Origin: Loxodes magnus
Taxonomy: Eukaryota > Ciliophora > Karyorelictea > Loxodida > Loxodidae
Direction: 5' to 3'
DNA: 64,000 nucleotides
Assembly: GCA_946699065.1 (NCBI GenBank)
Contig: CAMPDV010000057.1
Location: 806,001-870,000, forward strand
Numbering within the stretch: the first letter of the stretch is position 1; every line of letters starts with the position of its first letter. This document shows, piece after piece, positions 1 through 64,000 of this stretch. A program made the translations under genes and the position numbers. The notes below the pieces were generated by a model that was given only the letters and a program-made list of their open reading frames with translations, was not told the DNA's origin and did not search any database.

Positions 1-655
1 GGGAATCTCTTTTCTAAAAAGCATTTTGAGATAAGGAAGCTAATGCAATCTGATATTCTTAAAATTAAGGACTTTCGAAATTTGTATTATGCTACTATAA
101 AAAAATCCTTCTTATCTTATTCCTAAGATTCTTAGAGTACTATAGGAAAATAGGTAAAACTTTAGGAACAATCAAATCAGAAAAGTTATAGGAAATAGGT
201 CTTAGAGAACTAGCAGAGCTAACTAGTTCCTGCATTATAGTCTGAGATTATTATGCTTATAAATCCCTAAAGCACTATTATTGCTAATTATGCTTAAATG
301 AGTAAAATTAATTGCCATATATATCACATGTGTCATTGGCAGCAAATTTTAGAAATTAGCAAGGAAAAAAAGAAACCTTCTTCCTTGTGAATTCAGGAAT
401 CTTCCTATTTACTTGAACAATACCAAAATCCAAATTTCGTTAGTTCCTTCTAAATAAATCAAATCAAAACATCTACTTTCAAACTTAAATTTCATTATAG
501 CAAAAGGATAGAAATAGCAAATAGCAAATAGCAAATAGCAAATGAAAAAGAATTCTAGAACACTAAATAAAAGGAGAGCGTGGATTAGAAAAGCATAAGA
601 ATATAAATGGTAAAATGGTTTGTATATAAAATATCATTTAAATAAAAATCTTACA
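1..655. other. Noncoding sequence 5' of the LRR gene
   Basis: AT-rich sequence in which I see no recognisable protein motif on either strand. The only clear structure is a short tandem heptamer near position 512. The first few hundred bases could hold the 3' end of a gene lying outside the window, but nothing supports that directly. Confidence 0.5.
512..543. repeat. AAATAGC heptamer tandem repeat
   Basis: Four perfect copies of AAATAGC followed by a partial fifth (AAAT), about 115 bases before the LRR gene start. It is a small microsatellite-like array. No function can be assigned. Confidence 0.85.
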
Positions 656-2218
656 ATGGAAAAAAGAAAAAATGAAGAAACTAATGATTCTGTTTTTAAT
701 TTATCTAAGCAAAATTTGAAAACTCTAGATCTTAATATTCTTAAATAAAACCAAGCTGAAGTTTTGGATATTTCTGTTAACAATTTAACGAAACTCCCGA
801 GTAATCTGTTTTAAACCTTTCCTAACTTAAAGCATATTAATGCTAACACAAATTGCTTGTAGTCTATAGGAGCTGTAGGGAAGATGGAATAAGCTAAAAA
901 ACTGAAAGTATTGTGAATTGAGTAAAATTAAATAGTGGAAGTAAGTGAAGGAGATCTAGCAAACCTAAAATCGCTTTAAGAACTAAAGGCTTCCAGAAAT
1001 AGGATAACTTCTATAACTATGATATTTCAAAAACTATCCTAAAATCTAATAAATTTATGCTTGAATATGAACAAAATTGTTAATATCTAGGGAATTGATA
1101 AATGTATTAGTCTTAAGAATCTGGAGCTCTCGTTTAACTAAATAGTGAGCATTAATGCACTTCCTCCTAGTCTATAGACTTTAGATCTAAGTGGAAATCT
1201 ATTAACAAGTTGCTCTTTCCTTGCAAATAAAGAGAAATTAGAGTTCTTAAACTTAAACCACAATAAGTTCATTAATTTAAAATCAATGCCTTAGCTTCCT
1301 TCACTAGACTATTTAGATGTTTCTGAAAACTAACTGACACTTTTAGGGGTTTGGCTTTAAGATTATCCAAATCTACGTTCACTTAACATATCAAGTAATT
1401 AGCTAGACTCCATGTTTGAAGTCTATTGCTTAATTCCAACTGAAAACTTTGAGGTTTTATTCTGTTTAAACAACCCTTTTAATAAGAATTTTAGCTAAGA
1501 GGAATTTAATAAGCATATCATAGGAAGCTTTGAAGGGCTAAGATAACTTAATGGGGAAAACATAATAAGAGAAACCCCTAAGATGAGAAGACTCAAGTAG
1601 ATGGTGCAAAAGCTAGAAGAGTCAGAAGTTTCTGACCTTGATGAACTGATTGAAAGTCATTAAATAAAGGAGGGAACTATAAATCCTAAGTAACCTCTTA
1701 TAAAAGAAATAGATATGGTTTAAATAGAGCTAGAATTCAATTAAATAAAGAATAAGTTTTAAAGCACTAATTTAAGCATTCATGAAACTTATTAGAGAAA
1801 AGTAAAATTGCTAGAAGAATTAGGGCTAGTTGAGAATGTAGAAGCTTTTTTGAAATAGCTAGAAGAATAGGACTAAGAGATGAAAAATTTAGAAAGCTTA
1901 GAATAAGAAAATGAAGTCAAGGAAGAAGAATATTTATATCCTAGGCCTCCTTAGTTTCCTAAAAGTGCAAATCGACCTCTGACACCTATTTAAGAAACTT
2001 TTGAAGATTAAAATTAAGAAAAATCACGTCCAAGTTCTAGTAGAGGAAGTTAAAAGCGAAAAATCTTTAAGGATATAAAAGAATAAGCTAAAGAGATATA
2101 AAGAGAGTAGAACAGTTAAAATCAAGGAAGATCAACACCTTAGAAGCCAATATCAAAAACAAGAGAGAGAATAGTAAGTGCTTTGGCTTTTAAATTGGAC
2201 CAGGCTTTGAAAAAGTGA
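656..2218 (+). CDS. Leucine-rich repeat protein (SDS22-like)
   Basis: Read with TAR=Q and TGA=W this is 520 residues ending at a TGA. Residues about 25-320 are leucine-rich repeats with the LxxLxLxxNxL spacing (LKVLWIEQNQI, LEFLNLNHNKF, LRSLNISSNQL). They are followed by an LRR-cap-like NPFN...LRQLNGENI segment, as in SDS22/LRRC-type scaffolds. The C-terminal 200 residues are charged and Gln/Glu-rich, probably coiled, ending in a basic Ser/Arg stretch. One in-frame TGA falls in LKVLW, where LRR proteins commonly carry a hydrophobic residue. The ATG follows an A-rich leader and precedes the first LRR closely. LRR proteins of this kind are often ciliary or phosphatase-regulating scaffolds, but nothing here identifies a partner. 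The gene is convergent with the coiled-coil gene, about 100 bases between stops. Confidence 0.85.
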
Positions 2219-2319
2219 ATAATTATTTTAATTGTAATGTTCATTACTTTTATAATTACCTTAACTCAGTATAGTTATTTAAATTAGCATATTCCTTTTA
2301 TTTCAATCTATATTTAAAA

Positions 2320-4017
2320 TCAGATATAAACAAATTATTAGAAAGAAAAAGTTAATAAACTTAAGCTTTCACTACTGCAATTATTAATATCACTCTAGGA
2401 TAAAACATACAGAAATATTTTTAATAATTGCTAGAGGTAATTTTATATTTGAAGGTTAATATATAATAGCATAATTTAAAAATACATCTTATTCGCAGCA
2501 TTTTAAGTACGATGAACATGAGAATTAGTCTAATTTTGCACTTCTTAAATCTTAAATTGTTTGCTTCTGTCGCTATTAAATACCTTCTTCTTTTCGAAGC
2601 TATGCTCAGTAGGCTCAATACTTTACCTTTTTTCAGTTTCCTAATTTTTTGTCTTAGAAAGTCTTAAATACTCGCTTTATTACTTATCAAGCTAGCTTCT
2701 TAAAGAAATAATAGATTCTGCTAAATGATTACACTCTTCCTGTTTTTTTAAATTCAACTTCTTAAGTTGTTATATTTCCTCTTATTGCTTCTAATATAAC
2801 TGATATTTATATTCAGACTCTTCTATTTCTGACTTTGTTTTATCTAACTCTGTTTTAATTAGATTCAATTTCCTTTTTAATTTAGTGACTACCTCTGATT
2901 GGATTTGCTACTCTGACTAAAAAGATAAATGATCTATTTGAAAGGCTTCATTATATTCTTAATTAAGCTTTTTTTTGACTTATATGCACTGAGCCTTTGC
3001 TATCTCTGCATCTTTATGACTATGCTATAAAAGCTACTTCAGTTTCTTAGTCTGGTCTTAAAGTGCTTATATAGTTTGCTTCTTATTAGTTGATTATATA
3101 TTCTAAATCTATTTCTTTACTTCTTAGTAATTATTAGCCATAAGTTACCCAAATTACTTCCATTTATCTAGTTCTGCTGAGAGGATATTAGATTAGTTTA
3201 CTTTGCTGACCTTTTATTCAACTTAATCATTTTATTTTGATAGTTCTTTCTGCTTAGGAATAAGAGTGTATTACTAAGTGTTAATTAAAGTCTTCTGATC
3301 TTATTCAATTCCTAAATTACTCTTATTTTATTACCTTCCTTTAAGCTATTTGCTTTAGCTTTATACTTAAGCTTTCTACATTTGCTAAATCTTGCTTAAG
3401 TAGTTAGACTCTTAATTGTCATTTTAGGAGTGTTTGCCTTCATTTTAAGATTACTAGTCTTTTTTCTCGTTAAGATGCTCAATGAATTTTTGAGTTAGTT
3501 TAAAGTAACCAGTTTATGGAGATTTACTTGAAGGATTTCCTTCGTTAAATTATGAATGGTTGTTAGACTTTGAGCTACTATAGTTTATTTTACTACCCGC
3601 TGATCCTGGCCTAGAATTTTTAAGTTCTGTATTTTTTGGTGAGTTTATCTTTAGATTTGGAGTTTAAGATCTCTAACTAGGAGTCTTATTTTCTCTTACC
3701 TTGCGTTTTTAATTGCTTTGGTTTGTCTATTCGTTAGGCTTTATAGCTCGATTTTTGCTTAAGTTATAAAGTGGATGATGTCGTTAGTTTTAACTATTAT
3801 GGGAAGAAGAAAGGTTACTTTTTGGAGATTAAGACAAGGATTGTGTAGAGTTTTCACTAGCTTTAAAACCATTTTCTTACAATTGTCTATTATGTTAGGG
3901 TGACACTGAAAGCTAGTTCTTTATTTTCTCTTGAAATTTCTAATCCGTTTATGGCGATTACTAATGACTCTGACTGATTATTCTGTATCTCTATAACTAT
4001 TCCTTGAAATCTAGCAT
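2320..4017 (-). CDS. Coiled-coil protein, Ser/Gln/Asn-rich N-terminus
   Basis: One frame runs from ATG at 4017 (MLDFKEQLQRYRI) to the first in-frame TGA at 2322, 565 residues. Residues about 1-215 are low-complexity Ser/Gln/Asn/Lys with Pro (for example NSRPGSAGSKI). Residues about 260-480 are strongly heptad-like (ELDKTKSEIEESEYKYQLYQ), typical of a cytoskeletal or basal-body coiled coil. No enzymatic motif is seen. The last 55 residues are unusually hydrophobic and resemble translated 3' UTR, so a small intron or an earlier end is possible near 2440-2500. The start is chosen because the frame upstream loses its Ser/Gln/Lys character. A competing frame upstream (4020-4600) also stays open, as expected under this code. 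Function unknown. Confidence 0.65.
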
Positions 4018-5514
4018 TATTTTAAAGCTTTAATTCTAATTATTTCATTTAAAGGCTTTTTATTATCAAAACTCTTTTAGAAATTTATTAAGCTGCTTTG
4101 TATTTTGAGCTCTTTATTCTTAATATGCATACTTAGTAATTTGAGTCTATTGAAAGTTATCTTCCCTTTATCTAGCTTATGTATTTTTAGACTAGAGTAT
4201 TTAACAAAAGTTCTAGCTTCTGGATAGTTATTCTGATTACTTTTATATAAATATTAGTATTGACATTATTTAATCAACTAGTCGCTTAAGCTTACTTCTG
4301 GTATGCATTTGAGATATCTTTTAGTTCGTTTAGCAAATCTAATTCTATTTGATACTTAATTATCATCTTTCCAATAGTTAAGTTTAGCTTAATTACCTAG
4401 TAAGCTTATAAATCAGTAGTATTCTTACTAATATTCAGATATCTTCATCTTTACCTAAATTCACTGTTGGTATTAATTAAATTAACCTTTATTTAAATTA
4501 TCCTTTTTACTTAAGCCTAATAACTCTCTTCTAAGCATAGCTATTTTTTGAACTCTTAGTCCAATTACTTTCTACTTAGCTTTTTCTTATAAAGTACCTC
4601 ATTAATTTATCTCTTTTTCTAACTTTAATCTCTCTAATATTCTTATCTTTGTTTATTAGCAATCCTATTATTAAAAATTAGTATCTTTGATTATAAGACT
4701 TAGAAATACTATTTTGATATAGATAATCAAACTATATTAAAATAACTTTAGTTTGCTTTATTATTTAATTAAGACTCTTATTAGATGCTTGCTCAACTTT
4801 ATTAAGTATTATCTAGTACTTGCTACTTTTTTCCTTAACTTATATATATTAGGCTCTTCTTTTGAATCTACTATATTTAAAGTAATTTATTATAGCACTG
4901 TTAATATGATAGCATCTTAGGGAATTATCTAGTATTAAATTATCACTTTTATAAGAATTGCTAACAATAAATAAACCATTTGACTGGAAACCCTCACTTC
5001 TTTCTCCTTACTAGACTTAATTTATTTTTCTCTTCTAACTCTAAAAAAGATTTAAGAACTGTTAGTGAAGTTCTTATTGCTTTAAGATTTCAAATATATG
5101 AATAGCTACATGCCCTATAATGATATGCCTTTCCTATATAATTACGATAGATTTTAGCTTACAGATAGCTGAGATATGATGTATGTATATTATATCTTTA
5201 AAGAGCATCCATATTACTAGCCATAACTTAGGTTTCTTCTTATAATAGGTTTATACTGTTTAATAGTATATTAAGCTATTTTTAAGCTTATTTCTTATAG
5301 TTCTATTAGAGATTGTAAATACTCATAAAACTAGTAAGTTAGATGATACTATAAGTATTACAAGTATTCTAATCATATAAAGGTCTAGAGTTCTTAACTG
5401 ATTGAAGGATGAAGCTTCACTTTGAATTATAAGGTACTTTTTTAAAGTGGCTTAATAGGGAAGCTAAGATACTAATGCTTATGGTAAGAAATAATTGATA
5501 AGTTAACTAAAAAT
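4018..5514. other. Noncoding spacer between coiled-coil gene and tRNA
   Basis: About 1.5 kb of AT-rich sequence with frequent AGCT and CTTAAG-like words. The minus strand from 4,600 to 4,020 can be read as a Lys/Gln-rich chain without TGA for long stretches, but no motif or composition shift supports a gene. I treat it as spacer. Confidence 0.4.
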
Positions 5515-5593
5515 GACAGCGGTGGGATTTGAACCCACGCCCCGAAAGACTAGCGCCTTAAGCTAGCGCCTTAGACCACTCGGCCACACTGTC
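5515..5593 (-). tRNA. tRNA-Leu(AAG)
   Basis: On the minus strand the sequence folds as a cloverleaf. The 7-bp acceptor stem is GACAGTG with CGCTGTC (one wobble pair). The D arm GGCCGAGTGGTC..GG is followed by an anticodon stem CTAGC/GCTAG around the loop TTAAGGC, giving anticodon AAG. There is a short variable arm and a T arm CGTGGGTTCAAATCCCACC. The layout matches eukaryotic tRNA-Leu. There is no intron and no encoded CCA. A TTTTT run directly 3' of the gene (5508-5514 on the plus strand as AAAAAT) is a fitting RNA polymerase III terminator. Confidence 0.96.
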
Positions 5594-5666
5594 TTTAGCT
5601 ATACTTTCAGAAGGAGAATTTGAATTTACTAAGCTATATTAATAACTTAAACTAAAGCTATTAATA

Positions 5667-8114
5667 ATGACAGAAAATTAAGCTGAAGTAAAAGCTGAAC
5701 TTCCCCCAGAAAATTGAGCAAATGACAAAGGGGAAAATATAAAACTCTATGAGAAAATTTTTGAAAGCAAGTCAGAGAAAAAGAAACTGCTAACACTGTT
5801 GCAAAAGACTTACAAAACCTAATATGAAACTAACAAGCTTATTGAATTTGCGAAAAGCATTGAATTTTTTGAGATATTTTCAGAATGAACTTTGGGTATC
5901 TAGGAGTAATTAGTCAATCTTATGAAGCTAGTTAAGCTATAAGATATGGAAATGGTTTATGATAAAGGTGATGAACCTATTGCTTTCTATATTTTACTAA
6001 GTGGAACAATTTCTATTATTGATGAGGTAATCGAAAAGAATAATAGAAAAGGATGGTACCACAATAAAGTCTATGAGATGTAAAAAATTATGCCTGGGTA
6101 GATGTTCGGGCTCGAGAATATTATGGAAAACGAACGAAGAGCTTATGCAGCAAAATGTGAAGGATAGGTAGAAATAATTAGATTTGAAAGAGAAGATTTG
6201 AACAATTTATTAACTCCCACTATGCAATATGCTCATAGGCAGAAAATAAAGTTCCTTAAAGAGCACTTGCCTGTTATAAACAACTTCACTAAATCCATGA
6301 TAGACAAAGTAGCTTACTATTTTAAGTATGTTACTGAAATAAAAGGGAAAATACTAATTGAGTAAAATAAAAATGCAGATATGATAGCTTGAATTAAAGA
6401 AGGCGTTTGCAAAGTAATTAAGATATTGCCAAGCTAAGTAACAAATAAAATCAACACTCACTTTTGTGATATATCAGTAGGATGCTGCTTTGGGTATGAG
6501 TCTATAATTCTAAACTAAAAAATGCCTTATTAAGTTATATCCTAAACTGAAGTAAAGCTAATTGTAATATACTAAGATTAAGCTTTAAACTTACCAAAGC
6601 CAATAATTAAGTTTCTAGAGAGATAGAGTCTAGAAAGAGAAAACTATATTTAGTCTAGGATAACTTCGTTTAAAAAGATAATTAAAGAATCCAAAAAAAG
6701 TAGATTTGATTAGAGCAGATAAAAGTCAGTTAAAGCTATCATTTTAACTGATAACATATTTAAGAAATGCAATAAAGCATCTAACTACTCTTTAAGATGC
6801 TCTTTCGAAAAATAATATCCTGTGTCTAGCGCTTAATCTAGAAACAATAGTCCTGAGTAAAGATCATTCTTAGTAGTAAATAAGAAAGGAGAAAATGAGA
6901 AAAATTCTAAAGAAATAGATATTTTTCTTAATTATAGCCATAGACATACAGGTTTTAATATTTACCTTCCCAAACTAAATTTGGAAAGATTTACTAGGAT
7001 AGAATAAGAAAAGCTAAAAGCAACTTAAGATAAGCAGCATGTTAACTAAATACTTAAATAGAATAAATCAGATCTAGATGATTTCAAAAAACAAAGATTT
7101 AGTAAATTTGCATTAAGCAAAAACGTATTTAATCAGGATATGCAGAAAGCTATTGAATGTAATCAACTTTATTCCTAAATCAGGCAATAAAAAATTAATA
7201 GGAATAACTACATTGAAAACCGTTATGCAGATATGTTGAATTATTAAGAACTACACTTTCTTAGTCTTATTATTTTATCTATAATACTCTTTAAATCCAC
7301 TACTTCAATATTTCCTTTTATACTCTTTCTTTATATAATAAACTAGTATTGAAAACTAGTTTACCTATTACTTTTATTCCGTTTAATAATATTTAAGTTA
7401 TGTGTAAATACTTGCATAATTGATCTAATGCACGATAGTTTATTGTTGTCTAGCTCAATATCGAAGCATGGTAAACAAGGACTTTAAATTTTATATATGA
7501 AAGTATTTATCGAAAAAAATAAATATACTATTTTGTTTATCTTACTAATATTAAACATATTCAATTATTTCTTAACATTCCTAAAGTTACATTTTATACT
7601 ATTCATTATTATTCCTTTTCATTTCATTCACTTGTTAAATTGGATAATAAACCTCTATTCCTAATTTTTAATTTTGAAAGCCAGCACTAATATTCTTTTC
7701 ATTCTAAGTTGTTAAATATTTCAGATATAAAGTACCCTATTACATTGCATAAATTAGTTAAATGAATATACTAATAAAGCACTAGGATAATGTACCTAGA
7801 GAAGCTCTTCTCTTCCATAATTAGTTATGTACACTATAGTAATGATATATCTTTACTTACTCCTAACAATATCCAAAATGGATTATTTCTAATTTAAATT
7901 AATTCTCCTATAAATTAGTAATTTAGATCATATTCTAAGCTTAGTGGTTATTTCCTTTGAAGTCTTGCATCATCACGTCTGCTTATGCTAATACTAAAAT
8001 AGAGTAGAATTTATTAACCTTTTAGTTATTTTAATACCTTAATTGCTATAAACTTATGCCTTTCTATATGTTAAAGGTATTTTATAAGGCTTTATAATAT
8101 AAAGGTAGGATTGA
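5667..8114 (+). CDS. Tandem cyclic nucleotide-binding domain protein with hydrophobic C-terminus
   Basis: Frame opens at ATG 5667 (MTENQAEVKAELPPENW). Residues about 90-195 form a cNMP-binding domain (FYILLSGTISII, then a phosphate-cassette-like FGLENIMENERRAYAA). Residues about 215-305 form a second, more diverged one (MIAWIKEGVCKVIKILPSQ, CFGYESIIL). A charged linker follows to about residue 520. From about residue 523 the frame becomes strongly hydrophobic with several possible membrane spans. The first in-frame TGA after that is at 7350, and the next at 8112. About 250 TGA-free codons lie between them, so I carry the call to 8114; a stop at 7352 (561 residues) is the alternative. The two binding domains resemble a PKA regulatory subunit or soluble cNMP sensors, while the tail suggests membrane attachment. 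No kinase domain or ion-channel filter is seen. The MRH gene starts 25 bases downstream. Confidence 0.7.
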
Positions 8115-8139
8115 AAATCTAATTTTAGTGAAGATAAAA

Positions 8140-8943
8140 ATGTATTTGAAGGTATTTATTTACTAAACGTTTTTCTAATTAGTGTATTGCTCCTCTTGTG
8201 TATTCTAACTTCCTGATAAAACTCAGATTGATCTGACTCCTCTTATGAAATAAAGTCCCCCTGATTATAAGCTTGAACAATTTGAATATACATGATATGC
8301 TAATATTTGCTAATCTACTATCTAAAAATGCTACGGCGATCCTACTGTTATAGCTTCTTAGTGACTTACAGATGGAAATTGTGTGTCAGTGCTTGCTAGA
8401 AATATGAATAGCCAAGCTAATTGAATTGATAATTAATATCCAGAGAAAGGTTTCAAAATAACTCTAACAGGAGGTGACTTTTGCTAGTAGACAGGTAAAG
8501 AAAGAGAGGTTACGTTCATATTTGAATGCGATGTTTAAGCTAAGTAAGTGTAATTTGAATCAGCTTATGAACTAGAAGTATGCAATTATGAGTATTAGTT
8601 TTAAACTATGTATGGATGTGTATCCTAATATCAAACAATTTAAGTTCCAGACTTAATTCCTATACAATCCTCTAAGGATTTAAAGTCTCCTGTAGGGTAT
8701 TCAACCAAAAATATTCTATTCTATGTCCTTTCTAGCTTCATTGCTTACCTTTTAATAGGTGTTTTTCTTAAGAGAAAATAAGGTTAAACACAATGACATG
8801 ATAGCATTCCTAATAAGAATTTCTGAAAGGAATTTCCAGGCTATGTTATAGATGGCTGCTAAGTTTCATATAATTTCACTAAGGAAACTTTTACATATTT
8901 CAGTAGCAGAGCTAAAAGAAGAGAAGGAGAATACTATGTTTGA
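8140..8943 (+). CDS. MRH-domain type I membrane receptor (Atg27/mannose-6-phosphate receptor-like)
   Basis: 267 residues. An N-terminal hydrophobic stretch (residues 2-22) fits a signal peptide. The lumenal part has the spaced cysteines and motifs of the mannose-6-phosphate receptor homology fold: KITLTGGDFCQQTG, VTFIFECD, then CNYEYQFQTMYGC. One membrane span follows (NILFYVLSSFIAYLLIGVFL, about residues 189-208). The short tail carries HDSIPNKNFWKEFPGYVIDG, a typical M6PR/Atg27 juxtamembrane signature. Two TGA codons in this tail read as Trp exactly where the family has Trp, which supports the code. Members of the family sort glycoproteins or membranes in the late secretory pathway. The stop at 8941 is the first TGA after the tail; reading through it gives no family-like sequence. 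Confidence 0.85.
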
Positions 8944-9752
8944 CTATTTGTTTTACAAGCTTAATTAATTTTATTAACTTATAATACTTAATAAGGAAAA
9001 ACCTTAGTTTAACTTTAAGAAAGCAAAACTACTTAGCTATACAGAAGCTTTAGCTAGAGTATTCGAAGCAATTTGAATTACTATAAATTACTTAAATCCT
9101 TAAAAATTAATAAGCTAACATGCATTAAATTAATATGACTAAAAGGTAATCCAAGCAATAATAGTAGTTAGTACTTTAGACGCATTAAGGGCATGTAAAT
9201 AAGGAAATAAGCTAACAATAGGAACTAATCATAAGCTAGAAATACTTTAAATAAGGCTTTTAAAACTAGTAAACAAAAAGAAGGTTTCAAGCATAAGAAG
9301 CTAAAATTTACTTACATCTGGAAGCTTTAAAACTGATAAGCATTGACAGTTTTTGCCAGGTTTCTAATAAGGAATTTGAATAATATTTTAGAGTTTGATA
9401 AATATTATAAATATCTTCCTATCAATGATATATCAACTTTTAAAGAAAGTATTTATATTATCTAAGGAAGTAACATTATAAGAATCAAATATAATATATA
9501 AGTTAAATAGACCAAAACAAAATAAATAAAGTAAAGCTCTGCTCATTTATTACTAACTTAGTTTACGCTTCTAGAGATATGAGGCTATTAAGAAGTTAAG
9601 GATGCATGAAAAAGGCTTTACATAGTTTTTAGCTAAATGAGGATATTATAGGTTTAGAAGTGTTAAAGGTAAGAGTATTTAGAAAAATGAACTTATAATG
9701 TGAATATGTTCTAAGGTTTTTAAATATAATTGCGTTGCTATTTGCTATAAAT
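8944..9752. other. Noncoding spacer
   Basis: About 0.8 kb, AT-rich with many TAAGCT/AGCTA words. No motif-bearing frame found on either strand. It holds the 3' flank of the MRH gene and the promoter of the next + gene. Confidence 0.5.
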
Positions 9753-10964
9753 ATGGAAGAAAAGGAATAAACACCTAAGGAAAAATAACTGGAAAATTTA
9801 GCTCTCTCTGAGGAAATGGGAGACTTTATTATTGATCAAATTGTTGAATTGGGGGGATAAATCTTATATGACCATTATCTAAATTCTAAAACTTAACCTT
9901 ATTGTGAAGATCAGATAACTGCATTACTTTCAGGAGCTTGTGAAAGTTTCTCTTTACGAAATGAGCCATACGATAAAAGTAATTGGATTGAAGGTGAAGA
10001 ACCTATACCTGCATGTAATGATACATGGGCCAGAGCTACTTTATAGATAAAAAAGAAAGTTACGATTATACCTAAAATTGTGGAAGAAAGACCTCCTTCT
10101 GCGTCTAAGACTTCAAATATTTCATAAATGAAAAGGAAATTTTCCAAGCAGATAGATCGAAAAGAGACTATTTCTCGTCAAAATACAAATACATCATAAG
10201 ATAAAAATTTAAAAAGAAAGCAATCTGCTCTAGAAAAAGTTGATGAGCTGGAAATAGCTTTTCAATAGATCGAAAAATAGCAAGTTGACTAAGAAGAGGA
10301 AAATTTGAGAGAAGTGCTAGAAAAAGAACTGAAGCGTAAGAAAGACGAAGAATAAAGAGTTAAAAACAGAGTGAAGCAAGATGAAGAAAGAAAAGCTAAG
10401 ATGCAGAAGATACAATAGGAACTAAAACAGAAGGAGTATACTTTTGACCATAAGGGAAATATTATTTATTCAGCTAGAGTTAACACTGAAAAGCTTGTTC
10501 CTGATAAATATCCAGTAAAATTTCAATTTCTATAAGGAAATACAAAAGAAGGCACAAATGAAAGAAAAATAGGAACTAGTAAAAGTGCAAGGAATATAGA
10601 TAAGCGTGGCATATCTTAATAGAGTTCAAATAGAGATATGAGTAATAAAGGTAAAAAAGCTCCCTAAAAGGAAGTAGATTTTGTTAAAATGCTAAAATCA
10701 CAAAGTGTCCCAGTTGTCAAAGAAGTAGATACCTAAATTTACATATTTGACTAGATCATGCTTAATCCTGGTATTACAATGAAAGAGGCAGGAAAATATA
10801 AATCTGGACCTCCGGGTACTCGAATAGATAAAATGTCAGTTTAAGAATATTAAACCTTAGTGGAGAATAAACTAGCACTGCCTCCTAATAAACTTGCTCT
10901 AAGAGCATTGGAGGAAAATTTGGAAGATCAATCACTAAAAGAAGTAACTACTAAAAAACAGTGA
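9753..10964 (+). CDS. Charged protein with DUF4639 (C2orf81)-like N-terminus
   Basis: 403 residues from ATG 9753 (MEEKEQTPKEKQLENLALSE) to TGA 10962. The N-terminal 110 residues look globular. They contain DKSNWIEGEEPIPACNDTWA, which resembles the EP-P-x-DTWAR core that I recall in the C2orf81/DUF4639 family, whose animal members are linked to cilia. This assignment rests on one motif and is tentative. Residues about 165-235 are a strongly charged helix (EEENLREVLEKELKRKKDEE). The C-terminal half is basic and low in complexity apart from a proline-rich KSGPPGTRIDKMSVQEYQ segment. There is no internal TGA. The protein could be an axonemal or basal-body component, but that is inference from the possible family. 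Confidence 0.8.
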
Positions 10965-12594
10965 AAAGCTTGAATAATATAAAATTAATGTTCTATATGT
11001 CAATTTTCAAAATTCCTTCATTTTATCAGTTTACTTATATTTAATTAAGTGTAACGACTCATATCTATATATACATTACTTAGCATTTAAATACTCTAAA
11101 TAAGCATTAAATTAAAAATTTACACTGCTATTTTAAAACCCAATGGAACTTATATTGTAACTTATTATAATTATTGTTATATCTGCTTAAACTAGCTAGC
11201 TTATGCTAATAAAATACAAATAGTAAGTATATCTAGATCAGCATTACATTCCAAAAAACTAGAACTAAATTACATAACTAGCAAACTGTCTTGCCATAAT
11301 GATACATAATTACTCCTTATTCTTAGTAATTATAATATTATTGCTTTCTTCAAATCCTTTAATAAGAAACCTTACTTACTTTAATAGATTTAAAATTCGG
11401 ATTTTCCATACTCAACTTATAGTGAAAATAATTGGAATATAAAGATGTGTATAGGTTTAGATGGACCTTATGAGGAGAATTACTTTTCTCTATTATTATC
11501 CCTTATAAATTTAGTTTATGAGGTTTAGATTTAAAATGTATTTTAGGTATTTTAAAATAATATAATCTATATGCTTTAAATTCCTTTATGCCATCTCATT
11601 AGCACTTTAACCTCTAAAAAAGAAACGACAGTACTTACTTTAAAGCTATATTACTTACATATATTAAGCTTATGCTACTATCCATTATCTAAATTAGCTT
11701 TCTTCTATATCAAAATTATGATTAAATAGTAAAAGTAATATCTTAGTAACTTGCTAATATCATTATGAAAGATCAAATCACCTAAAGGGTTATTCATTAT
11801 AGTTATAAGCTTAAGAATTTCTTCAAGTGATGATAGAAATAAAACGTAAGACTAATAGAATGGTATTAGCTGGATTGAAGCTTATAAGTATAAGATAGGC
11901 TTATATTTAGCATACTAAAAGTAGTATAAAAAGAAAACAAAACTGACTTTAATAGAAAGAAGCTATTATACTAGTATATATTTAAGGGATTATATTAAGA
12001 GAGGAGTCTAATTAAGGGTAACTATCATATCAACGGTTAAATATTTAATTGCTTCTAAAATTCTATCTGATACTCATGGTGTTTATTTAGTAGAAGTTTT
12101 AATGCAATACTTTACAACTATATCTTCAAGAAAATATACGCTTTATAAAGAGTCTTGCTAATAAATCGTTCCAGAATTATAAGCAACTAACAGTCTAATT
12201 TGAAATTATAAAATTTTAAAATAAGAGAAGGTAGGAACTTAAACTACGATCTAGTTTCTAAATTCATGCTATTAGTTCTAATAAAGAAATAAGCAGCTTT
12301 AACAATCGTTTTTATAATAAATTAAAATACTAGTTAGCAATTAAAGCTACTCTAGTTTATATATACCAACTTCTTTTAAATGCTTCAACCTTATATAATA
12401 AATTGGTATTCTACTGAAGGTTTCAATCAACACTGAGAACTTTAATTAATATCCCGAAATGTAGCATTATGAAGATACTTTATTACTATCAAGTCTACCT
12501 TTTAATTTTACTGTAAGCATTTATATTTCTATATAGTTTGAATACATTCATGGTAGTTCTTCAACATTTTACAAATTAACTGTAATATCAATAC
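10965..12594. other. Noncoding spacer between convergent genes
   Basis: About 1.6 kb of AT-rich, AGCT-rich sequence. No protein motif or structured RNA recognised. It contains the 3' ends of the flanking + and - genes. Confidence 0.5.
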
Positions 12595-13826
12595 TCAAAT
12601 AGTTGATAATTTAAGCTTGCTATTATTTGATTAATGAGTTTAAAGGATTAAGATAGAATAGTACTGTATTTATAAAATATTGTATAAAATGGGTTTCTTG
12701 GTTGACTTCTTGTTCATATACATCTTGTCTAATTTCTTTTGATGAACTTTCATCCTATCGTCTATAAAACCTTTAAAATCTGAAGCCCAGTTGAATGTAG
12801 TATGCTTTCCAAATGGAAGTTTATCATAACTATTCTAAAATTTGTGCTTTCTTTTTTTAGCTTCATTTACTTTATCAATCTAGGCCTGTATATTTTTTAC
12901 CTTCTACTAGATTGATTTATAATCGATTTCTTTAAAGTTGTCTTTGGTTATTCTGCTTTATAGTTTTGGCCTAACAGAAATACAACTACCATACAAGCCT
13001 TTTGAAATATTCTAGCGATTAGTAAGAAATCTTAAAATTTCTTAATCGGTCGGTCTTTTTCCAATACTTTGAAGTCCAAATTACTTTCATACTTCTGTAA
13101 CTTGGTTGCTTGTAATATTACTATAAGGCACAAATACTTTATGCATTTAGTCATTTATACTAGAAGAGCTGGATGTTTTAGGCCTATGTCCATAAATAAA
13201 TTTGAGAGGAGGTTCAATGACAGGAGTAAAATATCTATCAATTATGTTGTTCACATTATTAGCTTTAACTGAAGTTGGTCGTTTTAGAATATTACGTGAG
13301 ATATTTGGGCTTAACTAAGGTGAATTGCTAACAGTTCACGGGCGCTTTTGATCCGATGTAGTTTTCTCTGTTTCATCTTCTATAAGATCTGCAAGATTTC
13401 TTCATTTATTCTTCATCTAATTTTTTTATGTTCAAGGCTTTTTTAATATCCTTTTTTTTTTAGTGTCTATTGAGATTCTGGAGCCAAAGGAAACAATGGG
13501 ATTTATTTGAGGCTTAGGTGAAAGAATAGGTACCTCAATCTATAATTTCTCAAGTTCATCTATAACTTCCTTTTACTCTTCAACCTCTGGTTAAACTCAA
13601 CTTCTGGCTAAGCCTCAAGTTCTGGCAAAATCTCAATTTAAATTTCAACATTAGGCTGTTATATCTTTTTTTTCTTCTTAAGCTACTTCTTTTCCTCTTC
13701 CTTTCTCTTAAGTTTTTGAATAGTTTAGTTATACTCAGTTTGGATGACAGCCACAGCTTATTACCTTAATTTATTAAGAAGCCTCTCATTCTAAAATTCT
13801 ATTCTTACTCTTTTGTCATAGTTCAT
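12595..13826 (-). CDS. Hypothetical basic protein with an internal one-base frame break
   Basis: Starts at ATG 13826 (MNYDKRVRIEFQNERLLNKL), with a charged helix for about 60 residues. A hexapeptide repeat PELEAQ / PEVEF- / PEVEEQ follows. The middle 18-bp unit has only 17 bases (13591-13607), so the frame shifts there. Downstream of the break the other frame reads sensibly to TGA 12595, including IIDRYFTPVIEPPLKFIYGH, TEVWKQFGLQSIGKRPTDQE and FGKHTTFNWASDFKGFIDDR. Several in-frame TGA codons would be Trp. The break may be a sequencing or assembly error, a real mutation, or a 17-nt intron (GT...AG from 13604 down to 13588). No family recognised. A second uncertain stretch lies near 13420-13460, where other frames also look protein-like. 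Confidence 0.55.
13573..13625 (-). repeat. Three 18-bp coding repeats, middle copy one base short
   Basis: On the minus strand: copy 1 13625-13608 (18 bp), copy 2 13607-13591 (17 bp), copy 3 13590-13573 (18 bp). Each begins CCAGAAnTTGAG or close to it and encodes P-E-[LV]-E-x-Q. The one-base loss in copy 2 explains the frame change in the surrounding gene. Confidence 0.8.
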
Positions 13827-15781
13827 TATTAATTATGAAAGCCTTTTTATCTATAACTTTCACCTATAAACTGCCTTTAACTTTTAAATACAACATCTAC
13901 TTAGTATTAGTGTAAGTAGCTTAAAGCTAAGATATTAGGAATGAAACTAGGGCAAAGAGAAGCTTATATAGTAGAGGTATTAAGGAGATAAATATTGAAT
14001 AGGAATAACTATAAGAATAATACTCCATTACGAACATTAGCTTCCTTACATCAGTCAATACTACTAATTTTATTAGGCTAAACACTCTTAATCTATTTAC
14101 TTTGTATTATTGAAGAACATCAGCTTTAAATAGAAAGTGTTAAGTAATAGGAGACAGCAATTTAATAAGAAGAGCTATTGGTTTAAGAGATAGAAAGCTA
14201 GAAAGTGGATCTAGCTTTCTTAGTTGTTAGAGGTAGCTACATAGTAACACTTATTCAGTAAACTTTAGAGATTTTTATGTTACTATAAAGAATATCTTCT
14301 AGAATAAGCTATCTATTACTACTATAAACTATTATATTTAATATACATCAACTTCTACTACTTGGTCTTATTAAGGAATTTTTAGTAAAATCATAAAATT
14401 GCTATATAAAAACTTAGACAGTTGATATTAAGCTTATAGACAGTTAGAATATATATTTATCCTTAAAGGAACAAGGTAATGGAAACTCTCATCATTTAAG
14501 ACATTTTAGGACATAAAGCTATATAAATTAAGTCCTATGAAGATGGTAAAAGAAAGATAATATTATCTTCCTAGTAGCAAGAATACTAATAATATAATAA
14601 ATATATCAAACAGAAGAAATTTCTTCACATTACATGCTTAATAGATGCTACATATTATAATTGCTATTTCTATTTTAGATCATAATACTTAGAAATTAGA
14701 GTCACTTTTGTTGTAACTCTAGCAATTATGATTAGTTAAGTCTAAATGTGAGATTATTAATATAAAGGTTTTAAGTGTAATAATTCAAATTCAGTAGAGT
14801 TAAGATTCCTTTTTAAGCCTTAAATATAAATTAGCCATTAACTATTAAGATCTAGACTGATATTGCAAGTTAATATAAATAAGAACTTATTCTTCAAGTT
14901 AAAACTAATTAACCTTAGTTATGGTAAGAATACAGCTAATTAGAATTTGGATGTTAAGAAGTTTAATCATTAAATTAGAGCTATTAATGAGAAGAAATTC
15001 ATAACAGGATGCATATTAAGTTAGTCAAAAGAGAGCTAGAGCATTTGAAGTAACTATATTATTTCACTCGAATATTCTATAAAAAAAGTTGATTGGAAAA
15101 TATTTTTAGAATGCTAATTTTTATCTCTCTTAATATCTAAAAAATGAATCAATATTAACCAAAAAATTAGTTAGTTTAGAATCTTAAAAAGAATCAGACA
15201 TCAATATTACATTGGTTATTTGAAGTTATATAAGCATAGTAAATTTACAGTTAAATGCATATTATTTATTTCTTTTTAGAAAAAAATCATCAGAATACTT
15301 TATTTCGATAGATGAAGCAAAAAGTGCAAAAATTCATAAATTGCCTTCATATAAAATTCTCATTAAAATCCTTTTTTGCAGTTAGATATATAGTTAGTAA
15401 GATAGTCAAAAAAACTATCTTTATAGAGCTGAATAAAGAGATTAAAACTAATAAACTTTTTATGGTTCATCTTGATTAGAAAGTTAATTGACTTCACTAT
15501 TTAGATATATTAGCTTGCACAATATTAATTGTTGGCTAATTACTACCTAGTAATTGCATAAATAAGCTCTGAGTATATAATTAGCCTTAAGATTCTTAGA
15601 TTAAAAGTGTAATTATTTAAGCTAATCAGTATAAACAAATTCTATTACAATCCTACTTCCATTTCAATAATAAGAATTACTACATTTTAGCTTTTACTAG
15701 TATAAAATATAAAAGGTATAGTTGAAGAAAGGTAAGAATGGAAAGTAATGAGTAATAAACATTAATTATAATTAATGAGGA
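13827..15781. other. Noncoding spacer
   Basis: About 1.95 kb between two minus-strand genes. AT-rich with dense AGCT. No recognisable protein or RNA gene. It includes the promoter of the hypothetical gene ending at 12595 and the 3' flank of the PIP kinase gene. Confidence 0.5.
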
Positions 15782-18343
15782 TCATTTTATTATTTTCTAC
15801 ATAAAGTCAAAGAATCTTCTTGCATAAATATCTGGAGGCACACAACTTATACCATGTCTATTTGCAAAAAGTCCTTTGAAAAAATGCTCTGCCTTTTTCT
15901 TTGTGCTGCATATTAGAACTTACTTATAAAATGTAAGGATGTCTATTATTCCTATAATGTAGGAGGTTTTTTTTTCTTGGGACCTAAATAAGTAATAGTC
16001 TTCGAAATCTTCGTGAATTTATGTTTAAGGTATTTTTTCTTTTGCTTCTTCTTCAAAGTGAAATCCTAATAGAACACTATAATCTATTATTTAGCATCTA
16101 GCGAAAAACTGAGAGTCGTTTTATAATTAAAGAAGTAGTTTGCTGGCCTTTGGCTCTCCTATATTAATTTATTATTTCATTTCTAAAAAGTCCAAGTCTT
16201 TAAGAGAAATGGTAGGATCATTTCTTTCCTCTTATTTAGTTGTTCTTCCATAGGTACTTCCTTTTAAGTCAAATCTTCTATGAACCTCCATAGACGAAAA
16301 AATATTGTTCATCACTGTAAAATAAATTATCTGTTTTGACTTTCCTGACTAGAAAATCAATTTATGACATCCATAAAATCTAGTGATTAGAGATTAAGGG
16401 TATTACTTCAAGTGATTATGGTAATTAGGCAAAATTCTTATTAGAGTTCTAAACTCTACCTTTGAAATTGTTTTTATGACGTAGTTTCCATCCTCTGAAA
16501 AGAAAAATAAAGACCCTGATTTTCCTGATGATACTTATTAATTAAGAGTACTAATATCACTCATCCATAAAGAACTCTGTATTATAAAAATTACTAGGAC
16601 TTTCTAGCAGCCCAAGCTTTGAATGTACTACTCTGTTATTATTCCACTTAATTGGCGGATTTATTTGAAAATGCTTGGTGCATAATCCTCAAAACTTGAC
16701 ATCTTAGTTTGATACTATTTTTTACTTCCGAATTGTTATGTGATTAAGTCATGTCTGCATTTAAGTTTATAGTGCTAAGGCGTAATCTCTAATTCTGGTT
16801 CATTTTCTACAGATTAAACTGCTTTTTGAATACCTAGCATGATATTAACCATTTTATTCCAATTTTCATCTCCAAAGGTAACTATCTCACCTCCTGTTTA
16901 AACCTTCTTTTTGGACATTTTGAAGGTTTTAATATTTCTAGATCTTTTAGGAACGTTAAGATATTTAGTTTATCTAATCTCTCCTCCTATTTCTTACCTT
17001 TCTTCGTTTATGTCTTATGGTTGAAGCTACTTTATAGTGTTTTCAGCTTAAAGCTGAATGTTTTCTAATCTAACACTTACTTCTCTTATCTTTTCAAACA
17101 TGATAGTCTCATTTAAAATTTTAGAAAGTTGCATTTAAGTGAAGCTGTTTCTTGCAGATTAATTAGCAGTTTTAGAAGCCTAGTCTTTCATTTCCATATT
17201 TTACTAATTTTGATTGAGAATTGCTTCAAAACTATCAACGCTTTATTACCTAGTTATGTTAATCTTGATACTGATAGGACTATCTTCATTATCTATGTCC
17301 AAGCTAAAAATTTTGCGTACTTATTATTCCGAGTTTTAAGTTTCTTTAACATCAATTATTAAATCTAAGATACTTTCATCTAGACATCCTTCCATAATTG
17401 AATCAAAACTGTTTTCTCCAAATTTTTTTGATGGTTAATAGGAACTAATGGAGGGACCTTCTTTGTATAATTTCTAAATAATCTTTTCTTATGCTGGATA
17501 GCTTTCTTCTATTTTTTGCTTTATCTATTGGCCTTACATATTACTTTATCCAGCCATTTTAATCAAAGTTTCTGATTCTTGCTGTATGGAATTTGATAAA
17601 GTTTAGGAGGTAAAAGTTGATAAGTTAGCGAACTAGTTATCTATTAACTCCTTACACTACTATATTTCGTTTAAAAGGTATTTTACTTTTTTAAGCGTCT
17701 TCTAGTTTCCTTGACTATTCACTTGCTCGTTTTATAGTCCCTTGGTAATGATATTCATAAAATCAGTATATTCTGGGTGTTTAATTCAGAACTGTTTAAA
17801 TTCATTTATATCCACGAATCCGTCTTTATTCTAGTCAGCAAGATTAAATAAATAAGCTATTTCCTGCTTCTTCTTTTTGACATCGAATTTAGAGCCTCAG
17901 ATATTAGCAGCCATTGATATTAAAGAAAGCATGAATTATTCAAACTCTTCGTAGTTTATCTTTTTATTTTTATTCTTATCCAGCATTTTGAACTACGCTG
18001 TTGCTTTTTCGTCTTATGTTCCATGATAAAGAACGTCCATAAAACTTAAATACTCCCTAAGACTTACACTTCCTTTATTGTGCTCATCCATTACTTCAAA
18101 CATTCTTTCACCTAAAATCTAAGTAGAAGGCAAACCAAGAAGTCCCATTGAATCCAAGAAAGATTATTTATCCATGCCTTACTTTACTTCATTTTCCATA
18201 TTAAGGTATTTAAACTTCAGCGATTCAAACTCCTAGCGTGAAAATCTCCAGTTTTAAGTCTATTATCATACACTAAACCTAGGGACTGTCTTAGCTCTTT
18301 GCTTTACTTATATTTACTTTTTCTTTTTGCTGCAGCAAGACAT
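15782..18343 (-). CDS. EF-hand (neuronal calcium sensor-like) phosphatidylinositol phosphate kinase fusion
   Basis: One uninterrupted frame of 853 residues. The start is MSCCSKKKK. Residues about 50-210 hold EF-hand loops: a degenerate DEHNKGSVSLRE (from 86), a canonical DKNKNKKINYEE (from 122) and a canonical DQNKDGFVDINE (from 170), spaced as in calcium-sensor proteins. A coiled linker of about 250 residues follows. The C-terminal part is a PIP kinase: SGKSGSLFFFSEDGNYVIKT (catalytic Lys), NNIFSSMEVHRRFDLKGSTY, DYSVLLGFH (written YSVLLGFH after ID), YIIGIIDILTFYK, and the usual end VPPDIYARRFFDFMQKIIK. Such kinases phosphorylate PI4P to PI(4,5)P2 at membranes. The fusion suggests calcium control. 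Three or more TGA codons read as Trp. The N-terminus MSCC has cysteines that could be lipidated, which is inference. Confidence 0.93.
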
Positions 18344-21018
18344 TTTAATCTACACTATTTAAGAAATAAAATACTAACTGCTAAGAACTATAGCCACTTT
18401 CTACTTATTACGCTTCAAGCTACAAACAAAAATTTAGGTTTAATGGGATAAAAAAGCTTTGATTGGAGTTATTTTGCGATACATGTCTTAAGAAGATTGA
18501 ATAGGATTGCAAAATGAGTCTTTAAATTTAAGGCTGAGTTAAAATAAGCTGATAAGAACTGTTGAATCGATATCATTTTAGCTTATATGGGATATCCAAG
18601 ATGAATAACTACAAAACTTATGTTTGGTTAATGCTTTATGTAGCTAGTTTATCTACCAGAAATGATGGATTAATTTATCATAAGCATGATATAATATAAA
18701 AGCTAAGTGAATATGGGGATTTGAAAGAATCGTTAGTTAATGCTAATATCGAGAGTTTTTGCTTTATGGGTTTTTACTCTTTAAAGAAGATTTTAAAATA
18801 ATGATTTTTACTATAGTATCAAAGAAGCTGTTAATATATAAAGCTGTGAAGCATTTAACACTTAATAGAAGTATCTCAATTATGGTACTACAAATAATAA
18901 TAAGAATAGCTAATATACAATGATGAAGATCTTTAATATGGATATGCTATCTCATTTTATACCTTTAAGATCTTAGAAGTTATAATACTTGAAATTATAT
19001 CAATACCATCTCCTAAAATGCTTAAAGGTTTCAATTTTAAACATTAGTTAGAAATAGAAATTATAGAGGCATTTAAGGAACTTTAGGTATAATGATATAG
19101 ATATCAAAGTAAAATATCTTGCTATTAATTTACTGGAGAATTGCTTAAGAAAAGATAAGAATATTTAGTGATAGTACTAAAGCTAGTTTATAATCATATT
19201 GGATGATAGTGTATAGTTATGATCTATTCTTTACTTATAAAAATCAAAGAAAACTTTTCATATACCTTTCAGTAAAGATTATAAAAGGATATCAAAGCTA
19301 TTCGTATCTATTCTTTGGGATATTTCTTAACCATCGAATTAAAATTGCCTTTGTTCTGAAAGAAACTAATTAAGTACTTTAAATAGTTTAGTTATTAAAC
19401 CTATCTAAATCTAGTTTTGCACAAGTGACTCACCAGATAGTTACATGAATTTACATAATTTAAATAGCTACCTTTCAAATTCCATCCAGTTAAGATAAGA
19501 ACTGAACATTTAAAGCTTTAAATTTATCTCTCAGAAAGTTAGTTTAATCTCTCATATTTAACTAGCAAACATGATTAACCCTTATGGTTTAAAGATATAA
19601 AGTAATTGAAAATATTACATAACTTAGCTTATAATTACATAGCTATAATTAATCTATATTCTATGCTAACTTCTAACTTATTATCATAAGCTAAACCTTA
19701 TTATTTTTATAGAAAATATGATTAATATACCTCAAACCAGAACCTAGCAACAGAACTTAGAGTTTGCTAGATTTTCCTGCTTATAGAGTTAAGTACTTTA
19801 TTTTATAATGTGATACTATTATTTTAGGAATATGAAATAGACTACTAACTTATTTTGGTGCTTTTATTAAAACTAGCTATTATAGATGAAGCTAATAGAA
19901 ACTTAAGGAGACTAAAGAGAAATATAAGGCTACCTGATAGATGCTATTAATAAGTTGTTCTTATCCTTCTTATTAAATAGCAAAGAAACGGAATAGATAT
20001 CAAAGTTATCTAGATGGTAAAAGCTATTTTGACTATAGAATCATACCAATCTAGTGCTTTATTGCCTTTAATAATCTAATTACCGTTTATGATTTGCTAT
20101 GGGCTATACTAAGAAGGTAAGAATACGAAAGTGAATATGAACTTAAGAAGTAAAAAAGAAGTATCATAGCATATTAAACTTGAACTTTTTAAAATAAAAT
20201 CAGGTGGGTAGCAAAATCTAGCTATAGGATACCATTAAGTATCTACTTAAAATAGAACTCAAACCAATCATAAGCAATTCTGATTAGTATCATAAAGCTC
20301 TTACTATAAGTAAATATATTACTCACAGATGCTTCTTATTCTAATAAACTACTAGTATTAGAAGTTCTTTCAGTTATAAGTAGGATAAATCTAATTAAGG
20401 TTATCTAAATTAAATAAATACTAAGTTTATTAGAAATCTAGAAGAGTGTTTCTAACCTTATTTGCATATACTAGACTAGTATTTTACTTATAGCTAAAAA
20501 GCATAATTAGTCAGCTTTTTAATCTTATTTGCATATGAAATTTCCTTAATATTAAAACTACCTTAAGGTATAGGAGAGAAAGGAAATACTATATAGAATT
20601 TAGAAAGCTAAACTTATCCCTAGTGATTAAAGATTACGATAATTCCTTTAATCTTAACAAGTTTAAAAAGGGACACTAAGTATGGTAAAAGCTAAGGATT
20701 GTGCTAAGCATTTTTAAAGTAAAATATTATTAAAATAAGACATTTAACAGCAAAGCTATAAATACACTATCCGTTTCAATATTTTGCTATATAAGGATGA
20801 ATCATTTTCAGTTAATTTATAAGCTATAAATTAAGAATACTTTGCAAGTTAAGTAAATAGTTGTTTTATGATATTATTTAGAGGACAAACTAAATAGAGT
20901 GGTAAGAGATGAATATTTAGATAGTTTTAGCAGGATTTTGTTATATGTAAAGTAACTTATGGCTATTAGAGAAATAAGGCCTTCAATTAATATTTAAAAC
21001 TTTTAATTTGTTCTTTGT
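18344..21018. other. Long noncoding spacer
   Basis: About 2.7 kb, AT-rich, without a motif-bearing frame. AGCT occurs five times in 18361-18660 alone. It contains the promoter of the PIP kinase gene and the 3' flank of the porin gene. I see no repeats, RNA genes or decayed coding sequence. Confidence 0.45.
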
Positions 21019-21894
21019 TCATTCTAAGTTTAGATGAATGCCAAGTTTGCAGTCACCAACAGTATCAGATGTGAGTTTCGAGGTATTAAGCTCAGAGGCC
21101 ATTATAACCTCAAAGTTTTAAGAGAGTCTTTGCTTAATGGTAGCAGCAACTTTTCCCTGACTGTTTACCTTGGTTTTTATTTCTGTATCTTTATGCCATT
21201 AATAACTACCACCAAATTCAGTCTTCGGAAGACTTCCCCATGGGCATTCTAAGCTAACACCTATTTTAAATTCAGGACTAATTTTCTGATAGTAAGATAA
21301 ATTAACAATTCCAGGTTTTAAAGCATCAGTTGAATGCTTAATAATAAATCTAGAATGCTTCTAAAACCAAAAAAAGGCCAAATTATATGCAGTAATGCTG
21401 GGTTCGATTGTATTATATCCAGTATTCACACCTAAACCAATTCCATTTCTGCCAAAAACTCCACTAAATTTCAGCATTGTCCCATCCTATAACTCTAAGT
21501 TAGTATTCGCGTACTTATGACTATAATCAAGCGATATGGAATTTTGCACTGTAGCTTTTAGCTGATTAGCTTTAATATCTGCCTTAATTTTTAAGTCTTT
21601 TAAATTAAAATCCTTAATACTAGTATCAGGATACACTTCAGCTGATCCTCTGATATCTCCATTACTATTTGTCTTGAAAGATATTTTAGCATCCTTGTGT
21701 GAATAAGTTAAAGCAGCAGAGCCCACAAATTATTTAGCATCAATCTAAGAATTTTTCTTTGCCTTTGTAACTAGATCAAAGTCCTAAGTTTTGTTAGTAA
21801 TTTTAAAGGATAAAAGCTTATTAAAAATATACCCAAGGCTAAGCAAATTTTCTTATTTTTTGCAAAGATTTGAATAAGATTCAAGTTTCTCCAT
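21019..21894 (-). CDS. Mitochondrial porin (VDAC-like)
   Basis: 291 residues, close to the usual 280-290 for VDAC, ending at TGA 21021. After a short N-terminal helix (MEKLESYSNLCKKQENLL) the chain alternates polar and hydrophobic residues as in a 19-strand beta barrel. Strand-like segments include GSAALTYSHKDAKISFKTNS, LKFSGVFGRNGIGLGVNTGY and TEIKTKVNSQGKVAATIKQR. The C-terminus KLTSDTVGDCKLGIHLNLE matches the last two strands of VDAC, where family members end in a KLG.G.. motif. It would form the anion-selective channel of the outer mitochondrial membrane. There is no internal TGA. The start codon lies six bases from the start of the divergent P4-ATPase. Confidence 0.85.
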
Positions 21895-21900
21895 TTAAAA
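21895..21900. promoter_or_regulatory. Six-base gap between divergent start codons
   Basis: The porin ATG (21894-21892, minus) and the ATPase ATG (21901-21903, plus) are separated only by TTAAAA. Either the 5' UTRs overlap, with the promoters lying inside the opposite gene, or one true start is further downstream. The first 100 residues of the ATPase are low-complexity, so a later ATG (for example [10 protein letters not shown] or MKRNNMSK) is possible. Confidence 0.6.
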
Positions 21901-24900
21901 ATGTCTAAAAGTGAGTAGCATTAAGAATTAGGTTAAAGCCCTAATAAGTTGTAGTAAAACAACGAATAGGCAGAACAAAGGCTCTCTTATCAAGCATAGT
22001 AAATGGGAGAGCAGCAACAGGAATTAAGCAACAATTATAATGAGCCAAATTCTACTGATCGATATTATAGTGACTAATTGTAATAAGTTATGAAACGGAA
22101 TAACATGAGCAAGTAAAAGGTTGCATAGCAGAAAGACGTTACCTAGCAGAAAGAGGTTCCATAGTAGAAAGAGATTCCATAGTAGAACGAGATTGAATTA
22201 TAAGTAAGAAGTAAATCTAATAAAGAAGCAGAAGAAAAACAGGTGAATTAAAATAGTGCGGAGTAAGAAAAGTCTGCAAGTTAGAATACACCTAAAATGA
22301 GGACTTTGTGAGTGAATTCTCCTGATTAAAATGCTAAGCGTCAATATATAAACAACTATATAAGCACAACCAAATATACTCTCTACAATTTCCTTCCTAA
22401 GGCTATATTTCTGCAATTCAAGCGTGTTGCAAATGTTTATTTCCTCTGTACAGCTATCCTATAATGTATTCCTGACATATCTCCTCTTAATCCATTTAGT
22501 GCTATATCGCCATTGGTTTTTGTAATAACACTATCAGTTGTTAGAGAAGGAATTGAAGATTACAATCGTTTCAAATCTGATATTAAAATGAATTCTTCAA
22601 AATGTTGCATTTATAAGGAAGGCTAATTTAAGGATAGCCTTAGTCGTGATATAGAAGTAGGTTAACTAGTCATGATTAAGAACGATTAACAATTCCCATG
22701 CGATTTATTATTGCTAGATAGCTCCAATAATAATGGTATAGGATGAGTAGAAACTAGCAGTCTTGATGGAGAAAAAAACCTTAAAAGAAAGGAAGGTTAC
22801 AAAAGAACTATTGGAGTCTTCAGCTAATTCGGATCTAATTTCACTGCTAAAATTAAATTTGAACTCCCTAACACTCAGCTTTACAAATTAAATGCTAACA
22901 TCGACTGGGATGGAAGAAATGACTTACTTAAGAATGATTAGTTTCTTTTGTCTGGAGCTGTTCTGAGAAATACCGAGTGAATTATTGGTGTTGCTTTGTA
23001 TACAGGAGAGGAGACGAGACTAATGAAGAACTAGGAGCCAGCTAAGTTTAAATAAAGCACCATTGAGAAATTGATAAATAACCTTATTATTGCTTTGTTT
23101 TCTTGGCTATTAACTCTTTCTATAATCTCCGGAGTGACAGGAGGTTTATGGGATAATTGGATTGAGGAACATTGGTACATTGATCAAGGCAATGCTCCTC
23201 CTTTTACAGGATTCAAACTTTTTTGGACCTATTATCTACTTCTTAATACTATTATCCCTATCTCTTTAATTGTAACTCTTGAGTTAGCTAAAGTGGGATA
23301 AGCATTTTTTATTCAACAGGATACGCGAATGTATTGTCCTTTGAGAGACAAGCCTGCTAAAGTAAGTACAGCTTCCTTAAATGAGGAGTTAGGCATGGTT
23401 AACTATATATTTTCAGATAAGACAGGAACTTTGACTTAAAACAAAATGGAGTTCAAAAAATGTCTTATTGGAAATCATGTTTACGGAGATATCTCAGACT
23501 TAATTCAGTAGCCTGGTTAAGATCTCCAAAGGAAATAAGAAAACTAGAGTGAGAATGTGGAGGAAGATGATCTTCGAATTCAAAGAGATTACAGAGAAGA
23601 AAATCCTATTCGAAAGCATCACCCAAAAACTGAATATGACATCTAAGAACTGAATTACGAATCTTTAGAAAACATTCAGATCTTTTCAGATGATCACACA
23701 CAAAGTTTAACGTTTAAAAGTTAAAGAGAACTTATTGAGTACTTCTGACTAAGTTTATCTCTTTGTCACGATGTTATTCCAGAAAATGACAAAAAAACAG
23801 GTCTAATTAAAGGATATTCAGGATAAAGTCCAGATGAAGTAGCTCTTGTGATTGCTGCCAAAAAATTTGGATATGAATTCATTAGTTCTAATCAAAGTGA
23901 AATGGTAGTCATTAAGAAAAACAGGAAATTGGGAGGAGCTAATTACCCCTAGTAAGATGATTAAGAAATAAAATTTGAGCTACTCAAAAGATTGGAATTT
24001 ACAAGTGCTAGAAAAAAAGCTTCTGTTATTGTTAGGAGAAAAGATTAGCCAGGTCCTATTTTACTGTTTTGTAAAGGAGCAGATTCTTTCATAACTCCAC
24101 TACTTTCTGGTTTTTCAAGCCATGAAAAATTCCTAGAATTTACTAACGAGTAACTAAGCAACTTTAGTAAAGTTGGATTAAGAACTTTAATGATTACAAT
24201 GAAAATAATGAGTGAAGAAGAATTTAAGAAATTCATGTGAAAGTACGATGAAGCAGAGAAAAATCCTAATGAAGTAGATAAAGAAATTGTTTTAAAAGAA
24301 GCTGAAGGACTAGCAGAGTGCAATCTATTCTAACTAGGAGCAACTGCTATTGAAGATAAATTGTAAGATTTTGTCCCTTAAACAATTAATGATTTGATAA
24401 GAGCAGGAATAAGAGTCTGGATGCTAACTGGAGATAAGCTCGAAACTGCAGAAAACATCGGTAGAAGCTGTAACTTGATTTAAACTGAAAATTTATTGAG
24501 ATCAAGTGCAGATTCTCCAGAGTAAGCTGAAAAAGATGTCAAGAAGTTTAAAAAGTAGTACTTAAAATGGAAAAAGGAATAATAATAGTTCTCAATGCTG
24601 GTAGAGGGATCAGCTTTAACATGGCTTATTTTTGATTTGTATTCAAAAGCTAATAATTCAGTTAAATAACACTAAGAAACTTTATTTAGTGAGAAAGGAC
24701 TAAACTTTGAGGATTGGGTTAATAATTTAACAAAAGACTTTATTGACATTGCTAAATAATGTTAAGCTGTTATTTGTTGCAGAGTTTCTCCTAAATAAAA
24801 AAGAGATGTAGTTACAGCAGTTAAGAGACAAACTCCTGATGCTATTACTCTTAGCATAGGTGATGGAGCTAATGATGTTAGCATGATAAAAGAGGCTCAT

Positions 24901-25944
24901 ATTGGAATTGGACTTTTTGGTGAAGAAGGTATGATGGCAGTCTAATCCTCAGATTACGCTTTAGCATAATTTAGCTTTTTATGGTATTTACTTTTACATC
25001 ATGGAAGACTAAACTATGTTCGCCAATCTGAGTTGATTTTGTATTTCTTCTACAAGAACTTTACATTTACGATGCCTTAATTCTTTTTTGGAACTATCTG
25101 TGCTTTCTCAGGATAATCGATTTACGAAGATTGATATATGATGATGTATAATACCATCTTTACATCTCTTCCTCTCATCATAAAAGCAATCTGAGAAAGA
25201 GATTTAGATGCCAGAGATAATAAGTTTGTTTTGTAAATATACCCTGAACTATACGAAATATCCAGAACAAATTCTATATTCACTAGAAGAAATTTCTTTA
25301 TATGGCTTCTCGAGGCTGGAATTCATTCTGTAGTTTCTTTTCTATTTCCATATTTTTCATTTTGGCATAATCCATTGAATAGTGATGGTTAAATGCATGA
25401 TCAATGATGCTTATCAATAGTAGTTTTTACATCGATGTTTTCAGTAGTAACAATGTAAATAGCCTTTAATATGAGAATATGAACTATCTTTCATCATATA
25501 TGTGTGTGGCTTCTATCTGTAGGTGTTTATATTTTATGGGTCTTCTCATACGACTGGATGACATTTAACAAAGCTTATGTTACTGCTGGTAAGATTTGGG
25601 GTAGTCATTTATCTTGGCTCAACTTTTTTATTGTGTTTTCAATTTGCTTTATCATTGAGTTTGCTCCTAAGCAGTTTATGAGATTTCATAGACCTAACAA
25701 TTCTGATATCATCCGCTTCGTTAAAGCTTCTAATAAAATCCCAAATAATATGGAAGAACTCAATACCCAGCGAGAAAATGTAGAGCCAAATTCTCCTTAC
25801 TTTAAGTATCGTTAAAATCAAATAAAAATGTAATTGGAATAAGAGGAGGAAAAACGTAAGAAAGACATGGAAATTGAGATAACTCCATCTGAAGACATAG
25901 ATTCTGATGAAAGGGAATAGAGAGATAACGAAGTAATAAGCTGA
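21901..25944 (+). CDS. P4-type ATPase (phospholipid flippase)
   Basis: 1,347 residues without introns. The N-terminal 135 residues are Gln-rich with a hexapeptide repeat. The conserved core then starts ([20 protein letters not shown]). Diagnostic motifs: [13 protein letters not shown] (actuator, DGET variant), PISLIVTLE (the P4 form of the M4 motif), [12 protein letters not shown] with the phosphorylated Asp at about 506, [18 protein letters not shown], and [10 protein letters not shown]. The ten-helix membrane plan of the family is visible. These proteins flip phospholipids to the cytosolic leaflet. In-frame TGA codons give Trp at about 282, 360 (NTEWIIG) and 1078 (YEDWYMM), where the family has Trp or an aromatic residue. 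The end at TGA 25942 follows an acidic tail. The CDC50 partner is not in this window. Confidence 0.97.
22114..22203 (+). repeat. 18-bp coding repeats in the ATPase N-terminus
   Basis: About five imperfect 18-bp units encode QKVAQQ / KDVTQQ / KEVPQQ / KEIPQQ / NEIELQ within the Gln-rich leader of the P4-ATPase. The Gln pairs use TAG and CAG. Confidence 0.7.
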
Positions 25945-27651
25945 TCTAATAAAGACAAATTGACTTCAAAATATTATAGCTTTACATTAAAAATCATAAG
26001 CATTTCTAATCTACTCATTTCTTACTTCTCTTATTTTTACTCCCATTTCTCTTTCTTTTTCTAAAAATATCATTTAATAATTGAGGGTTTATCAATGGTT
26101 AAGTGCTAATGAAGCTATGCTTAGTAAGAGCGTTGTGTAAATGAGGTGTAGCTTGTTAGTTAATTAAGTTTAATCGGATATATAATGAAATCAGTTGATG
26201 ATTTACACTAAAACTTGTTTTGATTATTTAATTGAAGTAAGATAATTTGAAAATAAAGGCTATAAAGACTCTAATAGGCACTATACATTAAGCAAGCAGG
26301 ATGAAAAATATCATATCCACATCAAATGGAAGAATAGGTAAAAGCTAGGCTTCTTTACTAAGAGGAAAGAAAATAAAAGATAGAGTACTTAACAATTTTC
26401 ACTCAGAATTTGAGAAAACTTTATATTATAAAAAACGATTTAAAGATGAAGTATCATATCTGTACTAGCATTCTTCATTCTATACTTTAAACATTTTTGT
26501 ATCTAAAGGACAAAAATAAATCTAAAGAAATATTTATTTATACCTCTAATCAAAACAGTAAAAATGAAGTTTCTCTAAGTGAAATATAAAAACTAATAAG
26601 TAAAGAAATTAAATTTTATTTTGCAAATCAAGATATAAAAAATAAATTTTCTATTTAAGCATACTTTTAGTATAATGATCAGATTTAATAACACCATACT
26701 TATAATCCCTTAGTTATGAGATTAACATATCATTCATTTGTTGATTTAATTATCTATTTATAATCTGAGCATAAATTGCCCGCTTATATAAAGATTCCTC
26801 TAATTCTGATTAAAAATTAGTTTTTCCTCTTAAATATCAAATAACTAAATTCCATATCCTTAATTTAATTTCTATTCCATAATCATATCTATTAGCACTA
26901 ATCGAAACGCTCTACCTGTATGTTGAATACAGTTTAACTATTGCATATTCCATAAATTTGCTAAATTTAATACTAAACTTACAGTTTAGCTATCTAGATT
27001 AAGCATAGCTAGTACTTTTATAACTCTTCATTTAATGCTATATAGATATCTACTTATTACTGCTTCCTTTATAATGTTTCTACCTTCTCTAAGTAGAAGA
27101 TTACTTCCTAGCATTACTCATAACACCTTCTATACATTATGCATCTAGTTGCCAATCATATAAATAAGACTAACTTAACTTTAGTACTATATATTAAAAA
27201 AGCTTCTAGTAAGAAGTAAAGCTTGAATTTATAAGCAGCTAGGAATAAATTAAGCTACTGATAAAGAAATTATAGTAGACTGAGGAAAGGTGTAAATCAG
27301 GTATAACTATATCTAGATTTTAAGTAGATAAAGCTAAGTCTTTAATTTATAAAAAGGCTCTAATGTATTAGTTTGTGGGTTAGTGTAATAAAGCTGGAAG
27401 TGTAGTAGATATAATGGAGGGATTTATGATAACTAGTATAAATGTAGTAGGGTTAGCATTGATAAAAGGGAATATAGTATAGAGGCATAATAAGAATATA
27501 AGATTAAAGAGTTTAAGCTAGTAAGAGCTTTATCTATGGTAATAATATACAGAAGCATGTTTAGCTAAATTTACTAGAATAGTTTTGATTGGTAAAGTAG
27601 TTAGTTGGTAATTTATTTTAATTTATAAATCTAAATTTAGAATTAATATAA
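25945..27651. other. Noncoding spacer
   Basis: About 1.7 kb between two + genes. AT-rich. No protein motif or RNA gene recognised on either strand. Confidence 0.5.
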
Positions 27652-28293
27652 ATGGGAGGACACGGAGGATTAAATATTCTACCTTAAAAATCATGGCATT
27701 TGTGAACGTATAAAAACAGGATGAAAGTTCAGGAAGATGAGAATAAGAATAAGGAGAAGCAAAAAAACTTATAGCATAAAATTTAGGTTAAGCAGAATGA
27801 ACGCTCCTTTAATACTCTTAGATAGAAATTATAAGATTCCTAATAATCACTAAGACAAAATTTAAAACCAAAAGAGAGTGAAAATTAAAGCTTATAGGAT
27901 TAAAGGAAAGTCTAGGAAAATAAATCAATTAACTTATTTGAAGAGGAAGAAAAATAGTTCTTTAATAGACTACAAAATGAGTAATAAAACGAGTAGATTA
28001 AAAAAATCTAATAGAAGAACGAAAAAATGATGGGAAATACTTTACTGTAAAACAAGTTTAGAAAGTAAGAATAGCCATGGTTTTATAAAGACACTTTTTA
28101 AACTAGAAATTCTTATAAGCTAAGTAGCTTAGGTTCTTACTATTAAATTTATTAGACTTAAGCTGATGAATTTTAAGAGAAAAAGAAGGAAGAAAAAGAA
28201 TCAAGAAATAGAAGTAGAAGTTCCAGAAGGCGAAACAGTAGAGTAGATGATATGCTAGCAAATGATTACCGAAGCTTGAAAGGAAAGAAATGA
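27652..28293 (+). CDS. LENG1-like Cir_N-domain protein
   Basis: 213 residues. The N-terminus MGGHGGLNILPQKSWHV followed by W(TGA)TYKNRMKVQEDE matches the Cir_N domain of LENG1/CWC25-type proteins. Plant and other homologues begin MGGHGGLNILPQK. A basic, Gln-rich coiled segment follows, then PWFYKD (a short motif typical of this family) at about residue 141. The C-terminal SRNRSRSSRRRNSRVDDML is SR-like and ends KGKK before TGA 28291. Cir_N proteins associate with the spliceosome. Here the role would be nuclear RNA processing, which is inference from family. Beyond the stop the frame turns into hydrophobic filler, supporting this end. Confidence 0.88.
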
Positions 28294-29717
28294 GATTGGA
28301 GAACTTTTATTTATGCTTATCTTTACTAGAAAAGTAATCAGTTTTTATAATTTCTATCATATCCATTAGAACCCATAACTTTAAGTTTAGAATAATCATC
28401 ATATAAAGTAAATAAAACAAATCTAAGCTTATATAGGGTTAAGTATGTAAATTATAAACTAAACTTGATTCAATTAATGTATTTTTTATCCTTTCTCTGA
28501 AGTTATTCACCCTTTTATCTCTTAGTCATAGCATCTTTCTTAAAAAAATAATTTTATGGCTAGGATGATCATTCAAACTTTTATAGGTTTAAGCTCATAT
28601 TTAACTATTTAATTTCATCTATAGAGAAGATTAATTAAATGGTATTATTTTAGAAAAAAGTCTAAACTTAATAAAATAACAGTAAGTTAAATCCTATACT
28701 TAGATAAAATGAGTTATACTGAATGAAGTGTATTGGAATTATAGCAAGGCATATAAATAAAATTTAGAGCTAACTAAAATAAAGCATCTTATACTTTTAA
28801 CTATGATTAATATAAAGAAGTTAAAGAAGCATGCTACAAATGACTTTAGGTATATTTATAGTAATGAAATTATTATTTTAACTATCTATCAAATAACTTC
28901 ATTAGATTTTGATATTCATAATTCAAATTTTTTAAGCCTTTATAAGAATATGAGATGGAGAATAAGCAAATAATTTCCTCATTCTATCTTGCTAATTCTC
29001 AATGCTTGATTTTTAATTAGGTTGAATTATAAAAGCTAAATAACTCTTTATAATAAAGGTATTAATTATTGCTTAAAAAGTAAAATGATATTAATAATAT
29101 ACCTACTAACCTTCTCTCTACTTTCACTATAGTTTAGTATTAATTCTGAATCAAGCTAAATAAGAGTATTAGCAATAAATAATCTCATTCTTAATGAGGT
29201 TTTTGATAATAAGTCTAATTATTAATGCATAAAGTTAATTATCTTACTGGTTATTTTTCTACTATATATATTTATATAGCAGGTTCATAGATAATCATGT
29301 TTAAGCTACTTTCATTAGATTTAGTTTATTTTTAATTAGATATTTTATTAATTATAGCGATTTCCGTTCTATTAACTAATAATCTTTAATAGACTCAAAT
29401 GGAATTTTCTTAAATGAGAGCTATCAACTGATAAATTTAAGATTAAGCTTCTTATATAATTCTCCCTTTATTCTTTCCTTTGGTAATTCTGCTTTGATTT
29501 CAGTTAAACTGATAAAAAGACATTAATATCAATTTTAGTTTGTATATCCTTAATTAAACTTATATCAATCACTTATACAATCTAACAAATGATCATTTCC
29601 GTTATTTGGCTTTATAAATAGCTAAAAGTTCTAGATTATTAATAAGTTTTTAGAAAAATATTAGTAAGATTTAGAGTTTTAAAATTAAGATATGAAATAT
29701 ATTAAATTCATTTAATG
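28294..29717. other. Noncoding spacer between convergent genes
   Basis: About 1.4 kb, AT-rich, no recognisable gene or repeat. Confidence 0.5.
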
Positions 29718-32078
29718 TCACTTGAAGTCCAAAATCTTCTTGTCCATTATTTTTCCACTTTTAGCTTTATGGTTCTGGAATTTTACCTATATGAACTTAT
29801 CGTAAGTCGCTTGTTCCTCTTCAACATACACTGCTCTAAGCTCACTTGCATAATCGTTTATAAAATCCTTATTCTAGCTAGTTAAGAAACTAGCTTCGTC
29901 AATGTCTAGTAGTGAGAAACTTAGTAAAAGAGCATTGGTAGTGTTTTACTCTGTTCTGTAGCAGTCCATTGCACAACTATATAGATCGCCATCCCAATAT
30001 TAATCAACAGACTTTTCAAGCTATTTCAAAATTATGTTAGCATCAGGATCAGCATTATCTAGGAAAAGTATAGCTTGTATCATAATCTTAAGCCATGAGA
30101 TTGTATAATCATCTTTAGTTTTAGTTTGCAGCAAATTATATTGCTTTTACAAAAGATCTAAGGCTAGTCTTTATCCGCTGAAAATGGATTGCACTTCTTT
30201 ATTCTCAATTAGACTATAGGGACTGTCTTCTCCATACTCATATTCAGATTATACTTCATCTTCGTAAACTTCCATTAGTTCATGGAAATAATCGTTTAAA
30301 AAGTGCCTTGAATCACTAGATAATACTTAAGTATCATCTATATCTAGTCTTAAGAACCAAGCAAAAACATACTATGTTCTAGTTGAATCCCAGTCATAAC
30401 TGTCTTCAGCTAAATCCTCAGTTTTACCATCATATTTTTCTTAAGACCAAGAATCGCATTTAGCTATTACTGATTCAGCATACTCACTTGAATTCGAAAC
30501 CAATTCCAAACCTTAAGCTAAGACGGTTAAGAATACTTATAGAGAATCTAAATACTCTAAATCAACTACTAATTACTAGCTTTTTCTATCTTAGTACACA
30601 TCATCAAAGCCTATTTTTAGATTATCTAAAGTATTCATACTATCAATGGTTAAGAATGTAATTTCATCTACATCATAATTAACCAACCAAGCATAAATAA
30701 GATCGCAAGATTCTTCATCAACAGCATACATAGCTTGAGCAGCATCCGTATAGTCATCCTCATATTTTCCATCAACTAAATCCTCAAGACTTTTAATAAG
30801 GAAGTTAACAGTATCATCTCCAACATCTATCTTGTTCAAAATAGCAATCACTAGGTCAACTAAAGCACCTTCTAATAGTGTATTATCATCTACAGTTCCA
30901 TCATCATCAAAGTATTCACTATCTTCTTTATCTACATGCTCTAAATAGTCTGCTAGATTGATACTATAATCGAAAGTTTCATCTAAATCTTCTAAGTCAT
31001 AGAAATAAATTTTATCAGAATCTGAATTTTCATACGCAGTAGAGGCTATCTCTTATATTATTTTATTGGCACTTTCTTAACCAAAGGAGGGATCTCCTAA
31101 ATCTTAACTACTGTCATCATCTTCGCTGTCATCTTCCTCTTTAGTACTGGTGCTTTAGCTTTCATCTGTATCTATGGACACTCCTAGTTCATCAGTATCT
31201 ACACCTTCAGGTGTTTTAACATCAGAATCTCCAGAATCACTGCTAATTTCTGAATCTTCTGATTCACTTGTACTTGACGATGAATCTAAATCATCAAGTC
31301 CTTTATCTTCTACTGCATCCTCAATAGTACTACTTGAGCTTGAACCAACATCTATACTAAGTACTTCATCGTCTGAACTTTCTGAACTATCTGAACTATC
31401 TGAGCTATCTGAACTATCTGAGCTATCTGAACTATCTGAGCTATCTGAACTATCTGAACTTTCTGAACTATCTGAACTATCTGAGCTATCTGAACTATCT
31501 GAGCTATCTGAACTATCTGAGCTATCTGAACTATCTGAACTTTCTGAACTATCTGAACTATCTGAGCTATCTGAACTTTCTGAACTATCTAAACTATCTG
31601 AATCTAAATCTACATCAAGTGTACCAATTGTTTCTTCAACTTGATCATAAACTGTTTCGTCAGATTCCTCGCTTTACTCGCCAGAATCCTAGTCTAATTC
31701 CAAGTCTTCCATAATTGAATCTATATCTACTTAATATTCTTCAATCATCTCTGAAATATCATCATTATCAAGGAGTTCGCTTGGACCTGATATAGTATCT
31801 GGTTACTTTAGTTACAAGAGGAATTAACTTTAGGTCTGATTCTCATTTTAAGTGTCTTAATCTTAAAAAGATGAATCATCTTCATTACTTCCTGTACAGT
31901 TATTTTCCTCACTATCATTCTAAACTTCAGATTCCATTTAGACTCTTCTTCGTGCTAAAAGTTTAGAATTTTTGGATTGTGAATTTAAGTGCATTAAAAT
32001 ATCTTAAGGCTTAGTAACTTAACTTTCTATAAGGTTAGCAACGCTCAGTACAATAAATACAACTGCAAGAGACTTCAT
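29718..32078 (-). CDS. Secreted acidic protein with Asp/Glu-Ser-Ser repeats
   Basis: 786 residues in one frame from ATG 32078 to TGA 29718, with no internal TGA. MKSLAVVFIVLSVANLIESQ is a good signal peptide and no other membrane span is seen. Residues about 55-380 are highly acidic. Residues about 160-236 are tandem D/E-S-S triplets (DSSDSSESSD pattern). The C-terminal half is probably helical, with repeated acidic segments around a recurring core (YAWLVNYDVDEITFLTIDS, FAWFLRLDIDDTQVLSSDSR, SFSLLDIDEASFLTSQNKDF), so it may consist of diverged repeats. The composition suggests a secreted or vesicle-stored calcium-binding or phosphorylated matrix protein, for example of cortical granules. That is inference, and no family is recognised. 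The plus strand over the repeat gives a long spurious Ser/Leu/Glu ORF. Confidence 0.82.
31371..31601 (-). repeat. Asp/Glu-Ser-Ser coding repeat
   Basis: Nine-base units (TCAGATAGY, TCAGAAAGT) repeat about 25 times with little divergence inside the secreted acidic protein gene, encoding S-[DE]-S/S-S-[DE] runs. Such arrays expand and contract by slippage. Confidence 0.9.
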
Positions 32079-32971
32079 TATTATCTAGTGTTTATTGGTC
32101 AAAAAATATAAACTCAGAGTTAGAGAAATTATTAGCTTTCCTCGTTTTCAAAACGATTATTTCGTATATTCAATAACCAGACTACAAATATATCTTTTAT
32201 ATATACCTATTTATAGTAAAAGTATCTTAGCCAATTATTTAAACAAGGGATTTCAATATCTAAAGGTTTTTTAATTTAATTCATTAAAACCTATTTAGAA
32301 AATTTGCTAGACTGGGTATGTTTTAGTTATGTATGCAATTGGTTTTGAAGAACAGAGTGAAAAGTCAATGATAGTCAAGAACAGTAAATCAATACATAAT
32401 GTGAACTATAAACTTGTAATGTTAAAATAGAGGCATAAAGATATAATCATTAATTTCCAAAGAAACTCAACTTTAGTTATTAACCCTCTTAATTTACTAA
32501 TCTACAAACTCTTAGAAATTGGATAAATTTAAGTTTTAGTAAATGAAGACTCAAAACAAAGTTAAATGTATTTCTAACTATAAAGTGGATATTTGTTTTC
32601 CTATCCAAAGAAATTTCTATAATGGTTTAAGCGAAGAATAAATGAAATTACGCTTCATATGATAACTGCTTGAAGTGGAATCTGCTAATGTATACTAATA
32701 ATATTCTATGAAACTTAAATAAGAGATAAAATACTATTTTTCCTGGTATTTAATAAGAAAGTTTATCGTATTATTTCTTAATTTATAAATTAATATTTTA
32801 TAACAAAAATTATTCAAAATACTTCTATGCAACTTCTTAGTTCTAGCAATACATTAACACCTTTTAAATAAAATTAAAAAAAGAGAATAAAAATTGAAAT
32901 TTAAGTTTGAAGTAATAACTAAAGACTGTAAAAAGATGCATTATATAAAGTATATATTATAAGATAAATCT
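32079..32971. other. Noncoding spacer
   Basis: About 0.9 kb upstream of the secreted acidic protein gene and downstream of the next minus-strand gene. AT-rich. Nothing else recognised. Confidence 0.5.
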
Positions 32972-34411
32972 TCAGTCATACTGCATATATTTCTTCTCCT
33001 GTAAATTATCATTTCTGGCTCCTCTTAGTATGAAATTATTTTCTTAGTAGTCGCGCTTTTAATAGAAGTCTTCCATTTATCTTTTATCGGAATTATAGGA
33101 CTAAGAGTAAGGATCTTTCTAACTTGTTATGTTTTGTAACTTAGATTCCAATAATTTCGCCTAATGATGTAAACTACTATTTTACTCCTGAATGTTTTTG
33201 ATTGTTTACAAGTATTAAGTTTAAGGCACACTCTATGGAGATTCAGATATTTATTAGGTTCTTCGATATGGACTTCCTGTATTATCTTAAGAACGTGCAT
33301 TCTACTATCTAATTTTATACAACTTGCTATCCGTTTTCAGTTTAAAGAGCATATCTATAATAATCTACATTTATTACTAATGCTTTTCATGAACACTTTT
33401 AACTTATCTTAACCTATCGCTAATTTGTATTTTGAAATCATGTCCAAAAATGCTTAGTATGTCACTTAACTCCATTAAGATAGTTTCCATTTGCATATCA
33501 TTATCTTAGGCTATTTACTCAAATTGTTAATTTTGCTTTTGTACTTCATGATTTTAGTTCTTCAGTTTTCTGATTTGCTCTTAAAGATCATTTATTTGAT
33601 TCTGCAAGATCTGATTTTCTTTGGGTTATTCATATTAAGGAGTTTCGTATAAAGCAGGATCTCTACTGTGCTAAAGTGAACTTCTGTATGGAGTTTGCTA
33701 AGATTATACATGCTATTCTCTTCTTGGATCTTTGGTACCAAGTTATGTGCTTTAAGTTCTATCTTAAATTCTTTCCTTTTCAAGCTACTCTTGATCAATT
33801 TATTATCTTGAAGGTAGGTTGAAATTCAAAGGAGATCTTTCTGGATATCGTGGAGGCATTTGCTATTCAAGTTTTCTTGACTGAAGCTAATATTTTTATA
33901 GCTTTTCTTATTGCTCTAAGTATTAATCACTAGAAGGTAAGCTATACATTTTAGATTATAGGCTACTACTTTATTAATAATATCCTGCGCTACTTGGAGA
34001 TCTATAAGTAAATCCTGTACTTCTTTTTTCATTCGGACTACTTCGATAATCTGAGAGCTTTTAAGACTCATAATTCCTAGGAACTTTATCCACTCCAAAC
34101 GACTTCGACAACTGATCATTAGTATCTTCGAAGTTACTTTCACTTCTCGCACTTTAGTTCTTCCTAAAGCCTTGATACTAATACTCTTGCTTTTACTAAT
34201 AGATAGGTTCAGTTTATTTATACAAAGATGACTAGAACTAATAAGGCTTTTACTAAAACTCTAAAGAAGGATTTTGGGTTTTTCTGAAAGGCATTTCTTC
34301 CTAGGTCTTTAAATAGTTAGAGCCTGATCTTTAAATAAGGTTATTATACATTTCAGATGGATTTTTATACTTATTCATTAAGCTTGCTTCCATTCTTTAA
34401 GCTTCTGACAT
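32972..34411 (-). CDS. Coiled-coil protein, Ser/Gln/Tyr/Pro-rich
   Basis: 479 residues from ATG 34411 (MSEAQRMEASLMNKYKNPSE) to TGA 32972. The first 220 residues are disordered-looking, rich in Ser, Gln, Tyr and Pro (YRSSPNEKRSTGFTYRSPSS), with many [ST]P and RSP sites that could be phosphorylated. Residues about 250-300 form a clear coiled coil (ILQNQINDLQEQIRKLKNQN). They are followed by a helical ELSDILSIFGHDFKIQISDR segment and further short coils. No internal TGA. It resembles basal-body or cytoskeletal linker proteins in composition only; no family identified. The gene lies head-to-tail upstream of the acidic secreted protein gene, with separate flanks. Confidence 0.8.
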
Positions 34412-35297
34412 TATTTCCTCTTTAATTAAACAAGAAACTTCTAATTTACTTTCAATCTTAAGAAAATACACTAAGTATGTCAATTTCTATCCTTTGCTGG
34501 TTATAGTAAGCCTTAAGGAGCTTAAGGAAATGAAACTAAGTCTATTGTTTGAAGGCTATTAATTAAGTTTAGTTGCATTCTAATAAAAAGCAGAATGTAA
34601 TGAGAGATTAAGGAGAATAGGGAACTAAGAGGGGATGATAAAAGGATAGAAGTGAAATTAACAACTTAGGAGCGAAAAGCAATAATAAAGTATATTTACA
34701 TAAAGCTAAGAGTCAAATAGTCTCTATAGAGTAATAGCTTTAAGTAAAGTAACTCATACTCATTTGATGCCAAGTAAATCCTTGTATTTTGAAGTCTAAA
34801 TGCAATTCGCTCTTTCAGAGAGTTAAATTAACTACTATAAACTTAAATAAGATATTAGGTTCATAATCTGTCTCAATAAGGGTTTTATATAGAGTCAGTT
34901 AAATGTATTTTAAGTAAATTTACTAGTTGAATTGAGTTCTAATGATAGCCTTTAATAAATCTAAGAGCTATAAAATTAATACCAACAGTTTAATTTTGAA
35001 CAATAAAGCTCTGATATTGTCACCTATTTCATAGCCAAAATTGCAAAGAATTAGAAAATGAAAAAATAGAATATCTGTAACTATATCCATGTAATATCTG
35101 CTGATAGAAGCAGGTAATTAAGATAAAGATTTTAAGTGTATAAGATAGAGGTAAAAAGAACTAAGTATCTAGCTAATAGCCTAAAGCAGTAGTTGCTATA
35201 ATGCAATGATATATATTAAACTCTTTATTGTAAGTAAGATAATTAATCTATTCTGAGCTTATTTGTATTATTGTCAGTTTATTTTCACTTTAAATTA
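34412..35297. other. Intergenic region between divergent genes
   Basis: About 0.9 kb, AT-rich. Must contain promoters for the minus-strand coiled-coil gene and the NOL12-like gene. No distinct motif can be defined by eye. Confidence 0.5.
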
Positions 35298-35594
35298 ATG
35301 CGTAAAGAAAAGCTAGCAATCGAGTTCGACAGTGAAGATCGAAAGAAGTTTCTTACCTCGTTCAAGAAATCTTCCAAATAGGTTAAGAAGGAAAAGAAAA
35401 AGCATTAGATAAAAAAAAAGAAACTAGAGGATAGAGCAAGAAGAGCAAATACTAGAAAACAAAAGACTGAAAAATTGCAGAAACTGGATGAATTCAGATA
35501 AAATATCCAAGGGAACGAGGAAATAGTAGAGGAAGTGAAAGAATCAATGGATTATATAAAAAATAAGGAAGTGACAGTAGTTATAAAGCAATGA
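35298..35594 (+). CDS. NOL12/Rrp17-like nucleolar protein
   Basis: A 98-residue basic protein. The start MRKEKLAIEFDSEDRKKFLT continues SFKKSSKQVKKEKKKHQ. This follows the Nop25/NOL12/Rrp17 family core, which reads L-x-(F/V)-(D/E)..R..(F/Y)LTGF.KRK..R.K. The middle is a Lys/Arg-rich helix and the end NKEVTVVIKQ resembles the VTVTT element near the C-terminus of NOL12. Family members act in ribosomal RNA 5'-end processing in the nucleolus. The protein is shorter than the human one (about 210 residues). No internal TGA. The first TGA is taken as stop. Confidence 0.75.
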
Positions 35595-36052
35595 TCATGG
35601 ATTTTGAAAACTATTTTATAATTGCATATTAAAGCAAATCTAAATCTATCTATCTTTAATATTTAAAGCTAGTCTAAGCTTCAAACTAAATGCTTTTAAT
35701 GTATTATATAAATAACTCTTTTAAGCAAACTAACTATATCAAGCTAGTAAAATTCTGAAGTATTCATCCTAAAAGTTAAAATTTGATAATAAGGCTTTCA
35801 GCCTAAAATATCACTTCTAGTTGAGCCATAAATAAAAGAACTTGAAAAAAATATCAATTAATTCTTCTAAAACTGTATAAGAATATCTTAATCAAAAATT
35901 AAAAAAAAAGATAAAACCTTTAGAAGTAAAGCAGGAATATGAGTATTTTGCTTAATAAACAAATTATTAAGATATAAAATAAACTATTATCTTTCATTTT
36001 TATTTGACTTCATTTCTAATCAAAAAATTGATTATAAATTAATTTTATAAAA
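35595..36052. other. Noncoding spacer
   Basis: About 0.46 kb between two + genes, very AT-rich. No feature recognised. Confidence 0.5.
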
Positions 36053-37351
36053 ATGGAATAGGGGGCTTGTGGAAGAAATTGGGTGTATGATAAAAAAATA
36101 AACGAAAGACCTAAAATTTCTGTAAATGAGTATGTGTTAAAAAACAAAGAAGCAATCATTTAACTTTAATAGCTAAAGGATATAAACATGCTTGATCCAA
36201 TTTTAAAGGAAAATGTGAAAAGAAACTGAAATTTTGATTAAGAAGTAGTCTTGTCCCTTCAACTTAATATGATATCTTAATTTATTTCTGAACAAGAATT
36301 TTTAGAAGAAATCCTTCCTTTTATTTGTCAAAGTGCCCTTAAAGGAGAAACTTTATTTTAAAAGGATCTTGAATGCCTTTAGATTGGTAAAGCTGAAACA
36401 GTATGGCTAACAAAGGAATAAATTCTGAGTTTGCTTTCTCTCTTCTTTATTGGATGTACTCCAATGTAGCACTTATATTATGATATGTACATTTTAACTA
36501 CTAGTTATATGCTATCGAAGGTGAAATGCTTGATTAGTTATTTCAGGTAGATGAAAAAGAATGAAAGTACATATAATTAAAAAATAAGTTTCGAACGTCT
36601 AGTTAAAGATGCAATTACTCCAGAAACTTTATTTTCTTAAGAATAGCCAATGGTAGAAGTAGAGATATCAGATTAATCTATATATGATATTCCAGGTCTA
36701 AAGGCTGATTTCGCTAATAAGTATATAGGTGGTGGTGCTCTTGAAGCAGGAAATGTTTAGGAAGAAATTCTTTTTATTATTAATCCTGAGATGTTAGTAA
36801 GTATGCTCTTCACTGATATAATGCAAGATAATGAAGCAGTTTGCATAGTTGGAGCTACGAGATTTAATCATCATTCTGGCTATGGATGAACTTTTAATTA
36901 CGAAGGACCTAATGAAGAATAACATTTTTAGGTAGATAAAGAAGGAAGACTTGATGATCATCATATAGCTTTCGATGCTTTATTATTTGAAAATGATGAA
37001 AATTAATGAAATGTTAAAGACTTCATGAGGGAATTAAATAAAGCTGCTATTGCGTTCTAGGGAGACTCTTTTGAGAGAAAGTAACTAGAAAGCGGAGAAA
37101 TATAGAACTTGAAACCTATAGTAACGGGTAACTGGGGATGTGGAATGTTTGGTGGTGATGCTTATCTAAAGTTTATTATTTAATGACTAGCTGCATCAAT
37201 AAATAAGAGAAAAATGATTTATTGTCCTTTCGGAAACGAAGAATTGAAAGAAAAAATGACAAAGTTTATATCTTAAAACAAGGGAAATACAGTTGGACAA
37301 ATAGCTAAATCATTTTTTACATGTTTGTGGGATTTTCAAGAGCAAAATTGA
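36053..37351 (+). CDS. PARG: Poly(ADP-ribose) glycohydrolase
   Basis: 432 residues, no introns. The helical N-terminal half leads into the catalytic domain: ADFANKYIGGGALEAGNVQE contains the PARG signature GGG (226-228), seven residues, then Q-E-E (236-238), with the catalytic glutamate pair. Next come the family sequences ILFIINPEMLVSMLFTDIMQ and VCIVGATRFNHHSGYGWTFN, then TGNWGCGMFGGDAYLKFIIQ. The enzyme cleaves ribose-ribose bonds of poly(ADP-ribose), reversing PARP action in the nucleus or cytoplasm. At least four TGA codons are read as Trp (for example RNWNF, GYGWTF, NQWNV, IIQWLAA). The stop is placed at TGA 37349, after the conserved TCLWDFQ end; the next stretch is not family-like. 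The length corresponds to the catalytic core without the long regulatory N-terminus of the animal enzyme. Confidence 0.95.
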
Positions 37352-38347
37352 ACATTTAGATATTAACTTTCTATCAATTTTACTATTAATACTTAGGTTA
37401 AAAAACTAAAAAAATATTTAAACTAATTTAATTGTATTAATAAACTATAATAATGCTAATTATTTTTGAAGCATCTTGTAAGTGAACATATTTCTACCGA
37501 TTAAATTATCTCATTTTAGACAAAAAATTTATACATAAACATCTTTAAAAAAATAATAGAATAGCATTAAGTTAATTTATTTAAAATCTTCAAAATATCT
37601 ATTTTTGATAAGAAAAATTAAGTTATTTATATTTAAACTAAAAGGATATAAAAATATAACTGGAATTAATAGACTGCTAATCTTCTCTTGATAAATAAAA
37701 CATTTGATCTTAAAGAAAAAATAATTCTAGATAGATTTAAACCATATTCAGATATTAATATTAGCATTTGGAGAAATAAACCTTAACTAGAAAAAAAAAT
37801 TAGCAAAAAGTATAAATAAGCATCGATAAGTCTATTTTTATTTACCATTATTTTTGAGATATTCATTAAAAAGTTAAGAACAATTCTTAAATTAAAGATA
37901 TTTCTACTTATACTAAAGAATTGTAATAATGCAATAAAAAATTCAAAATTTATCAACATTTTTAATTAAAGTATATATAGTTTATGTTCTTTGCTATTTA
38001 TATTTATCTTAATGTTACAATTTAGTTTTATTCTATTTTACAAGTTCTATTCCAAAATTTTATTTTTTATATTTTGATTGAAATTAATTTAGTAGCTTAC
38101 TTATCCTAATTTGTAGTAACTTTAACTTTCTTAATAAAATAGTTTTGCTTTTATTGTATTTAGAAAGTCAAACACAAGCATATGTTTTTCAAATTTGATT
38201 TAAATTTTGCTTTTCATCTTGCCATTTTTTAAGAAAAGATACTTAAAATAATTTTAGTAGCAAACAAGTAGCTTGGTTTTAAAGCACTTGAAAGCATATT
38301 AAGATAATGGAACTAAACTAGTTATGTTAAATCTAAAATCTAAATTT
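37352..38347. other. Noncoding spacer between convergent genes
   Basis: About 1 kb, very AT-rich with homopolymer runs. No recognisable gene. Confidence 0.5.
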
Positions 38348-41300
38348 TCAAAAAAAGCCATAAGATTCTTCGTTCTTCTAGTATTTGTGCTTATAAAGAA
38401 TAGCTTGCTCCTTCCAATTTGCTAAATCCTTTTAAAGTTTATTCATCTCTTCTTATAAAGTAGTGAACTATGCTCCTTTCTCTACTATGCTTTGTTCTAG
38501 TTACTTGATATTTGTTTCTCTTTCACTTATATGCTTATTAAGATCGTTTATATTCTCTTGTTTCTGAATGACATAATCTTATAGTTATTTTATTTAATCT
38601 TCTAGAATTTCTTTGTTCTATTGAATAGTTTCTTTTAGTAACCTAATATCAGATAATAGATTAGTCTTTGTATTTTCTAATTCATAAATTCTTTTTTTAC
38701 TTTGATCATTTAATTGTTCTACTTCCTTTATAACTTTCTAATTTTAATCTATATCTTCATTAAGTTATTTAATCTAGACATCATATTTGTTTTTTTCCTC
38801 TATAACTTTTGAGTTTAAAAGTTCGACTTACTTTAGCAAGTTTGAATTTTCTTCTTCCAATTCTTTCTTTTTAATTTCTACTTTTTTAAAAATTTCTTCT
38901 TATTCAGCAAAATATCTTAGCTACTCCTTTTATTAGAGTATCGTTTAAATTTGATTTTCTATTTCTTACTTTTATTTTTCTAACTGTGTTTGTTACTGCT
39001 TTAATTCATTTTTTTGCTATTCTAATAATTGAAATTTTTCTTTTAATTCTTCTTTTTATTGCTCTATTAAGGTGCTTTGCTGCTTGATTTCATTCTATAA
39101 TTAGTCTACAATAAAACTTTTTTCTTTAAAATCTTTTTTTAGCTGCTCTATTTAGATAATTTATTTTTCTATTTCACCCTTTTGTTACTCTATAAATTAG
39201 CATTTATCTTTTTGTTCTTTTTTTTGTTACTCTATTATGCTGTTTTGTTGCTTTATTTCATTCTATAATTAGTCTACAATTAAACTTTTTTCTTTTAAAT
39301 CTTTTTTTAGCTGTTCTATTAAGATAATTTATTGTTCTTTTTCACCCTTTTGTTGTTCTATAAATTAGCATTTATCTTTTAATTCTTCTTTTTGTTGCTC
39401 TATTATCTTATTTAGCTGTATTATTTCGTTCTATAATTAATCTATAATTAAACTTCTTTCTTTCAAATCTTTTTTTAGCTATTCTATTTAGATAATTTAT
39501 TACTCTATTTCACCCTTTTGCTACTCTATAAATTAGCATTTATCTTTTTGTTCTTCTTTTTGTTACTCTATTATGCTTTTTTGTTGCTTTATTTCATTCT
39601 ATAATTAGTCTACAATAAAACTTTTTTCTTTCAAATCTTTTTTTAGCTGTTCTATTAAGATAATTTATTACTCTATTTCGCTCTTTTGTTGTTCTATAAA
39701 TTAACCTTTATCTTTTAATTCTTCTTTTTGTTGCTCTATTATGCTTTTTTGTTGCTTTATTTCATTCTATAATTAGTCTACAATAAAACTTTTTTCTTTT
39801 AAATCTCTTTTTAGCTGTTCTATTTAAATAATTTATTACTCTATTTCGCTCTTTTGTTGTTCTATAAATTAACCTTTATCTTTTTGTTCTTCTTTTTGTT
39901 GCTCTATTATCTTATTTAGCTGTATTATTTCGTTCTATAATTAGTCTACAATAAAACTTCTTTCCTTCAAATCTTTTTTTAGCTATTCTATTTATCTGAA
40001 ATTTTGTTCAATTTCGCTCTTTTATTGTTCTATAAGTTAGCATTTTTATTTTATATCTTCTTTCTGTTACTCGATCTATTCTTTTTACTATTGTAGTTCT
40101 TCTTCCTGTTTTTCTAAAACAGTCTTTAATTATTTTATTTCTTTCTTTAGCTGTTCTTCTAATTCTTTCGACTATCTGAGTGATTCTTCGAGTTATAAAT
40201 TTAAAGATTAAAGTTAAGCGTTGAATTCTTTTTACTTTTCTATTGTTGACTATTATTGATTTATTTCATTCTTACTTTTTTCATTCAAAAGATTAAAATT
40301 TTGGAAATCCTCGTTTTATTGTTCTATCGATATTTTTAATTATTTAATTTCTTCTTATTGTTGCTATTAAGCATTTTGCTATTATTTAATCTATTCTTTC
40401 AACTAGTCGATAGAAAGTTACTTTTACTTAAGTTCTTCTTTTTGCTACTCTATTGAAAGCAGCTTTTACTGTAGTTCCTCTTTTTATTATTCAATTAAGT
40501 ATTTTTATTGCTTTGCTTCCTCTTTTAGTTGTTCTATTACTGATTTTTATTTTTTTATTTCCTCAGTTTACTTTTCTAATAATTCTTACATTTGCTTTGC
40601 TTGCTCCTTTTGCTTTTCTGACGAAGATTATTATTATTTAAGCTCTTCTCTTAACTATTATACCATATCTTTCTATAGTTGAAGTAGTTCTTTTAACTGC
40701 TAATTTGATGAATTAAACTAAGCTATCTCTTCCTTTAGTCTTTCAGATGTATGACGTTGTAATTTCATTTCTTCTTGCTACTAATTCGATATGTTATTAA
40801 GATTCTTTATTTCCTCTTTTAATTTCTCTTATATTACTTATTGATTCTATATCTATTACTCATATTTCGTCTTATTTCGTTGAACCTCTTCATTGTAGAG
40901 TTGAACTTCACTCAATAAATCTTCTCTTTCATTTTCCAGTTCTTATACTTATGCCTACACCTTTTTGAGCTTTTCTTAAATCTCTAACTTCTAAATTTTT
41001 TCCTTTTATAAGTCACTTTCTAATTGCTTAACTTTTCCTTCGCACTGCGATCTTTCTTCTTATAGATTCTCATTTAAAAGTTTAATTTGATTTAATATTT
41101 AATCCTTTTCCTTTTCCATTTCCTAAGAATCCCTTTCAAATTTTTAACTGCTTTCTTAGAGTTCATTTAATGATTTAATTTCTTAGTTCAATTAATCGAT
41201 CTGTATATTAAGTTGCTTTATTTGCTATTCATACCTTCCTTTATTTTATTAGATTTCATCATTCAGCAACTAAATCTCACTCAATAAATCTTCTCTTTCA

Positions 41301-42313
41301 GATTCTAACTCTTTAAGCTTTGACTAAGTTTTTCTATCTTTATCATATAGTTCCGATATCTATTGAGAACTTTCTTTTTAATAGTCTTGCTACATCTTTT
41401 AGAATTGACTTTCGAAGTCAATTTTATCCTTTTATTCTTTTTCGATTAGATCTTTTATTTATTTTTACGAGGCTTAGAGCTATTCTTCAAGTTACTCAAT
41501 GTTTTCCTTATTCTCTTTAATCTGCTGTTCAGATAATTCTATTAAGGATTATTTCTAATTAACGGTATTTTAAAGCTCTTTCTTCTATTTCTAAAACTTG
41601 TCAACTCTTATTTTATAGTCATTGTTTATACGATCCATCTCTAAGATTTGATTCTCTATTTAAGAGAGTTTCTATTCCAGTGTTTCTACTTATTTAGTAA
41701 GCTTTTCTTTTTGGAAGATTAACTAATTATTCTGTAAATTCAGTTCAGTAATAATCTCGTCCTTATCCTATGATAAGTTCTACTCGTATTACAACTGAAA
41801 CTTTTGCATTTGCTTTTCTAATCCTAACAACTTTTCCAATCATAACTTTATGAATAAGGGCTTTTACTTTTCCAGAGCGAATAATTTTTGGCTTTGTAAG
41901 CACTAGTTCTCAGAATCGAGTAATTTTAGTGTATCTTTACTTTGCTCCACCAATTTATTTTGATATTTTTCGATTAGAATAAATCCATTCTGTACAGCTT
42001 CATAACCTGCATGTGTTTACTCATCTAAATCACATTCATCACTTATTTAGGTTAATTTACTAATTATGATATTTTAAATTTCACTTTCAACTTCTAAAGT
42101 AGATGCTATTTTTTTCAGTCAGTTCATTATATTACTAAGGTCTTACAGAATTATTCGTCTTCTCTTCTCAGTTTATACCTTAATTTGTTCAAATTTCTAA
42201 CTAAGTTCTTCTATTTCTTTTGTGCAATCCTTCTATATGCTTAGTCTGGAAAAAGAACTTATTATTTCCTGCTCCTTTATGCTCTTTGTTTAGACACAAT
42301 TTAATTGTCCCAT
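38348..42313 (-). CDS. Giant coiled-coil protein with 56-residue tandem repeats
   Basis: 1,321 residues in one frame from ATG 42313 (MGQLNCVQTKSIKEQEIISS) to TGA 38348. Almost the entire chain is heptad coiled coil rich in Glu, Gln, Lys, Leu and Ile. A less regular head of about 180 residues includes two Trp encoded by TGA (NIMNW, FIKLW). Residues about 760-1085 contain six copies of an exact 56-residue repeat (LKDKCQFIEQQKGEIE in each). Eight heptads per repeat keep the coil in register. The tail ends ILYKHKYQKNEESYGFF. The architecture suits a filament or basal-body/cortex scaffold, or a golgin-like tether. No motor or other enzymatic domain is visible. The second residue is Gly, but followed by QLNC it is only a weak N-myristoylation candidate. 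Confidence 0.88.
39055..40040 (-). repeat. Six tandem 168-bp coding repeats
   Basis: A constant anchor (CATTCTATAA or CGTTCTATAA on the plus strand) recurs at 39091, 39259, 39427, 39595, 39763 and 39931, always 168 bases apart with no length variation. Alternate copies share variants (for example the CTGTATTATTTCG form at 39427 and 39931), suggesting expansion by larger blocks. The unit encodes 56 residues, eight heptads, in the giant coiled-coil gene. Confidence 0.95.
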
Positions 42314-44107
42314 TTATATTAATCAAAACCAAGAAAAATACACTCTTTAATCTAATACCATTACTTCTTTATAAAATCCATTAACACCAAAAAACATAAA
42401 AAGTACCTTTAACCTCTAACATTTGAATCTAACAGAAAATATGAAAGCAGCTTTCATTTAAAGATTTCTTATATTTCCAAAGTGTTTACTCTAAAGACTC
42501 TAACTAATATTGTCAAAGTAATAAAGCCCTTTCTATATAACTATAGTATGAATATTGAGAGACTGACTAAAGATATTTATATGGTTAATAAGTAGATTAA
42601 TATCTTTATAATAAACAATATTGCTTATATTAACATTGGATGATATTTAGTTTTTAATTTACACTACTTTAAGCATTATAATATATATCCTAGGGCTGTG
42701 AGAAAATTGAAACTAAATTTAAGTTTTAAACTCTTATTGAAGAAGAGATAAATAGATACAATAGATAAAAAATAAAGCATGTATTTATTTAGAACTATCT
42801 ATATAGATTTCTTAACTGGATGCTTTCATAATAATAAGGAGATTCCTTTTTAAGACTTTGAAAAAGTGCTTTAATAACTAGACTTTTGATCAAGCTAAAT
42901 AATTAAAGCAAAGAATGCTTTTATAGAAAATCTTTCTTTCTAGATCTGTTATCAAGATAAACATTTGAAATAAGTAGATTTACCTCTAATATTCAACAAT
43001 AAGGCATCTTAAACTTAGAAATATAAAAGAAATCTAAACTATATTATAAGTATATCAAAAGAAGAGAAGCATAATACTTAAGTGATTATTGCTAAGATTC
43101 ATTTCTTTGTACTTGTTTATCTTTTAATTATTGATGTCTATGTGCTTATCTACTGATACTTTATTAATATCTTATAGAATAATATCCTGTACAAATTAAG
43201 AAAACTGACATTCTCTATTTCTTTAATTTATAAATTATCTTTAATCATAAAATTAAAGGATTAGGTATCTCAGCAAGTTAAAAGTTGATGAATTTCTGGA
43301 AAATGTAAAAATATTATCCAGTTAAAAATTGAGTATCTAGCAAGTGAATAAGTTATTAAAGAATAGAGTAAATTAACAGTACTAGTATCTTTATTAGTTA
43401 GGAGATATTACTCTATTTTCTTAATATAAAGATACTCATCAACAAGAATAGCTTCAAACTGCTTTAAAATGAAAACTCTTAATACTTATTTTAATATTAT
43501 TATCTCGGGTATGATAGTATCAGCAACAGCTGAGTAGATTTAAATAAATAAAGATAGATAATAATTATAAAACTAGCTATTTATTTAAAGTCTTTAATTT
43601 TATTAAAATAACCTTTAAAGCAAAAAGAATCAAAAATAGACAAAAATATCCTTTATATTATATTATATTTGAATTAAAAATAATTAAGCTAAATACAAAA
43701 TGCTATTTAGAAGCTAAATATAGAATAAATAAGATAGTAACTTTAATTATTATCTAAAAATTAACCATAAATTTAAAAGCTATATCAAGAGGAATTTAGT
43801 TATAATCATCGATTTTATTATTTCCTTTAATTTATCTAAATAAATAATTATTTGAACTCAATAATCTATAAACATATAATAATACTAAAATAACTAAAAT
43901 AAGCTAAATTTGTTTTAATTTAATGAAGTTATAGATAATAAAATGATATCAATCCAAAAAGATGAAATGATAAATGTTAGTCCTAATAATTTTTAGCTTA
44001 GTTTAGATAAAAAGTTATATAGAATTTAAAATTGAAACTTAGAAGTAGGGAAATATATATATATATGAAGATATTTTAAGGATAAAAATAAAATTTAAAA
44101 TAAGTAG
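42314..44107. other. Noncoding spacer
   Basis: About 1.8 kb, AT-rich, upstream of the giant coiled-coil gene. I see no motif-bearing frame. A short (TA)n-like run (ATATATATATA) lies near 44057. Confidence 0.45.
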
Positions 44108-44917
44108 TCAAATTTAATAAATATCTTTTCTAATTTAAGAGACAATCTTTTATTATTATTATAAACTAAAATTTTAATAACTTCTTGCTTTTATTGATTT
44201 CAACCATTTCCAGTTATCCGTTTTTTATTGAAGTGTGATTTCCCTAGAGCAATACTTTGTTAAATACTGGGAAAAATTACAATGTCGGCACCTCTTTTTC
44301 TTTATTTTTGTTTCTTTTTCGGAAGAATAAAGTTCTAAAGCATTAGAAAAAAAATTTATTTCAGTTCTTTAAATATATTTATTCAAATTTTCTATTAATT
44401 ATTCACAATATTAATCTTAGTTTTTTCAGTAACCATTGGAACTTCCTCTATTTAGTTATCTTAAGATTAACGTCAAAGCTGTTCTTCTATTCAAATTTTA
44501 TTTTGAAAAAATTGCTTCCTTAAATACATTGTTTCTAAATTTAGTTGCTCATGTTTGTCTTTAGTTCTCCCATTCTTTCTGAAAGACAAAAAATAATTTC
44601 ATCCTGCTTGCTAAGAATTTCCTTCGTTTTTTACAATGCAAATAAACTGATTAATTGTCTTATTCAATTAATGAGATGATATCCAACTTACCTTGTCATC
44701 TTTTGCCTTGATTCGATGAATAAAGTTCCTGTAATTTTTTCATCCCTTCTTGCTTATCTTCTTAGTTTTTATTACTATTTTCTCTCCTTTTTTCCCAGAT
44801 TTTTTATATAAAAGTAAATAGTTTAAAAGAATTTTCTATTTTGGTGTTAAATAATATTTATCTTAGATTTAAGTTAGAAATTCAGTTACAGATCTATTAT
44901 TAGAAAGTTTGGTGCAT
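44108..44917 (-). CDS. Uncertain ORF with a Cys-rich motif
   Basis: One frame runs from ATG 44917 to TGA 44108 (269 residues), with several TGA codons to be read as Trp. It includes a charged helix (KRRENSNKNQEDKQEGMKKL), a basic segment, and near the end KKKRCRHCNFSQYLTKYC, which has a C-x2-C...C spacing that could bind zinc. However, all three minus-strand frames here contain protein-like stretches (for example SKQDEIIFCLSERMGELK and EQLNLETMYLRKQFF). A gene with small introns, or a decayed gene with frameshifts, is equally possible. No family recognised. Confidence 0.3.
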
Positions 44918-46678
44918 ATGATAATAATTTTACTTTAATACATCTAATTTAAAAATAGGCACCTAAGAAATAGCAAACTTCTATTAACTAATTTTTATAA
45001 AAATAAGAATAATAAAGTAATTCAAATTAATAGATTCCTTTACTTAGATAATACTAATAAGCTCAAGAATCTTTTGCTCAATCTATCTATCAAAGAATAG
45101 GTAATATATAAAATTAACTAAAATACCGAAAATAGAAAACTGTAGAAAATTTGGGTTATAATAATACAAGCAATATATAATGATATTCCTATGCTAAGTG
45201 CTATTAAAAAGATATAATAACTAATAGTATAAAAATTTGAATTAGTAGATTAACTAACTAAACAAATACTACAAATGCTTTAATTCTAATTTCCTTAATT
45301 CTAATATTAAATAAAATCGCTTTAAGGAAAGTAGGAATAATAACAAGTAGTAATTCAAAAAGCATAAGGTTAGTAATCAAGCAATCTAATTGAAATCAAA
45401 CTAGAGCAATAATAATAAGGGAATAATAAGATTAAATACTATTGAATAAGGATTCGATGATATATATGTTAGAAGAAAAATACTTAGTCAAAACGTTGAA
45501 AGAAAGCAGGAATTGAAAGAATGAATAAGAAATAAGATACTAAGAAATTTTTTGCTTTTTACCAACAAGGAAAGGATTAATATATAGGAAAAAGTTCTAA
45601 AACTCAAGAATTAATGAATAGAATAGCAATTAGTGAAGCAATAAGAGCAATAATTAGGTTTATGGTAGGAGACTAGTCTGGTCAACTAATAAAATTCTAC
45701 GTATCTCTTAAGTTTTGGAGATTGCAGGATCAAATGGAAGTTGATAGTGAAGTACATTTCTAAGACAATAAACTTTTTTTATTAAATAAGAATATTTAGT
45801 ATTTTAAATTTAAATAGATAAGATGATTTCTAGATAGCAATTGATAATGAATGAAAAATAGAATTTATTAAGTTATATTTCATAAATATATAAAATATTC
45901 TATTTTATTAGGTAAGGCAGTCTTTCTTTGATTTTTTGCAAGTAAAAAAATTTAATTTTCTTCAAAGACAATTTGTACTAAAAAGAAATAAAATAAGAAA
46001 TATTGGCTGATTAATACTGGAATTCTGAAGAATTTGATTTATAACTATTTTAAATATTACATAGATAAAGAATTTTATATAAGAAAAAGGAATTGAGAAA
46101 CTTTATTCAGAGTTTAAATTATAAAAGAACATAATATTAAAAATGGCTAATTCTTAAATCTAAGGTTTTTAATTTTAGCTTTCATTATAAGCTTTCAAAT
46201 TATCCTCATTTGTAATTAAATCTCAAATACCTAAATAAAATTTCTGTAAATTGCTAGTAATAAATAAATATTTCAAAGATAGTTTAAAGCAGTTCTTAAT
46301 TATTATATTATACAATCCTTCTTAATAGCTTTGATCATTATATGAATTTTAGTAATTTTAAATTAAATTATTTATCTTTTATTAATTTATCAAAGCGTTT
46401 ATATAATATTAATTTAATTTTTAGTTAAATTCATTTTATTTATTTCCTCAACTCCTTATCATCTCAGTCTATCCATTTTCTTTCTCTATTTTCGTTTTCA
46501 GTCCTTTACAAAGATCCTTTTTCTTATTTAAAATTTTGTTTACTTTGTTGCAAAGAGCTAGAAAATCCCAATATTGTTAAATATTCAAGTTGCTTTCTTC
46601 TTTCTATTAATTCTACAATTAAGTTTAAAAGTCTTATTAAATTTATTAGTTTTAACTTGCTTACTAATTTTATTAGAT
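44918..46678. other. Ambiguous region, possible decayed coding sequence
   Basis: The plus strand at 44,970-45,190 reads APKKQQTSINQFLQKQEQQ and onward in one frame, then the protein-like character moves between frames up to about 45,760 (for example SSKTQELMNRIAISEAIRA). No domain can be named and no clean start-to-stop frame fits. It may be a pseudogene or an intron-rich gene. 45,800-46,678 looks noncoding. Confidence 0.3.
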
Positions 46679-48116
46679 TCACTTTTAATGAAGTTAGTCT
46701 ATTTACTTTTTAAACGTATATATATCAGGTCTTTAGTTTGGATCATAACTAAGTTATAGTAGGTGAACCATATCAAATTCTTACTCTTTTTCTAGGAAAA
46801 CTATGTATATTTCTATTAAATATTCACATATTTTATTATTTTGGCTTAAGTTTACAAGCCTGGATAAGGTAGATTATCGTTGAATATTTCTATTGCTACA
46901 CAAGCCAATTATCAAATATCACTCTTCTGACTTACTTTTCAATCAAATAGCTCAGAAGTCATTCGCTAATATGAACCTTTGTTATAATTATCAGAATAAT
47001 TATGTTCAACTAAAAGAACGGATTATCAGATTTTATTAGCTTCTTCTATTTTATCTAATTTAAGAAGTGTAATAATTTATTAATCAAAGGTAAGATATAA
47101 TTTGGTTTTATTTAAATTGCCTAATTAAATTACACTAAAACTTCTTAATATTTACCCAACTTATGTAGTGAAATTACCTATCCATTGAAAGCATCAAAAA
47201 ATTTGGGATCTATCTAATGATCTAATCAATGCTATTATTACCTCTTAGAATCTACCTAAAGAATTTAGCGAAGATCCTTTGATTAAAAGTGCAATTAAAT
47301 TCTTCGGATTTATTTAAATAACTATATTAAAACTCTCTATCGCTTCCTAATATCTAGAAAAATATTATAGTGATATTTCCTTATTTGAATGTGCTTAAAT
47401 AAAGTTTGGATATATTAAAATAGCCATATTATAGCTCTCTATAGCTTCTATATATTTACTTAGCTTTTTAATGAATCTCCCTTATTCTTATAAGCAGTGG
47501 AAAACTTAAGATCTATTTTAACTGCCATATTCTAACTCTCTATAGCTTCTTAATATTTTCCCAAATTGAATAGTGATAATCCCTTTTAATTGTAAGCATT
47601 TAAAATTTTAGGATTTATTTAAATAGCCATGTTTTCACTATCTATTGTTTCTTGATATTTGCCTATGAAGTATAGACAAATTCCCTTATCGTGATATGCA
47701 TCAAAAAACTAAGGATTTATTTAAATGACCATATTATAACTTTCTAACGCTTCTTAGAATCTGCCCATACAATTAAATGTATCTCCTTTATTTTTATTTG
47801 CAATTAACTGTTTTGGATCTATTTAAATGACCGTATTATATCTCTCTAAAGCTTCTTAATATCTAGATTATTAACAAAATAAAACTCCTATATTCATATG
47901 TGCCTCAATATACTATGGATCAATCTTAATAGCCATAATATAACTCTTTAAAGCTTTTTGAAATCTGCCTAAACTGTAAAGTAAATCTCCCAATTTTTAT
48001 ATTCAACCGCATTCTATGGTATTTAATAGATGCCCTTATTATAAACGAATAATGGTTTTTATTCTTATAGTAATTTTTTATCTTAAGTATCTTATTTTAT
48101 TTAGTTAATTATCCAT
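46679..48116 (-). pseudogene. TPR-protein kinase pseudogene, copy 1
   Basis: Reading down the minus strand from ATG 48116, 34-residue TPR units follow one another (LGRFQKALKSYIMAIKIDPQ, MGRFQEALESYNMVIQINPQ, LGKYQEAIES). A kinase C-lobe follows: SELFDWKVSQKSDIWQLACV, EIFNDNLPYP and YDPNQRPDIYTFKKQIDQL, ending at TGA 46679. The frame changes at least five times: near 48080, 47985, 47460 (an A missing in SLKKLSKYIEA), 47215 and around 46830. Activation loop and catalytic motifs upstream of the APE-like MTSEL are absent or unrecognisable. Since neighbouring genes of 4 kb are intact, these breaks look like real decay. Kinase-TPR proteins are abundant in ciliates. The related copy at 63.7-64 kb supports a dispersed family. 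Confidence 0.75.
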
Positions 48117-50900
48117 ATTTTTTAATATTTTGATTTAGTTTTAATTTAATTTATCAATTTAGTTTCCTTTTCTAAAAATATAGTTACAATCTTTTTTAAA
48201 CTTAATATTTTTAAATTATCATCTTATATAATTTTAAAAAGCTCTTTGTCTTTTAACTCTTATAAAGCTAAATATTTATAAATAATATAATGTAGTTCAG
48301 ATCTAAATTTTGCTATAATATAATTTTTACTCCTTAATGCTCTATAATTTTTATCTTTATATATTTTAAATTTAGTTACTTTCTTTTCAAGCTTAGGCTA
48401 ATTTATCTCAACTCAAAATTTTGCTCTTTTATTTACTTAATCAGGAGAGTTAAAATAGAAAATTAAAGAGTTAATGTCTTAATTATGGTGTTATTTATAG
48501 TATTTTGATGGCTTTTATATTTATATAGATTCCCATCATTCTATAAAGTTTAAAAAGCCAACATTTAAACGTCTATTGCTAAAATGTTCTTAAATTCCTT
48601 TAATATATTATTATAAAATATTTTTATACTTAAATAGATTTTAACTCTTTAAATATCAAAATTGTTTCCTTCAGTTATATAAATTCATACTTTATTAATG
48701 GATACATCAAACTTCAATATTTATATTTTTTATCTCTTTCTTTTAAGCTTTCTTCATGTCCTTCTTCTCGTTTCTTACTAATTTTAAATTTTCGCGAACT
48801 TTTGTATTTCTGAATCAAATACTAGAATAAAATCCTTGGAAATTAGCTTAAAAATTCCTAATCCTACAATATAAAAGTTAAACTATTAATTTCCTCTCTT
48901 TTATCATATTAATTCTCTTAGATTAAGCAGTCAATTCTTTTAATAAATATCCAAATATTCCAAATTATTCACACATATAAAGGGAATATCAGTCAAAGAA
49001 ACAATGGAACTGAATAAAGTTTTAACTAAGATCTAAATACTTCCTCTTAGGCTGGAATCTTAGTAGTATACTTAGCTTTAGAAGAATAAAATGTATTAGA
49101 TGCAAACTAGATCAGCACTATCTTATGGAATTTAAGGTTCTTATAAAGTGCTTACAAAATATTAGAAAATAATTCCCTTAATTTATGAAACTAGTAAATT
49201 TGATTTAATTTAGTTGCTACTTTACATTCCTCTTGAAGCTATTTTCAAGTCCAATCAGCGATAAATGAAATATGTTCAACGTTAACTCTCTAAAAGGATG
49301 AAATATATTAGGAATAACGCAAATTTAAAAGAGTAAAATATATTCCGTCTTTATAAGGCGGCAAAAATTAGAAGATATAAAAGTAACTTAAAACTTAATG
49401 TTTTAGATTAAAAAAGTGAAATGGGCTTTAATATCTAAAATAAGGGATAATAAGATAATTTATAATAGTAAAGTATAAAGCAATTTAAGTTAGACTAAAT
49501 TCAGAATAATCAAAAATAACTAAAATAAATTTAAATTTAATCCTATTATTACTTAGCCTTTTATAGCATTGTTAAAGTCATTCAAATTTATCACATAATC
49601 TTCAACGAATAAGACATGAAAAAATATTAAGAATCTCCTTTAAAAAATAAATTCGAATATTAATTTATAATGAAGCATAGAAATTTAAACAGAGGATCAA
49701 GTTAATTACATAATTACATAATTCCTTAATTGATTTACCTAAAATAAGTATAGCAAATTATATTAAATAAAAAACCAATGAAGTGCTTATTAAATTTTAA
49801 ATTTATTAGATAGCAGTGTAATAATAATTTAGATATGTTAATAATAAATCGCTGATATAAAAAGTTTACTATTCTAGAATAGTCACTTAATTTTAATTAT
49901 AAGAGTAGCATTTAAAATTAAGTAAAATAATTTGAAAAATAGCAACTTAATCATTGGTGCTTAGATTTATAGAAATAAGTTATGGATTTAAATCAGTAAT
50001 TAAAGAATTAAATTTAGCTATAATCTCAGTAATTTATAGTAGCAAAAGAGTTTTGCTCCCATAGACGTAATTTTGCAGTTGATTGTTGATAAGTTCTAGG
50101 ATAATAAATCACTGGCTTGATCTATTTATAATAATTATTTTAATGTTATGTTTTGTTTCTTGAAGGGTGAATAGGGTACTTATAGATAAGCTGATTAGAT
50201 TGCAGTATAAGCCGAAGATACTATAGTACGTGATAATTTAAATCACTAATTTTTTCATCCTCTAAAGGTAAAAATTAAATAATTAAATTAACTATTAGCC
50301 TAAGTTTTCTTAGTGATACACAAGTCTATTACTATCTATTTCATTATCATTAAACTTCAATCTATTCCAAAACCTCTGACCAAAGTAATATTTAGATCCT
50401 TCTTATACTAATAACCTTTTTCTTCTTTAGCTTTATTATTTTTCCTCTCTATTATTTAATCCAATTTTTTCCCTATTTAGATAATAAAAAGCATTTTATT
50501 AAGTTTCTTTTGCTGATCAACTCTTTTCCTACATATAACTTAACTATTTTTAAAAGACAAAAAGATGAGTTAAATAAGGAAATTTATAGCAAAAAAAGAT
50601 ATAGAAGCATATAAAATCAAAGGGCAATCTTATTTCATTATCAGCTTCTAGACTTCCTTTCTCAAATTTTATTAACACTTCGAACTTAATTTTCTTTAAA
50701 TATAGTTTTTATCATGAATACAGTTGAATAGATTTTATCTTATAAAGTATTAAAGCAAAGTTATAGGAAGAAGTAGGTAATCAAAATAGCATGCTAAGTA
50801 ATTTACAAGTTTAACTTTAGATGTATAGTGTAGTATAGTTGCTATTTAGTTAACTGTAGTTTTTAAATGAAGAGTAATTAGGAGTTTATATAGATATAGA
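48117..50900. other. Mostly noncoding, weak coding traces
   Basis: About 2.8 kb. The minus strand near 48,720-48,830 reads KVRENLKLVRNEKKDMKKAQ, which is protein-like but isolated. Elsewhere no motif found. It may contain remnants of a further decayed gene. Confidence 0.35.
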
Positions 50901-52400
50901 ACTAGCTTCATGAAGGATTTTATTCTTTGTGGATTCTTAATATCTAATAAACATTTAAAGGAAATAATGGATTAATAATGTGTATCCAACTTTTACCTTT
51001 ATAGCTAATTTTTTACAGTTTAAACAAAGTTTGAGAAGAATATATTTTGGAATAGCAGCGAGTATTTATTTTCGCTGAGAAGTTTATCAGTCTATTCTTC
51101 TTGAATTAACAATATAAATAATTACCAATTGTCAATTTCCAAAATGCTTGAATACTTCCCATTTTTCGTTATTTTAATTAGATTTGTCTAATATTATTCA
51201 AATTAAGCAGACTTGCCTACATTTGGTTCACATGCTATTAAATTCAATCCCCATAAAATTTAAATATATTCAATTATTTTATTTACTTCAATATCGTCTT
51301 CTTTTTTCAAGAAGCATGAATATCTATTTCATTATATCTAATAATGGAAAGTACTATTGAGATTTGAAAAGGAATTGCTCAGTATAAATAAAGAAGAGAG
51401 TTTAGATGTTTTATAGTTATCATTTTGGAAATACTTTTTTAAAAATATCTTGAAAGGGTAAAAAGGAGAAAAATCATAATAAAGACTGATAGTTTTATAT
51501 ACCTTGACAATCTATGTATGTATTAAATAAATATTATACCTGAGAACTGGAAATGTTTTTTCATTATATTTTTGGAGCCTCCAGAAAAGCTAGATTTAGA
51601 GATTCGTTTAAACTCTTTAATTGGTTAGTTTACTTTATAACTATAAGCTGCTGAAATATCCTGATAACATTGAGATGAGACTAAAGCATCTGGAAGTGAA
51701 ATATAGCTTTTAATGGTTGACAAAAAACTCTAAAATAATGTGAAAGATTTTGAAGATCTATAATTATTAACCGAAGCTTACTTATTTAAATTACCATAAA
51801 AATTAAGGGAGATAATAAGCAAGCTAAATATTTCTATTATTCTATCTTAATATTTCCCAACCCCTTCAGAGACATGAAGAACCATTGATATTCCACTTTT
51901 GATTATCAAAACTAAATCTAAGGAAAATTAATTTTTTAAATTTGCTGGAAGTAAAAATGTAAATACTGTCAATTTAATTTGTATTTAGTAATGAGCTACG
52001 TTATATAAAGAGCAGTGCATGCTTGTATTATAATAGTTTTAATATAAAATAATTGTGACGAAGTGATAAAGCATTTCAAAACTATTTAATTGTCTTATTA
52101 TTCTTCAATTAGAAGAGATATTACAAAATAAAAATATCTATCTTAACAAAAGAGTTTAGTAGTAAATATCTTTATATCGTTTTGGCATTTTAAGCACTCC
52201 TTTTTAGCAAATTAATCGAGATTTTGTTTGTTTGAGATTTATTATGATTTGAAGCTTCCAAATTAGTTTGATTTAAGTAGCTTTAATTTAAATTTTTTTA
52301 AAGATATAAATGGGAAAAGTTTTAAGTTGATAAAAAAAGTAATTAGATACAATTCTTGTAATAGAAGTAGTTTTAAGATAATGAATTATGTTGAGATCCA
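50900..52400 (-). other. Unresolved minus-strand coding potential, possibly intron-containing
   Basis: The clearest part is 51,395-51,090 on the minus strand: QWNRYSCFLKKEDDIEVNKI and then LWGLNLIACEPNVGKSAQFE, ending near EIDNW before an unlikely frame. It joins a protein-like stretch upstream if a 28-nt sequence 51,546-51,519 (CAG|GTATAATA...CATAG|) is removed as an intron. Further upstream, two or three frames are all plausible, so the start and the other exons cannot be fixed. No family recognised. Confidence 0.3.
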
Positions 52401-55193
52401 TAATTACGCTGACTAACTTTCTTAGATTCCTCAATATTTAAATTATAATCAATGCATGATTTAAAGTATCAACCAAAAGTTGCTCAGTAAGAGACTCATA
52501 TTAATCATATTTCTATGTCATGTAAAGTTTATTTTTAGTCCTTTTGGTGCTTTTATAACTTGTGGATTGGATTAATAAGATTAAGTAACCAACTTATTTA
52601 ATATAGTAAAGGACTTTCTCAATAAGTCTGGTTAATCACAATTAATTAATCCCTAATGCTGAATAGACATGTAAGCTATATTTGTTTGTACTCTTTTTCA
52701 GAAGTTTTCAATACTCTATGATAGAAAATATTGGAGACTTATGATCGAAAAAAATAAGCATTTATTAGCTTTCTGATATACTTATTGCTCTAATACACAG
52801 TTCAGGATTATAAATGAATGAGATTATATACTAATCAGTAGCTAAAAGCTCAGGAACTCCTAAATATAGAATTTTGAAATAAAATAATAATGAAACATAT
52901 TATAACTTTGATACCATAACCTAGCTATTAATAAATAGTTAGTCCTATAACTAGTAACAATGAGATATTAATTTCAGGAGGATTAAAAACTTAAGATTAA
53001 GCGTGCTTTTCAAATGTTAAATAATAAAAAATAGAAGGACCTGTAAGATTATATATTTCTTGTGCAAGGTATTTAGGAAGAGTATATGAATATCTAAAAT
53101 GATTCTACATACTTTTGAAGAAAAAAGTATTAAATGATATATAATAAAATAAATAAAAATTAAATTATCTTATTTTGCTTTTTAGGCAAATAATTAGGCT
53201 TTAGAAAAAAAACTTTATTTTTGGTATACAAATGCTTTTTGCAAATACTTATTATCTACTAATGTCTAAAGAATTTTGATAGATCTATAATTCACTGTTG
53301 ATAAATTCTTTTTATAAGCTCAATAATCACCAATATTCTCGTCTTAAATATTCAACAGATTATAATTTAGGCAAAATTTTAATTAAGATGCAATAAATTT
53401 TTTAGATACTACTATCTCATTTTCCAAAAACGATATTAAAAATGTTAATATAATACTGACTAAGCTTATTAATTATCCGCTCCCTTTTAGCCTTTATTTT
53501 TAGATTGTTCATAGCATTATTAGACAATTCAATCGTAATTTTATGAAAATATTTAGCTGAAGTTAGTAATATAATACTTCTTGTATTTCATTTTAATCTA
53601 TTTTAGTATATCTTAGACTTATTAAACTAGTTATAAGTATTTCTAATTATTAATTAAATAAAATGACTATCTATTTTATCTTTTAGCTACAGTTTATTGC
53701 TTAGAAAATAAAAATAAGCTTAGCTTTTTTACATAAATTAGTTTGCAAGTAAAGTTATTAATTTTCTTTCCAATAAAGCTTGATTTCACCTTTTCAGTTA
53801 ACTTTTTTGAAAAATATTTGCACTTCTATATTTTCTATAGAGCAGGATTGCTGTTAATGAAATTTCTAGAGATTCATTCCATTTTTATATTTTACATAAG
53901 ATATCTTTATAGCACTCTTTATACTTTAATAGTCTTAAAACATTACACTTAATAGATTATCACATCTACTTCTAATAAAAGCTCTTGTAATTCTATACCT
54001 CAAACTACTTACACTGACTCTGATTTTATACATTTCTTCTAGTAATCAGACACATATCTATCTATTGTAAATCTTAGCTTAAATAGCTTTAGTTAGTTTT
54101 ATATTATTGATCAGAATAAACTTATATAGATTAGAATTATTAGGCTAATTATCATTAATATTAACTAAATATATTATATAATAGAACTATCCTTATTTTA
54201 TGACGATGTATAGATCCAGTAGGGATTGTAGTGTGGCTGATAGATGCTATTTAAGATTTTTAATAAGCTTTAAATTAAAAAGCCTGTTCTACTTAGATTT
54301 ATAAAGTGGTGGGCTTAGAATAAAATAACTGCTATATTCTTTAATACTCTTTTAAAAAATAAAAGCAAAGCACTTAAAGATGACTCATATATAGAGAATT
54401 AAAGGAGAAAGCAAAAGAGATTCAACAAAATATTGATAAAACATATAAAAAGATCTAGACTTGAAAGTTCTTACTCACTTTCTCTTTATTTAAAGCAATC
54501 TATGAAGCCTTAATAAAACTTAATATTCATAAATAATTATTTTTCTTCATAGGCATTAGTAACTTTTGGTTATTTCTTATTTTAAACTAATTATTTTTCT
54601 CAATAAATTAGTTTTCTAATTTCTTAATAAACCCTCTAGGCTAAGCCTTATAAACAAAATAAAGTATTTTAAAGGAAATTATTTAAAATAATAATCATTA
54701 ATATAACCTAAATTTATTTCTCTATACCTATAATGACCTTCCTATGCTATAAGAATCCGAAATATTCAGCATTTATAGATTTTAAATCTAACACTTTCCT
54801 TTTCTCTTGTCTAAAGTATCTATTTTTGTTTATCTAATTACTTATTCTCTATCAATTTAGTATACAAGTCTAAGCCTTAAATTCCTATTTTTCTACTATT
54901 ATTTATCAAAATAAGTGAATCAAATATGATAGAAATAGCAAAGGTAAAATTAATAAGCATGAATATGACTGAAAATAAGGAAGATAATATAGCTCCCTTC
55001 ATAAATATCTGGTATAGGAAAACTTTAGAGGTTCAATTAGTAAAATAGGCAATAAAATAAGATTCTTTAGTATCTAAAATTATACAAAAAATGTAAGGTA
55101 ATTAATTAGTTAAAAGTAGAAGTCTTTTAAAATTAAATAAAGCTAAGAATATAATGAGATAATTAATCCTTTATTATATATTCTTTATAGAAA
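52401..55193. other. Noncoding region
   Basis: About 2.8 kb, AT-rich with AGCT words. No convincing gene on either strand. The last few hundred bases must hold the promoter of the large membrane protein gene. A frame starting at ATG 54926 stays open but loses sense near 55,430 and overlaps the better-supported gene in another frame. Confidence 0.4.
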
Positions 55194-58100
55194 ATGTCAA
55201 GTATATAAAGAAATCTTTAAGGTTCTTAATACCTCATTAAAAAACTCATCCGTATGATTAGATATGAGAATAAGAAGAGTGGAATTCAAACTCTTCAGTA
55301 TATGTAGCTTAAAGATAATAATAGTACGTGTGAACAGGGAATAATTTGATATAAGTCTTAAATCAGATTAAAAGGAGGAGGAAATTCAAACATGCTTGTA
55401 GAAAAATCTTAATCATAGAAATTAAGTCTCGATCCACAACCTGATGATTCTGAAACTAATTAAATTTTCTTTACTTCCTGACAAAATTTAGATGAAGAGG
55501 AATTGAAGGATTGCTGAAAAAGAATGAAGAGGATTAACTTAGCTAAAATACCTAATCCTTACTAATTCTTATCCAAATTAGCGGGAACAATTCAAGGTCT
55601 TAAAAAATGAAGTTGATTTGTCACAAAAATTTGTAAATTTATATGTGCTCATAGTTTTGCAGTTTCATATGTTTGAGAAAAAAAATAGTTTAAAGAAGGA
55701 GAAGCAAAAAACGCGCCAGAAATCTTAGACTAATGTTATCAAAATATATAAAAAATAAAGCCAAAAAATCAAATTAAAAGTGAATAATACTTAAAAATAG
55801 CTTAGGAAATAATTACATTATTTAAAAATTAAAATACAAATCCATATGGAAATAGCATTTCAAATATAATGTATGCATCGTGATAGAATAGTAAAATAGA
55901 GGATAATTCTTAACTAACTTAAGCTATTTAGAATTATTAGAAAATATACGAAGAAAGTGCAAAAACTTCTACCCAATAAAGTTGAGTTTATAAATGAATA
56001 TAATTGAATTCATTTTTCATACATCCGCTAGAAAGTGAGGCTAAAGATTATTAAACTAAGTTATTTGATCATTATAAGAATAATGAATTGCATTATGTTA
56101 TTATGTACTTCAAAATTTTTAAAAAAATATTAGAATAAACAAAAAACTTTGAGATTTTAGAGCAAATTTTAAAAGAGTTTCGTAAATTTATTGGATAAGA
56201 CACAAATTTTTAGTAAAAAAATGAAAAACTTCATGCTGTGTATTTAAAATAAATAACTCTGAGCTTTATAAAAAAAGTTTTCAGCATTAAAGAATTTCAA
56301 GAAAACGAATATTTGACTGATTAGATTCTATAAATATATGAAGATATATGATTAAAAGAAAAGTCAGAAGTACTATGGATATATCTAGTAAATAAGAATT
56401 CTTATTAAGATTTTATAGAAAAACGGAGTAAACATTGGAAAGAAATGAAAAAATTGAAGAGTGATGTAGATGAATAATGTTGATTTTTAGCTCAACTTTT
56501 CAAATTTTTAGTAGAAAAATATTATGAAGAACCAAAAGCTGGGTAAAGAAAATTTAATCAAAATAAATAAGAATTTGATGAAATAGTGAAAGATGTCAAA
56601 CTTACTCTTTAAAGATATTAATAATTGGGAGAAATTTTCTAGCATTAATTATCTTTTATTGAAAATTATCAGGTTACTATTGATCAAATGGAAAATGAAT
56701 TAGAAAATCTTAAAAATTTAAAGAATGAACGATTTAAGATATATAAGTTTAAATATCCTGGTAAATCTAAAGAAAAACTTCTCCCTTTTTAAAATTGTCC
56801 AAATTTCGATTTTACTAGATATTAAGTAAAGCTAGAAATCCATGGTTGCTAGAAAGATTCCAAAGCTTGGGGAATAATTTTTATAATGATGTATATTTTG
56901 ATAGGAATTGGAATCGATGGCTGAATAATAGTAAGTTTTAAAAATTCAGGGCTTATCTAAAACTCATTAAGTAGAATAAGATACTATTAGAGAACCACTA
57001 ACTTCAGTAATTTGGAAAGTATTGCTCATTTTTATTCCCTTATCTTTAATGTAAGTCATAAAACAGAATTATTCTAAATAAAATGAGATGATGATTTTTG
57101 TTAATCTTATGATCAATGATATTCATATGCTTTTCACTAATTTTTTCTATTATATAAGTAAGTATTCTATATAGTATGATAAGCCATGAAGCTTAAGCAT
57201 ATATAATGTTTCTACCTTAGGTTCTATTATTGCTTTATTAGTATTTTCTGCCTTTATGAACTTTATCTTACAAAGCATTAAAAAAATTTCAAATGAAAGA
57301 ATAGCTTACTGTTTTACTCTGATTCTATGTCTACTAATTGTTGTTCCTATCTTTCTCATCCCTTTAACTTATTGACTTCTATTGGACGAATTTAAAATTA
57401 GTCAGATAATGAATATATCTTATATTCTGGCTGGACCTTTTATAGTTATTATAGTCTTGATGTGATTCTATGGATATAGATTATTTATGAGTAAATAGCA
57501 AATATATTAAGACTAACCTAAGTACAATAACGACCTTAAAAATTTTTTATATCCTCGAGCTAATTAAATTGCTAGTCTCATTCAACTGTCTATTCTTATT
57601 TTAGTTGAACTAGTTTCATTCTGTTTTGGAGTTTAAGTATTGAAAGATGATAGTTTAAGTTTTACAGACAAGATTTCTTATTTAGGGATATGTGGTTCAT
57701 TTATCATTTTGGCTCCTATTTTTATGATAGGAGGAACAGTTTTAGCAGTTATTCGAATTTAAATAGAGAATAAATTTTGCATCATTCCACTGCTAATTAC
57801 ATTCGCTCCTTTTTTCGCTACAATGCCATTCTATAAGACTATTAAAGAAAAAACTAACAGCAGTGCGTTAGGTATATTATTTTTACTAGGGCCTTCAGTT
57901 TATAGCCTATTATGGATAGGTCTTGGCTTTATATATAAGAAATAGAAACAACTGTTCTAACTAATAAGCACCTTTACATGCTTGTTCCTAATATTCCCCT
58001 TCGCATTTTTATTTCCATTTTATGAACTAGATTTCATAAGTTAAACAGTCTTTATTCCAATTTTCTTAATCCTGGTAGGAAGTTTTGTAGTGATTATTCT

Positions 58101-61100
58101 AATTTGAATAGTAAAGAAAATAAAAGAAAGATGTGAAGATAAATAGAAAAAAGAAAGATAAATTTTTAGCATGCAGAACTTATACTATATTTCAATATAC
58201 TTCTATATAATTGCTTTCACTGTCGGCTGCTTTTTCCTTTTTTATAGCTGGAACTTTGGAGATGGAAAATCTTGGAATATCGGAGTAGTGGGGATTTCTA
58301 TCTTATCAATTCCTTTAATTTTCTCCTTGACATTCATTATTAACAGAATTGAGCTGGTCGATCCATAAAAGTCAAGATAAATGATTTAAACTTTTAATTT
58401 TTAAGAAATTAAAATAAAGTTTATTAAGAGAATTAAGTAAATTTTTAGGTATGAAAGTGAAAGCGGAAAAATCTATAAATAGAATAGAGAAACGGATGAA
58501 AAGAAAAGACTAGCCTAAATAATTACCTGTCTTGTCCTAATAATAATAGTACCTGTGATGTATCTAATCATCTAGTAATCGATGGAGCTTGAAACATAAA
58601 TAGAAATCTAGCTCTAGGGGTCTGCAATTATATCTGCTCTAATTGGTCTTACATTTAGTTTTTGCTTATTTTTGAAGTATAGAATGAAGAATTTAGGAAG
58701 ACTTGTATCACAAATATGTTCTTTATACTGCTGACTTGCAATAATAATCCCCTTTGGTATAGTAATCCCTTGCTTTTTTGCTTTCTCTAACGAAGAGCAT
58801 TCAAAAAGTTTACTAAGCTTAGCAATAATAAGTTTTTTCTTAGTAATAATGTTTAGCGTTAGCTTCATTTCTATAGTTCTGAATAGAGCTTTCAATAATA
58901 TCGAAAAGGAAATCAAGATAAAGAAATTTTGCTAGGAACTAGAGATTTTCCTTGTTAAGGACTACGTTTATGTGACAGAATAAATAGCAAGAGGGATATA
59001 TAGTATCTACGAATCTAACGATGAAAAAAAAATGGAAAATTTTGTCGAATCCATGAAATATAAAATTAAATATCTGGATATTCTTTAAAATGACGAACTC
59101 TACAAAAAATGTAAGTCTTTATTTAGTCCGCAAAAGATTTGATTTAGAGAATAAGAAAAAAAATAAGGAAACTGAGAATCAAAACACTAAAACGTAAGAA
59201 GAGAAGAATTGCCTTTTTAAAATTAGGTAATTTTTTAAAGTCAATAAAAAAAACAATGACAACCCAGAAATTTAAAATAACAGAGATTAAAAAGTAGTTG
59301 AAGAGGAAAATAAGCTCAATTAAAGTATCGATTTTCAGTAACACTAGCACTTACTTGATCTTGAAAATTAGGATTATTCTGCTATTAATATAGAGTCTAA
59401 AATTTTAACTGATACAAGGCCTAGTTCGTAGCAGACAGGTAGTTGATAAGTACCACCTCCTCAAATAGTAAATCCTAAGTAAATTGAGAAGTTAAAAGAG
59501 ATGGAGAAAATAGATCTTTATGAAGGACTAGATTCCAAATGGTTAGATTTTAAGACTTATGTTAAAATATGCAAGTAAGACTAACTATTTTAGTACAAGA
59601 CATTGAAATGAACTTAAAATTGATTATGGAAAAAGATAATTTTGATTAGATGCCGTTTTCAAGAAATTTGCTCAAGGAGTTTTAGATGGTGAAGCTTGGC
59701 TACGATAAAAAGACTTTATTTCATTTTGTAGACTGGTAAGTTTATAATTTAATTAGTCAGGCTTGATATAAAAAGAGCATGATAAGAATAGAATGACTAC
59801 AATATATGTAAAGCTAACAGGTAAAGTTTATTAAGAGCAACTGCTTGAATTTAACTTCGATAGAAAAATGTTTCACACTGATTTCTTATTAAATCTTTCA
59901 AGCCAAATGTATCCAGATTAATATTTTGCTATAGCTATACAAAAAATAATAATGGAGGTTATTTATCCATGGCTAATATATAATTTTCCCTAGTTAGCTG
60001 ATGAAAACGAATATCTAAAAGATATAAATTAAGTGGTTGATCCTTCAATAATGCAATATCAAGGATTGTCAGCTTCTTCCTCTGAAATTGTAGAAAATAT
60101 ACCAGTTCCAACATAAGCATAACTCACAAATAAAGGAAGAACTTAAAAACTCACTGACTTTATTATATAAATTGAATAAAAAGAGAAAGAAACTTTAAAA
60201 AAAATTCCAATTAGTTAGCTATCTGATAAAGAAGATGATTATTTTTATAAATTTTTCATAATGGAAGAGCATAAGCAAAAATAAAAGGAAAGTACTGAAA
60301 TAAAATATAAGCAAACTTTAGAGGATAAAGAAAAAGAAAAGTTAGAGTAACAATAGAGAGTAAATTAAAAATCGAATAATAAACAATAAGTAAAATAGAA
60401 GAATTCATCATGCTGATAAATTAACTTTTCTAAAATTAAAGAAAAATATTGGCCTAAATTAAAAAAATTAAATGCTGAAAAAGAAATCGAATCTAATTAA
60501 GACTCTCCTACAAAATGGATTTAAGCTCCAGATATAAATGAAATTAGTCAGAAAATTTTTCATGAAATATAAAAATGAGATTAGACTAATATAGCAGATT
60601 AAAAAAATTTAAAAATGAACTTTAATTTTACTAATATATTGGAAATCTTTTAGCAGGTTGTTTTCTTTTATAGCACATGTGCTTTGGCTTTTTCTAAAGG
60701 AGTTAACTGACCTTATTCAAAAGTTTAAACTTACACAACAAGCGTTTTGCTAGTCGAAATTAGCTATTGGAAATATCTATATTTTACTAGCTGGTGCTCT
60801 GCTTTAATATACTTGTGATTGGCTAAAATTGCATATTAATATGCGAGGTAGGGAAAATTAGGATGAGTAAGATTATTATACAGGATATAATATAAAATAA
60901 AAAAGCAGGATTTCTACATAGATAATTTTGACTTCAACAAGGAGTTAACTTCTTCGGGAATACTATTTATCTATAAATTTTAAAAGTTATGCTAGCCTCC
61001 TGATCTTGCAATTATGAAACTGAACCATCTTAATTATATTAAAGCAGTGATATTCAATGCTTTACAAGCACTCATTTACTTTATGCCAACTTAGGACTTT

Positions 61101-61819
61101 TATGTATTATTATTTATTATCCTGTTGCTACTTTTATGTACCCAAACTTACAGTTTGCCAATAGAGCTTCTGACATGAAATTTCAAACTGACTATATGAT
61201 ATACTAAAGCTCAGGCAAATTAATAATAGCCGGAGTTTCTACTTTTTTCCCATAATAGGATTAATTAGGAATTTAGTTGGTAACTTCAGCCTCTGTTTCT
61301 CTTATAATGATTATAATAAGCTTAATGTGAGAAAATTGCATGGTAAAGTAATTTAACAAATGGATTACTTGTGGATACTTAATTGCCTTTTGGTTTTGTA
61401 TTTGCACAATCTTTAAATGGTATTTTCCAGGAAAAATAAATGATTTATTGCTGCTTATACTTCTATATTTAGTAGGCTTTTGCATATTTATAATAACTCT
61501 AATATTCTGACTGTTTAAAGATATAGAAATACATAAAAAAATCAAAAAATACTGCAAAAAGGGATAAGTCAGTAACAATGAGCAAAGCTAAAATACAAAC
61601 TAGCAGTAAAATGAGAATAAAGATGAACAAAAAAAATAACTAGAAGAAGTAAATTCTTCAAAATTAGATGCCAAAAATATTTCGGAGAATAACGAAGAAT
61701 TTAAAACAGAAGCTTATGATACTGCAGCAAAGAATTCCCCAAAATCCGATAAACATGAAATGAAAATTTAAGATTTAAATGAAGAAGATAAAGAATATGA
61801 AAAGCTAGAGAAAAAATGA
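55194..61819 (+). CDS. Very large polytopic membrane protein with tiny introns
   Basis: Spliced gene of about 2,150 codons from ATG 55194 (MSSIQRNLQGSQYLIKKLIR) to TGA 61817. The N-terminal 550 residues are soluble and helical (ENYQVTIDQMENELENLKNL). A membrane span (WGIIFIMMYILIGIGIDGWI, about 558-580) follows. After intron 1, some fifteen hydrophobic spans occupy 57.2-58.9 kb (YLGICGSFIILAPIFMIGGT, ALGILFLLGPSVYSLLWIGL). A charged cytoplasmic-looking stretch covers 59.0-60.6 kb, with FAQGVLDGEAWLRQKDFISF inside. About six more spans follow (LGLLCIIIYYPVATFMYP, WITCGYLIAFWFCICTIF), then an acidic tail ending YEKLEKK. Frames are restored only by removing short GT-AG introns (listed separately); one more frame change between 60.9 and 61.1 kb is unresolved. 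No transporter or channel signature recognised. Function unknown. Confidence 0.8.
57051..57066 (+). other. 16-nt intron 1 of the large membrane protein gene
   Basis: GTAAGTCATAAAACAG. Its removal joins FYSLIFN to NYSKQNEMMIFVNLMIND in a continuous frame. Without it the downstream membrane-protein frame is lost. Confidence 0.85.
59111..59126 (+). other. 16-nt intron 2 of the large membrane protein gene
   Basis: GTAAGTCTTTATTTAG. Removal joins DELYKK to FRKRFDLENKKKNKETEN. The donor GTAAGT is identical to that of intron 1. Confidence 0.85.
59575..59593 (+). other. 19-nt intron 3
   Basis: GTAAGACTAACTATTTTAG. It contains a CTAAC-type branch-like element. Removal joins YVKIC to NTRHWNELKIDYGKRQFWLD. 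Confidence 0.85.
59736..59756 (+). other. 21-nt intron 4
   Basis: Begins GTAAGTTTATAA and ends TTTAATTAG. Removal joins DFISFCRL to SGLIQKEHDKNRMTTIYVKL. Its length is a multiple of three, and without removal the frame would simply gain seven residues (VSLQFNQ), so this call is less secure than the others. Confidence 0.55.
60657..60699 (+). other. Probable 43-nt intron 5
   Basis: Begins GTTGTTTTC and ends TTTTTCTAAAG. Removal joins TNILEIFQQ to ELTDLIQKFKLTQQAFCQSK in a continuous amphipathic helix. The donor is GTTG rather than GTAAG, and other boundaries are possible. Confidence 0.5.
60867..60883 (+). other. 17-nt intron 6
   Basis: GTAAGATTATTATACAG. Removal joins GRENQDE to IQYKIKKQDFYIDNFDFNKE. 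The GTAAG donor and CAG acceptor match the other small introns. Confidence 0.6.
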
Positions 61820-62411
61820 AAATGAACTTACAAATTAATAATTAGAATTCAATATATCTTTCATATCTATTCAAAGCGGTATCTATTTAAGCATATCATC
61901 AAATATATTTAAAGCTAAGCTAAATAAAGAGTTTAAATATTTCTAAATTAAGGTTTATTAATAAAAAATTAATAAAGATCCTCCTCTATAATTCAATATA
62001 GTATCATCTAATCTTTTTAATTAAATTAATATCTTAAAGGAATTAAAATTCTATACTTTAAAATAATTTAACATTTTTTGAAGATTTGGACTTGTAAAAA
62101 TTGGTAAAGCATGAAATAAGATAAGCAAGCTAGGATTAAAAACTATTAAATATAGAAGCAAAATATTAAAATTTAAAATAAGTTTTATTATCTTTGAAAA
62201 GCTAAAAGTGAAGTGATTTTATTTCGGCTTATAAAATAAGTTTAAAATTATTTGGCTTTCTTTTTAATTGAGTTTAGTTACTTATCTTAGTAACCAATAA
62301 AAAATTAAATTTTGTAGAAGATGAGCTGCTTCAGTAGCTGAAAATTGTTAGCTGAAATTTGAAGTGACAGTATTTAATAATTTATAAAGTGATCTTTCTT
62401 CTAACTTTTGT
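61820..62411. other. Noncoding spacer
   Basis: About 0.6 kb downstream of the large membrane protein gene. A second in-frame TGA follows the stop after one codon (TGA AAA TGA). AT-rich, nothing else recognised. Confidence 0.5.
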
Positions 62412-62822
62412 ATGCTTAAGTAATTGAAATAATAAACTTCCTTAATAAGAAATAGAAGGTTGTTAAAGAAAAAGACAACTTTCTGTAAGATAAAATGAAT
62501 CTCTAATTTAAGAACTTTAATTGATTTTGTTGATGATCGGCTTGATGTTGATCTTTTAAAGAGTATAGCACTACCTAAAAATGCAAATCTTGGAACCTTA
62601 TCAAGTCTAAAATCTATTTTTTTGGAAAGTATTTTCATATATGATTTCCTTCCAAAAAGCGAAGAAATATGTACAGAAAAACCATTAGAATTTAGATTAA
62701 TTAATGAAATTGATAAAGATGTAAATTCTTGGGCTGAATTTGAAGAAGTGCCAGATAAAAAATTAATTGATTTTAAGGAAGCTAATAGAGCAATTGAATC
62801 TTTGACCGACTGTGTTGCATGA
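62412..62822 (+). CDS. Small hypothetical protein
   Basis: 136 residues from ATG 62412 (MLKQLKQQTSLIRNRRLLKK) to TGA 62820. The first 40 residues are basic with one TGA read as Trp. The remaining 95 are acidic and well mixed in composition (LIDFVDDRLDVDLLKSIALP, ICTEKPLEFRLINEIDKDVN, DFKEANRAIESLTDCVA). The stretch 62522-62820 is open even without any recoded codon, which argues for real coding. No family recognised. The start could lie further downstream. On the opposite strand a long standard-code ORF is a shadow of this gene. Confidence 0.55.
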
Positions 62823-63655
62823 GCTAACAAGAATATTATAGATGAACCTATAATTTTTATTATTCAATCTCCTACTTGTTCTGTTCTTTGTTTTATTTAT
62901 CTTCTACAATTTTTCATTCAAGTTTATAGGAGATGGAAAAATTTCTCGCGTTTATTTCTTATTAAAAAGTATATTTAAGTGAAGTTTTAAGTTTGAAAAT
63001 TAAAGATAAAAGAATATAAATTAGTTGATTAATGTTAAGCTTTAGAAGTAAAACTTTCCTTTTTATATTACAAAGATACTTATATTTATAAAACCCTTTG
63101 ACTTACGAAAAAGCATTTATAGTTTTTATTTAAAGTTTTAATTCTTTATTTAAAAAACTTTGATTCAATCCTTTTAAGGGAGAAGATTCTGCTTTATTAT
63201 CTTTAATAGCAATGTCAATAACTAAATGGTTTTTATGTCATCTTTAAATAATAAAAAATAATTAGTGAAATATAGTTCATATTTAAATATAGAGTGCTTT
63301 AAGATATATCTTTGAATAAACTTTAAGAAACTTTATACTAAATTATCTTAAGCTTTAGGTAATTAGATACTTAATTTAAAATAACAATTAAAGTTTTTAT
63401 TACTATTTCTTTAAGTTAAATTTATAATTTTTCCCTTAATTTCTTTTCTACTCATTCTGTCCTTTTTATTCGTTTTTATTTTTTTAAATACTTTATTTCT
63501 TATTTAAAATCTTGCTAATTTTTATCTTCAAAATTCAATGATTCTTATTTCGGCTAAAATTTCACTTTATTTTCTTCCTTCTACTGAAATTATTGACTTG
63601 GTTAAAAGGATTTCTAAATTTATAAGTTTAATTTTGATTATTAATTATATTAAAC
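62823..63655. other. Noncoding spacer
   Basis: About 0.8 kb of very AT-rich sequence with T runs. No gene recognised. Confidence 0.45.
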
Positions 63656-64000
63656 TCACTTTTATTTTAGCTAGTCTATTTGCTTTTTAAAAGTATAAAT
63701 ATCAGGTCTTTAGTTAGGATCATAACTGAAGCATTCCTATAAAAGTTAAGCCATTTCTGACTCTTTCTCTATTTCCTAGGAAAAATAAGGATATTTCTAT
63801 TAAATATTTACATATTTTATTATTTATGCTTAAGTTTTTCAAATCTGGATAAGGTAATTATTCGTTAAATATTTCTACACCTACAAGCTAATGATCAAAT
63901 ATCGCTCTTCTAACTTACTTTCCCATCAAATAACTCAGGTGCCATTCACTAAAATGATCCTTTTCCTTATAAAGTAGTTGTTATATTTGCTTCACTAACT
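63656..64000 (-). pseudogene. TPR-kinase-type pseudogene, copy 2 (kinase tail, cut by window end)
   Basis: Minus-strand kinase C-lobe in three frames: GKGSFQWMAPELFDGKVSQK followed by SDIWSLAC, then (after a two-base loss relative to copy 1) VEIFNEQLPYPDLKNLSINN, then (after a shift near 63,790) YPYFSQEIEKESEMAQLLQE and CFSYDPNQRPDIYTFKKQID, ending at TGA 63656. The Trp of WMAPE and of DIW are both TGA. The nucleotide sequence closely follows 46,679-47,040, including the region beyond the frame breaks. The N-lobe and any TPR part lie outside the window. The two shifts make it a probable pseudogene, though an intact start cannot be judged. Confidence 0.7.

What the first reader, a model, noticed from the sequence alone, without database searches (positions are those of the whole stretch)
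656..61819. All three standard stop codons are sense codons; TGA is both Trp and the only terminator
Seen: TAA/TAG lie at Gln positions in every conserved gene. TGA lies inside genes at conserved Trp sites (P4-ATPase residues about 360 and 1078, kinase WMAPE and DIW, MRH tail NFWKEFP), and TGA also ends VDAC, PIPK, ATPase and the rest. Known: this matches the context-dependent code described for karyorelict ciliates. Inferred: a Loxodes-like source. It explains why standard ORF calling finds nothing here.
Basis: partly seen in the sequence, partly recalled or inferred. Interest (0 to 1): 0.7.

Follow-up and report, generated by a model that had tools for sequence, protein, structure and literature searches.

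The report
Ciliate code without dedicated stop codons
This DNA is read with a genetic code already described for karyorelict ciliates such as Loxodes, in which all three usual stop codons stand for amino acids and one of them, TGA, also ends proteins, so ordinary gene finders see almost nothing here.

Summary
Profile scores over 20 residues pick Trp for TGA, Gln for TAG and, narrowly, Gln for TAA. Copies of a repeated coiled coil exchange TAA/TAG with CAA/CAG. VDAC, PIP5K and PARG end at TGA just past their homology. TAA is missing from the last 20 codons before the stop in seven homology-supported genes (0 seen, 5.8 expected), TAG is not (3 seen, 2.5 expected); that pattern is reported for Loxodes magnus (PMC11441545, section 9). 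Four candidate introns are 16-19 nt, the Loxodes size class. Best reading: nuclear DNA of a Loxodes-like karyorelict using NCBI table 27, with UGA ending translation near the poly(A) tail. Not shown here: decoding tRNAs, eRF1, poly(A) sites, 18S; the own-genome search did not complete. 'Only terminator' is well supported, not proven.

The parts
656..2218 (+). LRR protein; sense TGA at 914, TGA end 2216
   Evidence: Pfam LRR_4 8.2e-23
5670..7352 (+). cNMP-binding (PKA-R-like) protein, 5' end not determined; sense TGA 5715, 5886, 6390; TGA end 7350
   Evidence: PF00027 2.1e-18; PKA RII alignment
8401..8943 (+). ATG27/MRH-type membrane protein, 5' end not determined; sense TGA 8422, 8794, 8824 (NFWKEFP); TGA end 8941
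   Evidence: PF09451 1.6e-10
15782..18202 (-). EF-hand + PIP5K lipid kinase, 5' end approximate; sense TGA 17899, 17788; stop TGA 15784, three codons after the PIP5K profile end
   Evidence: PF01504 3.3e-73, profile 5-288 of 288 at residues 684-937, TGA at residue 940
15906..15923 (-). candidate 18-nt intron (GTAAGT...GCAG); its length equals the six-residue insertion relative to PI5P4K2C; holds one apparent 'Gln' TAA (15922)
16577..16594 (-). candidate 18-nt intron (GTAAT...ACAG) in the PIP5K gene, inside a longer insertion relative to PIP5K1A
   Evidence: read by eye
21019..21894 (-). VDAC; stop TGA 21021; no TAA/TAG in the last 32 codons
   Evidence: PF01459 7.9e-29, profile 4-265 of 271
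21901..25944 (+). P4-ATPase, one open frame from ATG; 9 sense TGA (22309, 22744, 22978, 23746, 24238, 25132, 25192, 25405, 25480), TGA end 25942
   Evidence: PF16212 9.8e-69
36053..37351 (+). PARG; sense TGA 36227, 36887, 37007, 37184; stop TGA 37349
   Evidence: PF05028 9.5e-66; PARG structure alignment
38348..42400 (-). coiled-coil protein with internal repeats used for the synonymous-exchange test; 5' end not determined; TGA end 38350
62589..62897 (+). Dynamin_N match with in-frame TGA 62820
   Evidence: PF00350 9.7e-12
63452..64000 (-). C-terminal part of a protein kinase cut by the window end; TGA at WMAPE (63948) and DIW (63897); two frame changes not resolved
   Evidence: PF07714 0.00055, below its cut-off
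59111..59126 (+). candidate 16-nt intron GTAAG...TAG
   Evidence: frame switch
59575..59593 (+). candidate 19-nt intron GTAAG...TAG
   Evidence: frame change read by eye; motif list

Best explanation
The window is nuclear DNA of a karyorelict ciliate, probably Loxodes or a near relative, read with NCBI table 27. UAA and UAG are glutamine. UGA is tryptophan when far from the mRNA's 3' end and a stop when close to it. [quoted passage not shown] near the short 3'UTR and poly(A) tail eRF1 wins at UGA. Shown here: sense meanings of the three codons, TGA at gene ends, loss of TAA just before the stop. Inferred from the literature: the tRNAs, eRF1 and poly(A) proximity. Inferred from code, introns and the pre-stop pattern: the organism.
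For: Pfam score over 20 residues: TGA=W 236.9 bits in the P4 C domain, next F 229.5; TAG=Q 214.1 in PARG_cat_C, next K 210.8; TAA=Q 261.1 in PIP5K, next E 259.5. With both TAR codons changed, Q beats E and K in P4 (summed bits 426.8 / 423.1 / 423.5) and PARG (278.8 / 266.1 / 266.8). Repeat exchange: TAG mismatches 10 of 10 with CAG, CAA or TAA; TAA 9 of 15 with CAA or TAG; Gln makes 51 of 113 mismatches synonymous, next best residue 39. TGA marks the coding drop-off in 10 of 39 cases, TAA 20 of 448, TAG 12 of 212 (P = 3e-5 and 4e-4). VDAC, PIP5K and PARG end at TGA with no TAA/TAG between the end of homology and the TGA (for PARG counted from the end of the structure alignment at residue 470, since a TAA lies between the Pfam end and that point). 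TAA in the last 20 codons of 7 genes: 0 vs 5.81 expected, P = 0.0026; TAG 3 vs 2.52. Over 13 ends: TAA 3 vs 13.4, P = 0.0006; TAG 4 vs 6.0; CAA 6 vs 5.9. Candidate introns of 16, 18, 18 and 19 nt.
Against: By BLOSUM voting on a few homologues TGA (n = 7) came out F, then Y, then W, and TAG (n = 16) came out D. Porin_3 scores E 103.1 and K 102.7 above Q 101.3; PARG_cat_N prefers R at TAG (58.7 vs 56.5). In P4 the Hydrolase and E1-E2 domains alone score E or K slightly above Q. Two ORFs without homologues (2485-3975 and 12702-13591, minus) lose coding signal about 105-165 nt before the next in-frame TGA and pass TAA/TAG on the way. The coding model was seeded with TGA-free ORFs, which favours TGA as an end. 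No tRNA other than Leu(AAG), no eRF1 and no 18S in hand.
Confidence: 0.88

Rival explanations
1. Condylostoma-type code (table 28, number recalled): TAA and TAG also end genes, so TGA is only one of three terminators; a heterotrich source.
For: Same sense meanings (PMC4967479 passages). In P4, MRH, cNMP and LRR an upstream TAA/TAG could be the stop as far as homology shows. Two ORFs fade before the next TGA.
Against: VDAC, PIP5K and PARG leave no room for a TAA/TAG stop past their homology. TAA/TAG show no excess at coding drop-offs over CAA/CAG (P 0.33 and 0.59). TAG is not depleted before the TGA, unlike C. magnum, where all three codons decline. About 95% of heterotrich introns are 15 nt and the rest 16 (PMC11441545, section 9); candidates here reach 18-19.
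Confidence: 0.06
2. A non-ciliate with a convergent code, such as the dinoflagellate Amoebophrya ex Karlodinium veneficum or an undescribed lineage.
For: That Amoebophrya probably reads TAR as Gln and TGA as Trp (PMC12005148 passages). No 18S here.
Against: [quoted passage not shown] here all 7 homology-supported genes do and TAR makes 75% of Gln. The TAA-not-TAG depletion and 16-19-nt intron candidates fit Loxodes.
Confidence: 0.04
3. A Blastocrithidia-like code, TAR = Glu (table 31, number recalled).
For: PIP5K prefers Q over E by only 1.6 bits and Porin_3 prefers E by 1.8.
Against: Summed over P4, PARG, Porin_3 and PIP5K, Q leads E by about 16 bits; repeat copies exchange TAA/TAG with CAA/CAG and in none of 25 such mismatches with GAA/GAG; Blastocrithidia uses UAA as its stop (PMC12153298 passages).
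Confidence: 0.01
4. Pseudogenes or chance open frames.
For: AT-rich DNA; the kinase at 63452-64000 changes frame twice.
Against: A 1347-codon P4-ATPase without frame break and with conserved motifs, and codon-specific substitution patterns in repeats.
Confidence: 0.01

Closest known systems
Karyorelict nuclear code, NCBI table 27 (Seah et al. 2022, not held; Loxodes magnus genome, PMC11441545)
   Same: UAA/UAG = Gln (from PMC6935857 passages for Loxodes), UGA = Trp and the only stop; UAA depleted and UAG not depleted before the stop; introns mean 19.3, mode 17 nt, few under 16
   Different: Nothing tested differs. Sense TGA is 0.53% of codons in 7 genes here; the figure for L. magnus was not seen
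Parduczia sp., an unclassified karyorelict (PMC4967479, passages)
   Same: Same assignments; UGA scarce just before stops
   Different: Sense UGA 0.120% of codons there, about four times less than in the 7 genes here; before stops only UGA decline is reported, here TAA is depleted
Condylostoma magnum code (PMC4967479, passages)
   Same: All three codons are sense; context-dependent stop
   Different: There TAA and TAG also terminate; no clear sign of that here
Blastocrithidia code (PMC12153298, passages)
   Same: UGA = Trp, all stops reassigned, one dual codon
   Different: UAR = Glu and UAA is the stop there
Amoebophrya ex Karlodinium veneficum (PMC12005148, passages)
   Same: UAR probably Gln, UGA probably Trp, 4-bp-stem tRNA-Trp
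   Different: About half of the genes without in-frame stops; terminator codons not determined

Membership tests
Karyorelict code (table 27) | UAA = Gln | tested here: met
   Best of 20 in PIP5K, by 1.6 bits; repeat exchange 9 of 15; 11 of 56 aligned cells Gln against 3.8% background
Karyorelict code (table 27) | UAG = Gln | tested here: met
   Best of 20 in PARG_cat_C; repeat exchange 10 of 10; alignment vote alone did not give Gln
Karyorelict code (table 27) | UGA = Trp inside genes | tested here: met
   Best of 20 in the P4 C domain; best of 7 residues tested in PARG; alignment vote alone gave Phe
Karyorelict code (table 27) | UGA ends genes | tested here: met
   VDAC, PIP5K and PARG ends; drop-off test
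Karyorelict code (table 27) | UAA and UAG are not terminators | tested here: inconclusive
   No excess at drop-offs and three homology-defined TGA ends; two ORFs ambiguous
Karyorelict code (table 27) | UAA and UGA depleted before the stop, UAG not (as reported for L. magnus) | tested here: met
   Last 20 codons, 7 genes: TAA 0 vs 5.81, TAG 3 vs 2.52. The UGA part, 0 vs 0.77, is too few to judge
Karyorelict code (table 27) | Stop set by nearness to the poly(A) tail | not testable with these tools
   No transcripts
Karyorelict code (table 27) | Gln tRNAs for UAA/UAG, 4-bp-stem tRNA-Trp, eRF1 | not testable with these tools
   Only tRNA-Leu in the window; own-genome search did not complete
Loxodes as source | Introns 16 nt or longer, mean 19 | tested here: met
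   Four candidates of 16, 18, 18, 19 nt; no RNA evidence; motif scan only mildly enriched
Loxodes as source | Karyorelict 18S rRNA | not testable with these tools
   None in the window
Condylostoma code | UAA and UAG also serve as stops | tested here: not met
   No excess at drop-offs; TAG not depleted; not excluded for single genes
Blastocrithidia code | UAR = Glu | tested here: not met

The most novel reading that the evidence does not exclude
The DNA comes from a lineage outside the karyorelicts that reached the same fully ambiguous code on its own, including the avoidance of UAA but not UAG before the UGA stop.
Probability: 0.05. Interest if true: 0.6.

Novelty: already known. Interest (0 to 1): 0.22.

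Why it matters
It shows that one 64-kb piece of raw DNA suffices to recover a published, extreme genetic code, including the fine point that UAA but not UAG is avoided before the stop. In practice such DNA must be annotated with table 27 and with very short introns in mind; reading it with the standard code gives one ATG ORF of 100 aa or more. The UAA avoidance, in a code where UAA does not seem to terminate, suggests that UAA still carries some termination risk near the 3' end, but that was already seen in Loxodes magnus.

Tried and rejected
BLOSUM voting on a few PDB homologues was too weak for TGA (n = 7: F, Y, W) and TAG (n = 16: D), though right for 44 of 48 control sense codons; part of PIPK was counted against two homologues there. 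Replaced by profile scoring. VDAC with stops masked found no PDB chain at E 0.001. PARG was first scanned in a wrong frame and gave nothing, then found. Close relatives of the P4-ATPase: no pattern match in viral contigs; 16 pattern matches but no relative confirmed by tblastn in bacterial/archaeal genomes. The motif scan for introns of 16-25 nt shows a mild excess (54 vs 36.4, sd 8.2), so the intron claim rests on the four cases named. For the kinase frame changes no plausible intron up to 40 nt was found; one search lists two of fitting length for the second change, both misplaced. For the pre-stop depletion I quote the 20-codon window of the paper; a 24-codon window (0 vs 7.0, P = 0.0008) was also run and fits the nearest TAA at 25 codons. 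TTA is also low in the last 20 codons (1 vs 3.9, P = 0.09). The six extra gene ends were chosen by me from ORFs whose coding signal ends near a TGA; the two ambiguous ORFs and other weak ORFs were left out; those six alone give TAA 3 vs 7.8 (P = 0.04) and TAG 1 vs 3.6 (P = 0.13). A looser repeat comparison gave TAA 17 of 27 and TAG 11 of 11 mismatches within the Gln set. The last part of the script stopped on an assertion and was rerun. Seah et al. 2022 is not held.

Full report
What was checked. The window is 64,000 bases at 26% G+C. The standard code gives a single ATG ORF of 100 aa or more; reading only TGA as stop gives 23 of 300 aa or more, against a mean of 8 in 20 shuffles. A self-trained three-periodic model marked coding stretches; it was seeded with long TGA-free ORFs, so it is not neutral about TGA. 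Pfam scans of chosen stretches (30 frames in three calls, not the whole six-frame translation) with TAA=Q, TAG=Q, TGA=W found LRR repeats, a cNMP-binding protein, an EF-hand/PIP5K lipid kinase, VDAC and a P4-ATPase, an ATG27/MRH protein, and PARG, dynamin_N and a kinase match below its cut-off.

Sense meanings. I masked every TAA, TAG and TGA as X and aligned to solved structures (VDAC gave no match). Conserved sites come out as expected: TAA at the Gln of DKTGTLTQN in the P4-ATPase and a TAA/TAG at the Gln of the PARG QEE motif; TGA at Trp 360 (chain 6k7g), 1078 (7vgh, 'ATPase IC'), 1169 (6lkn, 'ATPase IG') and 1194 (7vgh and 6lkn), and at WMAPE of the kinase (E 0.48). Not all columns agree: of 16 TGA columns tallied by eye, 5 face Trp in at least one printed homologue and 10 an aromatic residue; PARG's four face Lys, Glu, Phe and Ile. 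The TGG control is 5 of 12 Trp. Voting by BLOSUM62 gave Gln for TAA (n = 56) but Asp for TAG (n = 16) and Phe for TGA (n = 7), with 44 of 48 control codons right, so I turned to full profiles.

Profile test. Each codon was given each of the 20 residues. TGA in the P4 C domain (4 sites): W 236.9 bits, F 229.5, M 228.1, all others lower, X 224.8. TAG in PARG_cat_C (5 sites): Q 214.1, K 210.8, N 209.4, E 209.3, others lower; PARG_cat_N alone prefers R (58.7) to Q (56.5), the sum prefers Q. TAA in PIP5K (13 sites, one of them in a candidate intron): Q 261.1, E 259.5, N 258.0, others lower. With TAA and TAG changed together, Q beats E and K in the sum over the P4-ATPase domains and in PARG, and loses slightly in VDAC. 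TGA in PARG_cat_C, seven residues tested: W 221.8, Y 219.4, F 218.2, others lower.

A test without outside homologues. The coiled-coil protein at 38348-41839 (minus) holds repeats of 28 and 56 codons. Between aligned copies (440 codon pairs, 113 mismatches) TAG is exchanged with CAG 6 times, CAA 3, TAA 1 and nothing else; TAA with CAA 8 times, TTA 5, TAG 1, AAA 1. Calling both Gln makes 51 mismatches synonymous; the next best residue (Leu) gives 39 and the others 34-35. The pairs are not independent, but the direction is clear.

Termination. VDAC (TGA 21021), PIP5K (15784) and PARG (37349) end at TGA a little past the end of their homology, with no TAA/TAG between (for PARG the end of homology is that of the structure alignment, residue 470 of 484). 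TGA coincides with loss of coding signal in 10 of 39 cases, TAA in 20 of 448, TAG in 12 of 212, the last two not different from CAA and CAG. The nearest sense TGA to a stop in the seven homology-supported genes is 39 codons away (MRH), the next 55 (PARG). TAA is absent from the last 20 codons of all seven (0 of 140 codons, 5.81 expected, P = 0.0026), while TAG is present as expected (3 vs 2.52) and sense TGA is too rare to judge (0 vs 0.77). Adding six gene ends that I chose without firm homology (13 in all): TAA 3 vs 13.4, TAG 4 vs 6.0, sense TGA 0 vs 0.96, CAA 6 vs 5.9. PMC11441545 (section 9, read in full) reports this for Loxodes magnus: UGA and UAA depleted for about 20 codons before the stop, UAG not. 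For Parduczia the passages seen name UGA only, for C. magnum all three (PMC4967479). Against: two ORFs without homologues fade before the next TGA and pass TAA/TAG; an intron or a TAA stop cannot be told apart.

Introns. The PIP5K gene has an 18-nt stretch GTAAGT...GCAG at 15923-15906 that accounts for a six-residue insertion relative to PI5P4K2C (7qpn); without it the reading frame goes on and the length agrees. A second 18-nt candidate lies at 16594-16577. Candidates of 16 nt (59111) and 19 nt (59575) fit frame changes. L. magnus introns have mean 19.3, mode 17, few under 16 nt; heterotrichs have 15-16 nt (PMC11441545, section 9).

Mechanism and literature. Passages of PMC4967479 give the model: translation is the default and the transcript end overrides it. 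[quoted passage not shown] PMC6935857 (passages) gives UAR = Gln and UGA stop for Loxodes transcriptomes. PMC12005148 (passages) and PMC12153298 (passages) supply the non-ciliate parallels. None of tRNA-Gln, tRNA-Trp, eRF1, poly(A) site or 18S could be examined here.

Verdict. The code is already described; the window adds a small confirming case. Sense TGA makes 0.53% of codons and 43% of Trp codons in the seven genes, more than the 0.120% of codons given for Parduczia, from a small sample.

Noticed in passing
63452-64000 (-): The kinase C-terminal part changes frame twice (near 63885 and between about 63835 and 63810) with no plausible intron up to 40 nt; pseudogene, assembly indel, longer intron or frameshifting cannot be told apart.
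   Followed up: partly
   Followed up: yes
29718-32078 (-): A 786-residue predicted protein with a long Ser/Asp/Glu repeat tract, no Pfam match at E 0.01 and no in-frame TGA before its end.
   Followed up: no
38348-42400 (-): Gln-rich coiled-coil protein with 28/56-codon repeats; 148 TAA/TAG codons in its 1163-codon TGA-free stretch.
   Followed up: partly
15906-15923 (-): An in-frame 18-nt intron candidate that holds a TAA: in this code such an intron, if retained, would not be seen as a premature stop.
   Followed up: no
seven homology-supported genes: TGA supplies 22 of 51 Trp codons (43%), below the A-ending share of six other codon pairs (66-83%), and 0.53% of all codons, more than the 0.120% reported for Parduczia.
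   Followed up: partly
2320-4044 (-) and 12595-13600 (-): Two ORFs without homologues whose coding signal ends about 105-165 nt before the next in-frame TGA; possible introns or TAA stops.
   Followed up: partly
5514-5593 (-): tRNA-Leu(AAG), the only RNA gene found in the window.
   Followed up: no
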